From: Breznakiella homolactica
Lineage (GTDB): Bacteria > Spirochaetota > Spirochaetia > Treponematales > Breznakiellaceae
Assembly: GCF_016616095.2 (NCBI RefSeq)
Contig: NZ_CP067089.2
Location: 124,001 to 188,000 of the forward strand
Direction of reading: 5' to 3'
Length of the DNA stretch: 64,000 nt
The first letter of the stretch is position 1. Each line of letters begins with the position of its first letter. A program made the translations under genes and the position numbers. The notes beneath the pieces were generated by a model that ran no database searches, had not been told where the DNA came from, and saw only the letters and a list, made by a program, of their open reading frames with translations. Positions 1 to 64,000 of the stretch are shown here, in pieces.

Positions 1-378
1 CACCAGAAGACCGTCAACACCCCGGCGCAGCAGCTCCCCGACGATTTTTTCTTCGTTCCGGATATCGTTGCCGCTGTTGACGATGAGCTGCATATAGCCG
101 CCGCTATCCAGAACCGTTCCGATACCCTGGAGCATGGCGGCGGAAAAGGGGGAGGCTATATCGGATATTACCGTCCCGATCTGCATGGTTCTGCGGGATT
201 TAAGGCTCTGGGCGATGGTGCTTGGCTGGTAGCCGGACAGGGAAATAACCTTCCCGATCCGGTCCCGGGTCTTTTCTCCCATCATTTCGTATTTTCCGTT
301 GAGATACCGGGATACGGTGGCCTTTGAGACCCCCGCGGCCCGGGCGATATCTTCTATGGTTGTCGTTTTTTTCGTCAT
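1..378 (-). CDS. LacI-family transcriptional regulator, N-terminal part (gene runs off the left edge)
   Basis: The first 126 codons are visible; the C-terminus lies outside the window. The start ATG is at 376-378. The N-terminus has the LacI-type helix-turn-helix (TIEDIARAAGVSKATVSRYL) and hinge (SLKSRRTMQIGTVISDIASP), followed by the start of the periplasmic-binding-protein-like effector domain (IGTVISDIASPFSAAMLQGI). It is divergent from the KDPG aldolase/KDG kinase operon. One palindrome of the LacI-operator type lies 6 bp upstream of its own start and a perfect copy lies in front of eda, so it probably represses both itself and the operon. The effector may be KDG, KDPG or a hexuronate; that is inference from the neighbours. 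Confidence 0.9.
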   Translation of the reverse strand, partial: MTKKTTTIEDIARAAGVSKATVSRYLNGKYEMMGEKTRDRIGKVISLSGYQPSTIAQSLKSRRTMQIGTVISDIASPFSAAMLQGIGTVLDSGGYMQLIVNSGNDIRNEEKIVGELLRRGVDGLLV

Positions 379-383
379 TTTTA

Positions 384-395
384 GAAACCGTTTTC
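384..395. promoter_or_regulatory. LacI-type operator, imperfect copy (GAAACCGTTTTC)
   Basis: One mismatch from the perfect palindrome at 514-525. It sits directly upstream of the LacI-family start codon, a position that suits autorepression. Confidence 0.6.
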
Positions 396-495
396 CTATT
401 ATACAATTGTACCATGAGGTCTCTGTCCGGTCAATAAATACCCGAAATTCCGGCTTTTTTCTAAAATATAGCTAGCAAATTCAAAAAGACCGTAG

Positions 496-525
496 TATAA
501 TTTCTTAAATTACGAAACCGGTTTC
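496..525 (+). promoter_or_regulatory. Promoter -10 and LacI-type operator of the eda-kdgK operon
   Basis: TATAAT is at 496-501; the matching -35 (TAGCAA at 473-478, 17-bp spacing) is weak. The perfect palindrome GAAACCGGTTTC lies at 514-525, just downstream of the expected transcription start, where a bound LacI-family protein would block initiation. It closely resembles the operator at 384-395. Confidence 0.7.
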
Positions 526-581
526 TAAACCGGATGGGATACGTTCCCGCTGCCGGCTGCCGGCCGCTGAAAGGAGGATTT

Positions 582-1547
582 ATGCATGCTGTTCTCGAAG
601 AACTCGGAAAAATCGGCATCGTTCCGGTAATAAAAATTGATGACGCTGAAAAGGCGGTGCCCCTGGCCAAGGCCCTCAGGGATGGAGGGATTCCCTGCGC
701 GGAGATCACATTCCGCACGGCCCAGGGTGAAGAAGCCATCCGCCGTATACATAAGGAAGTTCCGGAGGTTCTCCTGGGTGCCGGGACGGTCCTTACCGTG
801 GATCAGGTGAAAAAGGCCGCCGACGCCGGGGCCCGGTTTATCGTGAGCCCGGGATTCAATCCGAAGGTGGTGGGGTACTGCATTGAACAGGGAATTCCCA
901 TAACCCCGGGTTGTTCCAATCCCTCGGACATAGAAGCCGCCCTGGAATTCGGCCTGGAGGTGATTAAATTTTTCCCCGCCGAGCAGAGCGGCGGCCTTGA
1001 GTATATAAAGGCCGTGGCCGCTCCCTTCGGGGCCGTTAAATTTATGCCCACCGGCGGTATTAACGCGGGCAACATCGCGAAATACTGTTCCTACGACCGG
1101 ATCCTCGCCTGCGGCGGGTCCTGGATGGTGGGCGCCGACCTCATCAATTCGGGCAATTTCAGCGCCGTAACGGCCCTCTGCAGGGAAGCCCTCAGAACGG
1201 CCCTGGGCTTTCATATCGCCCATGTGGGGATCAACGCGGAAAACGAAGCCGAAGCCCTGAGGGCTGCCGGGCTGTTTGAAGCCCTCTTCGGGTTCGCCGC
1301 GAAACCGGGGAACAGTTCCGTTTTCGCCGGTGAGGGCATTGAAATCATGAAAACACCCTATCTGGGGAAAAACGGCCATATCGCGGTGGGAACCAACAAC
1401 ATTACCATGGCCATGGGCTGCCTCGAACGGATGGGCTGCCGGTTCAATACGGAGAGCCTTAAAAAAGACGCCGGCGGCCGCTTAATCGCGGTATACCTTG
1501 CGGATGAGATCGCGGGCTTCGCCGTTCATCTTATGCAGAAAAAATAA
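582..1547 (+). CDS. eda: KDPG/KHG aldolase with C-terminal VOC-like extension
   Basis: 321 aa starting at the ATG at 582 behind AAGGAGG; an upstream ATG at 534 in the same frame lacks a ribosome site. Residues 1-200 are a class I KDPG aldolase TIM barrel with E41 in EITFRT and the Schiff-base lysine K129 in VIKFFPAE. It should cleave 2-keto-3-deoxy-6-phosphogluconate to pyruvate and glyceraldehyde 3-phosphate. Typical Eda is about 210 aa; the extra 110 residues (from about HIAHVGINAENEAEA onward) look like a glyoxalase/VOC half-domain, a fusion known from some anaerobes whose role is unclear to me. kdgK follows 14 bp later, giving KDG to KDPG to triose in one operon. Confidence 0.92.
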   Translation: MHAVLEELGKIGIVPVIKIDDAEKAVPLAKALRDGGIPCAEITFRTAQGEEAIRRIHKEVPEVLLGAGTVLTVDQVKKAADAGARFIVSPGFNPKVVGYCIEQGIPITPGCSNPSDIEAALEFGLEVIKFFPAEQSGGLEYIKAVAAPFGAVKFMPTGGINAGNIAKYCSYDRILACGGSWMVGADLINSGNFSAVTALCREALRTALGFHIAHVGINAENEAEALRAAGLFEALFGFAAKPGNSSVFAGEGIEIMKTPYLGKNGHIAVGTNNITMAMGCLERMGCRFNTESLKKDAGGRLIAVYLADEIAGFAVHLMQKK

Positions 1548-1561
1548 AGGAGCGTGATAAT

Positions 1562-2584
1562 ATGGGAAAAATAGTTACCTTTGGTGAAATAATGCTGCGT
1601 CTCGAGCCGGAAGGCTATTTCCGTTTTCTTCAGGCCGCGACCTACGGCGCGACCTACGGCGGAGGAGAAGCAAATGTCGCGGTATCCCTGGCCAATTTCG
1701 GGCTTGACGCCGCCTTTGTGACGAAGCTTCCGAAGCATGAAATAGGCCAGGCGGGGATCAACAAGCTCCGGGAATTCGGGGTGGACGTTTCGAAAATAGT
1801 CCGGGGCGGAAACCGGGTGGGGATTTATTTTCTCGAAAAAGGCGCTTCCCAGCGGGCGTCCAAGGTGATCTACGACCGGGCCGGGTCGGCCATCGCCGCC
1901 GCGGAACCGGGGGATTTCGACTGGAACGCCATCTTTGAAGGAACCGAATGGTTCCATTTTACCGGTATAACCCCGGCTCTGGGGGATACGGTGGCCGCCA
2001 TCTGCATGGATGCCTGCAAAGCCGCAAAGGCCAGGGGAATAACCGTTTCCTGCGACCTCAACTACCGGAAAAACCTGTGGACCCGGGAAAAGGCCGGGAC
2101 CGTTATGGCCGGCCTCATGGAATACGTGGATGTCTGTATCGCCAATGAAGAGGACGCCGCGGACGTCTTCGGTATCCACGCCGGCGGATCGGATGTAACA
2201 TCGGGAAAGATAAGCCATGAAGGGTACGCGGAAGTTGCCCGGCAGCTGGCGGAGCGTTTCGGCTTTAAACAGGTGGCCATTACCCTGCGGGAATCCCTGT
2301 CCGCCAACGACAACAACTGGGCGGGCATGCTCTATGACGGAAAGGATTGCTTCTTTTCAAAAAAATACGCCGTACACATCGTGGACCGGGTGGGCGGAGG
2401 CGACAGCTTCGGCGCGGGGCTGATTTACGGTTCCCTCAGGAAAATGGCGCCCCAGGACTGCATTGAATTTGCCGTGGCGGCGAGCTGCCTCAAGCACAGT
2501 ATCGAGGGCGATTTCAATATGGTGTCCGCCGAAGAGGTGCTGAAGCTGGCCGGAGGCGACGCGTCGGGCCGGGTCCAGCGCTGA
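1562..2584 (+). CDS. kdgK: 2-keto-3-deoxygluconate kinase, PfkB family
   Basis: 340 aa, a normal length for PfkB-family sugar kinases. The N-terminal signature GGGEANVAVSLANFG binds sugar, and the C-terminal PfkB signature DRVGGGDSFGAGLIYG (residues about 275-290) carries the catalytic aspartate. It is placed directly after KDPG aldolase, so phosphorylation of KDG is the likely reaction. The start ATG has AAAGGAG at 1546-1552. A strong terminator follows 23 bp after the stop. Gene name rests on family plus context; other keto-sugar substrates are possible. Confidence 0.88.
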   Translation: MGKIVTFGEIMLRLEPEGYFRFLQAATYGATYGGGEANVAVSLANFGLDAAFVTKLPKHEIGQAGINKLREFGVDVSKIVRGGNRVGIYFLEKGASQRASKVIYDRAGSAIAAAEPGDFDWNAIFEGTEWFHFTGITPALGDTVAAICMDACKAAKARGITVSCDLNYRKNLWTREKAGTVMAGLMEYVDVCIANEEDAADVFGIHAGGSDVTSGKISHEGYAEVARQLAERFGFKQVAITLRESLSANDNNWAGMLYDGKDCFFSKKYAVHIVDRVGGGDSFGAGLIYGSLRKMAPQDCIEFAVAASCLKHSIEGDFNMVSAEEVLKLAGGDASGRVQR

Positions 2585-2607
2585 GACGGATCACGCAGAA
2601 AAAATGA

Positions 2608-2635
2608 ACAGCCCGCCGGCCGGCGGGCTGTTTTT
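2608..2635 (+). terminator. Rho-independent terminator of the eda-kdgK operon
   Basis: ACAGCCCGCCGG is followed at once by its exact reverse complement (2620-2631) and a T run. The stem is 10-12 bp and GC-rich. Confidence 0.9.
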
Positions 2636-2736
2636 ATAAGGCAGTGTCTCTGCCGCCTTACACAAATCATGCGTTTTGTTGTCCCGCGGCCGTTTTTGTT
2701 TTATGTTTTTATTAATATAAAAAAAGAGGTAAAAAA

Positions 2737-4098
2737 ATGAAATCAACATTCCTCAGAAGGGCCGTCTGCCTTGTACTGCTGGCGGTATCAAGCGGCTGGT
2801 ATCTTGCCGCCCAGAATGAATCCTCCGATGGTATTTTGTTCCGGAATGTGCTTGTCTTTGACGGCACGGGGGACAGTCTGTCAGCTCCCATGGATGTGCT
2901 TGTCCGGGGGAACAGGATCGAGTCCATTTCCCCTGCGGGCGCATCCTCTCCGGCGGGCGGAAACACCACCGTCATTGACGGAACGGGAAAAGTGCTCATG
3001 CCCGGGCTGATTGACGCCCATTGGCACAGTGTCATGACCGGTATGACATCCCTGTCAATGATTATTTCGGATATTGGTTATGTGTATTATAAAGCCGGGC
3101 GAAGCGCCGAAAATACCCTTATGCGGGGATTTACCACCGTCAGGGACATGGGCGGTCCAACGTTCGGTTTAAAACGGGCCATTGATGAAGGGATCATTCT
3201 TGGCCCGCGGATCTATCCCTCCGGGGCGATGATTTCCCAGACCGCGGGACACGGGGATTTCCGGCTGCCCAATGATATACCCAAAAGCCCCGGGGCTCCC
3301 TTAAGCTACCCTGAACAGGCGGGTATGGTTGCCATTGCGGACGGTCCCGATGAGGTTCTGCTCCGGGTCCGGGAACAGCTCCGGCAGGGCGCGTCCCAGA
3401 TAAAACTTATGGCCGGCGGCGGGGTCGCTTCACCCTATGATCCCATCGATGTAACGCAGTTTACCCCGGCGGAACTGCGGGCCGCTGTTGAAGCGGCGGA
3501 AAACTGGGGCACCTATGTGGCGGTCCATGTGTATACCCCCCGGGCGATTGAAATAGCCCTGAACGCGGGGGTTAAATCCATTGAGCACGGCCAGCTAATG
3601 GATGAAAAAACGGCGATGCTCATCGCCCAGCACGGTGCATGGATAAGCCTTCAGCCTTTCCTGGATGATGAGGACGCTAACCTCCACGCCACCGCTTCGG
3701 CCCAGGCGAACAAACGCATGGTAAGCACCGGGACCGACCGGGCCTATGAGCTGGCAAAGAAATTCAATCTGAAAATTGCCTTCGGGACGGATACCCTATT
3801 CGACGCCGCAAATGACGGAACCAAGCAGGGTACTCATCTGGCAAAGCTCACCCGGTGGTTTACCCCCGCGGAAGTGCTCCGCCAGGCGACCTCCACCAAT
3901 GCGGAACTGATGGCCCTTTCCGGTCCCCGGAATCCCTATCCCGGCAAGCTCGGGGTGGTTGAGGAAGGCGCTTACGCGGATCTGCTCCTGGTAAACGGCA
4001 ATCCCCTGGAAAACATACAGCTGATTGCCGACCCGGTGACTAATTTTCTTGTAATCATGAAAAACGGGAAAATTTACAAGAATACCCTTGCGGAGTAA
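2737..4098 (+). CDS. Exported metal-dependent amidohydrolase
   Basis: 453 aa. The first 26 residues are a cleavable signal peptide (basic start, hydrophobic VCLVLLAVSSGWYLA, cleavage near AAQ), so the enzyme is exported. It is an amidohydrolase-1 TIM barrel: H95 and H97 in DAHWH, a lysine in IKLMAGGG (about residue 223), histidines in AVHVY and SIEHG, and the catalytic Asp in FGTDT. This arrangement is typical of the imidazolonepropionase/Xaa-Pro dipeptidase-like branch, often annotated as prolidase. The substrate is not evident. It stands alone between the kdgK terminator and a convergent gene. RBS AGAGGT lies at 2726-2731. Confidence 0.85.
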   Translation: MKSTFLRRAVCLVLLAVSSGWYLAAQNESSDGILFRNVLVFDGTGDSLSAPMDVLVRGNRIESISPAGASSPAGGNTTVIDGTGKVLMPGLIDAHWHSVMTGMTSLSMIISDIGYVYYKAGRSAENTLMRGFTTVRDMGGPTFGLKRAIDEGIILGPRIYPSGAMISQTAGHGDFRLPNDIPKSPGAPLSYPEQAGMVAIADGPDEVLLRVREQLRQGASQIKLMAGGGVASPYDPIDVTQFTPAELRAAVEAAENWGTYVAVHVYTPRAIEIALNAGVKSIEHGQLMDEKTAMLIAQHGAWISLQPFLDDEDANLHATASAQANKRMVSTGTDRAYELAKKFNLKIAFGTDTLFDAANDGTKQGTHLAKLTRWFTPAEVLRQATSTNAELMALSGPRNPYPGKLGVVEEGAYADLLLVNGNPLENIQLIADPVTNFLVIMKNGKIYKNTLAE

Positions 4099-4125
4099 AG
4101 GCGTCCGTTAGTATCGCGGATTATC

Positions 4126-5649
4126 TTACTCAATCTGCCGGCGGTCCAGCTGCTCAATCCGCCAGGCATCCTTTACCAGACCCAGCGTAATGGTGTCAAT
4201 ATGGGCCGTGCCCACGGGATACACAAGCGGGCTCTCCTCCGCGGGATGCTGTATATCCATGGTTTCTTTTATGGCGGCGGATTCGTCGCCGGCCTCGGAA
4301 TCCTTTCCCTGGGTAACCCATAGGGTGTACTCCGCCCTGAAAACCGGCCGCTCATCCGGTGAAGAAGAGGGCAGTTCCTCTATGGATAAGCCGGTGATGC
4401 CGAATACCAGGGTCTCCACCGGCGGAGATCCGCTGTCGAGCCATTGCTGGGCGGAAGTCACGGGATTCGTCATCTCATAGGCCTGCCTGACCCGGGAAAT
4501 GACGAATATATTGCGGGCCATATCGATATCGCCCTTGCCGGCTTTGCCGGTCACACAGGCTTCCATCATGGTATGGTCCAGGCTGTCAAAGGAGACGTAA
4601 TAGGCTTCAACCACCTCCAGGGGCGTCATACCCGCCGTTGAAGGCTGTTCATTTCTGCTTTTGATAATACTGCGAATGGTTAAACCAAGGACGACCATGG
4701 CGATAACCGCCACGCATAATATGGTAGTGTTCCGGTAGATGAAACGCCGGGTATTGACCGAAAGATCCTGGCGTTTTTTGTACTGTTTCCGTTCCGCCTC
4801 AATTTTCGTGAGTTCACTGTCATTGATGGAACTGAAAAACGAATCGGCGGATTTTGAGCCTGCGGGACCAAGGACGCTTTCCAGCTCCCGGAGTCCCGGC
4901 CGGGTTTTTCCTTTCTGGCCGGAATCCTGACTATCCGCGCCGGTTTCCTGTTTCCCGTCTCTTTTTTTGCCGGAAAAATAACTGTTCGGGGCGATAGACT
5001 CCACAATCAGCAGGGCAATACTGCCGTTTAATCCCGGCGCTATAAGCCGGGTGGGAAAATACACACCTTCCCGGATATCAGAACGGATTTTGTTGATATC
5101 CCCATTCTGAAAGGGGGGCACCCCGCAGAATATCCGGTACAGCATTGTCCCGGCGCTGAATACCGCGGCGTTTTCCCCGCTCAAATCCGGGTGAACCCAG
5201 CGTTCGGCTCCCTCAAACCATGATTCGGGGCCTTCCGCGTCCAGAGCCCGTTTGATCAGCCCGTCCGGCGGAAAAAGAATGGTCCCCGAATCCGCTACAA
5301 TAGCCCCCGCCGGCCAGGGGTAGGGGGGATTTTCGACCTGTTCCTGCAGGACAATCCTGGCCCGTATCCATGACCGGAGCGCATCCAGCGCTTTGTTTCT
5401 GTCCGGTTCTTCGATAATATCGGAAAGGGAAACCCCGAAAAATACCGGCCCCCAGATAATCATGGCCCCGTCCCGGTCGGTCACGCCCACAGGTTTCCAG
5501 AGTTCCACAGTTCCTTCCGGGGAAACGATATACCCCGGCTGGGTTATCAGCTGGGCTAATTTTGCCTGGGCAAAAGCCTTGGCATTGAGCCCCGTGTCAA
5601 AGCCGAGGGCCGGCCGGCCTTCAACTTCAAAATGAATTATTCGCACCAT
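4126..5649 (-). CDS. Membrane-anchored protein with degenerate Ser/Thr kinase-like domain (pseudokinase candidate)
   Basis: 507 aa. I do not recognise a named family. Residues 1-220 resemble a protein-kinase fold with an eroded N-lobe: HPDLSGENAAVFSAGTMLYR and CGVPPF (153-180) match the APE-to-subdomain IX region of Hanks kinases, and ALDALRSWIRARIVLQEQV resembles the helix before the catalytic loop. No HRD, DFG or P-loop lysine is visible, so catalysis is unlikely. A charged linker (225-300) leads to one membrane helix (309-327, LCVAVIAMVVLGLT). About 180 residues follow, beginning MTPLEVVEAYYVSFDSLDHTM, resembling an extracytoplasmic SnoaL/NTF2-like fold. It could be a cell-envelope sensor or scaffold. 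Confidence 0.6.
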   Translation of the reverse strand: MVRIIHFEVEGRPALGFDTGLNAKAFAQAKLAQLITQPGYIVSPEGTVELWKPVGVTDRDGAMIIWGPVFFGVSLSDIIEEPDRNKALDALRSWIRARIVLQEQVENPPYPWPAGAIVADSGTILFPPDGLIKRALDAEGPESWFEGAERWVHPDLSGENAAVFSAGTMLYRIFCGVPPFQNGDINKIRSDIREGVYFPTRLIAPGLNGSIALLIVESIAPNSYFSGKKRDGKQETGADSQDSGQKGKTRPGLRELESVLGPAGSKSADSFFSSINDSELTKIEAERKQYKKRQDLSVNTRRFIYRNTTILCVAVIAMVVLGLTIRSIIKSRNEQPSTAGMTPLEVVEAYYVSFDSLDHTMMEACVTGKAGKGDIDMARNIFVISRVRQAYEMTNPVTSAQQWLDSGSPPVETLVFGITGLSIEELPSSSPDERPVFRAEYTLWVTQGKDSEAGDESAAIKETMDIQHPAEESPLVYPVGTAHIDTITLGLVKDAWRIEQLDRRQIE

Positions 5650-5735
5650 GGAGCGGCTCCTTAGTTACCGGGTACACAGAAACACCTGCCTGCTTTATTA
5701 AAAGTACCTACTGAGGGGTTCTAAGTCAATAAAGG

Positions 5736-6079
5736 GGAAGCACCGGGTCTGACAAGCCGGAAAGTTCCCGGGTGATACCGGTTCTGCGGGTCCTGTCATA
5801 GAGAAATGGGTTTGGCTCCGTGTCGGCCTGCGGCCTCGAAAGTCGCTCAAACCCATTTCTCTACGACACCCGTCGCTACCAGTACGGCCGGGGACTTTCC
5901 GGCTTAACCGGCTCGGTGCTGCCCTGCCGCGGGGGCTGCTCCCCCTGGCTCCAGCCTTGTCGCATTACGGGTGGAGTTTTGCGGAGCGAAGCTCCTAAAA
6001 GACTTGTCGTCATTGGCGGCAAGTCTTACGCCACCCCCACTTCTGGTTCCTGTTTTAGTAATACCTACCGTTAGGTATA
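5736..6079 (-). repeat. Long-hairpin repeat element, copy A (hairpin plus tail module)
   Basis: The hairpin half covers 5740-5919. Outer arms 5740-5765 and 5894-5919 pair imperfectly; inner arms 5799-5814 (TAGAGAAATGGGTTTG) and 5848-5863 pair perfectly over 16 bp. They enclose the conserved tip 5815-5847, which read on the minus strand begins GCGACTTTCGAGGCCG. The tail half, about 5923-6050, contains GGGGGCTGCTCCCCC, a GGAGC-gaa-GCTCC hairpin (5983-5995), an AAGACTTG/CAAGTCTT stem (5999-6006/6020-6027) and CCACCCCCACTTCTGGTTCC. The far end carries CTACCGTTAGGTATA (6065-6079), shared exactly with copy D. There is no gene here; short open frames beginning MSACGLESRS arise from the tip sequence in several copies. 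The element lies between the divergent pseudokinase and rpoZ genes. Confidence 0.9.
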
Positions 6080-6181
6080 TACGCTTTCCTGAACTCCGCA
6101 GGGGGCCGTACTGACAGCTGATGGCCGCCACACAAATCCGGCTCTATTCTCCCTCACCCGGCAACCCCTGCTAAGACAGGG

Positions 6182-6376
6182 CGCCTGCATTATGTGCAGT
6201 GAGGCGGCAGCGAAGCATGGTGGGAAAAAGTAACGCGGGGTGCCTGAGGGTAAGGGCTTTGAGCGACTTTCGAGGCCGCAGGCCGACGAGGAGCCAGAGC
6301 CCTTACCCTCAGGCGGTACCCCCAGTTGATTTGTACCTCCATGCTTCGCTGCCGGGTACCACCTGTAATGCAGGCG
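6182..6376 (+). repeat. Long-hairpin repeat element, copy B (hairpin only)
   Basis: Three nested perfect inverted repeats: 6182-6192 with 6366-6376 (11 bp), 6206-6220 with 6339-6353 (15 bp), and 6242-6258 with 6298-6314 (17 bp, GCCTGAGGGTAAGGGCT). The tip 6261-6295 is the conserved core GAGCGACTTTCGAGGC and onward. The arms differ completely from copies A, C, D and E. There is no tail module. Bases 6080-6181 between copies A and B show no gene or other recognisable feature. The element ends just 11 bp before the rpoZ -35 box. Confidence 0.9.
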
Positions 6377-6386
6377 TCCTGCCGTC

Positions 6387-6416
6387 TTTACACGGAACGT
6401 TTTTTTTGTATATACT
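6387..6416 (+). promoter_or_regulatory. rpoZ promoter, predicted leaderless
   Basis: TTTACA (6387-6392), 18-bp spacer, TATACT (6411-6416). The start codon is only 7 bp beyond the -10 box, so transcription would begin at or next to the A of ATG and no ribosome site is possible. Confidence 0.65.
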
Positions 6417-6423
6417 GATATAT

Positions 6424-6615
6424 ATGATTTTTCCATTAGAAGAACTCATTGAATACAAAGGTAATATGTATGAAATTACCTGCGCCGCTTCCCGGCGGGC
6501 CTATCAGCTTTCCATGCTCAAGGATCCTGAAATCGAAGCAAACGACGGCAAGGTGGTTTCCCTGGCAGCCCGCCAGTTATTTACCGACGCCATAGAATTC
6601 CGCCTCGAAGAATAG
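6424..6615 (+). CDS. rpoZ: RNA polymerase omega subunit
   Basis: 63 aa starting MIFPLEELIEYKGNMYEIT. The segment SRRAYQLSMLKD followed by GKVVSLAARQLF matches the helix of omega that latches the beta-prime subunit; the short length fits spirochaete omega proteins. It assists assembly and stability of RNA polymerase. The start is chosen by family length and by the promoter immediately upstream; an in-frame upstream extension would run into repeat B. miaA follows after 4 bp, so the two are co-transcribed. Confidence 0.8.
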   Translation: MIFPLEELIEYKGNMYEITCAASRRAYQLSMLKDPEIEANDGKVVSLAARQLFTDAIEFRLEE

Positions 6616-6619
6616 CGAG

Positions 6620-7603
6620 ATGCCGGGTCAAAAGCCCATGCCCGTATGTATTCTCTTCGGGCCCACGGCGTCGGGAAAGACCGAGATCCTGGAAAGGCTT
6701 TTTGCCGGCCCCGGCGCGGTTGTCCCCGCGGAGGTCGTTTCGGCGGACTCCATGCAGGTCTACCGCGGAATGGATATCGGTACCGCGAAACCCGGACAGG
6801 AACTCCTTGACCGCCTTCCTCACCATCTCATTGATATTAAAAACCCCGATGAACAGTTTAACGCCGGTGAATTTGTCCGCCTGGCGGATGATGCCTGCTG
6901 CGCCATAACCGGCCGGGGACGGCTTCCGGTGATTTCCGGGGGAACCGGATTTTATCTGCGGAATTTTGTCCTGGGCCTCCCCGAAACGCCGCCGTCGGAC
7001 CCGGAAATCCGGATGCTTTTACAGGAAGAACTCCGTTCCCGGGGTGCTGAAAAACTTATGGATGAGCTGGTCCGATACGATCCGGTCAGCGCCGCCCGGA
7101 TCCATATCAACGATGAATACCGGATACTCCGGGCTCTGGAGGTATACCGCAGCTCCGGGCGGCCGCTCAGTTCCTTTTCCCAGACCGGTTCGGCTCCGGA
7201 CAGCGACAGTCCCCGGCCGGCGTACCGGTTCCTCATTATCGGACTCCGGCGTCCCCGGGAGGAACTGTACCATAGAATAAACCGGCGGGCCGCGGAAATG
7301 TTCAGCCAGGGACTGCCGGAGGAAGTCCGGCGGCTTTGTGAACAGGGCTACGGTCCCGGCTACCCCGGGCTGCGGGCCATCGGCTATCAGGAATTTTTCG
7401 TTCCCGGGGAAGACGGCGGGATGGTACTCTCCCGGGATCTTCCGGGGGTTGAAGTCCTTATTGCCCGGAACAGCCGGCGCTACGCCAAACGGCAGATTGT
7501 GTTTTTTTCCTCCATCCCCGATGCCGTGTGGATCGACGCCGGCCCCGACGCGGCCGCCGCCATCCGCTCAAAACTTGAAGCATTCCTCGCTTCCGGGGCC
7601 TGA
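6620..7603 (+). CDS. miaA: tRNA dimethylallyltransferase
   Basis: 327 aa, a usual length. It adds a dimethylallyl group to N6 of A37 in tRNAs reading UNN codons, using the isoprenoid product of the pathway that dxs (downstream) feeds. Visible are the P-loop GPTASGKTEIL (residues about 11-21), the DSMQVYRGMDIGTAKP signature, the HHLIDIKNPDEQFNAGEF segment and GGTGFYLRNFVLGLPETPP. The C-terminal tRNA-binding region has LRAIGYQEF and RNSRRYAKRQIVFF. It is translationally linked to rpoZ. The stop lies 8 bp before repeat C. Confidence 0.97.
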   Translation: MPGQKPMPVCILFGPTASGKTEILERLFAGPGAVVPAEVVSADSMQVYRGMDIGTAKPGQELLDRLPHHLIDIKNPDEQFNAGEFVRLADDACCAITGRGRLPVISGGTGFYLRNFVLGLPETPPSDPEIRMLLQEELRSRGAEKLMDELVRYDPVSAARIHINDEYRILRALEVYRSSGRPLSSFSQTGSAPDSDSPRPAYRFLIIGLRRPREELYHRINRRAAEMFSQGLPEEVRRLCEQGYGPGYPGLRAIGYQEFFVPGEDGGMVLSRDLPGVEVLIARNSRRYAKRQIVFFSSIPDAVWIDAGPDAAAAIRSKLEAFLASGA

Positions 7604-7611
7604 CCTTGCTT

Positions 7612-7890
7612 TATCCAGAAACCAGAAGTGGGGGTAGCGTAATAGAGTTTTCCGCATAAGCGGAAAACTCTATGGAGCGAGGGGGAGCAGCCCCCCTGGA
7701 AGGGCAGCACTGAGCCGGTTAAGCCGGAAAGCCCCCGGCTGTAATGGTAACACCGGGTGTCATAGAGAAATGAGTTTGAGCGACTTTCGAGGCCGCAGGC
7801 CGACACGGAGCCAAACCCATTTCTCTATGACAGGACCCGCTGATTCGGTAAATACGGAGGCTTTCCGGCTTGTCAGACTCGGTGCTCCCC
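7612..7890 (+). repeat. Long-hairpin repeat element, copy C (tail module plus hairpin)
   Basis: This is copy A in opposite orientation, diverged. The tail (7616-7700) has CCAGAAGTGGGGG, a perfect 13-bp stem with an ATAA loop (7643-7655/7660-7672, TAGAGTTTTCCGC) and GGGGGAGCAGCCCCCC. The hairpin half has outer arms 7706-7731 and 7861-7886, and inner arms 7763-7778 and 7812-7827, identical to copy A except for one base that creates a single A-C mismatch. The tip is 7779-7811. The tail is on the 5' side of the tip, as in A and D. Copies A and C thus flank rpoZ-miaA as a large inverted pair. Confidence 0.9.
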
Positions 7891-7894
7891 CCTA

Positions 7895-7923
7895 TTGACC
7901 TTTTCGTTTCTGTAATTCATACT
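7895..7923 (+). promoter_or_regulatory. Candidate promoter of the 30-aa basic protein gene
   Basis: TTGACC (7895-7900), 17-bp spacer, CATACT (7918-7923). It starts right at the end of repeat C. A small CCTGT-taa-ACAGG hairpin follows in the leader. Confidence 0.45.
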
Positions 7924-8008
7924 ATGGTAAGTTTCCTGTTAAACAGGCCAACCCTGCACCTGTTCGTCTTATCGGGATTCATTTTATTGATTGAAAGGAG
8001 ACTCAGAA

Positions 8009-8101
8009 GTGCCCTGTGGAAGAAAGCGCAAACTTAGAAAGATTGCCACACATAAACGGAAGAAGAAGCTGAGAAAGAACAGACACAAGAACAAACGATA
8101 G
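8009..8101 (+). CDS. 30-aa basic protein, AURKAIP1/COX24-like small ribosomal protein
   Basis: GTG start with GAAAGGAG 8 bp upstream; 30 codons then TAG. The product MPCGRKRKLRKIATHKRKKK continues LRKNRHKNKR: 18 of 30 residues are Lys or Arg. This matches the tiny proteins annotated as AURKAIP1/COX24-domain in spirochaetes and Bacteroidetes, related to mitochondrial mS38, so a role on the small ribosomal subunit is likely. It has its own promoter and a strong terminator, so it is a monocistronic gene. Identification is from memory of the family, supported by the extreme composition. Confidence 0.8.
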   Translation: MPCGRKRKLRKIATHKRKKKLRKNRHKNKR

Positions 8102-8114
8102 TCCCCTTTATAAT

Positions 8115-8146
8115 ACCGCGGGAAGGTTTTACCGCGGTTTTTTTTC
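8115..8146 (+). terminator. Rho-independent terminator after the 30-aa gene
   Basis: ACCGCGG (8115-8121) pairs with CCGCGGT (8132-8138) across a 10-nt loop, followed by eight T residues. Confidence 0.88.
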
Positions 8147-8218
8147 TTTATTGATATCGCCAGGATATTCTACTAAAAGCAGGTTTTATTGTGTTGTTCA
8201 TACGCCGGGGCCGTCATC

Positions 8219-8247
8219 CTGACGAAATCCCCGTTTTGATATATACT
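8219..8247 (+). promoter_or_regulatory. dxs promoter, predicted near-leaderless
   Basis: CTGACG (8219-8224), 17-bp spacer, TATACT (8242-8247). The dxs ATG is at 8258, 10 bp after the -10 box, leaving a leader of about 4 nt and no ribosome site. Confidence 0.6.
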
Positions 8248-8257
8248 GTTTAGTAGT

Positions 8258-10168
8258 ATGTATAAAAAAGAGCCGCTTCTTGCACATATCCATGACCCCA
8301 ATGATCTATCCCGTCTTTCGTATTCAGAGTTAAGTCAATTGGCGGATGAAATCCGCGATGTAATTATTTCCACCGTAAGCCATACCGGCGGCCATCTGGC
8401 TTCCAATCTCGGGGTTGTGGAGCTGACCATAGCGCTGCACCGGGTATTTGACTCACCTAAAGATAAGATTGTCTGGGATGTAGGCCATCAGTGCTACACC
8501 CATAAACTGCTCACCGGACGGTACGGGGAATTCAGCGGGCTCAGGCAGAACGGCGGAATTTCCGGGTTTCCGAAGCGTTCCGAAAGTCCCCACGACGCGT
8601 TTAATACCGGCCACGCGTCGACTTCCATCTCAGCGGCTCTGGGACTCCTGGCCGGGGAATCCCTCAAAGGCGGCGATGGCAAGGCGGTGGCCGTAATCGG
8701 CGACGGCGCTCTTACCGGGGGACTGGCCTTTGAAGCCCTCTCCCACGCGGGACAGCTCGGCCTGCCCCTGGTGGTTATCCTCAACGACAATAAAATGTCC
8801 ATAAGCCCCAATGTGGGCGGACTTTCAAAATACCTGAGCCGGCTCAGCATGAAGAGCCGGTACCAGCGGATCCGCCGCTGGATAGACCGTTCGGTCAAGG
8901 GTTTTCCCTTGATCGGGGCTTCGTTCTACGACATCATGGTCCGGATGAAGCGCGGGGTAAAGGCCCTTTTTTATACGGACAACTTTTTCGTGGATCTCGG
9001 GTTTGAGTACGTCGGCCCCATAGAGGGCCACCATATCCAGCGGCTGGAACAGGTCCTGGAGGACGTAAAAAAACTGGGGAAGCCCGTGGTGGTCCACGTT
9101 ATTACCCAGAAAGGGAAGGGTTATCAGTTCGCCGAATCGGACCCCAGTTCTTACCATGGGGTTTCCCCGTTTTCCGTGGACGACGGTTTATTCGAACGCC
9201 GGGAAGCGCCCGTGTTTACCGAAGCCTTTGGTTCAGCCATGGTGCGGAAGGCGCGCGCCGATGAACGGGTGGTGGCCATTACGGCGGCCATGGAGAAGGG
9301 GACGGGGCTGGCACCCTTCAGAACGGAATTCCCAGCCCGGTTCTACGATGTGGGTATTGCCGAAGAGCACGCGGTGAGTTTCGCCGCCGGTCTGGCCGCC
9401 CAGGGGCTCCGGCCGGTGGTGGCGGTGTATTCCACCTTTATCCAGCGTTCCGTGGACCAGGTGATCCACGATGTGGCCCTCCAGAACCTCCCCGTAACCT
9501 TTGCCCTGGACAGGTCGGGTTTTGTCGGCGACGACGGAGAAACCCACCAGGGCCTGTTCGATATCGCGCTGTTCCGTTCGGTGCCGAATATGACTATCCT
9601 TGCCCCGGCGGGAGCCGCGGAACTGGATCTGATGCTCGACTGGGGGACCGGCGGGCAGGGACCTGCCGCTATCCGGTATCCCAAGGCTCCGTTCCCGGAA
9701 AATACCGAAGCTTTTTTTTGTCCCCTGGAACAGGGCCGGGGGGTATTTATTAAACGGAAGAATAGTCCGGTATGCCTCGCCTTTACCGGGAGCCTCTATT
9801 CCCAGGTCATCGAAGCGGAGTCGATACTGAATGCCGAAGGGCTGTCCGCGGATCTGTACAACCTGCGGTTTCTCAAACCCCTGGATGAAGAGTATCTCCT
9901 TTCAGTATTAAACCGGTATAAGACGGTTTTCTTTATTGAAGAGGGAATGAAACAGGGCGGCATCGGAGAGTACGCCGCCGAACTGGCCCTCCGGATGGGG
10001 GCGTCCGCATCCATCCGTATCCTGGGAGTTTCGGACAATTTCGCCGGACTGGGATCCCGGAAACAGCTTCTGGAATTGTGCGGCCTGGACGCGGCCGGGA
10101 TTGCCGGCTCGGTACTGGCGGCCTGCCGGAAGGAAGTTTTTTCCTATAAAAAGGCGGTGCTGGGATGA
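8258..10168 (+). CDS. dxs: 1-deoxy-D-xylulose-5-phosphate synthase
   Basis: 636 aa, normal length. It condenses pyruvate and glyceraldehyde 3-phosphate to DXP, the first step of the MEP isoprenoid pathway, and is a thiamine-diphosphate enzyme. The TPP motif GDGALTGG begins at about residue 148 and ends with NDNKMSISPNVG; the catalytic glutamate lies in DVGIAEEHAVSFAAG (about residues 362-376). SHTGGHLASNLGVVELT near residue 45 is the conserved N-terminal histidine region. It heads a run of ten genes; folP overlaps its stop by 4 bp (ATGA). Confidence 0.97.
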   Translation: MYKKEPLLAHIHDPNDLSRLSYSELSQLADEIRDVIISTVSHTGGHLASNLGVVELTIALHRVFDSPKDKIVWDVGHQCYTHKLLTGRYGEFSGLRQNGGISGFPKRSESPHDAFNTGHASTSISAALGLLAGESLKGGDGKAVAVIGDGALTGGLAFEALSHAGQLGLPLVVILNDNKMSISPNVGGLSKYLSRLSMKSRYQRIRRWIDRSVKGFPLIGASFYDIMVRMKRGVKALFYTDNFFVDLGFEYVGPIEGHHIQRLEQVLEDVKKLGKPVVVHVITQKGKGYQFAESDPSSYHGVSPFSVDDGLFERREAPVFTEAFGSAMVRKARADERVVAITAAMEKGTGLAPFRTEFPARFYDVGIAEEHAVSFAAGLAAQGLRPVVAVYSTFIQRSVDQVIHDVALQNLPVTFALDRSGFVGDDGETHQGLFDIALFRSVPNMTILAPAGAAELDLMLDWGTGGQGPAAIRYPKAPFPENTEAFFCPLEQGRGVFIKRKNSPVCLAFTGSLYSQVIEAESILNAEGLSADLYNLRFLKPLDEEYLLSVLNRYKTVFFIEEGMKQGGIGEYAAELALRMGASASIRILGVSDNFAGLGSRKQLLELCGLDAAGIAGSVLAACRKEVFSYKKAVLG

Positions 10169-11013
10169 CCGGAACGGTACACCTGGCCAGCGGCGGTACC
10201 CTCGATTTTTCGGGGCCGCCCCTGGTAATGGCCATTGTCAACTGCAACGGCGATTCTTTTTACGGTCCCAGCCGGAGCACCGGCGGGGACGCGGTTGAAA
10301 AAGCCCTTAAAGCCGCGGAAGACGGAGCCGGGATCATCGATTTCGGCGCGGAGTCCACCCGGCCGGGGGCTTCCTACGTTACGGCGGAGGAAGAAATCGA
10401 ACGCCTTGTACCTGTTATAGAGGCGTTCCGGAAACAGTCTTCGGTGGCGGTGTCCGTGGATACCCGGAAAGCCCAGGTCGCCCGGGCGGTCCTCGATGCG
10501 GGAGCTGATATTATCAATGATATTTCTTCCCTGGAGGATGATCCCGATATGGCGCCCCTCTGCGCCGAACGGGGCGCCATGGTGGTGCTGATGCACAAAA
10601 AGGGTATTCCCGAAACCATGCAGGACGAACCCTATTACGAGGATGTGGTCTCCGATGTCAGGACTTACCTGATCGAGGCGATCGACCGGGCCAAAAACAA
10701 CGGCATTCCGGAACAGCGGATAATCCTCGATCCCGGTTTCGGGTTCGGCAAACGCCTGGAGGACAATCTCGATATACTGGCTCATCTTGCAGAAATCTGC
10801 GGTACGGTTTATCCTGTATTGGTAGGGCTTTCCCGGAAAAGTTTTATCGGGGAAATCACCGGCCGGCCCGCGGAGGACCGTCTCGCCGGAACCCTGGCGG
10901 CAAATACGGCTGCCCTTTTCCAGGGCGCGGGAATTCTCCGGGTACACGATGTGCCGGATACCGTTGATCTCGTCAAAATCTATTATGCCCAGTCCCAACG
11001 GCAAGGACGGTAA
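10165..11013 (+). CDS. folP: Dihydropteroate synthase
   Basis: 282 aa. It joins p-aminobenzoate to 6-hydroxymethyl-dihydropterin pyrophosphate in folate synthesis. Signatures: MAIVNCNGDSFYGPSRS (a variant of the usual NVTPDSF loop), DGAGIIDFGAESTRPGA, ADIINDISSLEDDP, RIILDPGFGFGKRLEDN and GLSRKSFIG. It overlaps dxs by 4 bp, so translation is probably coupled. The gap to the next gene is 5 bp. Confidence 0.96.
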   Translation: MTGTVHLASGGTLDFSGPPLVMAIVNCNGDSFYGPSRSTGGDAVEKALKAAEDGAGIIDFGAESTRPGASYVTAEEEIERLVPVIEAFRKQSSVAVSVDTRKAQVARAVLDAGADIINDISSLEDDPDMAPLCAERGAMVVLMHKKGIPETMQDEPYYEDVVSDVRTYLIEAIDRAKNNGIPEQRIILDPGFGFGKRLEDNLDILAHLAEICGTVYPVLVGLSRKSFIGEITGRPAEDRLAGTLAANTAALFQGAGILRVHDVPDTVDLVKIYYAQSQRQGR

Positions 11014-11018
11014 CACTC

Positions 11019-11855
11019 GTGGAATGGTTTCAGCGGCTTTCATCCCTCTATAACCTGGTTCGCCCGGTTCTTGATATAGCCATTCTTGCCTTTCTGCTGT
11101 ACAAAGCCTACGATCTTCTGGTTAAAACCCAGGCGGTGCAGCTCGTTAAGGGGGCGGGTTTCCTTGCCCTGGTTTACGGCCTGGCTTTTTTCCTTAAATT
11201 AAATACCCTCCAATGGATACTGAATCTTCTCGCCCCGGGACTTTTTATCGCCATTGCCATTGTATTCCAGCCGGAGCTCCGGAAGATAATTATGCGTATC
11301 GGCCAGGGGAACCTGTTCCGGCTGGACGCGAAACCCCGCCTGGGACAGCTTGAGGCGGTGGTTACCGCGGCGGAGATCCTGTCCGAACAGCGGCGGGGGA
11401 TGCTGGTGGTTTTTCCCCGGCGCATCAGCATAAAAAATATCATCGATACCGGAACCAAACTCAACGCGGACCTTTCATCGAGCCTTATTATTACTATTTT
11501 CGCCTTTGACGGCCCGCTGCACGACGGGGCGGTGGTAATCCAGAACGGCCGCGTCGCCGCCGCCGGATGCCTGCTCCCCCTTTCGGAGCAACAGGATATA
11601 CGGAAAAGCTTCGGCACCCGGCACCGGGCCGCCCTGGGGATGTCCGAACAGTCCGACGCGGTTATCCTGGTAGTTTCCGAAGAAACCGGGGCAATATCCC
11701 TGGCCTACGATACGAAGCTGTTTTACGACTTATCACCCATAGAGGTTCAGAGAAAACTGAAGGAAATTATCGACCGCGGCGGCCGGAGCGGGGAAGCTGA
11801 GCAGGCGGCGGTTCCGGCTATGGACGACGGAAAGGATGTCTTCAGTGAACGGTAG
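11019..11855 (+). CDS. cdaA: Membrane-bound diadenylate cyclase (c-di-AMP synthase)
   Basis: 278 aa with a GTG start. Three hydrophobic helices lie in the first 90 residues (VLDIAILAFLLYKAYDLL; LVKGAGFLALVYGLAFF; ILNLLAPGLFIAIAIVF). The DAC domain follows with both catalytic motifs: LHDGA (about residue 166) and GTRHR (about 197-201). It makes cyclic di-AMP from two ATP at the membrane. The gene after it encodes its usual partner YbbR/CdaR, overlapping by 20 bp, the arrangement seen in many Gram-positives and spirochaetes. Confidence 0.95.
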   Translation: MEWFQRLSSLYNLVRPVLDIAILAFLLYKAYDLLVKTQAVQLVKGAGFLALVYGLAFFLKLNTLQWILNLLAPGLFIAIAIVFQPELRKIIMRIGQGNLFRLDAKPRLGQLEAVVTAAEILSEQRRGMLVVFPRRISIKNIIDTGTKLNADLSSSLIITIFAFDGPLHDGAVVIQNGRVAAAGCLLPLSEQQDIRKSFGTRHRAALGMSEQSDAVILVVSEETGAISLAYDTKLFYDLSPIEVQRKLKEIIDRGGRSGEAEQAAVPAMDDGKDVFSER

Positions 11856-12819
11856 GAAATTTTTTGAAAAGGCCGTGGAAAACTGGCCTGCCAAGGTTCT
11901 TTCCGTCGCATTGGCCCTGGTCCTTTTTGTATTCCATGAGATGAGTATGCTGGAGGACCGGTTTTTTTCCGTTCCCCTTAAGATCGAAACCAATGGAAAT
12001 CTCGTTCCTTCCAGTTCCTACCCCCGGATGATCAGGGTATCCCTCCGCGGAGAGGCCAACAGTATTTATCCAATTCTCGAAGATGATATTGAAGTGTATG
12101 TCGACCTGACAAAATACAACGATCCCGGTTTCTACAAAGCGCCGATCCAGATCCGGAAAAAGGGTACCGCCGTCGGGGTTGATCCCCTGGAGATAAACGT
12201 TGATCCCCTGGAAATAGCCGTCGGCCTGGACCAGAAACTGAGTAAATACGTGCCCCTGACTCCCAGTTTCCGGGGATACCTCGAAACCGGGTACGAACTG
12301 GTTTCCTACACCATGGATCCATCCCAGGTTGAAATCGAAGGACCCCAGGGGATCATCAACGGAATAACCGAGCTTCCCACCGATTATATAGAACTCAACG
12401 GGAGGCATGAGAATTTTACCACCACGGTCCGGGTCCTCAACCGGGATCCGCTCATGATGATCCGGGGCAGCGGCACCGTGGAGTTCCGGGGTTTTATCCA
12501 GGAACTTATCATGCTGAAAAATTTCGATAACCTCCTCATTGGTATCACCGGGTTAAATGACAAGTTCCTGGCTTCCCCTGAGGTGAGTGTCGGAAGTGTC
12601 CGGCTGGAAGGCGGGCAGAACCGGCTGGAGGATTACATTCCCTGGGGGGCGATCATGACCCTGGATTGTGCCAATATTGATGAGCCCGGAACGTATTCGA
12701 TCCCGGTGCAGGTTACCGTTCCGCCGCTGTTTACTGTGGTCCGGTACGATCCCCAGGAAGTAATCGTGGAGATCATTCCCAGTGAACATGAGGATGATCA
12801 TGAAGAAGACCAAGGTTAG
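11836..12819 (+). CDS. ybbR: YbbR-domain protein, CdaA regulator-like
   Basis: 327 aa. One N-terminal membrane helix (residues about 13-33, WPAKVLSVALALVLFVF) followed by repeated all-beta YbbR modules facing outside; the repeats show as the recurring pattern VPLTPSFRGYLETGYEL and ILxNFDNLLIGITGLN. YbbR (CdaR) proteins bind and modulate the diadenylate cyclase encoded just upstream. The ATG at 11836 overlaps cdaA; a GTG three codons in (11845) is an equally good start relative to GGAAAGGA. Confidence 0.88.
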   Translation: MSSVNGRKFFEKAVENWPAKVLSVALALVLFVFHEMSMLEDRFFSVPLKIETNGNLVPSSSYPRMIRVSLRGEANSIYPILEDDIEVYVDLTKYNDPGFYKAPIQIRKKGTAVGVDPLEINVDPLEIAVGLDQKLSKYVPLTPSFRGYLETGYELVSYTMDPSQVEIEGPQGIINGITELPTDYIELNGRHENFTTTVRVLNRDPLMMIRGSGTVEFRGFIQELIMLKNFDNLLIGITGLNDKFLASPEVSVGSVRLEGGQNRLEDYIPWGAIMTLDCANIDEPGTYSIPVQVTVPPLFTVVRYDPQEVIVEIIPSEHEDDHEEDQG

Positions 12820-12824
12820 GCAGT

Positions 12825-13199
12825 ATGATAGCAGGAATCGGTATTGATGTTGTCCATGTCCGCCGGCTCGACCGGTGGATGCAAATTCCCGGTCTGCTGG
12901 AACGGTACTTCCATCCCGACGAACTCCGGACGGCCCGTTCCAAAGGGCGCGGGACGAGCCTCTCCCTGGCCGCCCGGTTCGCCGCAAAGGAGGCTTTCGG
13001 CAAGGCTTTGGGAACAGGCTTAAGCGGGATCGTCCTCAAGGATATCATGGTGGTGAACCGGCACAACGGACAGCCGGAGATCAGTCTCTTCGGTACGGCC
13101 CTGGCCGCCCTGGAGCGGAGCGGTGCCGACAAAGTGCATATTTCCCTTACCCATGAACGGGATAACGCCATCGCCATGATTGTACTTGAGGCGGGGTAA
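12825..13199 (+). CDS. acpS: Holo-[acyl-carrier-protein] synthase
   Basis: 124 aa, typical of AcpS. It transfers 4'-phosphopantetheine from CoA to ACP. The magnesium-binding D8 is in GIGIDVVHVRRL and the glutamate in RFAAKEAFGKALGTG (about residue 56); SLTHERDNAIAMIVLE closes the fold. It is 5 bp after ybbR in the same operon. Bases 13200-13259 to the next gene hold a small AAAACT/AGTTTT hairpin without a clear T run. Confidence 0.96.
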   Translation: MIAGIGIDVVHVRRLDRWMQIPGLLERYFHPDELRTARSKGRGTSLSLAARFAAKEAFGKALGTGLSGIVLKDIMVVNRHNGQPEISLFGTALAALERSGADKVHISLTHERDNAIAMIVLEAG

Positions 13200-13259
13200 A
13201 CCAAGAGGCAATTTTAAAACTGAGAAAGTTTTGAGAGAAGCTCTAAGGCGGAAAGACCA

Positions 13260-14132
13260 ATGATGGATATTGCCAGTTTTGAAGACCGGGAAGTAAAAGC
13301 CACCTTTCTCTCCAAGGATGAAGTGTTCTGTCCTGTCTGCAGCGCGGCCTTCCGCCGGGAGGAACTGCTTACCGGCGGCGGCCGGCTTATTGCCGGCGCC
13401 ATCACCGATGAACTCCACCGGCTGTACGAACCTTCGGTAAAATACGGAGACGTGTATCCCCTGGCGTATCCGGTGACGGTCTGTCCCGAATGCTGGTTCG
13501 CCGCCATGGACAAGGACTTCACCAGCCTCCCCGATGATGACCGGGAACGGATCCTCGGCGATCAGGAACAGCGTATGGCGGAAGTGGCAAATATATTTCC
13601 CGCGGTGGACTTCAGCACCCCCCGGGATCTCATAGACGGAGCGGCATCCCACTACCTTGCCCTGCGCTGCTACGGGTACTTCCCCAAGGATTTTTCACCC
13701 ACCATCAAACAGGGTATCTGCGCGATCCGGGCGGGATGGCTCTTTGATGAAATGCAGAAAAAATACCCGGACCAGAATTTCGACTGGCTCGCCCTTCTTT
13801 TTAAGAAGAAAGCCCAGTTCCTGTATTCCGAGGCGGTATACAAAGAGCAGTCGGGGAAGGAACCTCTTTCGGGGATCAAAAATTTCGGGCCGGATACGGA
13901 CAAGAATTACGGGTATGAAGGGGCTCTGTACCTTTCCGCGCTGCTCCAGCTGAAATACGGCCCCCGGGAAGACTCAAACCGGCGGATTGAACTGCTGGGG
14001 GAATCCAAGCGAACCATCGCGAAGATATTCGGCCTCGGCAAATCGAGCAAAACCAAACCGGGTCCCCTTCTGGAACACGCCAGGAACCTGTACGATACTA
14101 TCAATAAAGAGCTCAACGAGACCGATGACTGA
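13260..14132 (+). CDS. DUF2225 family protein, spirochaete type
   Basis: 290 aa. Two CxxC pairs are visible, C24/C27 (FCPVC) and about C75/C78 (VCPECW), suggesting a bound zinc. The rest (from about residue 100) is helical, with TPR-like amphipathic segments (LRCYGYFPKDFSPTIKQGIC; GALYLSALLQLKYG). The family is conserved in spirochaetes and some Firmicutes with no settled function. truA starts inside its last codons, so the two are translationally linked. The start is one of two adjacent ATGs (13260 or 13263). Confidence 0.8.
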   Translation: MMDIASFEDREVKATFLSKDEVFCPVCSAAFRREELLTGGGRLIAGAITDELHRLYEPSVKYGDVYPLAYPVTVCPECWFAAMDKDFTSLPDDDRERILGDQEQRMAEVANIFPAVDFSTPRDLIDGAASHYLALRCYGYFPKDFSPTIKQGICAIRAGWLFDEMQKKYPDQNFDWLALLFKKKAQFLYSEAVYKEQSGKEPLSGIKNFGPDTDKNYGYEGALYLSALLQLKYGPREDSNRRIELLGESKRTIAKIFGLGKSSKTKPGPLLEHARNLYDTINKELNETDD

Positions 14133-14892
14133 ACAGTGCGGGGTTCCGCGGAATATCCGGCTCCTGGTTTCCTATGATGGTACTGATTTTTCCGGCTGGC
14201 AGCGCCAGTCGTCGGACCGGTCCGTCCAGGGGGAAATCGAGGCGGCCCTGGAGCGGATCCACAAGAAACCCGTCAGTCTGTCGGGATCCGGCCGGACCGA
14301 CGCCGGGGTCCACGCCGCGGGGCAGGTGGCGAACTTTTATACCGATATACGGAATATGGCGCCGGAACGGTTTATTCCGGCCCTTAACGCGCTGCTTCCC
14401 CGGGATGTCCGCGTCCTAGAATCCCTGGAAGCCTCCCCGGATTTTCACGCCCGTTTCGACGCGAAGCTGCGGACCTACCGGTATTATATTATTCCGGGCC
14501 GCCGGGGGCTGCCCCATGAGCTGCGCTATGCCATGCAGATCTGGCGTACCCCGGATCTGGAGCTGCTCAATACTTACGCGCGGTGCCTCCTGGGCGAGAC
14601 GGACTGTTCGGTTTTTGCCAGCCCGAAGGATCCGAGCAAATCCCGGAGCCGGTATATTGAACAGGCGTATTTTTTCTCCGAGGGAGGGTTCCTGGTTTTT
14701 GAAATCAGCGCCAATGCCTTTTTATGGAAAATGGTGCGTTCCATCCTGGGTACCCTTCTGTATTGCGAGGAAAAGAAAATTTCCCCCGGTGAATTCCGGG
14801 AAATACTGCGTTCCCGCGACCGGACTCTGGCGGGTCCTACCGCCGTTCCCCAGGGACTCTTTCTCTGGAAGATAGATTACTACAGGAGCTGA
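14125..14892 (+). CDS. truA: tRNA pseudouridine(38-40) synthase
   Basis: 255 aa from the ATG at 14125, which overlaps the preceding gene by 8 bp; this start gives the normal TruA length and N-terminus (NIRLLVSYDGTDFSGWQRQ). The catalytic aspartate is in GSGRTDAGVHAAGQVANF (about residue 59). It converts U38-U40 of tRNA anticodon arms to pseudouridine. NAFLWKMVRSILGTLL near the C-terminus is also a family hallmark. btuF follows after 2 bp. Confidence 0.96.
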   Translation: MTEQCGVPRNIRLLVSYDGTDFSGWQRQSSDRSVQGEIEAALERIHKKPVSLSGSGRTDAGVHAAGQVANFYTDIRNMAPERFIPALNALLPRDVRVLESLEASPDFHARFDAKLRTYRYYIIPGRRGLPHELRYAMQIWRTPDLELLNTYARCLLGETDCSVFASPKDPSKSRSRYIEQAYFFSEGGFLVFEISANAFLWKMVRSILGTLLYCEEKKISPGEFREILRSRDRTLAGPTAVPQGLFLWKIDYYRS

Positions 14893-14894
14893 TC

Positions 14895-15791
14895 ATGAAC
14901 CGCCGCTGCCTGCGGGCGCTGCTGCCCATATCGATACTGCTTTTTGTTTCTCCGGCTCTTCCGGGGCAGGCATACCCCCATACCTTTACGGATGTACTGG
15001 GGCGGACCGTGACCATGGAAGCGCCCGCCCGGCGCGTCGTCAGCCTCAGTCCGGCGGTGACGGAAATCCTTTTCAGCATCGGGGCGGGGGACAGTACCAT
15101 AGGGGTTACGGAATTCTGCGACTACCCGCCGGAGGCCCTGCAAAAAACAAAGGTGGGCGGCTTTTCCGGGGCCACGGTAAGTATCGAACAGATAGCCGCC
15201 CTCAAACCCGATCTGGTAATCCTTTCGGGCTTTATGCATACCCGTGTCATCACCCTTCTTGAGGGTATCGGGATCCGCTGTTTCGCGGTGGAACCGGAAG
15301 ATTTCGATGGTATTTTCGATACCATCAAAACTATCGGGCTTCTCACCGGAACCCATGCGGGAGCGGACCGGACCATCGCAGGGATGCGGGAAAAGCTGGC
15401 CCAGGCCGAAGAAATCCGCCGGGGAAAACCCACGGTTCCGGTTTACTGGGAACTCTGGGATGATCCGGTCATCAGCACCGGCGGCGGAACTTTTGTTAGC
15501 CAGGCTATTTCCCGGGCTGGTGGCCGGAATATATTTGATGACCTGACGGAAATGTGGCCCCAGGTGAGCGGCGAGCAGGTTCTCATCCGGCGGCCGGCGT
15601 GGATTCTCCTTTCCGACGCCCACGGCGCGGCGGCGGATCCGTTGAAAATCCGGCAGCGGCCCGGCTGGGCTTCCGTTCCCGCTGTGGCTGGCGGCAATAT
15701 CAGTGTCGTATCCGATGATATTCTTCTCCGGAGCGGCCCCCGGCTCGCCGATGCGGTTCTGGAAATTGCCCGGATTATCCATGGAAAATAG
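14895..15791 (+). CDS. btuF: BtuF-like ABC substrate-binding protein (corrinoid or iron complex)
   Basis: 298 aa with an N-terminal signal peptide (residues 1-27, LLPISILLFVSPALPGQA) but no lipobox cysteine, so it is probably free in the periplasm. The fold is the helical-backbone metal/corrinoid binding type: ARRVVSLSPAVTEILFSIGAGD, GVTEFCDYPPEA, LKPDLVILSG. It is first of a three-gene importer and overlaps btuC by 11 bp. Corrinoid specificity is inferred from cobS, cobT, cobU and the CbiR-like gene 3-6 kb downstream; siderophore or haem remains possible. Confidence 0.8.
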   Translation: MNRRCLRALLPISILLFVSPALPGQAYPHTFTDVLGRTVTMEAPARRVVSLSPAVTEILFSIGAGDSTIGVTEFCDYPPEALQKTKVGGFSGATVSIEQIAALKPDLVILSGFMHTRVITLLEGIGIRCFAVEPEDFDGIFDTIKTIGLLTGTHAGADRTIAGMREKLAQAEEIRRGKPTVPVYWELWDDPVISTGGGTFVSQAISRAGGRNIFDDLTEMWPQVSGEQVLIRRPAWILLSDAHGAAADPLKIRQRPGWASVPAVAGGNISVVSDDILLRSGPRLADAVLEIARIIHGK

Positions 15792-16827
15792 GGACGCTCC
15801 CGGGGCAGGCCGCCGGTACGTGCTCCTGATAATTCTGCTTTCCCTTGCCCTGGCTGCCGCAGTTGTGGCGGCGCTGTTTCTGGGGACGGTACGTCTGAGT
15901 CTGGAGGATATACAGCAAGCTTTATTGTATTTTGCGGAAAAAGAAGGGGACGGAACCAGCTGGACCATTCTGTTCCATATCCGGCTCCCCAGGATAATCC
16001 TGGCTCTGGCGGTGGGCGCGGCCCTGTCCGTGTCCGGGGCCGCCTTCCAGGGTTTTTTCCGCAATCCCCTGGCTGACCCCTATGTTATCGGGGCCTCCTC
16101 CGGGGCTGCCCTGGGAGCCGCTCTGGCGGTGGTCGGCGGTTTCGCCGGGCTGGGACCGGTTTCTCCTATGTCTCTTATGGCTTTTGCGGGAGCCCTGGGC
16201 GCGGTGTTCCTGGCTTTTGCTATTTCCCGGTCCGCGGGAAACCCGCCCCCCGCCGCGGCGCTGCTCCTGGCGGGGACCGCCCTGAGCGCGTTCTTTTCGG
16301 CGCTGCTTTCGTTTATCCTGGTGATACACGACCGGGATCTCCACCGGGTCTATTACTGGCTTCTGGGAAGCCTCAGCGGCGCCTCCTGGGGGCAATTGGG
16401 CGTTTCCCTTCCGGTGATGGCCGCCGGGTGCTTTATGCTTTTTCTGTGTATGCGGCCGCTGGATCTGCTGCTCCAGGGGGATGAGGTCGCGGAAAGCCTT
16501 GGGGTGAACCTCAGGGTGACCCGGCTTATTATTGCCTTCGGAGCGTCCCTGGCCACCGCGGCGGCGGTTTCGGCGGCTGGGGTTATTGGATTCATCGGCC
16601 TGGTGGCTCCCCACAGCGTCCGGATGATGACCGGCCCGTCCCACCGGCGGCTCCTTCCCGCCTCGGCCCTGGGCGGTGCGCTTCTCGTACTGCTGGCCGA
16701 TATTATTGCCCGGATTGCCCTGGCTCCCATGGAACTGCCCATCGGAATTATAACTTCCCTTCTGGGGGCGCCGTTTTTCATCTACCTTCTGATCCGCCGC
16801 GGCCGGAATATCGGGAGTTTTTCATGA
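15781..16827 (+). CDS. btuC: BtuC/FecCD-type ABC permease
   Basis: 348 aa from the ATG at 15781, overlapping btuF by 11 bp. The protein is a multi-span FecCD permease of about ten helices. Signatures: LPRIILALAVGAALSVSGAA (GAALSxSG), NPLADPYVIGASSGAALGA, AAAVSAAGVIGFIGLVAPHS (the EAA-like coupling loop contacting the ATPase) and the C-terminal PMELPIGIITSLLGAPFFIY. It forms the channel of the importer with the preceding and following genes. Confidence 0.88.
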   Translation: MENRDAPGAGRRYVLLIILLSLALAAAVVAALFLGTVRLSLEDIQQALLYFAEKEGDGTSWTILFHIRLPRIILALAVGAALSVSGAAFQGFFRNPLADPYVIGASSGAALGAALAVVGGFAGLGPVSPMSLMAFAGALGAVFLAFAISRSAGNPPPAAALLLAGTALSAFFSALLSFILVIHDRDLHRVYYWLLGSLSGASWGQLGVSLPVMAAGCFMLFLCMRPLDLLLQGDEVAESLGVNLRVTRLIIAFGASLATAAAVSAAGVIGFIGLVAPHSVRMMTGPSHRRLLPASALGGALLVLLADIIARIALAPMELPIGIITSLLGAPFFIYLLIRRGRNIGSFS

Positions 16828-17639
16828 ACAGTTCCGCCCCGGCTTTGGAAATCCGGAACCTTTCGGTGGGGTATAAAAATAAAACAGTACTCCGGGACAT
16901 CAGTTTTTCCCTTTTTCCGGGAGAACTGGTTGCCCTGGTGGGGCCCAACGGCGCGGGCAAGACGAGCCTTCTCAAAACCATTGCCGGCTTTGTGGCGCCT
17001 CTTTCGGGGGATATATTTGTTTCAGGAACAAGTCTTGAAGGTATGGGCAAACGGGCGCGGGCGCGCAAAATGGCGTTCCTGTTCCAGGGGGCGAGTCTGT
17101 CGTGGCCATTTACGGCGGAGGAACTCATTGCCCAGGGCCGGTTTCCCCACCGGGGCTGGTTCGGCGGCGAAGGTCCCCGGGACCGCAGAGCCCTGGAAAC
17201 GGCGATGAAGGAATCGGAAATCGGGGATCTGGCCGGAAGAAACACCCTGGAATTGTCCGGCGGGGAACTGCAGCGGGTTCTCATAGCCCGGGCCATTGCC
17301 CAGGAGGCGGATGTTTTCCTCCTGGATGAACCCGTAAGCCATCTCGATCCCCGGTATGAAACCGCGGTGATGAAGCTTCTGCGCAGGCTGACCGGCCGGG
17401 ACCGTACGGCCCTGGTCAGCCTCCACGATCTCAATCTCGCCGCCCAGTACGCCGACCGGGTCGCTCTTATCGCTTCGGGGGAGCTTTTGGCTATCGGTCC
17501 CCCAGCGGCGGTGCTCAGGGAAGATCTCCTGGAAAGGGCTTTTGAATTTCCCGTGCGGGTCGGGGCACATCCCGATAACGCTTCGGTTCCTCTGGTCTAC
17601 CAGCCCCTGGCTCCGGCCCGGGACGGCGCTGCCCGGTAA
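16824..17639 (+). CDS. btuD: BtuD-like ABC ATPase
   Basis: 271 aa, overlapping btuC by 4 bp. Walker A GPNGAGKT at 40-47, signature LSGGELQ at about 144-150, Walker B VFLLDEP at about 164-170, and the switch histidine in LVSLHDLNLAAQYADRV. It drives the BtuFC-type importer. This is the last gene of the rightward run that starts at dxs; it converges on the methyltransferase gene with an 8-bp gap and no evident terminator. Confidence 0.88.
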   Translation: MNSSAPALEIRNLSVGYKNKTVLRDISFSLFPGELVALVGPNGAGKTSLLKTIAGFVAPLSGDIFVSGTSLEGMGKRARARKMAFLFQGASLSWPFTAEELIAQGRFPHRGWFGGEGPRDRRALETAMKESEIGDLAGRNTLELSGGELQRVLIARAIAQEADVFLLDEPVSHLDPRYETAVMKLLRRLTGRDRTALVSLHDLNLAAQYADRVALIASGELLAIGPPAAVLREDLLERAFEFPVRVGAHPDNASVPLVYQPLAPARDGAAR

Positions 17640-17647
17640 TACCGCCG

Positions 17648-18415
17648 CTACAGTTTTCTGAACCGGGCTACATACATGGGGCCCATCCCGCCTGCTCTGT
17701 CCGGAAGAATAAGGCGGCCGAATTCCGTTTCTTCACCCTCGGAAAAATCAGGCCTGTCCAGTTCGAGCCCGGGGGAATATTTTTTCATGAGCCGCGCCGC
17801 CACCCGGTCGTTTTCCTCGGAGGAGACGGCGCAGGTCGCGTAAACCAGGGAATACCCCGGCTTGAGGAGCAGGAAGGCCGACGAGAGGAGCGCCCACTGC
17901 CGCCGGGCGAGAAAGACCGGGCGGGCCGGGGTCCACTGCGCGAGGGCTTTCTTATCCGCCAGGACGTGGCGTTCGCTCGAGCAGGGAGCATCCAGCAGGA
18001 TGCCGGAGAACCGTTCCCGTTCGCTCTTTTTCCCCGCCAGCGCCGCGGCGTCGAAACCCGAAACCGTTACCCGGCTCCTCTGTTCGCCGCTGAGGTGTTT
18101 GCCGAGCACGTTGACGAGCCGCCGCCGGCGTTCCCCGGACAGTTCATTGGCCAGAAGACGCACCTCCGCGCCCATGGCGGAGGCTATCACCAGGCTCTTA
18201 CCTCCCGGCGCGGCGCAGGCGTCCAGGACAGTCCCTTCTCCGGGAAGCCTGAGGGATTCCGCCGCGAGAACCGAGGCGCGGTCCAGCGTATAGGGAGCGC
18301 ACAGTCCCCGGCTATAGGGAACGGGACTCGTTTCCTCCAGAAGGGCCGCCCGGAGTTTTTCCCACCGGCCTTTGTATACCGACCGGTAATATTCTTCGAA
18401 ATCCGTTTCGCCCAT
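17648..18415 (-). CDS. RsmB/NSUN-type RNA m5C methyltransferase
   Basis: 255 aa, short for the family because it lacks the N-terminal NusB-like and C-terminal PUA-like domains. The SAM site is VLDACAAPGGKSLV (63-76). Both catalytic cysteines of RNA m5C enzymes are present: C145 in DAPCSS and C195 in YATCA. The N-terminal PVPYSRGLCAPYTLDRASVLAA is typical of the NSUN4/RsmF-like branch. The target (rRNA or tRNA) cannot be read from sequence. It is first gene leftward from cobS with a 3-bp gap, so it is co-transcribed with cobalamin genes. Confidence 0.85.
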   Translation of the reverse strand: MGETDFEEYYRSVYKGRWEKLRAALLEETSPVPYSRGLCAPYTLDRASVLAAESLRLPGEGTVLDACAAPGGKSLVIASAMGAEVRLLANELSGERRRRLVNVLGKHLSGEQRSRVTVSGFDAAALAGKKSERERFSGILLDAPCSSERHVLADKKALAQWTPARPVFLARRQWALLSSAFLLLKPGYSLVYATCAVSSEENDRVAARLMKKYSPGLELDRPDFSEGEETEFGRLILPDRAGGMGPMYVARFRKL

Positions 18416-18418
18416 ACC

Positions 18419-19279
18419 TTATCCTACCAGAAAGAAACCCCAGGCCCTGAGGACAATCCATGCCGCCCCGAGATGAAGAATCTCTCCCAGTTCAACCCCG
18501 GCGCCCAGGGCGTCACCGGTATATCCGCCGAGTTTTTTCCGGTAGAGCCCGGCTATAAGAACCGCGGATACGCATCCCAGCACCGGCAGGGCCGAAAGGA
18601 TCACCCCCGGAAAACAATTTCCCGCCCCGGGAAAGGGGGAGAATAAATTCGAACCGCTTACGGTTCCGTACAGATACAGCAGCCCGAAGACCATGGCCGC
18701 CCAGATCCCGGCGGCCAGAACCGTTCCCGCCGCGGCGGGAACGATTTTCGAATCCTTTACCATAAAACCGAGCCCGTCTTCCCGGAAGGGGCGGCTTATG
18801 GCCGGCACCAGGGCCGCGGCAAACCTGCCGGTTATGGGATACGCCAGGATAAAGGCGGGGAATTGGGAAACAACCACCGAGAGCCGGTAGAGCAGGATGA
18901 ATTTAAACGCGAGGCAGGCAATGCCGGCGAAAAAACCGTATACCCCGATCCGGGAATCCTTGAGAATAGCCGCCCGTTTCTCCCGGCCGCCGGCGGCCAG
19001 AAACGCGTCCGCCGTATCCATGAGCCCGTCAAGGTGAAAAAGGTTGAAGCCAAGGTACTGAAACTGCAGGATCAGGAATACCGTAACGGAGCGGTCCCTG
19101 ATATATAAAAATCCCAGAAAAAAAACGAGGGCGCCGAGAAAAGCCGGAAAAATACCTGTCAGTGGCAGATAGAAATCCGTCCGGGAATGATCCGGTGAAA
19201 AACGCAGCTTTACCGGAATCCGGGATACCAGGCTCAGGGTCGAAAGGAACCTGTCCAAAGGATTAGTAGGCTTCTTCAT
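18419..19279 (-). CDS. cobS: Adenosylcobinamide-GDP ribazoletransferase (cobalamin synthase)
   Basis: 286 aa from the ATG at 19277-19279; a longer in-frame opening upstream only overlaps cobT antisense to sense. Integral membrane protein with several helices. The metal-binding motif is HLDGLMDTADAF with D84, D88 and D91, followed by KDSRIGVYGFFAG. It joins AdoCbi-GDP to alpha-ribazole phosphate, the last assembly step of the cobamide. It overlaps the end of cobT by 17 bp. Confidence 0.93.
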   Translation of the reverse strand: MKKPTNPLDRFLSTLSLVSRIPVKLRFSPDHSRTDFYLPLTGIFPAFLGALVFFLGFLYIRDRSVTVFLILQFQYLGFNLFHLDGLMDTADAFLAAGGREKRAAILKDSRIGVYGFFAGIACLAFKFILLYRLSVVVSQFPAFILAYPITGRFAAALVPAISRPFREDGLGFMVKDSKIVPAAAGTVLAAGIWAAMVFGLLYLYGTVSGSNLFSPFPGAGNCFPGVILSALPVLGCVSAVLIAGLYRKKLGGYTGDALGAGVELGEILHLGAAWIVLRAWGFFLVG

Positions 19280-20318
19280 CGCCGCTGCTTCCGGAAACGC
19301 CGGCCCCGGCAAACGAGGCCATCTCATTCGCCGCAATAACTCCCAGTTCAATAACATGGCCGCCGATGAGCGCCCCGGTACCTTCTCCGAGGTGCATATC
19401 CAGGGAAACCACCGGGTCGAGCCCCATGGCGTCAAGCACCGGTTTGTGGCCCCGTACTTTTGAGCTGTGCCCGGCAAAGAGATAGTCCGAAACGCCGGGG
19501 GCAATCATCCGCGCCATATACGCCGCCGCGGTTACGGGAAAGCCGTCGAGAACACAGGCGATGCCCCGGCCGGACAGACCCAGAATAAAACCCGCCATCA
19601 TGGCCATATCGTAGCTTCCGAGTTTTTCGAGAAGGGCCTCCCCTGATTTAGGAGTGTTATGGAATTCCACTGCCTGTTTAATAGTGGCTCTTTTGCGTTC
19701 CAGGGTCGCTTCATCGATGCCGGTACCCCGGTCAACCATGGCTTCCGCGGTAAACCCCGCCCCCGTGAGCAGGGCCGCGGCGGTGGCGGTGTTTCCGATG
19801 CCCATATCGCCTGCCGCTACAAGGTCGTAACCCTGGGTTTCCGCGTCCCCGGCTATGCTCTTTCCCGCTTCCAGGGCCCGTTCCAGTTCGCCGCGGGACA
19901 TGGCGGGCTGCCGGGAAAAATCGCCGCTCCCGGGGCCGATTTTCATGCGGAGGAAACGGTGTTTGGGTTTGAGTTCCTCATCGGGCGGAAAATCCCCCGC
20001 GACCCCGGCGTCAACCACGGCCAGCTCCCATCCGCATCCGCCTGCCAGGGCGTTTGCGGCGGCCCCGCCGCTGAGCATGTTGATGACCATCTGGTAGGTA
20101 ACTTCCGGCGGATACAGGGAGACGCCCTGGGCCGTAATGCCGTGGTCCCCGGCAAAAACGTAGAGCCCTTTTTTCCGTATCACCGGCGGAACTCTGTTTT
20201 GGATTTTTGCCATTCTGACACAGTAGGTTTCCAGTTTGCCGAGGCTGCCCTTTGGTTTAGTCAGGCTGTCGAGATGGACCTGCATCTGCTGTTCACTATC
20301 GCCGCTGTTCTGCCGCAT
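19263..20318 (-). CDS. cobT: Nicotinate-nucleotide--dimethylbenzimidazole phosphoribosyltransferase
   Basis: 351 aa, standard length. It activates the lower-ligand base by transferring phosphoribose from nicotinate mononucleotide. Signatures: KPKGSLGKLE, VFAGDHGITAQGVSLYPPEVT, GDMGIGNTATAAALLTGAG and SLDMHLGEGTGALIGGHVIE, which includes the catalytic glutamate. It precedes cobS in the leftward operon. A TATAAT-like box on the minus strand lies at 20384-20389 about 65 bp upstream, but no convincing -35 is seen. Confidence 0.95.
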   Translation of the reverse strand: MRQNSGDSEQQMQVHLDSLTKPKGSLGKLETYCVRMAKIQNRVPPVIRKKGLYVFAGDHGITAQGVSLYPPEVTYQMVINMLSGGAAANALAGGCGWELAVVDAGVAGDFPPDEELKPKHRFLRMKIGPGSGDFSRQPAMSRGELERALEAGKSIAGDAETQGYDLVAAGDMGIGNTATAAALLTGAGFTAEAMVDRGTGIDEATLERKRATIKQAVEFHNTPKSGEALLEKLGSYDMAMMAGFILGLSGRGIACVLDGFPVTAAAYMARMIAPGVSDYLFAGHSSKVRGHKPVLDAMGLDPVVSLDMHLGEGTGALIGGHVIELGVIAANEMASFAGAGVSGSSGDEEAY

Positions 20319-20440
20319 ACGTACCCCGCGGATTGTGGTTTTCAGGAACCGCTACGGGAATTCCCGGGTACCAGTGTACCAGGATTATAGTTTTTTTCCT
20401 ATGTTGCCTGTTTGTAAACCGAGGTTTCCGTGATTATTCT

Positions 20441-21187
20441 TCAAAAATTGCCTTCGAGAAGGGCGATGCTTTCCTCCGCTTCCTTCCAGGAAAAAACCTC
20501 TATGTTGGTGATCCCGGAAAAATCCCGGATCTTCGGCAGGAAGCCTTCCAGCCAGGGGGTATCCCGCCGTAACGCCCGGTGATCCGGCAGCTTTCCGTCG
20601 AGCCGGGCCGCGGCATGGTCTGTTCCATGAAGGTGAATTTCACCGATTCTGTGCCGGTGCGCGTCAAAAAAAGCCGAAGGATCGGCGGATTCCAGGAGCA
20701 GGTGGCCGGTATCCATGCAGATTCCCGCGGTTTCCGGCAGTTCAGCCATGAGGGATTCAAAACGGGGAAGGGTGGTGTTTTCAATAAGGAACAACCCCGG
20801 TCCCGGATCTTCCGCAGCCCGGTACCGTTCTTCCCATTTTACGAGGAGCTCCGCGGTTTTACGGTTCCGCCGGGGATCCTTGGGAGGATGGACAATAAAA
20901 TGCCGTACTAGGGGCCGCAGCCGGATTATAAGATCCTCATGTTCCGGCAGTATTTCATCGGGGAGGTGGGCGGTAAAGGAAAAACGGCGCTTAAATCCGC
21001 TGATAATGCTGAATTCCTCTTCAAGCAGATCCCTTACACCGGCGTCGCAGATGAAAAAAAGAAGTTCCACATTTCCAACGGCGGCCTTATCCGCAAGAAA
21101 CCGCAGGTTTTCGCCGTAGGTTCCCGGAATAACCCAGGAGGGTACGCTTAATACCACCGTTACTTCACAGTCAGGGGAATTCCGCAA
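20441..21187 (-). CDS. Xylose-isomerase-like TIM-barrel protein in cobamide cluster, CbiR-like
   Basis: 248 aa of the AP-endonuclease-2/sugar-phosphate isomerase superfamily. Candidate metal ligands: FLIENTTLPRFE, GICMDTGHLLL, EIHLHGTDH. The gene sits between cobU and cobT in a cluster dedicated to nucleotide-loop assembly. CbiR, a cobamide-remodelling enzyme described in Akkermansia, belongs to this superfamily and cuts the phosphodiester that attaches the lower nucleotide. Context plus fold make CbiR activity the best guess, giving cells the means to strip and rebuild imported cobamides. The TTG at 21187 overlaps cobU by 28 bp; a GTG at 21157 is the alternative start. Confidence 0.6.
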   Translation of the reverse strand: MRNSPDCEVTVVLSVPSWVIPGTYGENLRFLADKAAVGNVELLFFICDAGVRDLLEEEFSIISGFKRRFSFTAHLPDEILPEHEDLIIRLRPLVRHFIVHPPKDPRRNRKTAELLVKWEERYRAAEDPGPGLFLIENTTLPRFESLMAELPETAGICMDTGHLLLESADPSAFFDAHRHRIGEIHLHGTDHAAARLDGKLPDHRALRRDTPWLEGFLPKIRDFSGITNIEVFSWKEAEESIALLEGNF

Positions 21188-21669
21188 ACCATGAATTCCA
21201 CCCTATGGACCATTCTTGCCAGCTCACGGTTTGCCTCGGCCAGCAGCAGATTGTACTGCCGGGTGGTCTCATCAAAGGGAATATTTCCGAGTCCCGTCTC
21301 GTTGGTTACGAAAATGATATTCTCCGGCATGGCCGCGGTGATTTTTTCCAGAAAACCCGGAAACAGATCGGTTTTTTTATAGTACATGAGATTGTTTATC
21401 CACATGGGGATGCAGTCAACCAGGATCATGTTTCCCGCCCGCGCTATGGCGCCGGGCAGATCCACCGGTTCCTCCAGGGTGACAAAGAGATCATTCCCGT
21501 CCGGCCCCCTGCGTTCCCCTCGGTGCCGGGCGATCCGCTGTTCCATTTCCGCGTCGGTTTTTTCGGCAGTGGCGATAAAATACCGGGGCGGGGAAAAATT
21601 CTCCAGGGCCAATCCGAGGGCCCGGCTGCTTTTGCCTGACTTAACACCCCCGGTAATCAGTACACGCAT
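21160..21669 (-). CDS. cobU: Adenosylcobinamide kinase/adenosylcobinamide-phosphate guanylyltransferase
   Basis: 169 aa, normal length. P-loop GGVKSGKS at residues 7-14; the guanylylated histidine is probably H49 in RIARHRGERR; TLEEPVDL and ILVDCIPMWINNLMY are family segments. It phosphorylates adenosylcobinamide and then forms AdoCbi-GDP for CobS. It is second in the leftward operon, 4 bp after the DtxR/MntR-type gene. Confidence 0.94.
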   Translation of the reverse strand: MRVLITGGVKSGKSSRALGLALENFSPPRYFIATAEKTDAEMEQRIARHRGERRGPDGNDLFVTLEEPVDLPGAIARAGNMILVDCIPMWINNLMYYKKTDLFPGFLEKITAAMPENIIFVTNETGLGNIPFDETTRQYNLLLAEANRELARMVHRVEFMVCGIPLTVK

Positions 21670-21673
21670 GGGA

Positions 21674-22042
21674 TCAGTTTTTTTTCCTGGACGAGGCCAT
21701 GGCTTTCATTTTTTTGAGGGTTTCTTCGGATAAAATATGTTCCATTTTGCAGGCATCCTCTTCCGCCACCGCGGGACTGACCCCAAGAACATCCCGGAGG
21801 AACTGCGTCAGAAAGGTGTGGCGTTCCCGGATTTCCGCGGCCTGGGTAACGCCTTTTTCCGTCAGTGTGACCCCCCGGTAACGTTCATGTTCCAAAAACC
21901 CCCGTTCTTCGAGCACCTTAAGCGCCGTAAGAACCGAAGGTTTGGATACACTGAGGCGGGCAGCGATATCGGTCACCCGGACTTCTCCCTCATCGGCGAG
22001 AAAACTGACCATTTCCAAATAATCTTCCAACGACTGAGTCAT
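21674..22042 (-). CDS. DtxR/MntR-family metal-dependent repressor
   Basis: 122 aa: an N-terminal winged helix (SLEDYLEMVSFLADEGEVRVTDIAARLSVSKPSVLTAL, here split to show it begins at residue 4) and a short metal-binding dimerisation domain with CKMEHILSEETL. No SH3-like third domain, so it resembles MntR more than DtxR. It is the first gene of the leftward set that includes cobU, the CbiR-like gene, cobT and cobS; whether it regulates them or only shares a transcript is unknown. The C-terminus KKMKAMASSRKKN is basic. Confidence 0.85.
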   Translation of the reverse strand: MTQSLEDYLEMVSFLADEGEVRVTDIAARLSVSKPSVLTALKVLEERGFLEHERYRGVTLTEKGVTQAAEIRERHTFLTQFLRDVLGVSPAVAEEDACKMEHILSEETLKKMKAMASSRKKN

Positions 22043-22143
22043 AACATATAATATTGAAGAATTTAGCCTGAATTGTCAACTTATACTTGTCTAACATTTT
22101 AAATCAGTAGCTTTTTATATTTTGTATATTTTTTACTTTTTTG

Positions 22144-22204
22144 TTGACATGTGGATAATCCTGGTATAATATTCTCTAAATTACAGAGAATTATTCGGAT
22201 AATT
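22144..22204 (+). promoter_or_regulatory. Promoter and inverted repeats upstream of the fructoside-cluster LacI regulator
   Basis: Perfect hexamers TTGACA (22144-22149) and TATAAT (22165-22170), but with only a 15-bp spacer. The spacer holds TGTGGATAA (22150-22158), the complement of a consensus DnaA box. TTCTCT (22172-22177) and AGAGAA (22185-22190) form an inverted repeat over the start site, and AATTATTCGGATAATT (22189-22204) is a near-palindrome; either could be the regulator's operator. Confidence 0.55.
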
Positions 22205-22243
22205 ATTTTTATTTATCAGATAATTATATTTTTGGAGTGAGCA

Positions 22244-23245
22244 GTGAATATTAAGGATGTGGCAGTCAGGGCAGGCGTTTCCGTTTCGACCGCATACAAG
22301 GTATTCGATACCGCGTATACCACCAGTACGGATATCCGGGAGAAGGTCCTCGCAGCCGCCCGGGATATCGGCTATATCCATAAGGCCTCGTACCGGAACG
22401 GTTCCAGCGGCGAAACCAAGCTGATCGCCCATATCGTGACCGAATCGACCGCGTCCAACGGTTTCCACAGTTTCATCACCAAGGAACTGATGGACGAGCT
22501 TGAACGGTACGGCTACCGGCTGACGGTTCTGTATACCAACTGGAGCCAGGAGCGGGAAAAAGAGGATTTTGAAATCCTGGCGGACCATAAAATTGACGGA
22601 ATTATTTTTACCCCCGCCCGGTTTGACAAGAATGAAAGCATTGAACGGATTATCCAGAACGGCATGCCCGTGCTGCAGCTGTTCGGGTCCGCCTATGACC
22701 ATGTGGATACCCTGCTGTTTGACGATGAACTGGGCGCCTATACCGCCGTTAAACATCTGCTCCAATGCGGCCATACGAAAATCATGATGCTCTCCCGGCA
22801 CACCAGCCGGACCATGGACAGCCGGATTAAAGGATATGAACGGGCCTTCGCCGAGGCCGGGGTTCCCCTGGATCCGGAAATGTTCTGCGTGCTGGGCTTT
22901 GATGAGAGTGTAAAGAATATGATCAGCGGGGTTATCAGGAAAAAGGAGCCCACCGCGATTGTGAGCGTCAGCGAAGGGATCAGCCTGTGCACCCTCAAGG
23001 CGGTGCATGAACTGAAGCTTTCTATCCCCAATGACATCAGCCTCATAGCGTACGACGATTTTCCCTGGCTCGCGGCGTTTGATATTTCAGCCGTTTCCCA
23101 TCCGTTTAAATCCGTGGGAACCCTGGGCGCCCAGCTTATTCACAACCGCGTACAGGAACAATATACGGGGCTTACGGCGCCGCCTTCCACACTGGTGCTC
23201 GATCCCCAGCTGATACTGCGGGATTCGGTAAAAATACTGCGGTAG
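22244..23245 (+). CDS. LacI-family regulator of the GH32 cluster
   Basis: 333 aa; GTG start with GGAG 6 bp upstream. The helix-turn-helix is at the very N-terminus (NIKDVAVRAGVSVSTAYKVF), and a PBP-type effector domain follows (KLIAHIVTESTASNGFHSFI onward, ending TLVLDPQLILRDSV). It is followed at 25 bp by the GH32 gene on the same strand, so it probably controls this catabolic operon in response to a fructoside or its breakdown product. Confidence 0.9.
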   Translation: MNIKDVAVRAGVSVSTAYKVFDTAYTTSTDIREKVLAAARDIGYIHKASYRNGSSGETKLIAHIVTESTASNGFHSFITKELMDELERYGYRLTVLYTNWSQEREKEDFEILADHKIDGIIFTPARFDKNESIERIIQNGMPVLQLFGSAYDHVDTLLFDDELGAYTAVKHLLQCGHTKIMMLSRHTSRTMDSRIKGYERAFAEAGVPLDPEMFCVLGFDESVKNMISGVIRKKEPTAIVSVSEGISLCTLKAVHELKLSIPNDISLIAYDDFPWLAAFDISAVSHPFKSVGTLGAQLIHNRVQEQYTGLTAPPSTLVLDPQLILRDSVKILR

Positions 23246-23270
23246 GGGAGTCCGGTTTGTTTTTGCGGAG

Positions 23271-24962
23271 ATGTGTATGAAGGAATTCAGTCTGAACAGC
23301 GGGAAATACACAAAACTGGTGGTGTTTGCCGCGCGGGAATCCGGAAGCGGTGCCTCCGGCGCGCTGCGGCTGACCGACAAATCGGGAACTGTCCGCGGAG
23401 AAATTTTTCCGGAGGATTCCCGCCCGGTTCCGTTCAGTTTCTCCCTTGACCGGAATACTTCTTATACCTTGGCAATCCGGAACGTGATGATTCCCTACGT
23501 GTACCTCTGCGGCAACGACGATGTCCTGGAGTCGGGGATAGGTTTTATTGAAACCGTCGGCGGCACACTGCGGATCGTGGAAAAGGCGGATCTGTCAGGA
23601 GCCTACGGACAGCCCCTGCGGAACCAATTCCATTTCGCCGCGTACAAAAACTGGATAAACGATCCCAACGGCTTGTGCCGGTTCCGGGGGTATTACCATC
23701 TTTTTTACCAGTTCAATCCCTTTGGCCTGGAATGGGACAATATGCATTGGGGCCACGCGGTCAGCCGCGACTTGATCCGGTGGACCCATCTGCCTATCGC
23801 CTTGTTTCCTCAGAAGGAACTGTACGGTAATCCCGGACTCCGGGGCGGGGCCTACAGCGGCTGCGCCGTAACGGATGACGAACGGATGACCCTGTACTTT
23901 ACCCGGAATACTTCGCCGCCGGTAAAAGGCCCGGAAACCAGGGAAACCCAGCAGGAAGCCTTCAGCACAAACGGCATTGATGTTTTCGGTGAACGTACCA
24001 TTATCCCCGGACGCCCGGAGGGCAGCGCTGACTATAACTTCCGGGATCCCAAGGTGGTCAGTATCCGGGGGAAAACCGCGATGCTGATAGCGACCACCGT
24101 ACACGGTGTCTGCTCCGTTATGATGTATGAACCCGCCGGCAAGGAGTGGGTTTATTCGGGGATTATTTTTCAGGATGACCTGGACTGTGAAACCTTTGAA
24201 TGCGTCAATTACGTTGAAAATCCTGAAACAGGGGAGGGGGCGCTGATCTGTGCTCTGCAGAACGCCCGGGACCCCAAAGGCCGCAGACGGCTGAGTGTCT
24301 GTTATACCGGGTATTTCGACGGCGGCAGTTTTAACTCCCGGAACCGGCGGATATACGATTTCGGAACCTGCTGCTACGCGGTCCAGACCATGGATCTTCC
24401 CGGACGGACCGTGGCTTTCGGATGGATTGTGGATTCCTACGGGGAATTCAAAAAAGAAGGCAGTATTTCCAACGGGGCCATTACGCTTCCCCGGGAATTA
24501 ACCGTAACCGATGGCTGGCTTTATACCAGGCCCGCCCGGGAAACGGCGTCGCTCAGCGGCCGGGAATTATTCCGGGGGCAGCCTTCCCGGGAAACTGTCA
24601 TTGAACTTGGGGATCTCTGTTACCGGGTCGACCTGGTTCTGAACGGCCGGACCGATTTTACCTTGTGCCTGGCGGAATCCGGCGATGAACGGCTGGAACT
24701 GCGGCGTTCCGGTTCTATCGTCACCATAGACTACCAGCGGCCCGGCAGCGATGCGCCGCCGCTGACTGAAGAGATTGAGACGGTAACGGATGTGACGGTT
24801 TTCATGGACCGGAGCGCCGCGGAGATATTTATAAACGACGGCCGGTACTGCGCAACCCGGGTCTTCTACATTTCCGATAGGAAAAAACAGTTTTCAGCCC
24901 GGTTCAGCAGTGCCGGATCGGTGGCTTCTATGACGGTATGGGAACTCAACCCTATTTGGTAA
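23271..24962 (+). CDS. Glycoside hydrolase family 32 beta-fructosidase
   Basis: 563 aa. The GH32 catalytic triad is complete: nucleophile D131 in WINDPNG, D259 in FRDPKV, acid/base E310 in FECVNY. About 110 residues of an extra N-terminal beta domain precede the five-bladed propeller; the C-terminal beta sandwich includes VTVFMDRSAAEIFINDG. There is no signal peptide, so it acts in the cytoplasm on imported sucrose, levan or inulin oligomers. Start at 23271 or at the ATG six bases on. The ABC importer follows directly. Confidence 0.92.
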   Translation: MCMKEFSLNSGKYTKLVVFAARESGSGASGALRLTDKSGTVRGEIFPEDSRPVPFSFSLDRNTSYTLAIRNVMIPYVYLCGNDDVLESGIGFIETVGGTLRIVEKADLSGAYGQPLRNQFHFAAYKNWINDPNGLCRFRGYYHLFYQFNPFGLEWDNMHWGHAVSRDLIRWTHLPIALFPQKELYGNPGLRGGAYSGCAVTDDERMTLYFTRNTSPPVKGPETRETQQEAFSTNGIDVFGERTIIPGRPEGSADYNFRDPKVVSIRGKTAMLIATTVHGVCSVMMYEPAGKEWVYSGIIFQDDLDCETFECVNYVENPETGEGALICALQNARDPKGRRRLSVCYTGYFDGGSFNSRNRRIYDFGTCCYAVQTMDLPGRTVAFGWIVDSYGEFKKEGSISNGAITLPRELTVTDGWLYTRPARETASLSGRELFRGQPSRETVIELGDLCYRVDLVLNGRTDFTLCLAESGDERLELRRSGSIVTIDYQRPGSDAPPLTEEIETVTDVTVFMDRSAAEIFINDGRYCATRVFYISDRKKQFSARFSSAGSVASMTVWELNPIW

Positions 24963-25004
24963 CCATGGCGTGTTTTTTCGCGCTTAATGAATATGGAGGT
25001 AACG

Positions 25005-26291
25005 ATGATGAGTAAGCACAGGTATGCGGTACTTTTGACTGCCGTTATTGTAATTGGGGGCTTTTTGCTCGCCGGGTGTTCCGGCAATAAGGAAGCCTCC
25101 GGTGAAGAACTGGTTATTACCATCTGGCGTCCGGAAAATACCGACGGCATCGAGAAATGGTGGGCGGAGCGGATCGCCCTTTTTAACGAAACCTACGCCG
25201 GGACGTACAGAGCCGTCCAGGAACGGTTTCCCAAGGGCGGAGCCCAGGGGTACGAGGATAAAATAAATACCGCGGTGATTTCCAATTCGCTGCCGGAACT
25301 GATATTGGTGGACGGACCCAGTGTGGCCAGTTACGCTGAAAATGATATTATTGTTCCGATTGACGAATTCGTATCCGCCGCGGATAAGGCCGATCTCCTG
25401 GAATCGGTCATGGAACAGAATTCCTATGGCGGAAAACTGTACACCCTCTCCCTCTGGGACTCTTCGGTGGCGCTTTTCTACAATAAAAAGATGCTCGCAG
25501 ACGCGGGCATTGAAGCGCCCAAAACCCAGGCGGAAGCCTGGACCTGGGATGAGTTCTACGGGGTTGTAAAACAGCTCAGAACCAATGACCGTTTCGGCTG
25601 TACCTTCCACACAAATTCCGGCCAGATCCTGTACTACTATTCGCCGATGCTCGTGCAGAATGGTACGGATCTGATGAGTCCCGACGGTTCCGCCGCCGAG
25701 GGCTATCTCAACAGCCCGAAAACCGTGGAATTCCTGAACTGGCTCAAACGGTTTTACGATGAAAAGCTTGTGAACATTGAACCGACTCCCACGGAATTCG
25801 CCGACGGAAAATCGGCTATGCTCCTGGGGGGCGCCAACAACATCGATACCCTGAACAGCAAATACCCGGATCTTGACTGGGATGTGACCTACTATCCGGT
25901 ATCAAACAGCCGCGTCGCCGCGACCCCCACGGGCAGCTGGACCGTGGGCATGACAACCAATACCAAGAATAAGGCGGCGGCCTTCGTTCTGCTGGATTTT
26001 ATGACCAATACCGACGCCAATATCACCGGATGTCCCGCTTCGGGCTATCTGCCTCCGCGGAAGTCATCACAGCAGGCGCTGCCGCAGTACAACAATCCTC
26101 CCTACAGGGTGTTTATGGACCAGCTGGCCAACAGCGGAGCGCCCCGTCCCCGCACGCCGGTATTCACGGTTCTCAATCCGACATTCGGCTCGGTGGTGTC
26201 CGACGTTATCACCGGTTCTAACCCAAAGGAAAAACTGGATGAAGCGGCCCGCCGGGTTGACGCCGATTACCAGATGAATTACGCACGATAG
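25005..26291 (+). CDS. ABC sugar-binding lipoprotein
   Basis: About 428 aa. Lipoprotein signal with lipobox LLAGC (cysteine at residue 25 from the 25005 start), so it is tethered to the membrane. Family 1 extracellular binding protein: ELVITIWRPENTDGIEKWW, YNKKMLADAGIEAPKT, SWTVGMTTNTKNKAAAFVLL. Start at 25005 or 25008 behind GGAGGT; an ATG at 24987 has no ribosome site. Likely ligand is the fructooligosaccharide that the GH32 enzyme cleaves. An intrinsic terminator-like hairpin separates it from the permease genes. Confidence 0.9.
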   Translation: MMSKHRYAVLLTAVIVIGGFLLAGCSGNKEASGEELVITIWRPENTDGIEKWWAERIALFNETYAGTYRAVQERFPKGGAQGYEDKINTAVISNSLPELILVDGPSVASYAENDIIVPIDEFVSAADKADLLESVMEQNSYGGKLYTLSLWDSSVALFYNKKMLADAGIEAPKTQAEAWTWDEFYGVVKQLRTNDRFGCTFHTNSGQILYYYSPMLVQNGTDLMSPDGSAAEGYLNSPKTVEFLNWLKRFYDEKLVNIEPTPTEFADGKSAMLLGGANNIDTLNSKYPDLDWDVTYYPVSNSRVAATPTGSWTVGMTTNTKNKAAAFVLLDFMTNTDANITGCPASGYLPPRKSSQQALPQYNNPPYRVFMDQLANSGAPRPRTPVFTVLNPTFGSVVSDVITGSNPKEKLDEAARRVDADYQMNYAR

Positions 26292-26303
26292 GAAGTTTCA
26301 AAA

Positions 26304-26353
26304 CGCGGTCCGGATTTTTCCTTCCGGGGATTTTCCGGACTGCGCTGATTTTT
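26304..26353 (+). terminator. Intrinsic terminator between binding-protein and permease genes (attenuator)
   Basis: CGCGGTCCGG (26304-26313) pairs with CCGGACTGCG (26335-26344) over 10 bp including one G-U pair, followed by CTGATTTTTT. Partial readthrough would leave the binding protein in excess of the permeases. Confidence 0.65.
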
Positions 26354-26370
26354 TGAAGGAGAAAAACCCT

Positions 26371-27279
26371 ATGAATACGGCAGCCTCGGCAGGCAGTGCG
26401 GTGCACCGCAAAAAACGCAGAGAAAAAATCATTCCCTATTTGTTTACGACCCCTGCCTTCAGTGTGCTGCTGCTGTTCCTGGTCGTTCCTGCCTGCATGG
26501 CGGTTTACTACAGTTTGACCTATTTCAACATGCTCAGGCCGAACAGCATCCGTTTTATCGGTATTGAAAACTATATACGGCTGTTTCAGGATAAACTGTT
26601 TTTTACCTCAATAAAAAATACTTTTTATTACGCCCTGGTTTACATGCCCCTGCAATGCGTTGTAGGGCTTTCCCTGGCAATGCTGGTCAACCAAGGGATC
26701 CGCGGTACCGCTGTTTTCCGGATGGCGTACTTCAGCCCCATGCTGACTTCCATGACGGTGGTGGCAATCCTCTGGACCTTTATTTACAATCCCACACCGG
26801 GCCAGGGGCTCATCAATACCTTTATCGCTAAACTGGGATTTGAACCCATTCCGTTTCTGCGCAGCGCCGATACGGCGATGAACTCCATTGTCGCGACTTC
26901 CGTCTGGCAGTCCGTGGGGCAGCAGATGATGATTTTTCTCGCGGGCCTCCAGAACATTCCCGCAGAGCGGTACGAAGCCGCGTCCATTGACGGCGCCAGC
27001 GGATTCCAGAAATTCCGGTACGTGACCCTTCCCAGCCTGCGGAATGTTTTTGTTTTTGTGATTCTCATGACCACGATCGCCGCGCTGAAGATGTTTACCC
27101 AGTCCTTCGTAATGACCGCGGGCGGGCCCGACGATTCCACCAGGACCATTGTGTACTACATTTACCAGCAGGGAATCACCTTCCGGAATGTCGGATACGC
27201 CAGCGCCGCATCGGTGGTGTTTTTCTTTCTGGTGGTGACGGTTTCATTTATTATTAAGCGGTTCACGGATAAAGGCTGA
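26371..27279 (+). CDS. ABC sugar permease, MalF/UgpA type
   Basis: 302 aa from the ATG at 26371 behind AAGGAG; a TTG upstream is out of place for the ribosome site. Six membrane helices, first at about residues 25-47 (YLFTTPAFSVLLLFLVVPAC). The EAA loop that contacts the ATPase is ERYEAASIDGASGFQKFRYV. It pairs with the next gene to form the channel for the binding protein upstream. No ATPase gene is nearby. Confidence 0.92.
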   Translation: MNTAASAGSAVHRKKRREKIIPYLFTTPAFSVLLLFLVVPACMAVYYSLTYFNMLRPNSIRFIGIENYIRLFQDKLFFTSIKNTFYYALVYMPLQCVVGLSLAMLVNQGIRGTAVFRMAYFSPMLTSMTVVAILWTFIYNPTPGQGLINTFIAKLGFEPIPFLRSADTAMNSIVATSVWQSVGQQMMIFLAGLQNIPAERYEAASIDGASGFQKFRYVTLPSLRNVFVFVILMTTIAALKMFTQSFVMTAGGPDDSTRTIVYYIYQQGITFRNVGYASAASVVFFFLVVTVSFIIKRFTDKG

Positions 27280-27293
27280 TAGGAAGCACGGAT

Positions 27294-28139
27294 ATGATGA
27301 AAATAAAAACGAGAAAAGGACTGAAGAAAGTCTTCATTTATATTCTGAATGTTGTTTTTTCCCTGCTGTTTATCCTGCCCCTGGTATGGATGATCGCCTC
27401 CGCCTTTAAACCGGAGCACCGTATTTTTCAGGATATCGGCAGCTATAAGGCCTTTCTTCCGGTGGGATTCACCCTGGAAAATTTTGAGCAGGCGCTGCGC
27501 AGGGTTCCGATGCTCAGATACATTGCCAACAGTGTAACGTATATTTCCATTATCATGGTGATAAGCCTGGTGTTTAATTCTCTCTGCGGATACGCTCTGG
27601 CGAAATTCAAATTCGCCGGCAGAAAGCAGATGCTGGCCGTGGTTATTTCGCTGATGGCGTTTCCCTTTGAAAGCATTGTGATCCCGCTTTTTATGGTGGT
27701 AAACAAGCTCCACCTGCTGAACACCATGGCGGGTCTGATCGTTCCCTTTACCGCCCGGTGCTTCAGCATATACCTGTTCCGCCAGTTTTTTCTGGATATT
27801 CCCGATGAGCTTCTGGAAGCTTCGGAAATAGACGGTTCCTCAAAACTGCGGACATTTTTTGTGGTGGTTATTCCCATCTCGGGGCCTGTTTTCGCCACTG
27901 TTTTTATTCTTGATTTCGTGCTCCGGTGGTCCGATTTTCTCTGGCCGCTCATTACAATTATTGACAGCAATCTGCGGACAGTCCAGCTGGGTATTCAGAC
28001 GTTATTTACCGATCCGCCGATTTACTACGGACCGATTATGGCGGCCCTGGTCATGGCCGTTCTGCCGATGCTGGTTCTGTTTCTCTTTTTCCAAAAGTAC
28101 TACGTGCAGGGTATTTCAACTACCGGATTAAAAGGGTAA
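27294..28139 (+). CDS. ABC sugar permease, MalG/UgpE type
   Basis: 281 aa with six helices; the EAA loop is DELLEASEIDGSSKLRTFFV and the C-terminus ends YVQGISTTGLKG, a typical MalG-type ending. It completes the channel with the preceding permease. ATG at 27294 or 27297. Confidence 0.92.
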   Translation: MMKIKTRKGLKKVFIYILNVVFSLLFILPLVWMIASAFKPEHRIFQDIGSYKAFLPVGFTLENFEQALRRVPMLRYIANSVTYISIIMVISLVFNSLCGYALAKFKFAGRKQMLAVVISLMAFPFESIVIPLFMVVNKLHLLNTMAGLIVPFTARCFSIYLFRQFFLDIPDELLEASEIDGSSKLRTFFVVVIPISGPVFATVFILDFVLRWSDFLWPLITIIDSNLRTVQLGIQTLFTDPPIYYGPIMAALVMAVLPMLVLFLFFQKYYVQGISTTGLKG

Positions 28140-28195
28140 TCCGGCAGCGGGCCGGTGATCCCCGATACAACACAGAGGAGAGGTGATAAGGAATT

Positions 28196-29170
28196 ATGAA
28201 CGAGACAAAAAAAACCAATGTACTGGTACTGTACACCGCGGGCTTTGCCTTCACGGAAGAGCAGGCCGCGGCGCTCGCAAAGGATTATCCCCAGTGCGAT
28301 TTTATTTTTACTGATGATACAAAGGCCAGTGATGAAATGATAGAAGCCGCCGAAGTTATGGTCGGTTTTATGAAACCGGATGTCGTGCGAAAAGCCAGGA
28401 ACCTCAAGTGGCTCCACCTGAGCAGCATCGGGGTTGACCAGCATATTGACAAGTCAATCTACGCAAACCCGGACATTCTGCTGACCAACAGCGCCGGAAC
28501 CTACGGCAAACCTATTTCGGATCACATCCTGGGCATGATGCTCGCGCTTTCACGGAACATGCATATTTTCAGGGATCAGCAGCGTCAGTCGCTGTGGAAA
28601 AAGATGGATTCCACCAAGGATCTTTTCGAATCCACCCTCTGTATTATCGGGCTGGGGGACGTCGGTATGGAACTCGCCCGGAAGGCAAATGCCCTGGGCA
28701 TGCACGTTATTGGTGTAAAGCGGACCCCCGCTCGGGGCCTGCCCTGTGTTGATGAAGTTTATACCACGGAAAAGCTCGATGAGGTACTGCCCCGGGCCGA
28801 TTTTGTGGTTCTGTCCCTGGCCACAACACCGGAAACGGCCGGTCTTATGAGCAGGGACCGGCTCGATAAAATGAAGCCCGATTCGTACCTCATTAATATC
28901 GGGAGAGGTTCCCTGGTTGACCAGGACGCCCTCAGAGACAGTCTGGCCGAAGGCAGGATCGCCGGCGCGGCAATCGATGTGACCACACCGGAACCGCTCC
29001 CTCCTGACAGCCCCCTCTGGGCGCTGCCGAATCTCATCATTACTCCCCACGTTTCGGGGAAATCGCCGAGCACCTACCGGCGGCATTATGAGGTATTCCG
29101 GCAGGAACTTGGCCGGTATCTTTCCGGAGAAAAACTTAAAAACAGTATCGATTTTGATCTGCGGTACTGA
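28196..29170 (+). CDS. NAD-dependent D-2-hydroxyacid dehydrogenase
   Basis: 324 aa. Rossmann motif GLGDVGMELARKANALG (about residues 158-174); the catalytic trio is in INIGRGSLVD (Arg), VTTPEPLP (Glu) and IITPHVSG (His). It interconverts a 2-keto acid and a D-2-hydroxy acid; the substrate is unclear. It lies 56 bp after the last permease gene on the same strand and is probably the end of the GH32 operon. The stop is 10 bp from the convergent priA. Confidence 0.88.
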   Translation: MNETKKTNVLVLYTAGFAFTEEQAAALAKDYPQCDFIFTDDTKASDEMIEAAEVMVGFMKPDVVRKARNLKWLHLSSIGVDQHIDKSIYANPDILLTNSAGTYGKPISDHILGMMLALSRNMHIFRDQQRQSLWKKMDSTKDLFESTLCIIGLGDVGMELARKANALGMHVIGVKRTPARGLPCVDEVYTTEKLDEVLPRADFVVLSLATTPETAGLMSRDRLDKMKPDSYLINIGRGSLVDQDALRDSLAEGRIAGAAIDVTTPEPLPPDSPLWALPNLIITPHVSGKSPSTYRRHYEVFRQELGRYLSGEKLKNSIDFDLRY

Positions 29171-29180
29171 GAATCCGGGA

Positions 29181-31241
29181 TTACAGAAGGCTCACGGGAT
29201 CCACATCAACCTCGAGGTAGACCCGTGAATCCTTATTTTTTTCGTACCGTTCCAGGGCGGTCCGTGCCGCCCGGTGGAGGGCTCCCATGTTTTTACCACG
29301 CAGTATAAGCTGCCGGCGGTGATTTCCGGCGATAACGCCGATGGGGCACTCCGCGGGACCAAGCATGTCCCCGTTTTTCGGGACCAGAGGCCCGAGAACC
29401 GCTGCGAGCCGCCTGACCGCCCGGTCCGCCCGGTCCGCTTCCTTGGACCGCAGGGTAAAACGGATCAGCCGCGTATGAGGCGGGAATCCGAGAACTTCAC
29501 GCTGGGAAATTTCAGCTTCAAAAAAACCATCCACATCCAATGCGCAGGCCCTGACTATGGCGGGGTCATGGGGCCGCATGGTCTGGACAATAACCTTTCC
29601 GTCCGGGAAATACCGTCCCGCCCGGCCGGCGACCTGAACAATCAGGGAGAAGGTCCGCTCCGCCGCCCGGAAGTCAGGAAGGTGCAGTCCCGTATCGGCC
29701 ATCACCACCCCCACGAGGCGGACCCCGGGGAAATTGAGGCCCTTGGCAACCATCTGGGTTCCCAGGAGTATATCGATACCCCCGGCCCGGAATATATCCA
29801 GGGTTTCCTTGAGACTGTCCTTGGCCCCGGTGGTGTCCGCGTCGGCCCGGCGGATCCGGAGATCCGGGAACGTCCGGCGGACTTCTTCTTCGATCATTTC
29901 CGTCCCGAATCCCGTAAAACCCGCTTCCAGGGAGCCGCATTCCGGGCAGGCTCCGGGGGGCGTTACAGAATAGCCGCAGTAATGGCATACCGCCCGGCCC
30001 TTGCTTTTATGGTACGTCAAAGAAACCGAACAGTTGCGGCAGGTAAGTTCGAAGCCGCAGCTTTTGCAGTGGTAAAAATACGCAAACCCCCGGCGGTTGA
30101 GAAAGAGAATCGTCTGCCTTCCCATCCGGGCGGTATTGAGTATTTCATCTTTCAGGAATGAACTGAGACAGCCGTCGGTATTTTCCAGGCTCACCGGAAT
30201 AATTTCCGGGGGGCTGCCCCCGGAGAGCCGGCGGGTCAGGTTGAGCCGGCGTATGGCCCCCTCATTCATCAGCTTCCAGGCTTCCACCGACGGTGTAGCC
30301 GATCCCATGACAAGTTTTGCCCCGGCGGCGGAACAGCGCCGCATGGCGACCTGCCGCGCGTGGTAGCGCGGGGTGTTGCCGGATTTGTAGGAACCGTCGT
30401 GTTCCTCATCAATGATGACGAGTCCCAGATTCCTGACCGGCGCGAAAACCGCGCTCCTGGGGCCGACAACGATGCGTATTTCACCCCTGCGGATCCTGAC
30501 CCATTCGGCCAGCCGCGCGCTGGGGGTCATTCCCGAGTGGATGGTACAGGCCACCGCCCCGAACCGCCGGCCGATGGCTTCCGCGGTCTGGTGGGTCAGG
30601 GATATCTCCGGTACCAGATACAGTACGGATTTATCGTCCCTGAGCATGGCCTCCGCCGCCCTGAGGAAGACTTCGGTTTTCCCCGAACCGGTGATGCCGT
30701 AGAGATAAAACATTTCCGGGGGCGGAAGGGAAGGGGGATTACGTATATCATCTCCGGCTGATTCCTGCCGCCGGGGCGGCGCCGGGGACGAGCCGAGGAT
30801 CGCCTCCAGGGCGCTCCGCTGCTCCTCCGATAGGTGGAGGCCCGGCTCGGTGATCTCAGGTTCATCATCGGAAAACGAAGCGTAGCCCGTGGAACGCCGT
30901 CCCGACGGCACCATGGCGGCCAGGGCTTCGCCGGCTCCGCAGAGGTAGTATCCGGCCATCCAGAATGCCAGGGCCGCTTCCCCATCCTCAAAAACCGGCT
31001 CCTTGTCCACCACCCGGCGGATTTGTTTGATATTCGGCTCCGGAACTCCCGGGGGAGGTTCCTTCCGTTCGGCGATTACGTAGCCGAGGGCCTCCCGCCG
31101 GCCGAAGGGGGCCATAACCCGTTTGCCGGGACAGGCTTCGTTTTTCGCGTCCTTCCGGTAACTGAAGACCTGGTTGAGGGGAACATCAAAAACCACATCA
31201 ACATAGGGATTTTCCTGAACATCGGCGGATTCTGCGTCCAT
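29181..31241 (-). CDS. priA: Primosomal protein N' (replication restart helicase)
   Basis: 686 aa. N-terminal DNA-binding domain (VFDVPLNQVFSYRKDAK; RVMAPFGRREALGYVI), Walker A in GITGSGKTEVFLRAAEA, DEEH box IIDEEHDGSYKSG, and a zinc-binding insert with four CxxC pairs (CKSCGFELTCRNC ... CHYCG ... CPECG). Helicase C-terminal motifs LLGTQMVAKGLNFPGV and VAGRAGRY are present. It reloads the replisome at stalled forks. It is 3 bp downstream of the glycosylase gene. Confidence 0.97.
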   Translation of the reverse strand: MDAESADVQENPYVDVVFDVPLNQVFSYRKDAKNEACPGKRVMAPFGRREALGYVIAERKEPPPGVPEPNIKQIRRVVDKEPVFEDGEAALAFWMAGYYLCGAGEALAAMVPSGRRSTGYASFSDDEPEITEPGLHLSEEQRSALEAILGSSPAPPRRQESAGDDIRNPPSLPPPEMFYLYGITGSGKTEVFLRAAEAMLRDDKSVLYLVPEISLTHQTAEAIGRRFGAVACTIHSGMTPSARLAEWVRIRRGEIRIVVGPRSAVFAPVRNLGLVIIDEEHDGSYKSGNTPRYHARQVAMRRCSAAGAKLVMGSATPSVEAWKLMNEGAIRRLNLTRRLSGGSPPEIIPVSLENTDGCLSSFLKDEILNTARMGRQTILFLNRRGFAYFYHCKSCGFELTCRNCSVSLTYHKSKGRAVCHYCGYSVTPPGACPECGSLEAGFTGFGTEMIEEEVRRTFPDLRIRRADADTTGAKDSLKETLDIFRAGGIDILLGTQMVAKGLNFPGVRLVGVVMADTGLHLPDFRAAERTFSLIVQVAGRAGRYFPDGKVIVQTMRPHDPAIVRACALDVDGFFEAEISQREVLGFPPHTRLIRFTLRSKEADRADRAVRRLAAVLGPLVPKNGDMLGPAECPIGVIAGNHRRQLILRGKNMGALHRAARTALERYEKNKDSRVYLEVDVDPVSLL

Positions 31242-31244
31242 TGA

Positions 31245-31985
31245 TTACGGCGCTCCGCCGCTTTCCCGGGCGTAGGTTTCGTCCAGTTCGCACAGTTTTG
31301 TCCGGAGCGTTTTGAGGTCCTCCCATGCGGGCCGTTTGAGGGATTCATCCCGGAGCAGCGCGCTTGGGTGGTAGCTGGGAAGCAGGGGAATCCCCCGGTA
31401 TTCGGTAAAGCGCCCCCGCAGCCTGCCGATGCCTTCGGAGGTTGCCAGAAGGGTCTGGGTCGGAACCCTTCCGATGCTGAAAATTACCCGGGGGTTAAGG
31501 AGCGCGATCTGCCGGGCCAGAAACCCCGCGCAGGCGGCACTTTCGTCCGGCAGAGGATCCCGGTTATTCGGAGGGCGGCATTTTACCACATTGGCGATAA
31601 AGCAGTTCTTGTCTCTGAAGAGTCCAATGGAAGCGAGCATCCGGTCCAGAAGCTGGCCCGCTTTTCCCACAAAAGGCCGGCCCGTGGCGTCTTCGTCGGC
31701 CCCCGGACCTTCGCCGATGACCATCACCAGGGGTTTTTCCGGTCCTTCGCCGGGGACCGCGTTGGTCCGTTCCTGTGAAAGGCCGCAGCCCTGACAGGCG
31801 GTGATCTCCGCGGCGACACGTTCCAGGGAATCCCCGGCGGCAACCGGTGCCGCGGGTTCCCGCAGTCCGCCGGCATCTCCATCGGTGAATTCATAGGGGC
31901 CATGGTCCCTCCGGTAGCCGTCCCGGAGGTAATCTCCGGCCAGGTCGAGAAACGCTGCGAGGGACTGTTTTTCTTCTGCGGTCAT
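31245..31985 (-). CDS. Family 4 [4Fe-4S] uracil-DNA glycosylase
   Basis: 246 aa from the ATG at 31985. Cluster-binding cysteines: CQGCGL, VVKCRPP and the single Cys in ESAACAGF. Motif A is GEGPGADEDATGRPFVGKAG; motif B is LPSYHPSALLR. It removes uracil from DNA. An in-frame TTG/ATG extension to 32054 exists but reaches into repeat D and has no better ribosome site. The first 60 residues before the cluster domain are helical and not conserved in other families I know. Confidence 0.9.
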   Translation of the reverse strand: MTAEEKQSLAAFLDLAGDYLRDGYRRDHGPYEFTDGDAGGLREPAAPVAAGDSLERVAAEITACQGCGLSQERTNAVPGEGPEKPLVMVIGEGPGADEDATGRPFVGKAGQLLDRMLASIGLFRDKNCFIANVVKCRPPNNRDPLPDESAACAGFLARQIALLNPRVIFSIGRVPTQTLLATSEGIGRLRGRFTEYRGIPLLPSYHPSALLRDESLKRPAWEDLKTLRTKLCELDETYARESGGAP

Positions 31986-32033
31986 AGATACATTGAAACG
32001 CAAGCGGCTCAAGAGTTCAAGGGGGGAGCACAG

Positions 32034-32396
32034 GGTTGTATATGCAGCAAGCATATAGGAAAACCGTATCTGCGGGTCCTGTCGGATAAAAATGGGAATG
32101 GCTCCTCGTCGGCCTGCGGCCTAGAAAGTCGCTCATTCCCATTTTTATCCACCACCCGGCGTTACCCTTACACCTAAGTACTTGCTGCCTCTACTTGCCG
32201 GGTACCATCTTTTCTGGCGGGCTGCTCCCCCTGGCTCCAGCCTTGCCGAACCATCTGTGGAGTTTTGCTCCGCAAAACTCTAAAAGACTTGTTGTCAGGA
32301 TCGGCAAGTCTTACGCCACCCCCACTTCTGGTTCCCGGGTAAGTGGCGGATCGTATCCTATGTTGTAACACTTAAATATATCTACCGTTAGGTATA
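32034..32396 (-). repeat. Long-hairpin repeat element, copy D (hairpin plus tail module)
   Basis: Outer arms 32044-32059 and 32173-32188 pair imperfectly; inner arms 32084-32100 (GGATAAAAATGGGAATG) and 32134-32150 pair perfectly over 17 bp. The tip is 32101-32133. The tail, about 32215-32335, repeats the copy A tail, but its first hairpin here is GAGTTTTGC-tcc-GCAAAACTC (32260-32280). The far end has CTACCGTTAGGTATA (32382-32396), as in copy A. It fills the gap between the uracil glycosylase start and the end of the UPF0280 gene; nothing else is seen there. Confidence 0.9.
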
Positions 32397-32426
32397 GAAG
32401 CTTTCGAAATGGTTATTGCCGCTGAT

Positions 32427-33200
32427 TCAGATCTCCGCGGAGGCGGGGCCGAGTTTTATGTTTCCCGCAGCCGCCATACGGTCGCCCATGACCGCCAGCG
32501 CGCCCAGGGGGCGCAGTTCCCCGGATGCTTCCATCAGACCGTTCACTGCCGGGGCCAGATCCTCCCGGTATTTCAGCCGGTTTCCCAAAGCCGTGGCCCA
32601 GGCATCCGCCGCCGCCGCGTCCCGGGCAATGACCACCGCGGCGTCGGCTTTCCCGTAGCTTAATGACGGACCCACGGTGCCGGAAGAACAGGCAATCCCG
32701 CAGGGGCCCATGGAGGGGTCAATGGTAATACTGAATTTTCCCGAAAGGGATGACAGTCCGGCGTATACCGAAAGGGAAAGGGGCTCCGCCAGGGAAACCC
32801 AGAGATCCCCGCCGTTTTCAACGATTGTTTCCCGGAATCCGAAGCGGTCCGCCAGGCCGCGGCCGATGGCTTCCGCGATGGCTCCCGCCACGGCGGCCAT
32901 GGGCCCCACCGCGGCGGCGGCCCCGGCGTTCAGCATGGACAATACCGCCGGCGGCGCCGAAGGATCCGCCGGCAGCGGTTCCAGGGCTCCGGTGAAATCC
33001 CGGTGCTCCGCGGCATAAGCCTGTATGTCCCGCCGTACCGCCCGGAGCAGTGCCTCCGCGGCGGAAGCGACTTCCCGGATGTCCGGGCCGCCGCCGGCGG
33101 TATTCCAGCCTATCCAAAGGTCCGATTCCTCCTCCCGCAGGGTAAAGGAATAAAAGCGGCCGCCGCCGAGCCGTTCCCGGTAAAACCGGTCCCGGTACAC
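32427..33200 (-). CDS. UPF0280 (ApbE-like) protein, homocysteine pathway component
   Basis: 257 aa; GTG start at 33200. Family signatures: VLSMLNAGAAAAVGPMAAVA, VENGGDLWV, SITIDPSMGPCGIACSSGTV. UPF0280/COG2122 proteins resemble ApbE flavin transferase but are a separate branch; the methanogen homologue was found to aid sulfide-dependent homocysteine formation together with DUF39 and NIL-ferredoxin proteins, and those two genes lie directly upstream here. It is the last gene of a four-gene leftward operon beginning with aspartokinase, 3 bp after the ferredoxin gene. Confidence 0.85.
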   Translation of the reverse strand: MYRDRFYRERLGGGRFYSFTLREEESDLWIGWNTAGGGPDIREVASAAEALLRAVRRDIQAYAAEHRDFTGALEPLPADPSAPPAVLSMLNAGAAAAVGPMAAVAGAIAEAIGRGLADRFGFRETIVENGGDLWVSLAEPLSLSVYAGLSSLSGKFSITIDPSMGPCGIACSSGTVGPSLSYGKADAAVVIARDAAAADAWATALGNRLKYREDLAPAVNGLMEASGELRPLGALAVMGDRMAAAGNIKLGPASAEI

Positions 33201-33203
33201 CGG

Positions 33204-33617
33204 TTACTCCCCGAAGTCGAGGCAGTAACAGCCGAAGGGGCAGGCCTTTACACAGTTTCCGCAGGCGACACACTTATCCCGGTCAACCATAATTTTCCAG
33301 TCTCCCCGGTCCATGGTGATGGCGTCGGAAAAACAGACCCCGGAACACGCTCCGCAGTCCACACAAAGTTCTTCCGCCCAGGTAAGGCGTTTCGCCGCGT
33401 TGACGCAGCTTACGCCCAGGGATTTGAGCCACTTCAGGGCCCGGGCAAGGTCATGGGGATTCTCCGCGTCGAATTCAACCAGGAGATTCCCTTCCATCCC
33501 CGGGGATATGGACGCCTTGAGAATATTCACCTTTATATTGAAGTCCTTGACCAGTTTCCAGAGTATGGGCTCGGAAACCGTGTCCGAGGCGTAACCCAGT
33601 ACGAATTTTTCACTCAT
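33204..33617 (-). CDS. NIL-domain ferredoxin, homocysteine pathway component
   Basis: 137 aa. Residues 1-75 are a NIL domain (FVLGYASDTVSEPILWKLV; SPGMEGNLLVEFDAE). The rest is a two-cluster ferredoxin with CVDCGACSGVC and CVACGNCVKAC, each followed later by a proline-linked cysteine partner pattern. It should deliver electrons to the DUF39 partner for sulfur insertion. It overlaps that gene by 4 bp (ATGA). Corresponds to the MA1822-type protein of methanogens. Confidence 0.9.
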   Translation of the reverse strand: MSEKFVLGYASDTVSEPILWKLVKDFNIKVNILKASISPGMEGNLLVEFDAENPHDLARALKWLKSLGVSCVNAAKRLTWAEELCVDCGACSGVCFSDAITMDRGDWKIMVDRDKCVACGNCVKACPFGCYCLDFGE

Positions 33618-34786
33618 CCCTTTTTCCTCCGGTGTTTTACAATGGTCAGCCCCTGTACGGACGAATGTTCGGGGAAACTCCGGGCCGGCGGAGCGATGGG
33701 GAATTCGCCCGCGAGAACCTGTGTTTTCAGGGTCTCCGCCAGGATCCTGGCTTTCCGGAAGCTCGACAGCGGAGCGGTCCGTACTTTTTTGCCTTTCATT
33801 TCAATGGAACCGGACATGAGGTCCCGGTAATTTGCGGTGAACAACCCCGGATGGCCGTCTGCGCCGTAATCGCAGACCGTGGTTTCAATTTCCTCGTTCC
33901 GCACCGAAACGTGCCGGGCCATATCCTCATCCAGCACGGGAATGGCGAAGCCGATTCCCAGGTACAGGGTGGTGCCGTATTTGTGGTAATACGCCGCCCG
34001 GAGCCATTCGGGGGTCATTTCCCGGGCGTTGCCGACAAGCATCAGGGTCCCTGCGTTGGAGAGGGGAATCCCCGCTTTGTTCCGGGGTTTTTCCGTATTG
34101 AACTGGGTCCCGTTCCACGCCACGGACCCGATGGTCCCGCCGATAAATACCGGGGAGCCGATGCCGATGGTTCTGAACCAGGGATCATTCAAAAGCGGGG
34201 AGAGGCAGCCCGAGGTTGAATAGTTGATATTCAGGAACGACGGAAGCAGGGTCCCCATGTAGGTGTACAGGGTCCGGTGGGTCGAATTGCCGGCCGCCGG
34301 ATAGTTCTGGTAGGCGTTCCGGGGATTGGTCAGAATCATTTCGTTGACCCGGTCCTTGTGAACCCAGGTTTCAATATCCCGGCGGGGGTAGCAGTCCGTT
34401 CCCTTGCCGTGGGCCTTGAGGAAAACCTCCTCACCGGAAACAAGCCGTTCGATTATGTGGGCTCCGCCAAAATCAGGATAATCGGGATGCACCTCGGTGG
34501 CTCCGATATAGGCGTCCACCGCGGCGATTCCGCCGAAAACCGGGACATCATCCAGGGTCAGTTTTTCCATGCGTATGGGCGGTTCGGGGTGGCCGAAGTT
34601 GATAAACATCCCCGACGAACACATGGCGCCGAAGGTGCCGGTGGTTACCACATCCACTGTTTTCGCTATTTCCCCGGGGCTTTTTTCCCGGGACATTTCC
34701 GCGGCTTCCTCCGCGGTGATCACCACGGCGCTGCCCTGGGCTATCTTTTTGTTGATTTCTTCCCAGCTTTTCTTATGTTCCTTCAT
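33614..34786 (-). CDS. DUF39 homocysteine biosynthesis protein
   Basis: 390 aa from the ATG at 34784-34786, chosen for GGAGG just upstream; it overlaps the aspartokinase stop by 14 bp. Signatures: KTVDVVTTGTFGAMCSSGMF, GGAHIIERLVSGEEV, SPVFIGGTIGSVAWNGTQFN, LMLVGNAREMTPEWL. COG1900/DUF39 proteins (MA1821 type) convert aspartate semialdehyde to homocysteine with a sulfur donor, bypassing homoserine. The coupling to aspartokinase, which starts the aspartate branch, supports that use here. Confidence 0.9.
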   Translation of the reverse strand: MKEHKKSWEEINKKIAQGSAVVITAEEAAEMSREKSPGEIAKTVDVVTTGTFGAMCSSGMFINFGHPEPPIRMEKLTLDDVPVFGGIAAVDAYIGATEVHPDYPDFGGAHIIERLVSGEEVFLKAHGKGTDCYPRRDIETWVHKDRVNEMILTNPRNAYQNYPAAGNSTHRTLYTYMGTLLPSFLNINYSTSGCLSPLLNDPWFRTIGIGSPVFIGGTIGSVAWNGTQFNTEKPRNKAGIPLSNAGTLMLVGNAREMTPEWLRAAYYHKYGTTLYLGIGFAIPVLDEDMARHVSVRNEEIETTVCDYGADGHPGLFTANYRDLMSGSIEMKGKKVRTAPLSSFRKARILAETLKTQVLAGEFPIAPPARSFPEHSSVQGLTIVKHRRKKG

Positions 34787-36203
34787 GGATCCTCCCCATG
34801 GCATTATGTATGGCTGTTACCGCCCGTTCCCGGTCTTCCCGGCGGACAATCACGTAGACCGCCACCGGACTTGCCCCGGCCTGGACCAGGATTATATTAA
34901 CCGCCGCGTCGGCCAGGGCGCCGAGGATACGGCTGCCGACCCCGACGGAATCCCGGATACCCGATCCTACCGCCGCCACCATGGCGCAGTCGTCCAGTGC
35001 CTCCACGGAAACGACGCCGCTGATGGATTCCGATTTTACCACCGCCAGGGCTTTTTCGGTATCCCCGCGCCGGAAAATCAGGTTGATGCAGGTCTGGGCT
35101 GTGATGACACTCGAAATATTGACCCCCGCGGCATCGAGTTTGCCCGTGGCCCGGGCAAGGATGCCCGGCCGGGAACCCACGCCGGGGCCTTCTATCCGGA
35201 TTATGCCCACATCATCCGATGATGCGACGCTTTTGATAATCCGCTGCCTGTGACCGGACCCGCTCTCAGCGGCTTCATCCGCGCCTGCTGCGATTGTACC
35301 TTTTTCCGGGCCCACTATGGAATAGGGGTGTATTTCCCCGGCGAACTTTTCGACATTCATGACCCGTACGGGAATGGCCGTATCCTCCAGGGGTTCTACG
35401 GTTCTGGGATGCAGAATTTTAGCGCCGAAATAGGCGAGTTCCGCCGCCTCCGCGTAGCTGAGGTAGGGTATGGTCCGGGATGTGCCGGTAATCCGGGGGT
35501 CCGATGAAAGGAATCCGTCCACATCCTTCCACAGATCGAGGCTGGGTGCCCCGATCGCGCGGGCCGTCACCGCGGCGGTATAATCCGAACCGCCTCTCCC
35601 GAAGACCGCGGTTCCGCCGTCACCGGTGGTCCCGTAAAAGCCAGGGACCACAAAGGTAAAATCACCGGACAAGGCTTCCCGTATCCGGGGAGCCGAATAG
35701 TCCATGTCCGCGCTGGCATTGCCGAACCTGCCGTCGGTCATGAGGCCGATCCGTTCCGGGAGGGCTTCCCGGGCAGCAAGCCCGGAGGCTTCCAGCACCG
35801 CGGTCAGTATGGGCGCCGACAGCCGTTCGCCGTAGCTGAGAATCGTATCCCGGGTAAAATCGGGAACCGCCCCGATGTAATGGATGCCCGTAAGCAGGCG
35901 TTCCAGGGAAGCCATACGGCCCTCAATGACGGCGGCGGTATTTTCCGCGGTATCCCGGCCGGCGATGGTTTGCTCAATAACACCGCAGTGCCTCTTACGG
36001 ATCAGGGCCATGGCCTCCTTGATCCCGTCTAGGGAAACCAGGGCTTCCCCGATGGCGCCGGTGAGAAGGTCGGTTACTCCGTAAAAAGCCGAAACCACCA
36101 CCACCAGATTCTGTCTGTACGCCCCCGCCACCGCCGCGGAGCGTTTAATATCCCCGGGGGTTTTGAGGTTTGATCCGCCGAATTTAACGACAATTTTTCC
36201 CAT
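34773..36203 (-). CDS. lysC: Aspartokinase
   Basis: 476 aa. N-terminal amino-acid kinase domain with VVKFGGSNLKTPGDI (the usual last Ser of KFGGSS is Asn), DTILSYGERLSAPIL and FGRGGSDYTAAVTARAIGAP. Two ACT modules at the C-terminus (GIIRIEGPGVGSRPGILARA; MVAAVGSGIRDSVGVGSRIL) imply feedback by an amino acid. It makes aspartyl phosphate. First gene of the homocysteine operon. The symbol is by general function; lysine sensitivity is not shown. Confidence 0.92.
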   Translation of the reverse strand: MGKIVVKFGGSNLKTPGDIKRSAAVAGAYRQNLVVVVSAFYGVTDLLTGAIGEALVSLDGIKEAMALIRKRHCGVIEQTIAGRDTAENTAAVIEGRMASLERLLTGIHYIGAVPDFTRDTILSYGERLSAPILTAVLEASGLAAREALPERIGLMTDGRFGNASADMDYSAPRIREALSGDFTFVVPGFYGTTGDGGTAVFGRGGSDYTAAVTARAIGAPSLDLWKDVDGFLSSDPRITGTSRTIPYLSYAEAAELAYFGAKILHPRTVEPLEDTAIPVRVMNVEKFAGEIHPYSIVGPEKGTIAAGADEAAESGSGHRQRIIKSVASSDDVGIIRIEGPGVGSRPGILARATGKLDAAGVNISSVITAQTCINLIFRRGDTEKALAVVKSESISGVVSVEALDDCAMVAAVGSGIRDSVGVGSRILGALADAAVNIILVQAGASPVAVYVIVRREDRERAVTAIHNAMGRIHEGT

Positions 36204-36290
36204 ACCGCAAGTTTACCCGGTAACGGTTTCCTGTGCAATTACGGAGAATGGAACTGCATTCGGAGGTTTCTAAAAATAAAACAAAAAAAC

Positions 36291-36333
36291 TTGACAAACA
36301 CCAAAATAGGTTTACAATAAGTTTACTAGTAAA
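36291..36333 (+). promoter_or_regulatory. Promoter and TTTACTAGTAAA operator of the second LacI regulator
   Basis: TTGACA (36291-36296), 16-bp spacer, TACAAT (36313-36318). The perfect 12-bp palindrome TTTACTAGTAAA (36322-36333) covers the predicted start point, a classic site for autorepression. Confidence 0.75.
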
Positions 36334-36362
36334 TCAAATAAACAAAGAAGAAGGTTTACGCC

Positions 36363-37421
36363 ATGGGGTACGTTACCACGAAAGCGCTGGCGGAATACGT
36401 CGGCGTTTCAAAAATGACCATATCCCTGTATCTCCGGGATCCTTCAACAAAACGCATCAGCCGGGCGGTAAAGGATAAAATCGACACCGCCATGAAGGAT
36501 CTGGATTACACCCCCTCACTGAAAACCCAGTTCAGCCAGGGAGGCAGAACCAATATCATCGCGGTCCTGATGCCATTCGATAATCCTATATTCAAATATG
36601 AACAGGTCAACGAGATCCTGAGCGGGTTCCAAAGCACGCTTTTCCAGAAATCCTACAGCCTCATATTCCTCAAAGTCGGCACCGAAAACGGGATACCCGT
36701 TATCGACAAACAGATGATACTCCAGTGTATGAGCTTCGACGGAGTCGTGTTTTTCGGAACCCGGTATACCCGGTACGAAAAAATGGACGACCTCTTCAAC
36801 AAACTTAAGAATTATAAGATTCCCTTTGTTGTGGTGAACATGCCCGAGATTCCTCTCAATGTAAATCAGGTCGTCTTCCGGAACGACGATTCCTGCGCCC
36901 CGATTGAATACCTGTTTTCCCTGGGGCACCGGAAAATTGTTTTTATGGGCGGGCCCGCGGATTCGTATCAGACCACACAGGCTCTGGATGAATACAAGGA
37001 TGTCCATAAAAGGTGGAAATGCAAAATAGACCGGAACTATATCCTCAACGGCGGATTCGAAAATTCCGGGGCGTACGAAGCCCTGGAGCGGTTTATAAAA
37101 AAGGGTCTTGAATTTTCGGCAATCTACAGCCTTTCAATGCAGATGACCGCGGGGTGCTATAAAAAACTGAAGGAGCACAGTCTGCGGATTCCCCAGGATG
37201 TTTCGGTCCTCGGCTACGGGGATCCTTACTTTTCCGAACTCCTGGAACCGGCGCTTTCGGTGGTGCACCTTCCCCTGGAGGATGTCGGCAAGCGGGCCGC
37301 GCTGCTGCTCATAGACTGTATCGGAAATTCCCAGAACGGGGTCAGGGAAAAAATTTATCTCCAGAACAGCATGGTCATCCGGCGTTCGACAGCGGTGGTA
37401 AAGAAAAGAAAAACACCGTAA
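36363..37421 (+). CDS. LacI-family regulator of the second importer cluster
   Basis: 352 aa; ATG with AAGAAGG 9 bp upstream. HTH: TTKALAEYVGVSKMTISLYL, an unusual LacI variant with Ile-Ser-Leu in place of the usual Val-Ser-Arg in the recognition helix. PBP-type effector domain follows (IIAVLMPFDNPIFKYEQVNE; LGYGDPYFSELLEPALSVVH). It is directly upstream of and co-oriented with the ABC/FAD-oxidoreductase genes and probably controls them and itself. Confidence 0.9.
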   Translation: MGYVTTKALAEYVGVSKMTISLYLRDPSTKRISRAVKDKIDTAMKDLDYTPSLKTQFSQGGRTNIIAVLMPFDNPIFKYEQVNEILSGFQSTLFQKSYSLIFLKVGTENGIPVIDKQMILQCMSFDGVVFFGTRYTRYEKMDDLFNKLKNYKIPFVVVNMPEIPLNVNQVVFRNDDSCAPIEYLFSLGHRKIVFMGGPADSYQTTQALDEYKDVHKRWKCKIDRNYILNGGFENSGAYEALERFIKKGLEFSAIYSLSMQMTAGCYKKLKEHSLRIPQDVSVLGYGDPYFSELLEPALSVVHLPLEDVGKRAALLLIDCIGNSQNGVREKIYLQNSMVIRRSTAVVKKRKTP

Positions 37422-37478
37422 TCCTTCTGTGTTTCTTAATCGGCGGATCGTTCCGCTGAACAATAATAAGGAGTTGTT

Positions 37479-38741
37479 ATGAAGAAAACAGTTTCGTTGT
37501 TGCTTGTATTTGTTTTCTTGACGGCTGCGGTATGGAATGTTGCCGCAGGTGGCGGATCGGAAAAAGGGAGCGGCCAGAAAGTCGTGCTTGAGTTCCCTAC
37601 CTGGCAGGCGGAGGAGGGGGGCTTCGCGGTCTTCTGGAAGGAAATGATCGAGCAGTTTGAAAGCAGCCATCCGAATGTAACGGTTGAAATTTCCCAGATT
37701 CCCTTCAACCAGTTTACGGATACCCTGATTACCCGTTTCAGCGCGGGGGACGCTCCCGAGATTGTCCATATCGCGTCACGGTTTTTCGATCAGTTCGCCT
37801 CACAGGGCTGGTTCGCGTCCCTGGACGCGGATTTCGCGAAAACCGACATCCTCCAGAACTGGACCGCCCTCCAGAAAACCATGATGTACAACGGCGAGAA
37901 CCAGGGACTGCTCGTTATGGGTTACGGATTTGTTATGTACTATAACGAAAAAATCCTCAGCGAAGCCGGCGTAAAGGTTCCCACAAACCGGAATGAGCTG
38001 ATCGCGGCGATCAGGGCCGTGGAAGCGCTCCAGGGCGATTACAACGCCTACGGCATCACGACCCAGCAGCATTCGAACGTTTACCAGGATTTCTCCAACT
38101 TTGTCGTTGGGAACGGCGGAACCCTTATTAAGGATGGAAAATACAATTTCAGCGATCCCAAGGTTCTGCAGGCCGCCGAAGATTACCGGTTTGTTTCAAA
38201 TTACGCTCCCAAGGGGAATTCCACCGAGATGGTCCGCCAGCTTTTTATTGACGGAAAGATCGCCATGCTCATCGACGGCCCCTTTGTCGCTCCCCTGCTT
38301 GACAGCGCCGACCCCGCTCTTAAGCCCTTCCTGAAAATGGCCCGGCCTCCCTTCCAGGTAGTGCCCGGAACAATCAGCAACAGTCTCCATATTTCCAGCG
38401 ATCTGAAGGGAGAAAAAAGAGACCTGGTATTTGAATTCATCAAACAGGTGGCGGAACCGGCGAACCAGATCCGGTATTCGGAACTGACCCTTTCTCCGGC
38501 CGGCCGCAGCGCCATCGCGAAGGATATCACCGATCCCGCGCTTAAGATCTCCAACGGTCTCGCGGCGGAAGCGGTAAGTATTCTTCCCGATTCTGCGAAC
38601 CTGATGATCAACTACACCAAGTATACCAACACGGTTATCAACTCGATGCTTAAGCTGCAGACATCCCCCGCGTCGGTTACGACACAGTCCATTCTTTCGG
38701 AACTCGAAAGCAACCTTATTAAAGAAAAACTGGAGCCCTAG
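37479..38741 (+). CDS. ABC sugar-type substrate-binding protein
   Basis: 420 aa, family 1 binding protein. Signal peptide of about 23 residues (VSLLLVFVFLTAAVWNVAA) without a lipobox; GGGSEKGSG follows the predicted cut, a treponeme-like mature start. Segments: LEFPTWQAEEGGFAVFWKEM, MYYNEKILSEAGVKVPTNR, FIDGKIAMLIDGPFV. The permease gene begins 1 bp after its stop, so no attenuator separates them, unlike the other two importers. Confidence 0.9.
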   Translation: MKKTVSLLLVFVFLTAAVWNVAAGGGSEKGSGQKVVLEFPTWQAEEGGFAVFWKEMIEQFESSHPNVTVEISQIPFNQFTDTLITRFSAGDAPEIVHIASRFFDQFASQGWFASLDADFAKTDILQNWTALQKTMMYNGENQGLLVMGYGFVMYYNEKILSEAGVKVPTNRNELIAAIRAVEALQGDYNAYGITTQQHSNVYQDFSNFVVGNGGTLIKDGKYNFSDPKVLQAAEDYRFVSNYAPKGNSTEMVRQLFIDGKIAMLIDGPFVAPLLDSADPALKPFLKMARPPFQVVPGTISNSLHISSDLKGEKRDLVFEFIKQVAEPANQIRYSELTLSPAGRSAIAKDITDPALKISNGLAAEAVSILPDSANLMINYTKYTNTVINSMLKLQTSPASVTTQSILSELESNLIKEKLEP

Positions 38742-38742
38742 T

Positions 38743-39636
38743 ATGATACATCCCCGGGTCAGAAAGTCATTGCTTTCCTACGGTTTATTGATGCCCGCGT
38801 TTATTGTCAGTACGGCGCTGATCGTGTTTCCTCTTATTGTCACCTTCAGCAACAGTCTCAAACCCGGCGCTTCGATGAACTTCTCGAAAAACTGGGCGAT
38901 TCCGTACAGCTTCAGCCGGTATAAGGAAGTAATAACCGATGCCCGGACATGGATGGTCATGCTCAGGTCTTTTGTGTATCTGTTCGGAAGTTTGTTCCCT
39001 TCGTATCTCCTGGGCCTTGCCACGGCGCTGCTGCTGAACAGGAAGTTTCCGGGACGAAGGGTCTTCCGGACTCTGGCAATTCTGCCCTGGGCCATACCCG
39101 GGGTAGTGGCCAGTATCATGTTCGTCTGGATGTTTGATTCAACCTACGGCGTGATGAATTTTATCCTGACCAAGCTCCGGATCATTGATGAGTATAAACT
39201 GTGGTTCTACGATCCGAGTCTGGTCATGTTTTCGGTCATACTCCCGACAATATGGAAGGGGTATCCCTTCTTTACCATATCAATCCTGGCGTCCCTCCAG
39301 TCCATTTCTCTCGATTACTATGAGGCCGCGGAAGTGGACGGCTGCGGGGCCATCCGAAAATTCCTGCACATCACCTGGCCCGGTATCAAGGAAACCTCAG
39401 TACTGTCGCTTATACTGAACGGTCTGTGGTCGTTCCGGGTATTCGATATCATTTACTCCACCACCAAGGGCGGCCCCAACGAGGCGACCACCACCATCGC
39501 TATCCAGATTTACAATGAGGCTTTCCAGTATTTCGATATCAACAAGGCATCGATTCTCGGGGTGCTGGCGTTTTTCGTAAGTGCAATTATTGTCTTCATT
39601 TTTTATCCTATCATGAACAAGGAGACCCAGCTGTGA
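38743..39636 (+). CDS. ABC permease, MalF type
   Basis: 297 aa with six membrane helices; the EAA loop is DYYEAAEVDGCGAIRKFLHI. Overlaps the next permease by 4 bp. Part of the importer that starts at 37479; no ATPase gene is near. Confidence 0.92.
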   Translation: MIHPRVRKSLLSYGLLMPAFIVSTALIVFPLIVTFSNSLKPGASMNFSKNWAIPYSFSRYKEVITDARTWMVMLRSFVYLFGSLFPSYLLGLATALLLNRKFPGRRVFRTLAILPWAIPGVVASIMFVWMFDSTYGVMNFILTKLRIIDEYKLWFYDPSLVMFSVILPTIWKGYPFFTISILASLQSISLDYYEAAEVDGCGAIRKFLHITWPGIKETSVLSLILNGLWSFRVFDIIYSTTKGGPNEATTTIAIQIYNEAFQYFDINKASILGVLAFFVSAIIVFIFYPIMNKETQL

Positions 39637-40463
39637 AATCGAAGCGCCTCAACAATATAATTCTTACGGCACTGCTGGTGATTTTAGTAGTGATTCTCCT
39701 TTTCCCGATTTACTGGACCTTCAATTCTTCGGTTTCAACACCTCAAAAAATTCTGTCAAAGAACCCGCCCCTGATTCCCAGGGACATGACCTTCAAGGCG
39801 TACGAAGAGGTTATTGAACGGAAGCCGATCATGCTTTGGTTTTTCAATACGATTTTTATTTCCATGGGCGCCACCATATTCAGCCTGGCCTGTTCGCTCC
39901 TGGCCGGCTACAGTCTTTCACGGTACAAAACCCACGGACAGCAGCTCATGGGATACGTGCTGCTTCTCAGCCGCATGCTTCCGGGAACCCTGCTGGTGAT
40001 TCCGATATACATGGTCTTCTCCCGGATGAAACTGATAAACACCTACCAGTCATTGATAATAATGAATCTCGTCAATATCATTCCCTTTGCAACCTGGATG
40101 ATGAAGGGGTTCTTCGACAGTATTCCCAAACAGATTGAAGAAGCCGCCCATATTGACGGCTGCAGCTGGTTTACGTCGTTCGTCCGCATTACCATGCCCC
40201 TGACTTTGCCGGGCATCGCGGCGGTGACGATTTATTCCCTGATTCTCTGCTGGAACGAATTCCTGTACGCCCGGACCCTGGCGTACAATCAGTCAAAATG
40301 GGTTTTTACCGTGGGACTGGCTTCGTTTATCGGAGAACATTCAATAAACTGGAGCCAGATAATGGCCGGGGGCATACTGTTTATCCTTCCGCTGATTATC
40401 TTTTTCATCCTCCTGGAACCATTCCTGGTAAGCGGAATGGCGTCGGGATCCGTAAAGGGGTAG
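39633..40463 (+). CDS. ABC permease, MalG type
   Basis: 276 aa; GTG start inside the preceding stop (GTGA). EAA loop KQIEEAAHIDGCSWFTSFVR; C-terminus PFLVSGMASGSVKG. Two small hairpins (ATGCCC/GGGCAT at 40472-40487 and CCGCGG/CCGCGG at 40503-40521) lie between it and the oxidoreductase gene and may affect mRNA processing. Confidence 0.92.
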   Translation: MKSKRLNNIILTALLVILVVILLFPIYWTFNSSVSTPQKILSKNPPLIPRDMTFKAYEEVIERKPIMLWFFNTIFISMGATIFSLACSLLAGYSLSRYKTHGQQLMGYVLLLSRMLPGTLLVIPIYMVFSRMKLINTYQSLIIMNLVNIIPFATWMMKGFFDSIPKQIEEAAHIDGCSWFTSFVRITMPLTLPGIAAVTIYSLILCWNEFLYARTLAYNQSKWVFTVGLASFIGEHSINWSQIMAGGILFILPLIIFFILLEPFLVSGMASGSVKG

Positions 40464-40537
40464 TTTTTATAATGCCCGCCGGGGCATATAGTATAGAATA
40501 AGCCGCGGAATAATCCCGCGGGTGCTAGGAGAAAAAC

Positions 40538-42898
40538 ATGAAGATCACCGTAGACTTTGCGGTAGTCGGCGGAGGGCAGGCAGGGATGTGCGCCGCCATC
40601 GCCGCCGCCCAGGAAGGGGCGAAGGTCGCCCTGATCCAGGACCGTTCCATGCTTGGCGGGAACGCCAGCTCCCAGGGTTTCGTTCCCGGACACGGGGCGG
40701 AGGCAATGGCCCACAACAGGAATTGCCGTGACAGCGGACTCATTGAAGCCATGCGGCTTGACTATTACCTGACCTATTCTCCCTATTCCGACAGCCGGAG
40801 TTACTGGGATCTTATTCTCGATAAATACTGTGAAAAAGAAAAGAACCTTACGGTTCTGTATAATACCCGGGTAATTGACTGCCATACCGAAAATAACAGG
40901 ATTACCGGTGTCCGGGGTATCAATCTCTGGACCGAAGAAACCTACGATATTGAAGCGGATTATTTCATGGATGATACCGGCGACGGCTGGCTCGCGGCCA
41001 AGGCCGGAGCATCCTTCCGGTTCGGCCGCGAGGCAAAAAGCGAATTCAACGAGCAGGTTTTCGGGAAAGACAAAGCCGATTCCCAGACCCTGGGCTGCTC
41101 GATTTACGGATTCGCCATGAAGCGGGATTACCCCGTTCCCTTTAAGCGGCCTGACTGGGCGGTGGAGTACAAGGACTGCCAGTCCCTGGCGCACCGGCCC
41201 CACGATTATTCCCACTTGTTTCCCACCATCACCAGCAGCAAAGACCAGCGGACCATCCAGTTTTTCTGGTGGCTGGAATGGGGCGGTCAGCTGAATGTCA
41301 TAAAGGACGCGGAGAAGATATACAAACACCTGCTGGCGGAACTGTTCGGTCTGTGGGATCACCTGAAAAACACCTGCACCGATGAAACCCGGAAAGCCCT
41401 GGAATGTTTTGAGCTGACATCCTGGTCGGCTTTCCCCCTCAAACGGGAAAGCCGCCGTATCATGGGTGATTATATTCTGAATGAAAATGATCTTTTTTAC
41501 CCGAAACTATTCGAGGACCGGATCGGATTCGGCGGCTGGCCCCTGGACGACCATCCGCCCAACGGCATTGAGTCCCATGAACCGGGCTGCGACCAGGTGT
41601 TCCTCTATGAACCTTACAGCATTCCCTACCGCTGCTGCTACAGCAAGGATATAGACAACCTCTTTATCGGCGGCCGATGCATAAGTGTCACCCACGCGGC
41701 CCTGGCCTCCGTGCGGGTGATGAATACCCTTGCCATCCTCGGTGAAGCCGTCGGAACCGCCGCTGCTCTCTGCAGTACCCGCGGCTGCAGTCCCCGGGAA
41801 CTCGGGCAAAACCACATCGGTGAGCTGCAGACCAGGATCCTCGACAGGGATCTGTATCTTATTGGTATGAAAAATACCAACCCCCTGAACAAAGCCCAAA
41901 GATCAACGGTGGCTGTTTCCTCGGAACGCACTTTGAAGGGCGTCGGGGATTTCCAGGATGAAGCGGAACTTCGCTGGGATACGGCCCTGCAGATTCCCGT
42001 CAGTACCGGCAGTGTTGACGTTTTATCGGTGTTCCTCAATTCCAGGAAAGACGGGGCGGAGATAGAATGGGAAATTTACCGTTCCGCGGCATTGGGCAAT
42101 GTTGAAGGATCCCCTGCGGCCTCCGGTAAATTTGTAGCCCGGGAAGGAAAGGTGTGGTATACTATTTCTCCGGGGGATCTTGAATTTTCCTATGGCGATA
42201 TACTGACCCTGGTGCTGAAAGCCCAGCCGGATGTTTCCTGGCTTTACGGGCCCGAAGCGTACCAGACCCGGTGGGGGGTTAAGTTTACCGGCGGCGGCGA
42301 TGCGGCGGTGTACCATGGCAGGGCGCGGATGGCGCCCAGCGGCAGGGAATGGACCTTTATAAACCATAACGGCAGGCTGCCGGTGACCCTTGCCGGCTGG
42401 CTTGAGGGAAAGGCCGGTAAGAATATCCATGGAAAGCTCTTTGTCACCCCCTGTTTCAAAATTGAGCCGGAACAGAAACCTTACGGAGGCGAAAATCTTA
42501 TCAACGGTGTGACCCGCTCCGAAAGCTGGCCCAACATATGGATAAGCGGTTCCGGTAAAAACCAAAGCGCTGAACTGCGGTGGAATCAGGATGAGGAAAT
42601 TAGCCGGGTCGAAATTATTTTCGATACCCAGCTTGACTATTCGGACCAGAAATACGGATTTCCCCGGGGTGCGGAGGACAATACCATGCCGGCGGTAATC
42701 GGGGAAACGGTGAAGGACTTCTCGGTTGAATACTTTGACGGCCAAGGCTGGAATGTATTCGCCCAGTGCTCCGGCAACATTTACCGGCGCTGGAAACATG
42801 AGCTTGATACACCGGTAAAAACAAAGGCGATTCGTTTTACCGCCCGCGATACCTGGGGAAGTCCCTATGTTGGTGTCTACGAGATAAAAGTTTATTAA
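40538..42898 (+). CDS. FAD-dependent oxidoreductase with C-terminal discoidin-like domain
   Basis: 786 aa. The N-terminal dinucleotide fold is FAVVGGGQAGMCAAIAAAQE with MLGGNASSQGFVPGH, the FAD_oxidored family; DNLFIGGRCISVTHAALASV is the second FAD contact. From about residue 455 the chain becomes beta-rich, and the last 150 residues (GENLINGVTRSESW ... YVGVYEIKVY) look like an F5/8-type C sugar-binding sandwich. No signal peptide. Such enzymes often sit in polysaccharide or polyol clusters; the substrate is unknown. Co-transcribed with the importer upstream and the dehydrogenase 11 bp downstream. Confidence 0.82.
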   Translation: MKITVDFAVVGGGQAGMCAAIAAAQEGAKVALIQDRSMLGGNASSQGFVPGHGAEAMAHNRNCRDSGLIEAMRLDYYLTYSPYSDSRSYWDLILDKYCEKEKNLTVLYNTRVIDCHTENNRITGVRGINLWTEETYDIEADYFMDDTGDGWLAAKAGASFRFGREAKSEFNEQVFGKDKADSQTLGCSIYGFAMKRDYPVPFKRPDWAVEYKDCQSLAHRPHDYSHLFPTITSSKDQRTIQFFWWLEWGGQLNVIKDAEKIYKHLLAELFGLWDHLKNTCTDETRKALECFELTSWSAFPLKRESRRIMGDYILNENDLFYPKLFEDRIGFGGWPLDDHPPNGIESHEPGCDQVFLYEPYSIPYRCCYSKDIDNLFIGGRCISVTHAALASVRVMNTLAILGEAVGTAAALCSTRGCSPRELGQNHIGELQTRILDRDLYLIGMKNTNPLNKAQRSTVAVSSERTLKGVGDFQDEAELRWDTALQIPVSTGSVDVLSVFLNSRKDGAEIEWEIYRSAALGNVEGSPAASGKFVAREGKVWYTISPGDLEFSYGDILTLVLKAQPDVSWLYGPEAYQTRWGVKFTGGGDAAVYHGRARMAPSGREWTFINHNGRLPVTLAGWLEGKAGKNIHGKLFVTPCFKIEPEQKPYGGENLINGVTRSESWPNIWISGSGKNQSAELRWNQDEEISRVEIIFDTQLDYSDQKYGFPRGAEDNTMPAVIGETVKDFSVEYFDGQGWNVFAQCSGNIYRRWKHELDTPVKTKAIRFTARDTWGSPYVGVYEIKVY

Positions 42899-42909
42899 GG
42901 AGTTTTGCT

Positions 42910-43971
42910 ATGGAAGGAACCATGAAGGGTGCGTATCTTCCCGGAAACAGTACGGCGGTGCTTAAGGACTGCCCTATTCCGACTCCGGGCTGGGGCCAGG
43001 TACTGGTCAAGACAAAATCGTCAACCATCTGCGGCAGCGACATCCGCTGCATCTACCGGGAACACGTCGGGAAAGGCCCCGAGGGATACCAGAATGTAAT
43101 TGCCGGCCATGAGCCCTGCGGGCAGGTGGTTGAGGAAGGGCCCGGCGTCCGCCGCTTCAAAAAAGGATCCCGGGTTATTGTGTACCATATCAGCGGCTGC
43201 GGTGTCTGCCATGACTGCCGGATGGGGTATATGATTTCCTGTTCGTCCCCCCTGCGGGCTGCGTACGGATGGCAGCGGGACGGCGGGATGGCGGAATATA
43301 TTCTCTGTGACGAAAAAGATCTTGTGGAGCTGCCCGATGAACTGACCTATACCGACGGCGCCCAGGTTGCCTGCGGGTTCGGTACGGTGTATGAAGCCAT
43401 CGAGAAAGTCGGCGTCAGCGGAAACGATGCGGTCCTCGTGGTCGGTCTCGGACCTGTGGGGCTGGCAACGCTGATGCTGTGCCGCGTTCTGGGCGCGCAG
43501 AAACTGATCGGTATTGAAGGAATCCCCGAGCGTATTGAGCTGGCGAAAAAGCTTAATCTCGTTGACCATGTTCTGAGTCCCTCCGAATCGAATCCCGATG
43601 AGGTAAAAGCGCTCACCGGCGGCAAGGGAGTGGAACGCTCCTTTGACTGTTCCGCCAGTGACCCCGGCAGGGCCACGGCCATCCGCGCCGCCCGCCAGTG
43701 GGGCAAGATAGCCTTTGTCGGCGAAGGCGGTACGGTTCATTTTAATCCGAGCCCGGACATTATCCACGACCAGAAGATCATCTACGGCAGCTGGGTAACA
43801 AGCATCTGGCGCATGGAGGATTTGGTGGAACGCCTCGTCCGGTGGAATATCCATCCCGAAGATCTTGTAACCCACCGTTTCTCTCTGGATAACGTCGCGG
43901 ACGCGTATACGCTGATGGAAAAAGGGACCTGCGGAAAGGTCGCGGTCTGTTTTGATGAGGAACTGAAATAG
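42910..43971 (+). CDS. Zinc-dependent alcohol dehydrogenase, MDR family
   Basis: 353 aa. Catalytic zinc: C in STICGSDIRC, the GHE in AGHEPCGQVVEEG. Structural zinc: four cysteines in GCGVCHDCRMGYMISC. NAD fold: VLVVGLGPVGLATLMLCRVLG. It oxidises a polyol or sugar, or reduces a ketose, probably the ligand carried by the importer upstream. AAGGAG precedes the ATG. A strong terminator follows, so it is the last gene of the operon. Confidence 0.92.
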   Translation: MEGTMKGAYLPGNSTAVLKDCPIPTPGWGQVLVKTKSSTICGSDIRCIYREHVGKGPEGYQNVIAGHEPCGQVVEEGPGVRRFKKGSRVIVYHISGCGVCHDCRMGYMISCSSPLRAAYGWQRDGGMAEYILCDEKDLVELPDELTYTDGAQVACGFGTVYEAIEKVGVSGNDAVLVVGLGPVGLATLMLCRVLGAQKLIGIEGIPERIELAKKLNLVDHVLSPSESNPDEVKALTGGKGVERSFDCSASDPGRATAIRAARQWGKIAFVGEGGTVHFNPSPDIIHDQKIIYGSWVTSIWRMEDLVERLVRWNIHPEDLVTHRFSLDNVADAYTLMEKGTCGKVAVCFDEELK

Positions 43972-43996
43972 ACCCATTTACATGGAACAGCAATAA

Positions 43997-44024
43997 AAAG
44001 ACCGGCGTATGCCGGTCTTTTTTT
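43997..44024. terminator. Bidirectional Rho-independent terminator
   Basis: AAAGACCGGC-gtat-GCCGGTCTTT with a T run on the plus strand and an A-rich flank giving a T run on the minus strand. It lies between the convergent dehydrogenase and VOC genes and can serve both. Confidence 0.92.
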
Positions 44025-44036
44025 GTTTCGCCGGAA

Positions 44037-44516
44037 CTATTGCGGCAATTCCGATCTGCACTGTTCCACAAACTCCAGGGGGAACATGGTCTTTTCGGCG
44101 GTTTGTTCCGCGCTCATGCCGGAACGCAGGTACCGTTTGACCACAACCGTCATTTCTTCGCTGACTTCAATAACATGACGGTCGGGATCGAAAAAGCGGA
44201 TTACCCGCTGGCCCCAGGGAAATTCCCGCACTTCATGGAGTTTTTCAATGGTCCCCCAGGCATTGAGTTTTTCGGTAAATGCGTCGAGATCCGCGACTTC
44301 AAAATACAGCTGACTCGAGAGGCCGCCGAACCGTATTTCTCCGGGGGCTTTTCCGATAAACCCGGCCCAGGTTTCCAGGGTCTGCAGGGCGATGCCGCTT
44401 TTCATGGAAACATTGGCTCCGAGATCCATAACAATTTCCTGATCCAGAAGACCGGTATAAAATTTCTTGGATCTTTCCGTATCCTGTACTACAAGCAACG
44501 TTGACATATAACGCAT
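44037..44516 (-). CDS. VOC/glyoxalase-family protein
   Basis: 159 aa. One VOC domain: MSTLLVVQDTERSKKFYTGL, SQLYFEVADLDAFTEKL, FFDPDRHVIEVSE. The last 40 residues (VVKRYLRSGMSAEQTAEKTM) form a helical tail not typical of short VOC proteins. The function may be a lyase, dioxygenase or binding protein; nothing here decides. 34 bp after the flavin reductase gene in the same direction. Confidence 0.8.
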   Translation of the reverse strand: MRYMSTLLVVQDTERSKKFYTGLLDQEIVMDLGANVSMKSGIALQTLETWAGFIGKAPGEIRFGGLSSQLYFEVADLDAFTEKLNAWGTIEKLHEVREFPWGQRVIRFFDPDRHVIEVSEEMTVVVKRYLRSGMSAEQTAEKTMFPLEFVEQCRSELPQ

Positions 44517-44550
44517 GGAAACTCCTTTTTATTTTTTATGCCGCCGGCGG

Positions 44551-45192
44551 TTATAATGTTTTTACCTGTTCCAGCTTCAGCACTAAGTTGATTGAGCCTT
44601 CTCCGGTCACAGCGTTTTCCGCGCCGTGGCTGTAGAGCATAAAACCTTTGTCACCAAAGGACGCACCGGCGTTGGGGTGGTCCGCGTCTTTTACCGCGTG
44701 CAGCACCCGTCCAATGATCAGGGCGCTGATCCCCTGGCCGGAAAGGTCCGTCACCGAGTGCAGTCTGCATTCGTATGTGAGAAACGCCTCGGCAATTCTC
44801 GGCGCGCTGACGGTTTCGGCATTCTCCGGATGGAGCCCAACGGCGGTGACTTCATCAACATCCTCGCCGAGATTTATTGTGGCCATGCATGCGTCAATAT
44901 AAGCAGGATCGAGAAAGTTGATGCAGAATTCCCGGTCCCGGAGGATATTGGCGTAAGTGTGGCTTCCCTGCAGGAGTCCGCTGAGGACCGCGAAAAAGCC
45001 GCCGCCGTCTCCGGAGAAGGTACTCCAGGCGTGGAAACAGGCGTTGGGTTCCCCGTTTTCCTTAACCGTTGTTATAAGAAAAAGAACTCCCGGCACTCCC
45101 GCGGCGTATTCCAGGTGGGAAAAATATTTGTACTGGCCGGGCCAGTCTTCCTGTAAATGCTCCGGCCTTTCGGCCCCGAAACCGGTCTTCAT
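44551..45192 (-). CDS. Flavin reductase-like FMN-binding protein (flavoredoxin type)
   Basis: 213 aa. The FMN split-barrel fold: GVLFLITTVKENGEPNACFH, DREFCINFLDPAYIDACMAT, LTYECRLHSVTDLSGQG. Such proteins bind FMN and pass electrons to partners in anaerobes or reduce free flavin. It could work with the flavoprotein reductase encoded 0.9 kb upstream on the same strand. Confidence 0.82.
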   Translation of the reverse strand: MKTGFGAERPEHLQEDWPGQYKYFSHLEYAAGVPGVLFLITTVKENGEPNACFHAWSTFSGDGGGFFAVLSGLLQGSHTYANILRDREFCINFLDPAYIDACMATINLGEDVDEVTAVGLHPENAETVSAPRIAEAFLTYECRLHSVTDLSGQGISALIIGRVLHAVKDADHPNAGASFGDKGFMLYSHGAENAVTGEGSINLVLKLEQVKTL

Positions 45193-45233
45193 GACGGTAA
45201 CCCCTTCGCTGGTTGGTGTACCGCCATGGTATC

Positions 45234-46067
45234 CTATAGCTTGAATTTTTCCTTGTAGAAATCGGACATGGATGCCAGGTATTGTGTGGGGCTCACCCCG
45301 CAGATGGCTTTGAAATCATGGTTGAAATGGGCCTGATCGTAGTATCCGGCGGCGGCGGCAATTTCAGTAAAGGATGCGCCGGGATTGATCCTGCGGAGGG
45401 TTTTGTTTATCCGCAGTACCCGGGTACAGGTTTTGATCCCGACACCCAGGGATGATCTGAAAAGCCGGCTGAGGTGGCGTTCGCTGTAGCCGCTCTGTTC
45501 GGCGATTTGCCGCACCGAAGGAATTTCCCCCCGGAGCAGGAGCGAAAGCATGGCTGCCGGTTCGGGCTTTTCTGCCTGCCCCAGATTTTTAAGCAGAAGA
45601 CTGTCCATCCTGCAAAGCAGGGAAGGGAGGTCTTCTTCTCCCTCAAGGATAGCTTTTATACTGCGGTACAGCCGGGGGAGCACCGTGTCCGCGGAAAAAA
45701 CCGAATCCGTAAATTCATCCATGGGAAGTCCCGTTAAACAAAAAGCTCCGCCGGGCTGGAATTCAATAAAAAAACGGACCGGCGCCGTATCGAAATCGCG
45801 GCCCACCAAAGCGGTTTCCGTGGTGGCGCCCCAGAAACGGCAGGGAAGGGAATTTTCCATGGAAAAAACGAGGCATCCGCTCAGATCCGGCATGAGGCGC
45901 AGCTTCCGGCTGTCCCGTTCCGGCAGGCCGGCGGCGGGAAAGGTAATGGTATAATGGGCAACGAAAGCCCGCAGCAGCGGGTGCGGGGCAATATACAGAT
46001 GGTTCCGGGTTCTTTCCAAAACCCGTCCGGGATCGATCCGGCTGAACTGCGGAATCCATTTATCCAT
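45234..46067 (-). CDS. AraC-family transcriptional regulator
   Basis: 277 aa. The C-terminal double helix-turn-helix is clear (PSVRQIAEQSGYSERHLSRL; SFTEIAAAAGYYDQAHFNHD). The N-terminal 150 residues are a cupin-like sensor of the type found in single-component AraC proteins (HPLLRAFVAHYTITFP; RFFIEFQPGGAFCLTGLP). It lies 33 bp downstream of the reductase-like lipoprotein gene and probably regulates it and the flavin reductase. Confidence 0.9.
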   Translation of the reverse strand: MDKWIPQFSRIDPGRVLERTRNHLYIAPHPLLRAFVAHYTITFPAAGLPERDSRKLRLMPDLSGCLVFSMENSLPCRFWGATTETALVGRDFDTAPVRFFIEFQPGGAFCLTGLPMDEFTDSVFSADTVLPRLYRSIKAILEGEEDLPSLLCRMDSLLLKNLGQAEKPEPAAMLSLLLRGEIPSVRQIAEQSGYSERHLSRLFRSSLGVGIKTCTRVLRINKTLRRINPGASFTEIAAAAGYYDQAHFNHDFKAICGVSPTQYLASMSDFYKEKFKL

Positions 46068-46100
46068 GACTGTACAGCTTAGCCGCTGATACCGGCTCTG

Positions 46101-47801
46101 TTATTTTCCCGCAACCTGGGCCGCGGCCTGGGTTCCCGCAACACGGCCAAAGATAACCGCCGCCGCGTAGGCCCCGTCGATGGTATTGGTAACCTCTCCG
46201 GCGGCGTACAGGTTCGGCACAACGGTGCCGTTTTCATAAAGTACCTGGGCTTTTTCATTGGCCATAACACCGCCCTTGGTCATGTGGACCACCGGACGCA
46301 CCGGAAGCGCGTAGTAGGGCGGGGTAAGCTGCCGCATGGACGCGGGGTTCCTTCCGGCGGGATCGCTTCCCTGTCCCCGGGCCGCCCGGTTATAGGACTC
46401 CAGCGCGGCGGTCAGATTGGTCTGGTCAACCTTCATGGCGGCGGCCAGTTCGGCGGGATTATTCCCGGTTACGCCGAATCCCTTTTCAATCTGGGTCCTG
46501 ATCCGCGCCCCGGCTTTTTTGGCCTGTTCATCAAAAACATACCAGGCCATTTTTTCCGGCTGCGCCCATATTGCCCGGTCGATGCCGGAACTTCTTTCAT
46601 TGACGAACCGTTTGCCCTCGGTGTTGATGAGAATCATTTCGGTGCCCGGTTCGGTTGAGCTCGAAAGATCCCGGCTTGGTATAAGGGTATAGCTGAAGAT
46701 GCTGAGCCGGTCCATATTGGCCATGGCAATTCCGTATTTTTCAAAAACAGGAATAAAATCCCCGGTATTGCTGATCTGGTTGCTGGTGGGGTAATCCGCC
46801 ACATCCGGCCGGTACCGCTTAAGCAGTTCCTGGTTCGCCGCGAATCCGCCGGTGGCAATGATGATGGTATCCGCGTAAATACTGTAGCTTTCGTTTTTAT
46901 GCTGCACCGTGACGCCCTTGGCGGCCCGGTCTTCCATGATCAGATCCGTGCCTTTGGTTCCGGTGCGGACGTCGATACCGAGTGCGGCGATTTCCCGCTC
47001 CAGGGCATCCTGAATGTATTCGCCGGCGTATTCGGTCTCACCCTTCATGTGGCCGCGTTTGCCGTCGAGCAGGAATTCCAGCTTTACCCCCATCTGGCGG
47101 AGCCAGGCGTCGGTGGTGGCTGACCAGTCCGCGAAAACCCTGAGGCGTTCCGGTGTATCCAGCCCTGAAGTCCTCGCCATAAGTTCACCGTAAAATTTGT
47201 CCGCGGAATCCTCAAAGCCGTATTTTTTCTGGGTCTCCGTGTCGGCGAGGTCGAAAAAGTTGCGGTCGTATTTTCCGTTGCCGCTGAGAATATCCAGCTT
47301 TTCCACCACGATGACCTTGGCGCCGGCCCGGCCTGCTTCTATGGCCGCGGAAAGTCCCGCGGGGCCGCCGCCGACTATGAGTACTTCGGTGGAAACATTT
47401 TTAAGGGTCACCGGTTTTTCCTCCGGGCCCCTGGTCATAAAGGTAACGCTGCCGAAATCCTTTCCCGTTTTTTTTGCCGCGTCGGCCACCGCCGCTTTTA
47501 TCCCGAAGGATGTAAAGGACGCGCCGGACACGCTGTCCACCACGGGACTGTTCGCTTCCAGTATCCGTTCCTTAAGGACGGGGAGGGCCCGCCGGAGGAT
47601 AAAACCCGTGTCTTTGGATGACAGGACTTCAAAATCCTTGATACGGTTCCCCTGCATGGTAAGGGAAACCTCAATGGGGCCGTTAAAACCCGTTCCTGTC
47701 CCGGTGTAGGTTTCTGTTCCGCCGCTTTTTTCCGCGGTGGAGGTGCACGCTGCTATCGCCAGTCCCGCCGCCAGGACCGCAAGGATCCGGATCTTTTTCA
47801 T
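46101..47801 (-). CDS. Exported flavoprotein reductase (fumarate/urocanate reductase-like) with covalent-FMN domain
   Basis: 566 aa lipoprotein: signal with lipobox cysteine C19 (LAIAACT). Residues about 33-105 are an FMN-binding domain with DSVSGASFTS (89-98), where S95 is the likely ApbE-attachment residue; the usual residue is Thr. The rest is a flavocytochrome-c-type FAD reductase: LIVGGGPAGLSAAIEAGRAG, IIIATGGFAANQELL, HMTKGGVMANEKAQVL. No haem motif. It would reduce an unsaturated acid such as fumarate, urocanate or an acrylate as an electron sink outside the membrane. The acceptor cannot be named from sequence. Confidence 0.85.
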   Translation of the reverse strand: MKKIRILAVLAAGLAIAACTSTAEKSGGTETYTGTGTGFNGPIEVSLTMQGNRIKDFEVLSSKDTGFILRRALPVLKERILEANSPVVDSVSGASFTSFGIKAAVADAAKKTGKDFGSVTFMTRGPEEKPVTLKNVSTEVLIVGGGPAGLSAAIEAGRAGAKVIVVEKLDILSGNGKYDRNFFDLADTETQKKYGFEDSADKFYGELMARTSGLDTPERLRVFADWSATTDAWLRQMGVKLEFLLDGKRGHMKGETEYAGEYIQDALEREIAALGIDVRTGTKGTDLIMEDRAAKGVTVQHKNESYSIYADTIIIATGGFAANQELLKRYRPDVADYPTSNQISNTGDFIPVFEKYGIAMANMDRLSIFSYTLIPSRDLSSSTEPGTEMILINTEGKRFVNERSSGIDRAIWAQPEKMAWYVFDEQAKKAGARIRTQIEKGFGVTGNNPAELAAAMKVDQTNLTAALESYNRAARGQGSDPAGRNPASMRQLTPPYYALPVRPVVHMTKGGVMANEKAQVLYENGTVVPNLYAAGEVTNTIDGAYAAAVIFGRVAGTQAAAQVAGK

Positions 47802-47879
47802 TGCCTCGCTCCTTTCCGTTCTGATTCTACGGTACTATGATATACATAAAATAAAACCGCGGGAAGGGGCGCCGGAAAT

Positions 47880-49994
47880 CTATTCTATTGTTCCGTGTTC
47901 TCTCACGAATTTCAGGAAGTCTTCGCTTTTAAGGGATTTGCTGAAATAAAATCCCTGGTAGTAGCGGCATCCCAGTTCCTCAAGAATGTCGATCTGCTCA
48001 ATTTCTTCTACCCCTTCGGCGATTACCTTGACATTAAGCTCGCTGCAGAGGGTAATAATTGACTGAACAATCTGTCTGCGGTCCTTGTCGCGGGCAATGT
48101 CGCTGACCAGCGCCCGGTCGATTTTAACGATACTGGCGTAGGAGTCTACAAGGTAGAGCAGGGAACTGTGGCCCATACCGAAATCATCAATAGAGATATC
48201 GATACCCATAGCCCGTATCTGCTCAAGTTTTGTTCTTGAGAGAACATTGGGATCAACCGCTGCGTTTTCCGTCAATTCAAGTTCCATGTACTTGGGGTCA
48301 ATGTTATTGGACGTGATGCAGTTCTGGATGGTTTGAATCAGGTGCTCGTCTTCCTGGAGCTGCTTCGGGTTGAGGTTCGCCGAGACACTGATGGTGGTAA
48401 AGCCTTCCTTATTCCATTCCGCCAGATCCTTAAACGCCTGATTGATACACCATGAACCGAGTTTGTTCATGAGCCCGACGTCCTCGGCCAGGGAAAGAAT
48501 TACCAGCGGCGAGATGTTTCCATAGAATGGATGATTGCACCGGAGCAGCGCCTCGGCGCCGAGAACCCGTTTGTTGTAATCCACTTTGGGCTGGTATTCA
48601 ATATGGAGCAGCTTCGCGCTCCCCAAGAGGTCCTGTTTTATTTCCTCCGCCAGTTCCCGGCCCAGAGCGCCTACCTCATCGTACCGGGTTAGGATCACAT
48701 TCTTTTTTATTTCCGTGACGTTCTGAATCTCCGTGTTCAGCTGCTTCATAACCACGAGGCGCCGTTTATCCTGGTCCTTCTGCTGCATCCGTATAAACGG
48801 AATATAGCCTGTGATGGAAATCGTGAGGTTGATCCCCTGGAGCACGGCTCCGGCGATGGACCCGGTGCTCAGGTACCCCGAGAGGAAGACCGGTGTTGTC
48901 CAGCCGACGTCATTGACCATGGGCGGTACGATTCCGGTCCAGAAAGCGAAATACGAAATCGCGCTGATTACAACGGGGATTGTGATAAAGGGAATCAGGT
49001 AATAGGGGCTGAATATCACCGGAAGCCCGAATATGATGGATTCATTTATATTGAATAAACCCGGAAACAGGGATGATTTTGCCAGGAGATTTTCGTTGTG
49101 TTTCCTTCCCACCAGAAGCAGCGCGATAAGCAGACCGAAGGTAGCTCCGGCTCCGCCGAGGTGCACAAAGGTATCCAGCATACGCTTCATGAAAATTTCT
49201 CCGGTGCCGCCCGCCCGGCTTCCGATTTCGATTACAATATCCGGAATGGCATCCATGACAAAGTTGCCGCCGTGTATACCGATAAGCCAGAAAAGGTGGG
49301 TTATGACCACCAGGATCAGCACCGAAAGGTAATTGCTTTGGGAAAGCAGAAATCCGTAGAAGTGGGAGGGAAACCGTCCGATAAAATCCCAAATGCCGGT
49401 AGCGTTGAGGACCGCTTCCGCCAGAGTAAACGTCAGGATAGTCAGGAACGCGGGAAGGATCACCCGGAAGGTGAGACGGACAAAGATATTGCCGTTGTAG
49501 TTAAGGGGATTTACCGGAACAAGCCGGTCCCTGAGGCGGTACAGAAAAAGGAACAGCCGGGTTCCCAGCACCGCCACCAGCAGGGTGACAAACAGGGCCG
49601 TGCTTCCGGCATTCGGCAGCGATACAATGGCTTCTGATTCGTGTATAAAGGCGATATATGAGGAAAAGACCGTTACAATTACGCTGATGGGGCTTACTTC
49701 CCCGGACTTAATCAGTTCGTGTTCGCTGGCTACGGCAAAGCTGACCGTTATAAGGGCGGTGATAGCCATTACCTGCAGGGTTCCCTGGTGGATGGCCAGG
49801 GCAATTTCCCTCCACCGGATACTCAGGGAACGGTCGAGAAAGTCCTGTACCGCGGGAATCGGAAAATTGAGGATCGCCAGTACCATTGAACCAATAATAA
49901 GAAAGGGCGTTATATATAACAGTCCCGTCCGTATGGACTTGATGACCGGCTGGTTGGCCAGAGCAAACATTGTACCGGAAAGTCTTTTTACCAT
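47880..49994 (-). CDS. PTS EIIC (lactose/cellobiose type) fused to EAL c-di-GMP phosphodiesterase
   Basis: 704 aa from the ATG at 49994; a TTG at 50120 gives a longer form with no better ribosome site. Residues 1-430 are a membrane EIIC domain with LIGIHGGNFVMDAI and NINESIIFGLPVIF (the usual NEP is NES). No IIA or IIB domain, so no phosphotransfer alone. An EAL domain (about 465-700) has all catalytic motifs: EALLR, ANLNPKQL, ELTENAAV, DDFGMGHSSL, KIDRALV, IAEGVEE. It probably senses a sugar by EIIC and degrades c-di-GMP in response. No other PTS gene is nearby. Confidence 0.85.
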   Translation of the reverse strand: MVKRLSGTMFALANQPVIKSIRTGLLYITPFLIIGSMVLAILNFPIPAVQDFLDRSLSIRWREIALAIHQGTLQVMAITALITVSFAVASEHELIKSGEVSPISVIVTVFSSYIAFIHESEAIVSLPNAGSTALFVTLLVAVLGTRLFLFLYRLRDRLVPVNPLNYNGNIFVRLTFRVILPAFLTILTFTLAEAVLNATGIWDFIGRFPSHFYGFLLSQSNYLSVLILVVITHLFWLIGIHGGNFVMDAIPDIVIEIGSRAGGTGEIFMKRMLDTFVHLGGAGATFGLLIALLLVGRKHNENLLAKSSLFPGLFNINESIIFGLPVIFSPYYLIPFITIPVVISAISYFAFWTGIVPPMVNDVGWTTPVFLSGYLSTGSIAGAVLQGINLTISITGYIPFIRMQQKDQDKRRLVVMKQLNTEIQNVTEIKKNVILTRYDEVGALGRELAEEIKQDLLGSAKLLHIEYQPKVDYNKRVLGAEALLRCNHPFYGNISPLVILSLAEDVGLMNKLGSWCINQAFKDLAEWNKEGFTTISVSANLNPKQLQEDEHLIQTIQNCITSNNIDPKYMELELTENAAVDPNVLSRTKLEQIRAMGIDISIDDFGMGHSSLLYLVDSYASIVKIDRALVSDIARDKDRRQIVQSIITLCSELNVKVIAEGVEEIEQIDILEELGCRYYQGFYFSKSLKSEDFLKFVREHGTIE

Positions 49995-50204
49995 GGTTGG
50001 GGCGCAGTCTCCTCTACCGGCCGGAACTTTTTTCCGAAGGTTCCGGCCGTTCATGCAGCAGAAAAAATTTAACGATAAAAGCCGCTGGGTTTTTTCAAAA
50101 CCACGGACTTTCCTGTTCAATGACAGTAACTTAATTAAGTATAGTACTGGATTTGGAAAGATTCCACAAACTGCGGGGTATGAAGTTGATTTTTTTAGGC
50201 AGGA

Positions 50205-50927
50205 TCATGACAGGATCAGTTTTTTTCCATGAGAAAGGGCTTTTTCCGCCAAATCCCGGAGCGCTTCCTCAGACGGCGGCGGATGTTGATTCCAGAGCGG
50301 ATCAATGCAGTTTCCCGGTATGAATTTTCGCAGATACCAGGGTGATTCATCCGTAAGGGGCGCCAAACCGGCAATATCATCTTCCTGGAAAAAACCGGCG
50401 GGCAGGGCAAGGCTCCGGAATTCATGGTCAATTCCGGAATCCCGGAGCAGGGCCGCGGTTTTTTTCAGCATTTCCCCGGGGCCTGGTTCCGGGAAAGCGG
50501 CTCCCGGAGGCAGGAGCTGTCCGTAGCGGCCGGGAGACAGTTTGAGATCCAGGGCGATAAAATCCGGCCGGGTTTCCCTCCGGGACAGCAATTTCTCCAG
50601 AACGTTGGGACAGAGTCCGTTGGTATCGAGTTTAACCAGGAGATTCATTTTTTTGATGCGTTCGATCAGGGCGGGCAGGCTGGCGCAGAGGGTCGGCTCC
50701 CCGCCGCTCAGCACAACGCCGCCCAATACGGAAGACCGTTTCTCGATATGTTCGAGAACCGTATCGAGGCCGGTCATCCCGCCGGTATCGGCCTCATCGG
50801 GAACGACCAGCCCCCGGTTGTGGCACCAGGGGCACCGCAGGTTGCATCCCGGAAAGAAAATAACCGCCGCCAGTTTTCCCGGATAATCAATGAGGCTGGT
50901 TTTCCTGAAAGCGACCCGCGGCGCCAT
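50205..50927 (-). CDS. nrdG: Anaerobic ribonucleotide reductase activating protein
   Basis: 240 aa radical SAM protein: C-x3-C-x2-C in CNLRCPWCHN, the GGE motif in VLSGGEPTLCASL, and LVKLDTNGLCPNVLEKLL. It forms the glycyl radical on class III ribonucleotide reductase. Last gene of the nrdR operon. It is close to the NrdG/PflA-like branch that reads RKTSLIDYPGKLAAVIFFPG at the N-terminus. Confidence 0.93.
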   Translation of the reverse strand: MAPRVAFRKTSLIDYPGKLAAVIFFPGCNLRCPWCHNRGLVVPDEADTGGMTGLDTVLEHIEKRSSVLGGVVLSGGEPTLCASLPALIERIKKMNLLVKLDTNGLCPNVLEKLLSRRETRPDFIALDLKLSPGRYGQLLPPGAAFPEPGPGEMLKKTAALLRDSGIDHEFRSLALPAGFFQEDDIAGLAPLTDESPWYLRKFIPGNCIDPLWNQHPPPSEEALRDLAEKALSHGKKLILS

Positions 50928-50928
50928 G

Positions 50929-51504
50929 TTATATGGCTAAGGCTGTTTCCGCTTCCCTGCCCGCGGGTACGGCCGCGGTATCCAGGGAGGATGCGAAGGA
51001 CGCTATGTCCAATGCGTTCCGCGCCCTGGCGAGCTCTCTGCCGTCCTCACCGAGGAGAATCGCGGTGGGGGTGGAAAGAACATTCCGCCTGACCGCCTCC
51101 GCCAGTCCCGATTCGGTATCGGCGTTAACCATGTCCACGGGGATACCGAGCTTCCCCGCGGCATCCTTGGCCGCCGGGCATGCCGGACACGCCGGACGCA
51201 CAAAGAGCATGAGCCGGTTTTCCCCGCCTGCCCCAACGGGTACCCCGGAAAGGGTGTCATCCTCAAAGGATGAAGCCCTTTCCGGAGCTTCGTTCCGTTC
51301 CCTCCCGGGCAGCGGGAATGCTCCGCCGGGGACCGTAAAGAGTTTCCGCTCACCGTACTCTTCACGCTTCCCCTTGTTCCAGTTGCGCACCGACCGGTAA
51401 TACCCGACGATGCGGCTGTACACTTCCGTCGGCGTCCCTTCCGCTGATGAAAGGGCCTCCCTCGCCGCGGCCAGTTCCTGCTTAATCACCTCAAGGTTTC
51501 TCAT
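50929..51504 (-). CDS. Separate glycyl-radical segment of NrdD fused to a CPAC redoxin domain
   Basis: 191 aa; GGGAG 7 bp before the ATG. Residues 28-50 (YSRIVGYYRSVRNWNKGK and on) match the C-terminal glycyl-radical loop of class III ribonucleotide reductases; G34 in RIVGY is the expected radical site. A variable linker (57-95) leads to a thioredoxin/glutaredoxin-like domain with C106-P-A-C109. The NrdD gene just upstream ends after its zinc site and has no such loop. The two are in the same reading frame, separated by 21 codons with two TAA stops. The redoxin would suit a thiol-dependent rather than formate-dependent enzyme. Confidence 0.75.
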   Translation of the reverse strand: MRNLEVIKQELAAAREALSSAEGTPTEVYSRIVGYYRSVRNWNKGKREEYGERKLFTVPGGAFPLPGRERNEAPERASSFEDDTLSGVPVGAGGENRLMLFVRPACPACPAAKDAAGKLGIPVDMVNADTESGLAEAVRRNVLSTPTAILLGEDGRELARARNALDIASFASSLDTAAVPAGREAETALAI

Positions 51505-51564
51505 CGTATTCTCCCAAATCTTCCGCCCAGGGCAGGGCCGTATTTTTTAGTTAATTCCTGTTTT

Positions 51565-53724
51565 TTATCCCGCGGCCATGGCCGCGCCGAGTTCTTCTTC
51601 AAGTTCCTTGATCTTCTGCCTCAGGGACTGTTCCTTTTCCTCCCGGCACCTGGGGCAGGTAAAGTGCTCACCCCTGATATACCCGTGGACCGGACAGACC
51701 GAAAAGGTCGGCGAAATCGTGTAGTAGGGGACCCGGTAGTTGTGGGCAATGGCCTTTACCAGATCCCGGCAGGTCCGCCAGTCCTCAATTGATTCCCCGA
51801 GGAATGCGTGGAAAACGGTTCCCCCGGTATACGCCGCCTGGAGCCGCTCCTGCAGATCAAGGGCATCGAAAATATCCTCGGTCTGCATCACCGGCAGCTG
51901 GGTCGAATTGGTGTAATAGGGTTCATCCGTTCCGGAGGTGATGATTTGGGGGTAGTGTTTTTTGTCGTGCTTCGCCAGGCGGTAGGACGTCGACTCCGCG
52001 GGGGTCGCCTCCAGGTTAAATAGTTCCCCGGTTTCCTCCTGGAAATCCGCCAGCTTCCGGCGCATAAAATCGAGCACCTCCAGGGCGAAATCCCGGCCTT
52101 CTTCGGCGGCGATGGTTGTATCCTTTCCCAGGAAGTTGAGCAGGCATTCGTTCATACCCACAAGTCCGATGGTATTGAAGTGGCTGTCTAGGTTTGCCAG
52201 GTACCGTCTCGTGTAAGGGAAAAGTCCCGCCTCGAGGAGCCGCACCACAACCTTCCGCTTTACCAAAAGGCTTTCCTTGGCAAGCTCCATGAGCCGGCCC
52301 AGGCGGCGGTAAAAATCCTTTTTGTCCCTTGCGAGGTAGCCGATCCGGGGAAGGTTGATGGTTACCACCCCCACGGATCCCGTCAGCTCGTCGGACCCGA
52401 AGAGCCCGCCCCCCCGCTTGCGGAGTTCCCGCTTGTCCAGCTGGAGCCGGCAGCACATGGACCGCACATCCCCGGGGTCAAGGTCGGAGTTGACGAAGTT
52501 CTGAAAGTAGGGCGTCCCGTACCGGGCGGTCATCTCAAAGAGGAGCCGGGCGTTTTCACTGTCCCAGTCGAAATCCTCGGTGATGTTGTACGTCGGTATG
52601 GGATACTGGAAGCCCCGGCCTTCGGCGTCGCCCTCAAGCATGAGTTCGATGAATATTCTGTTAACCCGGTCCATTTCTTCACGGCAGTCACCGTAGGTAA
52701 ATTCCTGTTCCTCTCCGCCGACCACCGCCGGCTTGTCTTTGAGGTCCGCGGGAACGGTCCAGTCCAGGGTAATATTGGTAAATGGCGCCTGGCAGCCCCA
52801 GCGGCTTGGGGTATTAACCCCGAAGACGAAACTCTGGAGGCACTGCTTAATCTCCCGGTCGCTGAGACTATCCGCTTTTATAAAGGGAGCGATATAGGTA
52901 TCGAAGGAACTGAACGCCTGGGCCCCGGCCCATTCGTTCTGGAGGCATCCCAGGAAGTTGACCGCCTGCTGCATCAGTGTGGAAAGGTGTTTCGCCGGTT
53001 TTGAGGTAATCTTGTCCGGAACCCCGCCGAGGCCTTCCTTGATAAGCTGCCGCAGGGACCAGCCCGCGCAGTACCCGGAAAACATGGAAAGGTCATGGAT
53101 ATGGAAATCCGCGTTCCGGTGGGCATCGGCGATTTCCGCTGAATAAATATTCTTGAGCCAGTAATTGGCGGTGATGCTTCCGGAATTATGGAGGATGAGC
53201 CCTCCCAGGGAATAATTGACATTGGCGTTTTCATTTACCCGCCAGTCGGATTGTTTGAGGTACCCGTCCATGGTGGAATCGATATCCAGCATGAGCTTTT
53301 TGGCGTCCCGGATGGCTTCGTGTTTTGCCCTGTAGAGTATATACGCCTTGGCCACCGCGGTTTCCCGGGAGTCGATGAGGGCGTTTTCTACTATGTCCTG
53401 GATTTCTTCTATCGCGGGAATTGAATTGGGATGCCGCGACGCCATCATAACCATGAGGAGTTCCTCAGCCCGGTCCGTTATGGCCAGAACCCGTCCGCGG
53501 CCGTCCGGAGAAGCGTCGCTCACCCCCGCCGCCTCAAATGCCTTGGCCACCGCCGCGGCGATCTTCGTCCGGTCGTAGGCTTCGATCTCCCCGGAACGTT
53601 TAACCACATAGCGCAGGGATATCCCCTGGGCCGGCATATCCCGGATTGTGTCCTTGTTATTCCGGTCTGTCCGCTGCTCATATCCCAGAACGGATTTCCA
53701 TTCCGGGAAAACCTCCTCATTCAT
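51565..53724 (-). CDS. nrdD: Anaerobic (class III) ribonucleoside-triphosphate reductase, catalytic part lacking the glycyl loop
   Basis: 719 aa from the ATG at 53724, which shares one base with the nrdR stop and lies behind GGGAGGG. An ATP-cone lies at about residues 37-125 (LRYVVKRSGEIEAYDRTKIA). The barrel has NFLGCLQNEWAGAQAFSSFD, the active-site cysteines in RSMCCRLQLDKRELR, and the zinc site CPVHGYIRGEHFTCPRC. The chain ends 30 residues after the zinc site in a helical tail, without RxxGY. It reduces NTPs to dNTPs with a glycyl radical, here probably supplied by the next gene product. Confidence 0.93.
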   Translation of the reverse strand: MNEEVFPEWKSVLGYEQRTDRNNKDTIRDMPAQGISLRYVVKRSGEIEAYDRTKIAAAVAKAFEAAGVSDASPDGRGRVLAITDRAEELLMVMMASRHPNSIPAIEEIQDIVENALIDSRETAVAKAYILYRAKHEAIRDAKKLMLDIDSTMDGYLKQSDWRVNENANVNYSLGGLILHNSGSITANYWLKNIYSAEIADAHRNADFHIHDLSMFSGYCAGWSLRQLIKEGLGGVPDKITSKPAKHLSTLMQQAVNFLGCLQNEWAGAQAFSSFDTYIAPFIKADSLSDREIKQCLQSFVFGVNTPSRWGCQAPFTNITLDWTVPADLKDKPAVVGGEEQEFTYGDCREEMDRVNRIFIELMLEGDAEGRGFQYPIPTYNITEDFDWDSENARLLFEMTARYGTPYFQNFVNSDLDPGDVRSMCCRLQLDKRELRKRGGGLFGSDELTGSVGVVTINLPRIGYLARDKKDFYRRLGRLMELAKESLLVKRKVVVRLLEAGLFPYTRRYLANLDSHFNTIGLVGMNECLLNFLGKDTTIAAEEGRDFALEVLDFMRRKLADFQEETGELFNLEATPAESTSYRLAKHDKKHYPQIITSGTDEPYYTNSTQLPVMQTEDIFDALDLQERLQAAYTGGTVFHAFLGESIEDWRTCRDLVKAIAHNYRVPYYTISPTFSVCPVHGYIRGEHFTCPRCREEKEQSLRQKIKELEEELGAAMAAG

Positions 53725-54182
53725 CAATTCCCTCCCAATTTTTTAATTTCCTGGACAAATTCTTCCAGATCTTTGAAATGACGGTACACCGAAGCAAAAC
53801 GAATGTACGCGACCTTATCAAGGGCTCCTAGTTTTTCCAGCACCAGGTCTCCGATGGTGCCGGCTTCGATTTCGTGGTTTACCTTGCCGACAATCGCGGC
53901 GGAATCTTCAATTTCGTTAACCAGACTTTCAATGGTCATCTGTGATACCGGGCGTTTTTCCAAAGCCCGCTGGACGCCGCGTTCAATTTTTGTCCGGTCA
54001 AAGGGCTCCCGGCGTCCGTCCTGTTTTATGACCATAAATTGTTTGTCTTCGATCCGTTCGTAACTGGTGAAGCGGGCACCGCAGCCGTTGCATTCCCGCC
54101 GCCTCCTGATGGCTTCCCCGTTTGCCAAGGTGCGGGACTCAATTACTTTGTCATCAAAATTGCCGCAGTGGGGGCAGCGCAC
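53724..54182 (-). CDS. nrdR: Transcriptional repressor NrdR
   Basis: 152 aa. Zinc ribbon C3/C6 and C31/C34 (MRCPHCGNFDDKVIE; ECNGCGARFTSYER), then an ATP-cone (VIKQDGRREPFDRTKIERGV). It senses dATP/ATP and represses ribonucleotide reductase genes. First gene of the operon, with two NrdR boxes in its promoter, so it is self-regulated along with nrdD and nrdG. Confidence 0.97.
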   Translation of the reverse strand: MRCPHCGNFDDKVIESRTLANGEAIRRRRECNGCGARFTSYERIEDKQFMVIKQDGRREPFDRTKIERGVQRALEKRPVSQMTIESLVNEIEDSAAIVGKVNHEIEAGTIGDLVLEKLGALDKVAYIRFASVYRHFKDLEEFVQEIKKLGGN

Positions 54183-54247
54183 TGATTTTCTCCTGTTTTT
54201 TGGGGAAATTTACGTTTTAGACTGAAAAAAAGCTGCGTATTCCTGAG

Positions 54248-54256
54248 TTATCCACA
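54248..54256 (+). promoter_or_regulatory. Consensus DnaA box in the nrdR leader
   Basis: TTATCCACA, exact match to the consensus, with weaker relatives at ATTCACAGA and GAATCCACA within the next 20 bp. DnaA regulation of reductase genes is known in E. coli; here it is only a suggestion. Confidence 0.35.
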
Positions 54257-54281
54257 TATTCACAGAATCCACAAGCAAAAC

Positions 54282-54344
54282 CTACTATATATGGTGTTTT
54301 ATTTTTTATAATTTAACTATAACACGCTATACATTGTGTCGCAA
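54282..54344 (-). promoter_or_regulatory. nrdR-nrdD promoter with two NrdR boxes
   Basis: Read on the minus strand: TTGCGA (54339-54344), 17-bp spacer, TATAGT (54316-54321). Box 2, ACACAATGTATAGCGT (54324-54339), occupies the spacer and matches 14 of 16 positions of the NrdR consensus as I recall it. Box 1, ACACCATATATAGTAG (54282-54297), lies downstream of the -10. The box centres are 42 bp apart, four helical turns, which suits cooperative binding by NrdR. Confidence 0.8.
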
Positions 54345-54453
54345 GAGCTATTAGAAAGAATTTACATAAAAAATCGTAAAAAAAAGCTTTTCCTTGAAAT
54401 AGCTCTTGTGCTACAGTTAGAGGATACCCCGGAAAAGGGGTCGGAGGGAGCCC

Positions 54454-55587
54454 ATGAAGATTGGGATTGACACTTTTGACTGTGACGGCGGAAAATCTGG
54501 GGTCGGCGTATATCTCATGCAGCTGCTCAAACGGATTCCTCCCTCCGGAGACCGGTATGAATTGTTCGGATGGGACTACGACCGGTATTCCTTCAGTGAC
54601 GCCGCAGGAGACCTTGAGTTTATTCCCCAGTGTTTTGTCAACGGCAGAACCGCCAATTCCCTGTGGCACCTGTTCAGATATCCCAAATTCGCGTCCTCCC
54701 GGGGATACAACGCCTGCTTTTTCCCCAGCGCCCACCGGCGGCTTCCGGGGAGTTCTCCCTGCCCGACCATCGGAACGGTCCATGATATGGCGGCCTACTG
54801 GGGTACCCGGCAGACCAGGGAGCATCTCGGCGCGGTGCTCCGGATGGTGCTTCCCAATTCCCTCAGGAAACTCGACCGGATCATTGCGGTAAGCAGCTGG
54901 GTTAAACAGGAACTGGTGGATGTTGCCCGGGTAAAGGAAGCAAAGGTTGAGGTGATTCCCAACGGCATTGATCTGGACGCGTTTTATCCCCGTCCGCGGA
55001 ATGAGGAAAGTGTGGTGCTTATCCAGCCTTTCAGTTTCCGCCGGCCCTATATCCTTTACGTTTCCCGGATTGATTATCCCGTAAAAAACCATATCCGGCT
55101 CATCGAAGCCTTCGGTATTTTCAAGGAGCGGACCCGCCATCCCCACCGGCTGGTTCTGGCCGGTTCCGACCGGAACGGCGCCGACAAGGTTAAGGCCGCG
55201 GCGGCAAAATCGAAATACCGGAATGATATTTTTTTTACCGGCCATTTTCCGTCCAAAAACCTCCCGGAGCTGTACTCCGGCGCGGATTTCGCGGTATTTC
55301 CGTCCATGTATGAAGGATTCGGCATGGGGGTGCTTGAAGCCATGGCCTCGGGGGTTCCCGTGGCCTGCGCCCGGGCGGCTTCGCTGCCGGAAGTGGCTGA
55401 CCACGCCGCCCTATATTTCGATCCCGCGGATGCCGAAGACATGGCGGACCGGATGGTTACCCTCACCACAAAGCGGGATATTTACCGGGAGTGCCGCGCC
55501 CTGGGACTCCAGCAGGCTCAGAATTTTTCCTGGGACCGCTGCGCCGAACGGACCCTAAAGCTTATCCACGAAACCGCCGGCCGCTAA
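54454..55587 (+). CDS. Glycosyltransferase family 4 (GT-B fold)
   Basis: 377 aa. N-terminal acceptor half with IGIDTFDCDGGKSGVGVYLM; C-terminal nucleotide-sugar half with VEVIPNGIDLDAF, RPYILYVSRIDYPVKNHIRL and the GT4 donor motif PSMYEGFGMGVLEAMASGVP (E-x7-E). It probably adds a hexose to a cell-surface polymer or lipid. GGAGGGAG lies before the ATG. It is monocistronic; repeat E follows directly. Confidence 0.9.
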   Translation: MKIGIDTFDCDGGKSGVGVYLMQLLKRIPPSGDRYELFGWDYDRYSFSDAAGDLEFIPQCFVNGRTANSLWHLFRYPKFASSRGYNACFFPSAHRRLPGSSPCPTIGTVHDMAAYWGTRQTREHLGAVLRMVLPNSLRKLDRIIAVSSWVKQELVDVARVKEAKVEVIPNGIDLDAFYPRPRNEESVVLIQPFSFRRPYILYVSRIDYPVKNHIRLIEAFGIFKERTRHPHRLVLAGSDRNGADKVKAAAAKSKYRNDIFFTGHFPSKNLPELYSGADFAVFPSMYEGFGMGVLEAMASGVPVACARAASLPEVADHAALYFDPADAEDMADRMVTLTTKRDIYRECRALGLQQAQNFSWDRCAERTLKLIHETAGR

Positions 55588-55594
55588 CCCGGCA

Positions 55595-55791
55595 GGGCAC
55601 CCGCAGTATTGCGGAGAACGGGCACAGACGCATGGTACGGCAAAGCAGCGGCGGGTGTCGAAGGAACGGGGAAAGGAGCGACTTTCGAGGCTGCAGGCCG
55701 CTGAGGAGCCCTTTCCCCGTTCCTTCGACGGGCCCCGCGGAATCGGCATTCCCATGCTTCTGTGGAAAGCACTCTAATACTGCGGGTGCCC
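55595..55791 (+). repeat. Long-hairpin repeat element, copy E (hairpin only)
   Basis: Outer arms 55595-55610 and 55776-55791 pair perfectly over 16 bp (GGGCACCCGCAGTATT). Inner arms 55657-55676 and 55710-55729 pair perfectly over 20 bp (GTCGAAGGAACGGGGAAAGG). The tip is 55677-55709, the conserved core with two or three substitutions. There is no tail module. It occupies the gap between two convergent genes and may also act as a terminator, although no T run follows. Confidence 0.9.
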
Positions 55792-55794
55792 TTA

Positions 55795-56880
55795 CTAACC
55801 CAGGCGGTCAAAGCAGGTAAAGGCAATTTCGTTGAAGACCGCCCGTTTTTCCAGGAGCCGCTGTTCCTCCCTGGTGGGGTGAACCCTGTTGGTGAGCAGC
55901 AGCAGGCCTGCCTGCCGTACGGGATCTATAAGGACTGATGTGCCGGTGAATCCGGTATGGCCGTACGCGTATGTTTTCTCTGCCGCGGGATCATTCACCC
56001 CGGGACGGCCGTACAGCTTGAAGCCGATTCCCCGTTCTTCTTCCATACCCGGGGTAAGGTTCGTATGGAACGACGTGACCGTTTCTTCTGACAGAAAACG
56101 GTCCCCGCCGGGGCCGATCCCGCGGTTGATCAGCATGAGCAGCCATTTTTCGAGATCGCCGGAATTTGAAAAAATCCCGGCGTTTCCCGATACGCCGTGG
56201 AGAAACCGGGCGTTTTCGTCGTGTACAATGCCGGAGATCATGGCGCCGCTCCGCTTGTCGAATTCCGTGGACGCGAAGCCGCCCGGCGGGTCCGGCAGAA
56301 AATCACCGGGGCGGTAACAGGTTTCGTTCATTCCCAAAGGACCGGTGACCAGTTCCGCAACCGCCTTATCCAGGGAGATTCCGCAGACACGGCGGATTAT
56401 TTCACCCAAAATGATAAACCCGAAGCAGCTGTATACGACCTTCGTTCCGGGCTCGTATTCCCGGGGACCTTTCAGAATAAAAGAAATCACATCATCCGGG
56501 GTGCTGGTAAAATCCCAGAGACGCTGTTCCGCGATAAAACCGCCGGTATGGGTCAGTATCTGGGCCACCGTGGTTTCGCCGAAAACACCGGGATCGGCAA
56601 AGAAATCCCCCAGAGTGCCGGCGAAGGAAAGTTTCCCCTGTTCCTCAAGCCGTGCCGCGGCCATGGTAACGGCGACCACCTTGGTCAGGGACGCCAGATC
56701 AAAAAATGTGTCCATTTTCATGGGAAGCAGCCGGGGCACCGTTTCCCGGTTTCCGCCGGCCCAGGAGAATACCGGGCCGTTCCGGCCGCATACCAGGGCA
56801 ACCGCCCCGGGGGCCGTTCCGTCGGCTACCAGGCCGGCCAGAAAATCTTCCAGGTTTCCCCATATTTCCGGTGAATTCAT
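55795..56880 (-). CDS. Serine hydrolase, class C beta-lactamase/EstB fold
   Basis: 361 aa from the ATG at 56880, sharing one base with the epimerase stop (TAATG). Active site: S64-LT-K67 in DLASLTKVVAV; the second motif is YSC (in VVYSCFGFIILGEI) rather than the usual YxN; third motif GHTGFTG. No signal peptide, so it acts in the cytoplasm. With the dipeptide epimerase it may hydrolyse an imported peptide, ester or muropeptide. Last gene of the leftward six-gene operon. Confidence 0.85.
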   Translation of the reverse strand: MNSPEIWGNLEDFLAGLVADGTAPGAVALVCGRNGPVFSWAGGNRETVPRLLPMKMDTFFDLASLTKVVAVTMAAARLEEQGKLSFAGTLGDFFADPGVFGETTVAQILTHTGGFIAEQRLWDFTSTPDDVISFILKGPREYEPGTKVVYSCFGFIILGEIIRRVCGISLDKAVAELVTGPLGMNETCYRPGDFLPDPPGGFASTEFDKRSGAMISGIVHDENARFLHGVSGNAGIFSNSGDLEKWLLMLINRGIGPGGDRFLSEETVTSFHTNLTPGMEEERGIGFKLYGRPGVNDPAAEKTYAYGHTGFTGTSVLIDPVRQAGLLLLTNRVHPTREEQRLLEKRAVFNEIAFTCFDRLG

Positions 56881-57992
56881 TAACCCGCCTCCCATATTTT
56901 TTCTCCCTCCCACCGTTCCAGGGCCGGGTCGATAATTCCGATCCCCGGGGAATTGCCCACCGTGATCCGTTCGTTGTAAAAGGCGACCGAAAATACGCCT
57001 TCAAGGCCCCGGTAGAGCAGGGGGCTGTCGAGGTCGATCCAGTGAATGGGATCCCGGGCCGCCGCGATCTGGCAGGCCGCCAGAATCCCGAAGGGCCCTT
57101 CCATCATACAGCCGATCATACACCGGGCGTTGTGGTCTTCCGCCAGAGCGCATATAGCCAGGGCTTCGGTAATGCCGCCGCATTTTGCCAGTTTAATATT
57201 GAAAATATGGGCCGCCTTTTCCCGCATCAATCTTTCAGCGTCGGCGGCGCTGAAAACACTCTCATCCGCCGCGATAGGAAAGATATTGGCCTCGGTGAGC
57301 CGTGCCATGCCGCCAATATCCTCCGCCGGCACCGGCTGCTCTATAAAATCAATGGGAAAATCCGCCTTTTTGTATTCCTTCAGGATGGCGATTCCTTCCT
57401 CGGCGTCCCACGCCTGGTTCGCGTCGACCCTGAGCCGGACAGAATCCGGGACCGACCGTGAGATCGCTTCCAGCCGGGCGTAATCCGTTTCCGGATCGGA
57501 TCCGACCTTAAGCTTCAGATTTCTGAATCCCTGGGCCGCGGCATCGGCGGCGTCCCGGGCCATCTCCTGGGGTGTTCCCATGCTGATGGTGATATCATTG
57601 GTCAGCACCCGCCGTCTGGCGCCCCCAAGCATATCCGCCAGGGAAAGCCCCTGCATGGAGCCGGCCAGGTCAAACAGCGCGGTTTCCGCCATATACCGGG
57701 CGGATTTTGAAACATCCCCAGCATCCCGCAGCGCTCCGCCGGGATCCCGGGGATCGAAATCGGCGGCAAACAGCGGGAAAAGTTCGTGTTTTACCGAATC
57801 GGCAATGGTCTCAGCGCTGTCCCCGGTGATCCGCACCGTGGGCGCGGCGCTTCCGTACCCGGTATACCCCCCAAGGGACAGCTTAAGCACCAAATCATCC
57901 ACGGTATCCACACAACGCAGGGCCGTGACAAAGGGCTTTTTTAAGGGTATCTTCCGGTGCCACAGGGCTGCAGTAATAGAGGCCCGTACCAT
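56880..57992 (-). CDS. Dipeptide epimerase (L-Ala-D/L-Glu type), enolase superfamily
   Basis: 370 aa from the ATG at 57990-57992. Acid/base lysines: LKLKV and NIKLAKCGG. Metal ligands: D in RVDANQAW, E in FIEQPVP, D in AADES. MIGCMMEGPFGILAA is characteristic of the Ala-Glu epimerase branch. These enzymes turn L-Ala-D-Glu from peptidoglycan into L-Ala-L-Glu for degradation; other dipeptides are possible. 4 bp after the HAD gene. Confidence 0.88.
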   Translation of the reverse strand: MVRASITAALWHRKIPLKKPFVTALRCVDTVDDLVLKLSLGGYTGYGSAAPTVRITGDSAETIADSVKHELFPLFAADFDPRDPGGALRDAGDVSKSARYMAETALFDLAGSMQGLSLADMLGGARRRVLTNDITISMGTPQEMARDAADAAAQGFRNLKLKVGSDPETDYARLEAISRSVPDSVRLRVDANQAWDAEEGIAILKEYKKADFPIDFIEQPVPAEDIGGMARLTEANIFPIAADESVFSAADAERLMREKAAHIFNIKLAKCGGITEALAICALAEDHNARCMIGCMMEGPFGILAACQIAAARDPIHWIDLDSPLLYRGLEGVFSVAFYNERITVGNSPGIGIIDPALERWEGEKIWEAG

Positions 57993-57996
57993 CAGA

Positions 57997-58599
57997 TCAC
58001 CGCAGCGCCCCCGCAGATACCAGCTGGGACCGGAGGCTCTGCGCGTCGGTATACAGGAACGCCGCCAGTCCGAGTTCTGCAGCGGCATCGACATTTTCCT
58101 GTATATCATCGGTAAAGAAGGACTCTCCCGGCTGCACGCCCTCGGCCGAAACAATATAGCTGTAGAATTCCGGATCGGGTTTGGATATGCCGATGTGATT
58201 CGAGGCGTATACCTTGTCGAAGATGGCATACTGTCCCAGTTCCATGTGGATCTCGTAGTGGGCATCGATGACATTGGTGCCCGCCACAACCCGCATGCCG
58301 CTGTCCTTCAGTTCCTGCACCACCCGGACCGTGGGATCATCCATCACCGGGGTGAAGAATTTTCCCAGGAGACGGCCGCTGTTTTCCGGGGGATTCCTGC
58401 CGGTTATCTTCGTATACTCTTCCCAGAATTCCTTTTCGTTTATACATCCCCTGCCGTGGCGACCCAGGGCTTCCTGGAGTTTCGGGTCTATATCCTTCAT
58501 TCCGGTCCCGGTGTAACCAAGGTAGGGTATAAGCCGGGGCCCTATCTGGAAATCCCGGATCATTACGCCGCCCATATCGAAAATGCACAGTTTAATCAT
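57997..58599 (-). CDS. HAD-superfamily phosphatase
   Basis: 200 aa. Motif I is CIFDMGGVMI with nucleophile D8; the usual second Asp is Gly, as in other FDxGGV members. Motif II is RVVAGTNVID, motif III/IV GISKPDPEFYSYIV and FFTDDIQENVDAAAELG. Helical cap of the HAD-IA type. It probably dephosphorylates a sugar phosphate. It lies between the permease and the epimerase gene with gaps of 6 and 4 bp. Confidence 0.85.
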   Translation of the reverse strand: MIKLCIFDMGGVMIRDFQIGPRLIPYLGYTGTGMKDIDPKLQEALGRHGRGCINEKEFWEEYTKITGRNPPENSGRLLGKFFTPVMDDPTVRVVQELKDSGMRVVAGTNVIDAHYEIHMELGQYAIFDKVYASNHIGISKPDPEFYSYIVSAEGVQPGESFFTDDIQENVDAAAELGLAAFLYTDAQSLRSQLVSAGALR

Positions 58600-58605
58600 G
58601 ATGTC

Positions 58606-59460
58606 TCATTCCTTGCCTGCCGAATACATAGCGCTTCCTCCCAGGAAGTACTTCGAGAGCGTTAAAAAGAGAATTATAATCGGTATGCTGGCGAGCACCG
58701 CCACCGCCATCATCGCTCCCTCGTTGGCGAATTTTTCCTCGGTGAATTTTACGATATAAGTCGGGATGGTCTTCATATGTTCCTTCTGGGCAATCAGAAG
58801 GGGCCACAGAAGGTTGTCCCACTGACCCCGGAAACAGAGGATCGCCGCGGTGGCGATAGCCGGGGTGCTGTTCTTGAATACCAGCTTCCAGAATATGCCC
58901 ATTTCCCCCAGACCGTCGATCCTGCCGGCGTCCAGCATGTCGTCGGGAAAGGTCATGAGGTACTGCCGCATCTGGAAGAGGCCGAAGGTATTGAGTATGA
59001 AGGGCAGTATCATTCCCGCGTAGGTATTCTGGAGTCCCAGCCTGACCGCGGTAATGTACATCGGGATCATGATCGCCTCGAAGGGAATCATCATGCGTCC
59101 CATGATCATCATAAACACCACTTTCTGGCCCCGGAACCGGAACTTGCTCAGACCGTAGCCGGCGAGCCCCGACACAAATACCGACAGCACCGTGGTGACC
59201 GACGCGACAATAAGCGAGTTGAATACATTGCGGATAAACATGAAGGACCGGTCGTTCCCCGCAATGGCGTTGTAGTAATTTTCCCAGTGGATCTTCTTGG
59301 GAATCCACCGGTAGGGCATGGCGAAGATTTCAGAGGACGGCATCAGGGACGCGGTGAACATAAAGACTATAGGCATGATCACCACAATAAGTACCGCCGC
59401 CATGACGATATTGAGGAACAGGTTGAAAATCCGGCTCCGGGGAGTATTGTCTCTCAGCAC
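58606..59460 (-). CDS. ABC permease, MalG type
   Basis: 284 aa with six helices; EAA loop DDMLDAGRIDGLGEMGIFWK, C-terminus YFLGGSAMYSAGKE. Follows the MalF-type gene by 9 bp. Confidence 0.92.
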   Translation of the reverse strand: MLRDNTPRSRIFNLFLNIVMAAVLIVVIMPIVFMFTASLMPSSEIFAMPYRWIPKKIHWENYYNAIAGNDRSFMFIRNVFNSLIVASVTTVLSVFVSGLAGYGLSKFRFRGQKVVFMMIMGRMMIPFEAIMIPMYITAVRLGLQNTYAGMILPFILNTFGLFQMRQYLMTFPDDMLDAGRIDGLGEMGIFWKLVFKNSTPAIATAAILCFRGQWDNLLWPLLIAQKEHMKTIPTYIVKFTEEKFANEGAMMAVAVLASIPIIILFLTLSKYFLGGSAMYSAGKE

Positions 59461-59469
59461 GGTCCCCTC

Positions 59470-60372
59470 CTAGTACGAAACAACGTTGCGTTCGGACGAA
59501 TTCATCCTGATGAGGGTAAGGATCATCATGACGATAAACAGGAGCACGCTCATTACGCAGGCCCGGCTGATGTTAAGGTCCCGCATGGCGGTGTTGTAAA
59601 TGTTAAGGGTTATCACATCGATGGGCTCCAGCGGGGCGCCCCGCTGGGTAAAAAGGTACTGGGTTGAGAATGACTTGAGACAGTTCAGCATGGCCACAAT
59701 CGAAACCATTACCGTGGTGGGTTTAAGCAGAGGAAGGATCACCTTCCGGATGGTCTGCATTGCGGTGGCTCCGTCAATGGTGGCGGCCTCCAGAACGGAC
59801 TGGGGAATCTTGGCGATGCCGGTTACGAAAATTATGGTAAAGTACCCGACGTATTTCCAGACGTAAATGGTAATGGTGGAAACCCTGATCATCACCGTAT
59901 CGGTGAGCCAGTGGTGATCCACTCCGGGGGTGCGCATGAGGAAATTTACCGCGCTGTTGGCCAGCCCCCGGGGATCGAAAATCAGCATCCAGATCAGGGC
60001 GGCAACCACCGATGACAGAATAGCCGGAGCGTAAATCATCAGCTGCATGGCTTTCTGCCCGGCCTTGCGGGTAGTAATAATCATCCCGAAGACCATTGAA
60101 AAAACCGTAAGGGGAATAAACGCGCCCAGGGTAAAGATAACCGTAGCCTTTACGGAATTCCAGAATCCCGGGGAGTTCAGGACGTATATATAGTTTCTGA
60201 AACCGACGAATTCGGGTTTCCTGAGGGATAACAGTTTAATGTTGAAAAACGTATTGTAAAAAGCGTTCAGCATGGGGTAGAGCGAAAACAGAAGAAACAG
60301 AACAATCGCGGGCATTACAAATACCCAACCCCAGCGGGCTTTTTTCTTTTCAATGCCCAGATACTTCATCAT
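59470..60372 (-). CDS. ABC permease, MalF type
   Basis: 300 aa with six helices; EAA loop QSVLEAATIDGATAMQTIRK. First membrane segment WVFVMPAIVLFLLFSLYPML. Separated from the binding-protein gene by an intrinsic terminator. Confidence 0.92.
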   Translation of the reverse strand: MMKYLGIEKKKARWGWVFVMPAIVLFLLFSLYPMLNAFYNTFFNIKLLSLRKPEFVGFRNYIYVLNSPGFWNSVKATVIFTLGAFIPLTVFSMVFGMIITTRKAGQKAMQLMIYAPAILSSVVAALIWMLIFDPRGLANSAVNFLMRTPGVDHHWLTDTVMIRVSTITIYVWKYVGYFTIIFVTGIAKIPQSVLEAATIDGATAMQTIRKVILPLLKPTTVMVSIVAMLNCLKSFSTQYLFTQRGAPLEPIDVITLNIYNTAMRDLNISRACVMSVLLFIVMMILTLIRMNSSERNVVSY

Positions 60373-60406
60373 AATACCTCATAGATACAGCGGAAAAATG
60401 GTTCTG

Positions 60407-60442
60407 AAAAAAGGGATTGCCCGGAAAACCCCGGACAATCCC
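60407..60442 (-). terminator. Intrinsic terminator between binding-protein and permease genes (attenuator)
   Basis: On the minus strand GGGATTGTCCGG pairs with CCGGGCAATCCC (60431-60442 with 60413-60424, one mismatch) and is followed by TTTTTT. Full terminator form, inside the operon. Confidence 0.8.
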
Positions 60443-60487
60443 CCTATGAATTACTCACAGGTCCGTTGCGGCGTATGCCGCGGAGAC

Positions 60488-61801
60488 TCATTCCTGATCA
60501 AGAATATCCTGGACTTCCTTGCGGAATTTCTCCAGAACTCTGGCGGGGTCCTCACCCTGAAGCATGGCGGATTCAACGGCGGCTTTCATTTTGTCGTTGA
60601 TCGCCGAGCTGCTCGGACCGTAGTACACGAGATTTCCCCGTTCCATGTCATGGAGGAACACATCGGAATAGGGGATGGCTTTGAAGGTTTCGGAATTAAA
60701 GAGCTTGTAGGTGGGCTGTACCAGGTTGACTTCCGTAAGATAGTCTTCGGAATGGGACAGCATAAAGTCCACGAGCCGCCATGACCAGATCTGTTTTGCC
60801 TTGGATATCTGGCTGTTTACGAGATAGTAATGGCAGGCAATATCACCGGCTTTTTCCCGTACCGCGTTTTTGAACTGGGGATAAGGTACGATCATCCAGT
60901 CGCCGCTGTTGAAGAACTCGGGATTGGAGGCCTTCATACGGGCTTCCTGGTACAGTCCGCTCTCGCTCATGGCGATTTCGTTCTTGTTCATATCAAAGGC
61001 CGTGCGGGCAGCGACGTAGGTCGGGCCGCCGAGGTTCTTTCCTTTGGGGCCCCACTGGCGCATGTATTCAAAGAACTGGATCCACGCCTGGTCGCCGATA
61101 ACCGCCTTCCGGCCGTCGTCGCTGACGAGTTTTCCCCCAAGCTGTTCAACCATAGGAAGAAACTGCTGGGTATAGGAGGGATACCGGAAGTCAAATCCCC
61201 GGCGGGTGATGATTTCACCGTTGCGGATAACGAGTTTTTCGCTCAGGGCCATGACGTCTTCCCAGGTTTTGGGGTAATCCTTTTCGGCATCCAGCCCCGC
61301 GCTCCTGAAAATGGCCTTGTTTACGAACATACAGAGGTTGGTGTATTCCAGGGGCAGTCCGTAAATCTGACCGTCCAGTTCCACCGCCTCCAGCGCGCCG
61401 GGAATATACCGGTCAACGACATTTTTGATGTTCTTTTCGTCAATCCATGCCGGATCCAGGGCCGCCGTCCGGCCTTCGAGCACGAACTGGCGGATAACCG
61501 ACTGGTTCTGGTTGAAAATATCAGGCCCCTGGTTCGCGGAAAATGCAACCGTCAGGAGTTCCCGCATTTTACTGGAAGGGTAGGTCTGGTAATCCACCGT
61601 GACGTTGGGATGCAGCTTGGTAAATTCATCAATAAGCCGCTTTTCCAGCACGGTGCGGTTGGGGTCTTCATGGGTCCAGATCATCAGTGTAACCGGAGCT
61701 TCAAGGTCCGCGGAACTGACATCACTGCCGCCTTTTGCGCTGAGGGGTATCAGCGCCACAACCATCAAAAGAAGGGCTGTTAACAGGACGTTTCTCTTCA
61801 T
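60488..61801 (-). CDS. ABC sugar-type substrate-binding protein
   Basis: 437 aa, family 1 binding protein. Signal peptide (residues 1-23, LLTALLLMVVALIPLSA), then KGGSDVSS, without a lipobox. Segments: VTLMIWTHEDPNRTVLEKRL, MFVNKAIFRSAGLDAEKDYP, GKAIxDKMKAAVE-like end. First gene of an operon that carries two permeases, a phosphatase, a dipeptide epimerase and a serine hydrolase; the ligand may be a muropeptide or amino-sugar compound. Confidence 0.9.
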   Translation of the reverse strand: MKRNVLLTALLLMVVALIPLSAKGGSDVSSADLEAPVTLMIWTHEDPNRTVLEKRLIDEFTKLHPNVTVDYQTYPSSKMRELLTVAFSANQGPDIFNQNQSVIRQFVLEGRTAALDPAWIDEKNIKNVVDRYIPGALEAVELDGQIYGLPLEYTNLCMFVNKAIFRSAGLDAEKDYPKTWEDVMALSEKLVIRNGEIITRRGFDFRYPSYTQQFLPMVEQLGGKLVSDDGRKAVIGDQAWIQFFEYMRQWGPKGKNLGGPTYVAARTAFDMNKNEIAMSESGLYQEARMKASNPEFFNSGDWMIVPYPQFKNAVREKAGDIACHYYLVNSQISKAKQIWSWRLVDFMLSHSEDYLTEVNLVQPTYKLFNSETFKAIPYSDVFLHDMERGNLVYYGPSSSAINDKMKAAVESAMLQGEDPARVLEKFRKEVQDILDQE

Positions 61802-61883
61802 ACGTCTTCTCCTTAAATTGTTCTATTCATAGAAGGCTATTACCTTCACAATTTGAGTTTTACTTATTTTATACATTTTGTAA

Positions 61884-61943
61884 AATTTCATGAAATTATT
61901 TTTCATAAAAATGAGTATAAATGGGTTATTTTAGATATGTCAA
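61884..61943 (-). promoter_or_regulatory. Promoter and palindrome of the third ABC operon
   Basis: On the minus strand TTGACA (61938-61943), 18-bp spacer, TATACT (61914-61919). The perfect palindrome AATTTCATGAAATT (61884-61897) lies about 10-25 bp into the transcript and may be an operator. The leader is about 105 nt. The rest of 61802-62063 is AT-rich with no gene seen. Confidence 0.7.
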
Positions 61944-62063
61944 GAAATTTTTTTTCATTTTATGGTAATATGGTACTTTTTAGTTGGAAAACTGTGCCAG
62001 GCTGGTCTCTGCGTGGATTTTCTCTTGCCGTGGGCCGTTTTCTGCGGAAATGAGGGAGTTCGG

Positions 62064-64000
62064 TTACTTTTTGCTTGTTTTTTTCCGGGAAAGATGTCTG
62101 TTTATCTGAGGGTCAAAGAGAACGGAAAAGGCCTCATCGGCGGTCTCCACAAAATGAACGGTGATGGATTCCTTTATTTCCTTATCCAGCTCGTTCCAGT
62201 CTTCCCGGTTGTCCGCGGGAAGCAGAACATCGGTCATGCCGTTCCTGATGGCGGCCAGGAGCTTTTCCTTGAGTCCGCCTATGGGGAGGATTCTCCCCGT
62301 GAGGGTAAGTTCCCCGGTCATGGCTATTCCCGGTTTCGGCGGACACTGGCACAACGTTGACAGGAGGGACGCCGCCAGGGTAATACCCGCCGATGGACCG
62401 TCCTTGGGAATCGCCCCTTCGGGTACATGGATATGGAAATCGGTTTTTCCGATGTCATGGATGGTGTAGGCGTATTTGTCCGCCGCGCTCCGGAGGTAGG
62501 ACAGGGCAATCCGGGCGCTCTCCTTCATCACATCCCCGAGGTTGCCGGTCATGATGCATTCACCGTTTCCTTCAAACCCTATGGTTTCCACCGGGAGCAT
62601 GGTTCCGCCGGTTTCGGTCCAGGCCAGTCCGTAGGAGACTCCCATGCGGGCTTCCTGGTACACCACATCCTTTTTGTATTTCCGCCGGCCCAGGAGTTTT
62701 TCCAGGCTTTCTTTTTTTACCTGCTTTTTATAGGAAGAAACCGGTTTGTCTTCCTTGAGGCCGTATTCCCTTTTTACCGCGTCCCGGGCGATACGCCGGA
62801 CACACCGGGCGATCTCCCGTTCCAGGCTCCTGACCCCGGATTCCATGGTCCAGTGGCGGATAATGTCCAGAATGGCTTCGTCGGTAAAGGTTATTTTCGC
62901 GGTTCCCAGGCCGTTTTCCGCCAGTTCCTTGGGAATCAGGAACCGTTTCGCGATGGCCAGTTTTTCCATCTCCCCGTATCCCGGAATCTCGATGATTTCC
63001 ATCCGGTCCAGCAGGGGGTAGGGTATGGTATGGAGTGAATTGGCGGTGGCGATAAACAGCACCTTGGAAAGGTCGTAGGGCATTTCCAGATAGTGGTCGG
63101 TAAAGGTTGAATTTTGTTCCGGGTCGAGCACTTCCAGCAGCGCCGACGCCGGATCGCCCCGGAAGTCGCTGGAAAGTTTGTCTATTTCGTCGAGGAGGAA
63201 CACCGGATTGACGGTTTCCGCCTTGCGCATGGACTGGATGATTTTTCCCGGGAGGGCCCCGACGTAGGTTTTGCGGTGGCCCCTGATTTCGGCCTCATCC
63301 CGGACTCCCCCCAGGGATATGCGGATAAACCGCCGGCCCAGGGCCCGGGCAACGGATTTCCCGAGACTCGTTTTCCCGGTTCCCGGAGGACCGACGAAAC
63401 ACAGTATGGGCCCCTTGTTTCCGCCGTTCTCCTGCTCCCGGGAGATAAGTTCCCGCACCGCAATAAACTCAAGGATACGTTCCTTGGCCTTGCGCATATC
63501 GAAATGGTCTTCATCGAGTTTTTTTTCCGCGTCCCCGAGATCTCCGGAATCGGCGGTGGTTTCGCTCCAGGGAAGGTCGGCGATCCATTCCAGGTAGGTC
63601 CGGATAACCCCGGCTTCGGGAGAAAAGGGCTGGAGTTTCCTGAGGCGGCCGATTTCTTTTTTGGCCTTTGCCAGTACTTCCTCGGGGGGCTTTTTTTCCT
63701 CAATAGCCTTTTCGAGATCCCCGAATTCATCCTCGGTGCCTTCCTTGCCCAGTTCCTTGTTTATTTCCTTGAGCTGCTCGTTGAGGATATATTCCCGCTG
63801 GGTCTTTTCCATCCGGCTCTTAACTTTTCCGCTGATCTTTTTCTGAATCCCGAAGATTTCGTTTTCCAGCTCCAGGGTTTCCAGAAGCAGGGTGAGCCGG
63901 TCCCGGGTGGTTTCCGCGGAGAGCAGCGCGATTTTTCGTTCCGGTTTTACCGACAGGGCGTTGCCGATAAGATTGGCCAGCCGTTCGGGGCTTTCCGCCT
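62064..64000 (-). CDS. lon: ATP-dependent Lon protease, C-terminal two thirds (gene runs off the right edge)
   Basis: 645 codons visible, without the N-terminus; the frame stays open to the window end. Coiled coil and helical part (MEKTQREYILNEQLKEINKE), Walker A GPPGTGKTSLGKS, Walker B PVFLLDEIDK, and the protease domain with catalytic Ser in PKDGPSAGITLA and Lys in GGLKEKLLAAIRNG. It degrades misfolded and regulatory proteins in the cytoplasm. The C-terminus SRKKTSKK is basic. Confidence 0.96.
   Translation of the reverse strand, partial: AESPERLANLIGNALSVKPERKIALLSAETTRDRLTLLLETLELENEIFGIQKKISGKVKSRMEKTQREYILNEQLKEINKELGKEGTEDEFGDLEKAIEEKKPPEEVLAKAKKEIGRLRKLQPFSPEAGVIRTYLEWIADLPWSETTADSGDLGDAEKKLDEDHFDMRKAKERILEFIAVRELISREQENGGNKGPILCFVGPPGTGKTSLGKSVARALGRRFIRISLGGVRDEAEIRGHRKTYVGALPGKIIQSMRKAETVNPVFLLDEIDKLSSDFRGDPASALLEVLDPEQNSTFTDHYLEMPYDLSKVLFIATANSLHTIPYPLLDRMEIIEIPGYGEMEKLAIAKRFLIPKELAENGLGTAKITFTDEAILDIIRHWTMESGVRSLEREIARCVRRIARDAVKREYGLKEDKPVSSYKKQVKKESLEKLLGRRKYKKDVVYQEARMGVSYGLAWTETGGTMLPVETIGFEGNGECIMTGNLGDVMKESARIALSYLRSAADKYAYTIHDIGKTDFHIHVPEGAIPKDGPSAGITLAASLLSTLCQCPPKPGIAMTGELTLTGRILPIGGLKEKLLAAIRNGMTDVLLPADNREDWNELDKEIKESITVHFVETADEAFSVLFDPQINRHLSRKKTSKK

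What the first reader, a model, noticed from the sequence alone, without database searches (positions are those of the whole stretch)
5736..55791. A family of long-hairpin elements with a constant tip and variable but complementary arms
Five copies (5736-6079, 6182-6376, 7612-7890, 32034-32396, 55595-55791) share an almost identical tip of about 33-35 nt (starting GAGCGACTTTCGAGGC; positions 5815-5847 minus, 6261-6295, 7779-7811, 32101-32133 minus, 55677-55709). The arms on either side of the tip fall into four unrelated sequences (A/C, B, D, E) of 16-20 bp. Each is matched by its own exact reverse complement, apart from one A-C mismatch in copy C. So the pairing is kept while the sequence is not, the hallmark of selection for a folded RNA or cruciform, or of a copying process that rewrites one arm from the other. 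Outer arms repeat the pattern in B, D and E. All copies are intergenic. No transposase is seen. I know no named element that fits.
Basis: seen in the sequence. Interest (0 to 1): 0.88.

Follow-up and report, generated by a model that had tools for sequence, protein, structure and literature searches.

The report
Scattered hairpins with rewritten, matching arms
A constant hairpin tip occurs about 175 times in this bacterial genome, and in 116 of the 126 copies read the two arms beside it match each other although they differ from copy to copy; many copies sit directly before a predicted gene promoter, related hairpins with the same base but other arms and mostly other tips occur in related bacteria, and they likely spread as small mobile DNA elements that we could not match to a named family.

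Summary
Confirmed and enlarged. The tip occurs 175 times in the genome (control 4). Of 126 copies read, 116 have well-paired arms: 17.1 of 18 Watson-Crick pairs on average, against 9.3 when right arms are dealt to other copies; 121 left arms are distinct. Covariance models find relatives in 36 of 193 other genomes of the order. There the hairpin base (GGGGTG..CAGGACCCC) is kept while arms and mostly the tip differ, so the base, not the tip, is the deep signature. Two scaffolds (about 200 bp; mostly 260-336 bp) often stand as outward pairs (25 of 29 close pairs). In this genome 91 of 121 point at a downstream gene start, and in 50 of 61 a -35 box lies 0-14 nt beyond the element; other genomes show no such bias. 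Orthologous sites checked in relatives are empty. In type 1, inner hairpins are uncoupled from scaffolds; three are inverted. I read this as a non-coding mobile hairpin family, likely moved as folded DNA, its arms likely kept matched by DNA-level copying plus selection for the fold. REP/RAYT and integron attC were tested and do not fit. No mobilising enzyme or target duplication was found.

The parts
5734..6052 (-). Copy A, scaffold type 1 (5' domain, outer stem, base, arms, tip; ends at the gene side with GTGCTTCCCC)
5814..5848 (-). tip of copy A (arms 5794-5868, 19 of 20 Watson-Crick)
6061..6079 (.). palindrome ATACCTACCGTTAGGTAT between the two outward copies A and B
   Evidence: 6 exact and 23 with up to 3 mismatches in the 830 kb read
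6177..6381 (+). Copy B, scaffold type 2 (outer ends CAGGGCGCCTGCA.. / ..TGCAGGCGTCCTG); outward partner of A
6261..6295 (+). tip of copy B (18 of 20)
6387..6416 (+). promoter-like site of the next gene (rpoZ-like by eye), 5 nt beyond the end of copy B
   Evidence: 3 such sites in the region, 1.9 expected; a similar promoter stands without the element in four relatives
7616..7891 (+). Copy C, scaffold type 1
7778..7812 (+). tip of copy C (19 of 20; one A.C)
7895..7923 (+). promoter-like site 3 nt beyond copy C
   Evidence: empty site in relatives
32022..32337 (-). Copy D, scaffold type 1
32100..32134 (-). tip of copy D (18 of 20)
55593..55793 (+). Copy E, scaffold type 2
55676..55710 (+). tip of copy E (19 of 20)

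Best explanation
The five copies belong to a family of about 175 tip-bearing non-coding hairpin elements that likely spread as non-autonomous mobile DNA, would be recognised in folded form through their conserved base and tip by an enzyme we did not find, and likely keep their arms matched by arm-to-arm copying during DNA replication together with selection for the fold. Shown here: the copy number, the covariation of the arms, the base conserved across the order, the outward pairs, the position next to predicted -35 boxes in this genome, and empty orthologous sites at the one region checked. Inferred: that the elements moved, that folded single-stranded DNA is the form recognised, and that template switching or gene conversion between copies rewrites the arms. 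The arms would serve as a spacer helix whose sequence is free as long as it pairs.
For: Arm pairing is specific to each copy: 17.1 of 18 against 9.3 with shuffled partners in the 116 well-paired copies of 126 (the pairing frame was chosen to maximise pairing, for the control too); covariation score 0.470 against 0.119 shuffled and at most 0.117 slid (84 copies). The base is kept across genera while arms and mostly tips differ. The strict base pattern hit 7 contigs in the named genomes, all of Treponema MAGs, four MAGs in all. Mobility: at the rpoZ-miaA region, 0 of the 25 relatives' loci scanned (of 29 fetched, some cut short by contig ends) have a match at E<=0.1, where this genome has three; the same downstream gene follows miaA without an element in six relatives (L126, L128, L136, L138, L139, L144). 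Copying or exchange: along 77 near-neighbour links (of 114) there are 101 compensated, 64 one-sided and 4 other double changes; 52 compensated changes are transversions, against 11 one-sided mismatches that are neither G.T nor A.C. Arm distance is uncorrelated with flank distance (type 1 r=-0.08 and 0.02; type 2 r=-0.06 and -0.03), while left and right flanks of type 1 correlate (r=0.35, p=0.001). 3 of 105 tip-bearing inner hairpins are inverted relative to their base and 14 scaffolds carry another inner hairpin. PMC8794818 (abstract and passages) finds an excess of multiple compensations and of loop inversions alone in rRNA genes and ascribes them to template switching; compensation together with loop inversion was rare there and not in excess.
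Against: No transposase or recombinase could be linked to the family: the single Y1 gene has no tip copy in the 16 kb read around it, and no Y1 match was found in a complete genome that has copies (G027). No target-site duplication was apparent by eye. The copies are old (smallest flank distance between type 1 copies 0.076), so no recent jump is seen. Arms are not more variable than other free scaffold positions, so no special hypermutation is needed. The flank test is uninformative for type 2, whose left and right flanks do not correlate (r=0.04, p=0.18). In other genomes G.T exceeds A.C (24 to 10, p=0.024), which some RNA-level selection could give. Selection for the fold alone could also produce the compensated changes.
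Confidence: 0.5

Rival explanations
1. The hairpins are transcribed, and selection on a folded RNA (a processed RNA or leader with a protein-bound base and tip) keeps the arms paired; spread over the genome is by duplication.
For: Base, internal loop and tip are conserved like an RNA motif. In the tip a tandem G.A/A.G is kept in 76 of 84 copies, becomes two G-C pairs in 6, and changes on one pair only in 2. G.T exceeds A.C in other genomes (24 to 10).
Against: In this genome G.T and A.C are about equal (33 to 26, p=0.43), and G.T plus T.G is only 1.7 percent of 1955 arm cells. 53 of 121 copies lie between divergent genes, where neither neighbour's own transcript would read through them. No Rfam family in the window at the gathering score.
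Confidence: 0.2
2. The elements were kept for a host role at promoters: a long palindrome just upstream of the -35 box that extrudes under negative supercoiling or insulates the promoter.
For: 91 of 121 face a downstream gene start; best -35 box within 0-14 nt in 50 of 61 against about 14 by shuffling; elements in 39 of 79 divergent but 12 of 100 convergent spacers of the loci read (the loci were chosen around copies, so these fractions are biased).
Against: In other genomes no such bias is seen: of 60 copies, downstream gene same strand 24, opposite 20, unknown 8, inside an ORF 8. Similar promoters stand without the element in relatives.
Confidence: 0.15
3. They are REP/BIME repeats mobilised by the single RAYT gene of this genome.
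For: High copy number, palindromes, inverted pairs; one REP-associated tyrosine transposase is present (L089, NF047646 93.4 bits over cut-off 80).
Against: No tip copy in the 16 kb around it; by eye it is flanked by its own GGGACAGAGT-type repeats. Of 20 element-bearing family genomes (this one included) 10 are not among those with a Y1 match, one of them complete. Published REPs are 20-40 bp, mostly GTAG- or CGTC-tagged and mostly between co-directional or convergent genes (PMC3733652, abstract and passages).
Confidence: 0.05
4. They are integron attC-like sites worked by a tyrosine recombinase that reads folded single strands.
For: A conserved base, an unpaired bulge and a free stem are how attC works (recalled, no call). 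An integron-integrase-like recombinase exists here (TIGR02249 about 120 bits, below cut-off 265); a relative of it is found in 11 of 19 other element-bearing and 33 of 98 element-free family genomes (p=0.07).
Against: Copies are dispersed, not in cassette arrays; the recombinase gene has no copy in the 12-19 kb read around it in 3 of 4 genomes; 8 of 20 element-bearing genomes show no relative of it, one of them the complete G027. The one integron integrase over the cut-off (G027, of 6 genomes searched) has no copy within the 19 kb read.
Confidence: 0.07

Closest known systems
REP / BIME / REPIN repeats with RAYT transposases (PMC2817692 passages; PMC3733652 abstract and passages)
   Same: hundreds of intergenic palindromes per genome, inverted pairs, palindromy kept through base changes
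   Different: much longer (about 200 to 336 bp), free arms between a conserved base and tip, no GTAG/CGTC tag at the foot, facing promoters rather than gene ends in this genome, no RAYT link
MITEs and other small non-coding mobile repeats of bacteria (definition recalled; review only seen in a listing)
   Same: short, non-coding, dispersed, inverted ends (type 2 ends CAGGGCACCCGCAG / CTGCGGGTGCCCTG)
   Different: no parent insertion sequence and no target duplication found; the conserved part is the middle of the hairpin
Integron attC sites (recalled, no call)
   Same: a folded site with conserved base and freely varying paired stem
   Different: dispersed singly or in pairs, not in cassette arrays; no consistent integrase
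Borrelia plasmid intergenic hairpin repeats (PMC2674063, abstract and passages)
   Same: spirochaete intergenic repeats with compensatory changes
   Different: few loci, on plasmids; 60 and 122 nt in the passages read; no shared base or tip described there

Membership tests
REP/BIME with RAYT | 20-40 bp palindrome with GTAG or CGTC tag at the foot | tested here: not met
   consensus of types 1 and 2: foot is GGTAACGC[CG]GGGTG; definition from PMC3733652
REP/BIME with RAYT | cognate RAYT gene flanked by the repeats | tested here: not met
   no tip in 16 kb around the only Y1 match; 10 of 20 element-bearing family genomes are not among those with a Y1 match
REP/BIME with RAYT | high copy number and inverted pairs | tested here: met
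   175 tips; 25 of 29 close pairs outward
Integron attC | clustered with gene cassettes and an integron integrase | tested here: not met
   dispersed; integrase over cut-off in 1 of 6 genomes, no copies within the 19 kb read around it
MITE | terminal inverted repeats of a parent transposon | tested here: inconclusive
   type 2 has inverted ends; a parent was sought only among Y1, reverse transcriptase and integron-integrase families
MITE | target-site duplication | tested here: inconclusive
   none apparent by eye at 44 type-1 copies; boundaries uncertain by a few bases
Any Rfam RNA family | match at gathering score | tested here: not met
   0 matches in the window; in 5600-8000 only matches below gathering score, mostly microRNA models, at E up to 5
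Product of template switching | multi-base compensation and inverted loops | tested here: met
   footprints as in PMC8794818. Selection alone could also give the compensation

The most novel reading that the evidence does not exclude
A new class of structure-read mobile DNA in the treponemes: an unknown enzyme recognises the folded single strand by its base and tip, inserts it just upstream of -35 boxes, and the arm sequence is irrelevant and is continually rewritten from the other arm, so that the element is inherited as a shape rather than as a sequence.
Probability: 0.25. Interest if true: 0.82.

Novelty: new variant of a known kind. Interest (0 to 1): 0.6.

Why it matters
It gives well over a hundred parallel natural hairpins in one genome, and relatives across an order, in which sequence and pairing can be separated. 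That makes the open question of how long stems stay matched (slow selection through mismatches, or arm copying in replication) directly testable. It also points to an unidentified mobilising system that can put a long palindrome right next to promoters.

Tried and rejected
Rfam: nothing at the gathering score. RAYT link: tested and dropped. Retron reverse transcriptase: one match in the genome, St85-like below cut-off, no tip copies in the 17 kb read. Integron integrase and an Xer-like recombinase: weak co-occurrence only (11 of 19 against 33 of 98, p=0.07). Search for an autonomous version: four outward pairs 0.7-7 kb apart in the loci read enclose what look by eye like ordinary genes; their proteins were not searched against a library. 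Hypervariable arms: dropped, since arm diversity (0.35-0.43) is no higher than that of free scaffold positions (0.45-0.56, ungapped count). A promoter bias outside this genome: not seen. Viral contigs: the tip pattern gave 0; a looser base pattern gave 10 stretches that I did not read. Paper searches for a named element listed nothing that fits; of these I read only abstracts and passages of PMC2674063, PMC3733652 and PMC2817692 (the last, passages only), and most subscription journals are not held.

Limits: the gene calls behind searches come from a home-made hexamer caller that was not validated. 126 copies were read out of 175; loci were chosen around listed copies, exact tips first. The model searches scored at most 32 and 19 candidates per genome, so copy counts elsewhere are lower bounds. 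In one search, 26 of the 30 loci were scanned. The genome sets are taken to be the same draw (118, 116 and 118 genomes).
Full report
What is there. The five copies are real. The tip GAGCGACTTTCGAGGC occurs 91 times forward and 84 reverse with up to 2 mismatches in the 4,646,109-base genome; the reversed-pattern control gives 4. The base-plus-arms pattern CSGGGTGNC..GNCAGGNCCC occurs 103 times exactly, control 1 (a few of the listed places have no tip and look like chance). I fetched loci around the listed copies and read 126 tips.

Pairing. Of 126 copies, 116 have at least 13 of 18 Watson-Crick arm pairs; these average 17.1, against 9.3 (maximum 9.9 in 200 shuffles) when right arms are dealt to other copies; 121 of 126 left arms are distinct. 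On 84 aligned copies the 34-pair structure has 481 cells changed on both sides against 133 shuffled, and falls apart when slid by 1-3 columns. The tip is structured: 2G-33C, 3C-32G, a tandem G.A/A.G, 6C-29G, and a GGCC-NNN-GGCC hairpin. The tandem is kept in 76 of 84, becomes two G-C pairs in 6 and changes on one pair only in 2. In 15 of 126 copies the right arm starts 46-56 nt after the tip start instead of about 35; those that I looked at carry an extra small hairpin there.

Anatomy. There are two scaffolds around the same inner hairpin. Type 1 runs from about CAGGAACCAGAAGTGGGGG to GTGCTCCCCC; 44 copies measure 211-336 bp, 39 of them 260 or more. Type 2 is about 200 bp in the window and ends in TGCGGGTGCCCTG. 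Both share GGTAACGC[CG]GGGTG before the arms and CAGGACCC after them. Of 29 neighbouring tips closer than 700 bp, 25 point outward; the single '--' pair is a tip inverted within an outward scaffold. Of 148 places matching the left base, 102 have the tip in the usual direction, 3 inverted, 14 another inner content (13 of them a hairpin of the ATGAAAAGAAATACCGC type, the last a longer relative of it) and 29 no right base by my pattern.

Position. Of 121 copies with two neighbours, 53 lie between divergent genes, 38 run with both neighbours, 16 against both and 14 between convergent genes, so 91 face a gene start. Among the 61 of these with a recognisable end and enough sequence, the best -35 hexamer starts 0-14 nt beyond the end in 50; shuffling predicts about 14. 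In the window, copy C ends 3 nt and copy B 5 nt before predicted promoters, though the scan as such finds no more promoters in that region than chance (3 against 1.9). Across other genomes the bias is absent (24 same strand, 20 opposite, 8 unknown, 8 inside an ORF, of 60). The promoter position may therefore be a feature of this genome or of where insertions were tolerated.

Gain in this lineage. The miaA region was fetched from relatives. In 26 of the 30 loci, one of them this genome's own, the model finds 3 matches, all in this genome's own locus. Six relatives keep the gene that follows miaA with no element between; upstream of rpoZ, four relatives (L127, L128, L135, L140) show a GTCTTTACA promoter without one. 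This shows empty sites at one region; movement is inferred from them.

Relatives. In 57 other genomes the tip gives two single hits with one mismatch and no visible arms; a longer tip pattern gives none in the named genomes. But the model R1 finds matches in 20 of 118 family genomes, this one included, and R2, rebuilt from them, in 37 of 194 genomes of the order, this one included, in three families. There the base is kept, the arms are again different and paired (of 61 places with the base, 45 pass the pairing filter and 41 of these have distinct first 12 bases), and the tip is mostly another one; G016 keeps a related tip by eye. The strict base pattern hit 7 named contigs, all of Treponema MAGs, from four MAGs. 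G027, a complete 3,239,340-base genome, also shows an outward pair.

Copying or selection. Joining each copy to its nearest relatives by arm sequence, 77 of 114 links are close; on them 101 changes are compensated, 64 one-sided and 4 double but unpaired; 52 compensated changes are transversions, while only 11 one-sided mismatches are neither G.T nor A.C. One-sided G.T and A.C are 33 and 26 of 1955 cells here and 24 and 10 of 690 elsewhere. If folded RNA were the only target, G.U should be much better tolerated than A.C (general knowledge, no call); here it is not clearly so, elsewhere it is mildly. Arms show no correlation with their own flanks within type 1 (51 copies) or type 2 (42 copies); type 1 flanks correlate with each other (r=0.35, p=0.001), type 2 flanks do not (r=0.04), so only type 1 is informative. 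Near-identical arms in unlike flanks and unlike arms in near-identical flanks suggest exchange of the inner hairpin between copies. PMC8794818 (abstract and passages) ascribes multiple compensations and loop inversions in RNA genes to template switching. Both footprints are present here, but selection for the fold can give the compensation too, and I cannot separate them.

What moves it. Unknown. The genome has one Y1 match (a REP-associated tyrosine transposase by NCBIfam), flanked by its own GGGACAGAGT repeats by eye and with no tip in the 16 kb around it. Of 20 element-bearing family genomes, 10 are not among those with a Y1 match. One reverse transcriptase, retron-like, is found. An Xer-like recombinase co-occurs weakly (11 of 19 other element-bearing against 33 of 98 element-free genomes, p=0.07). 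No target duplication was evident.

Verdict. A real, large family of non-coding hairpin elements that I could not match to a named one, REP/BIME-like in lifestyle but built differently: conserved base, free but matched arms, a tip that is constant within this genome.

Noticed in passing
L028:5255, L044:5300, L052:6088 and other fetched loci: A second inner hairpin (ATGAAAAGAAATACCGC..GCGG..TTTTTTTCAT) sits in the same scaffolds in place of the constant tip; 14 tip-less scaffolds in all, 13 with this kind and one longer relative.
   Followed up: partly
window 6061-6079 and about 32378-32396; L014, L021, L022: A palindrome ATACCTACCGTTAGGTAT or a near relative lies between the outward hairpins or at their outer end in several loci (6 exact, 23 with up to 3 mismatches in 830 kb).
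   Followed up: partly
L048:5285 (-), L048:9206, L049:5254 (-), L056:5403 (-), L057:3432 (-), L021:5307 (-), positions as: A recurrent variant appears to lack about 11 bases of the left arm next to the tip (AAACGACTTTCG), so pairing is shortened.
   Followed up: no
L067:5000, L048:5000: Copies whose two arms look like different arm types, as if recombined at the tip (by eye).
   Followed up: no
L065:5000, 7212, 9347, 12863 and L066:5000: Spaced, closely alike type 1 copies in a region with RHS-like coding sequence (by eye); a duplicated gene array carries copies in L113/L114 of another genome.
   Followed up: no
L089:1474-1977 (own genome 2483342-2483845): REP-associated tyrosine transposase, the only Y1 match of the genome, flanked by GGGACAGAGTAT-type repeats.
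   Followed up: partly
L090:1288-2479: Retron-like reverse transcriptase (St85-like, below cut-off) with an upstream helix-turn-helix-like ORF (by eye) in a stretch of 40 percent GC.
   Followed up: no
L180:8823-10076: Tyrosine recombinase with an N-terminal extension; relatives in 45 of 118 family genomes, this one included.
   Followed up: partly
G027:C1:1926820-1927779: Integron integrase over the curated cut-off (375 bits), with none of these hairpins in the 19 kb read around it.
   Followed up: no
L194-L203: Ten viral contigs match a loose base pattern; not read.
   Followed up: no
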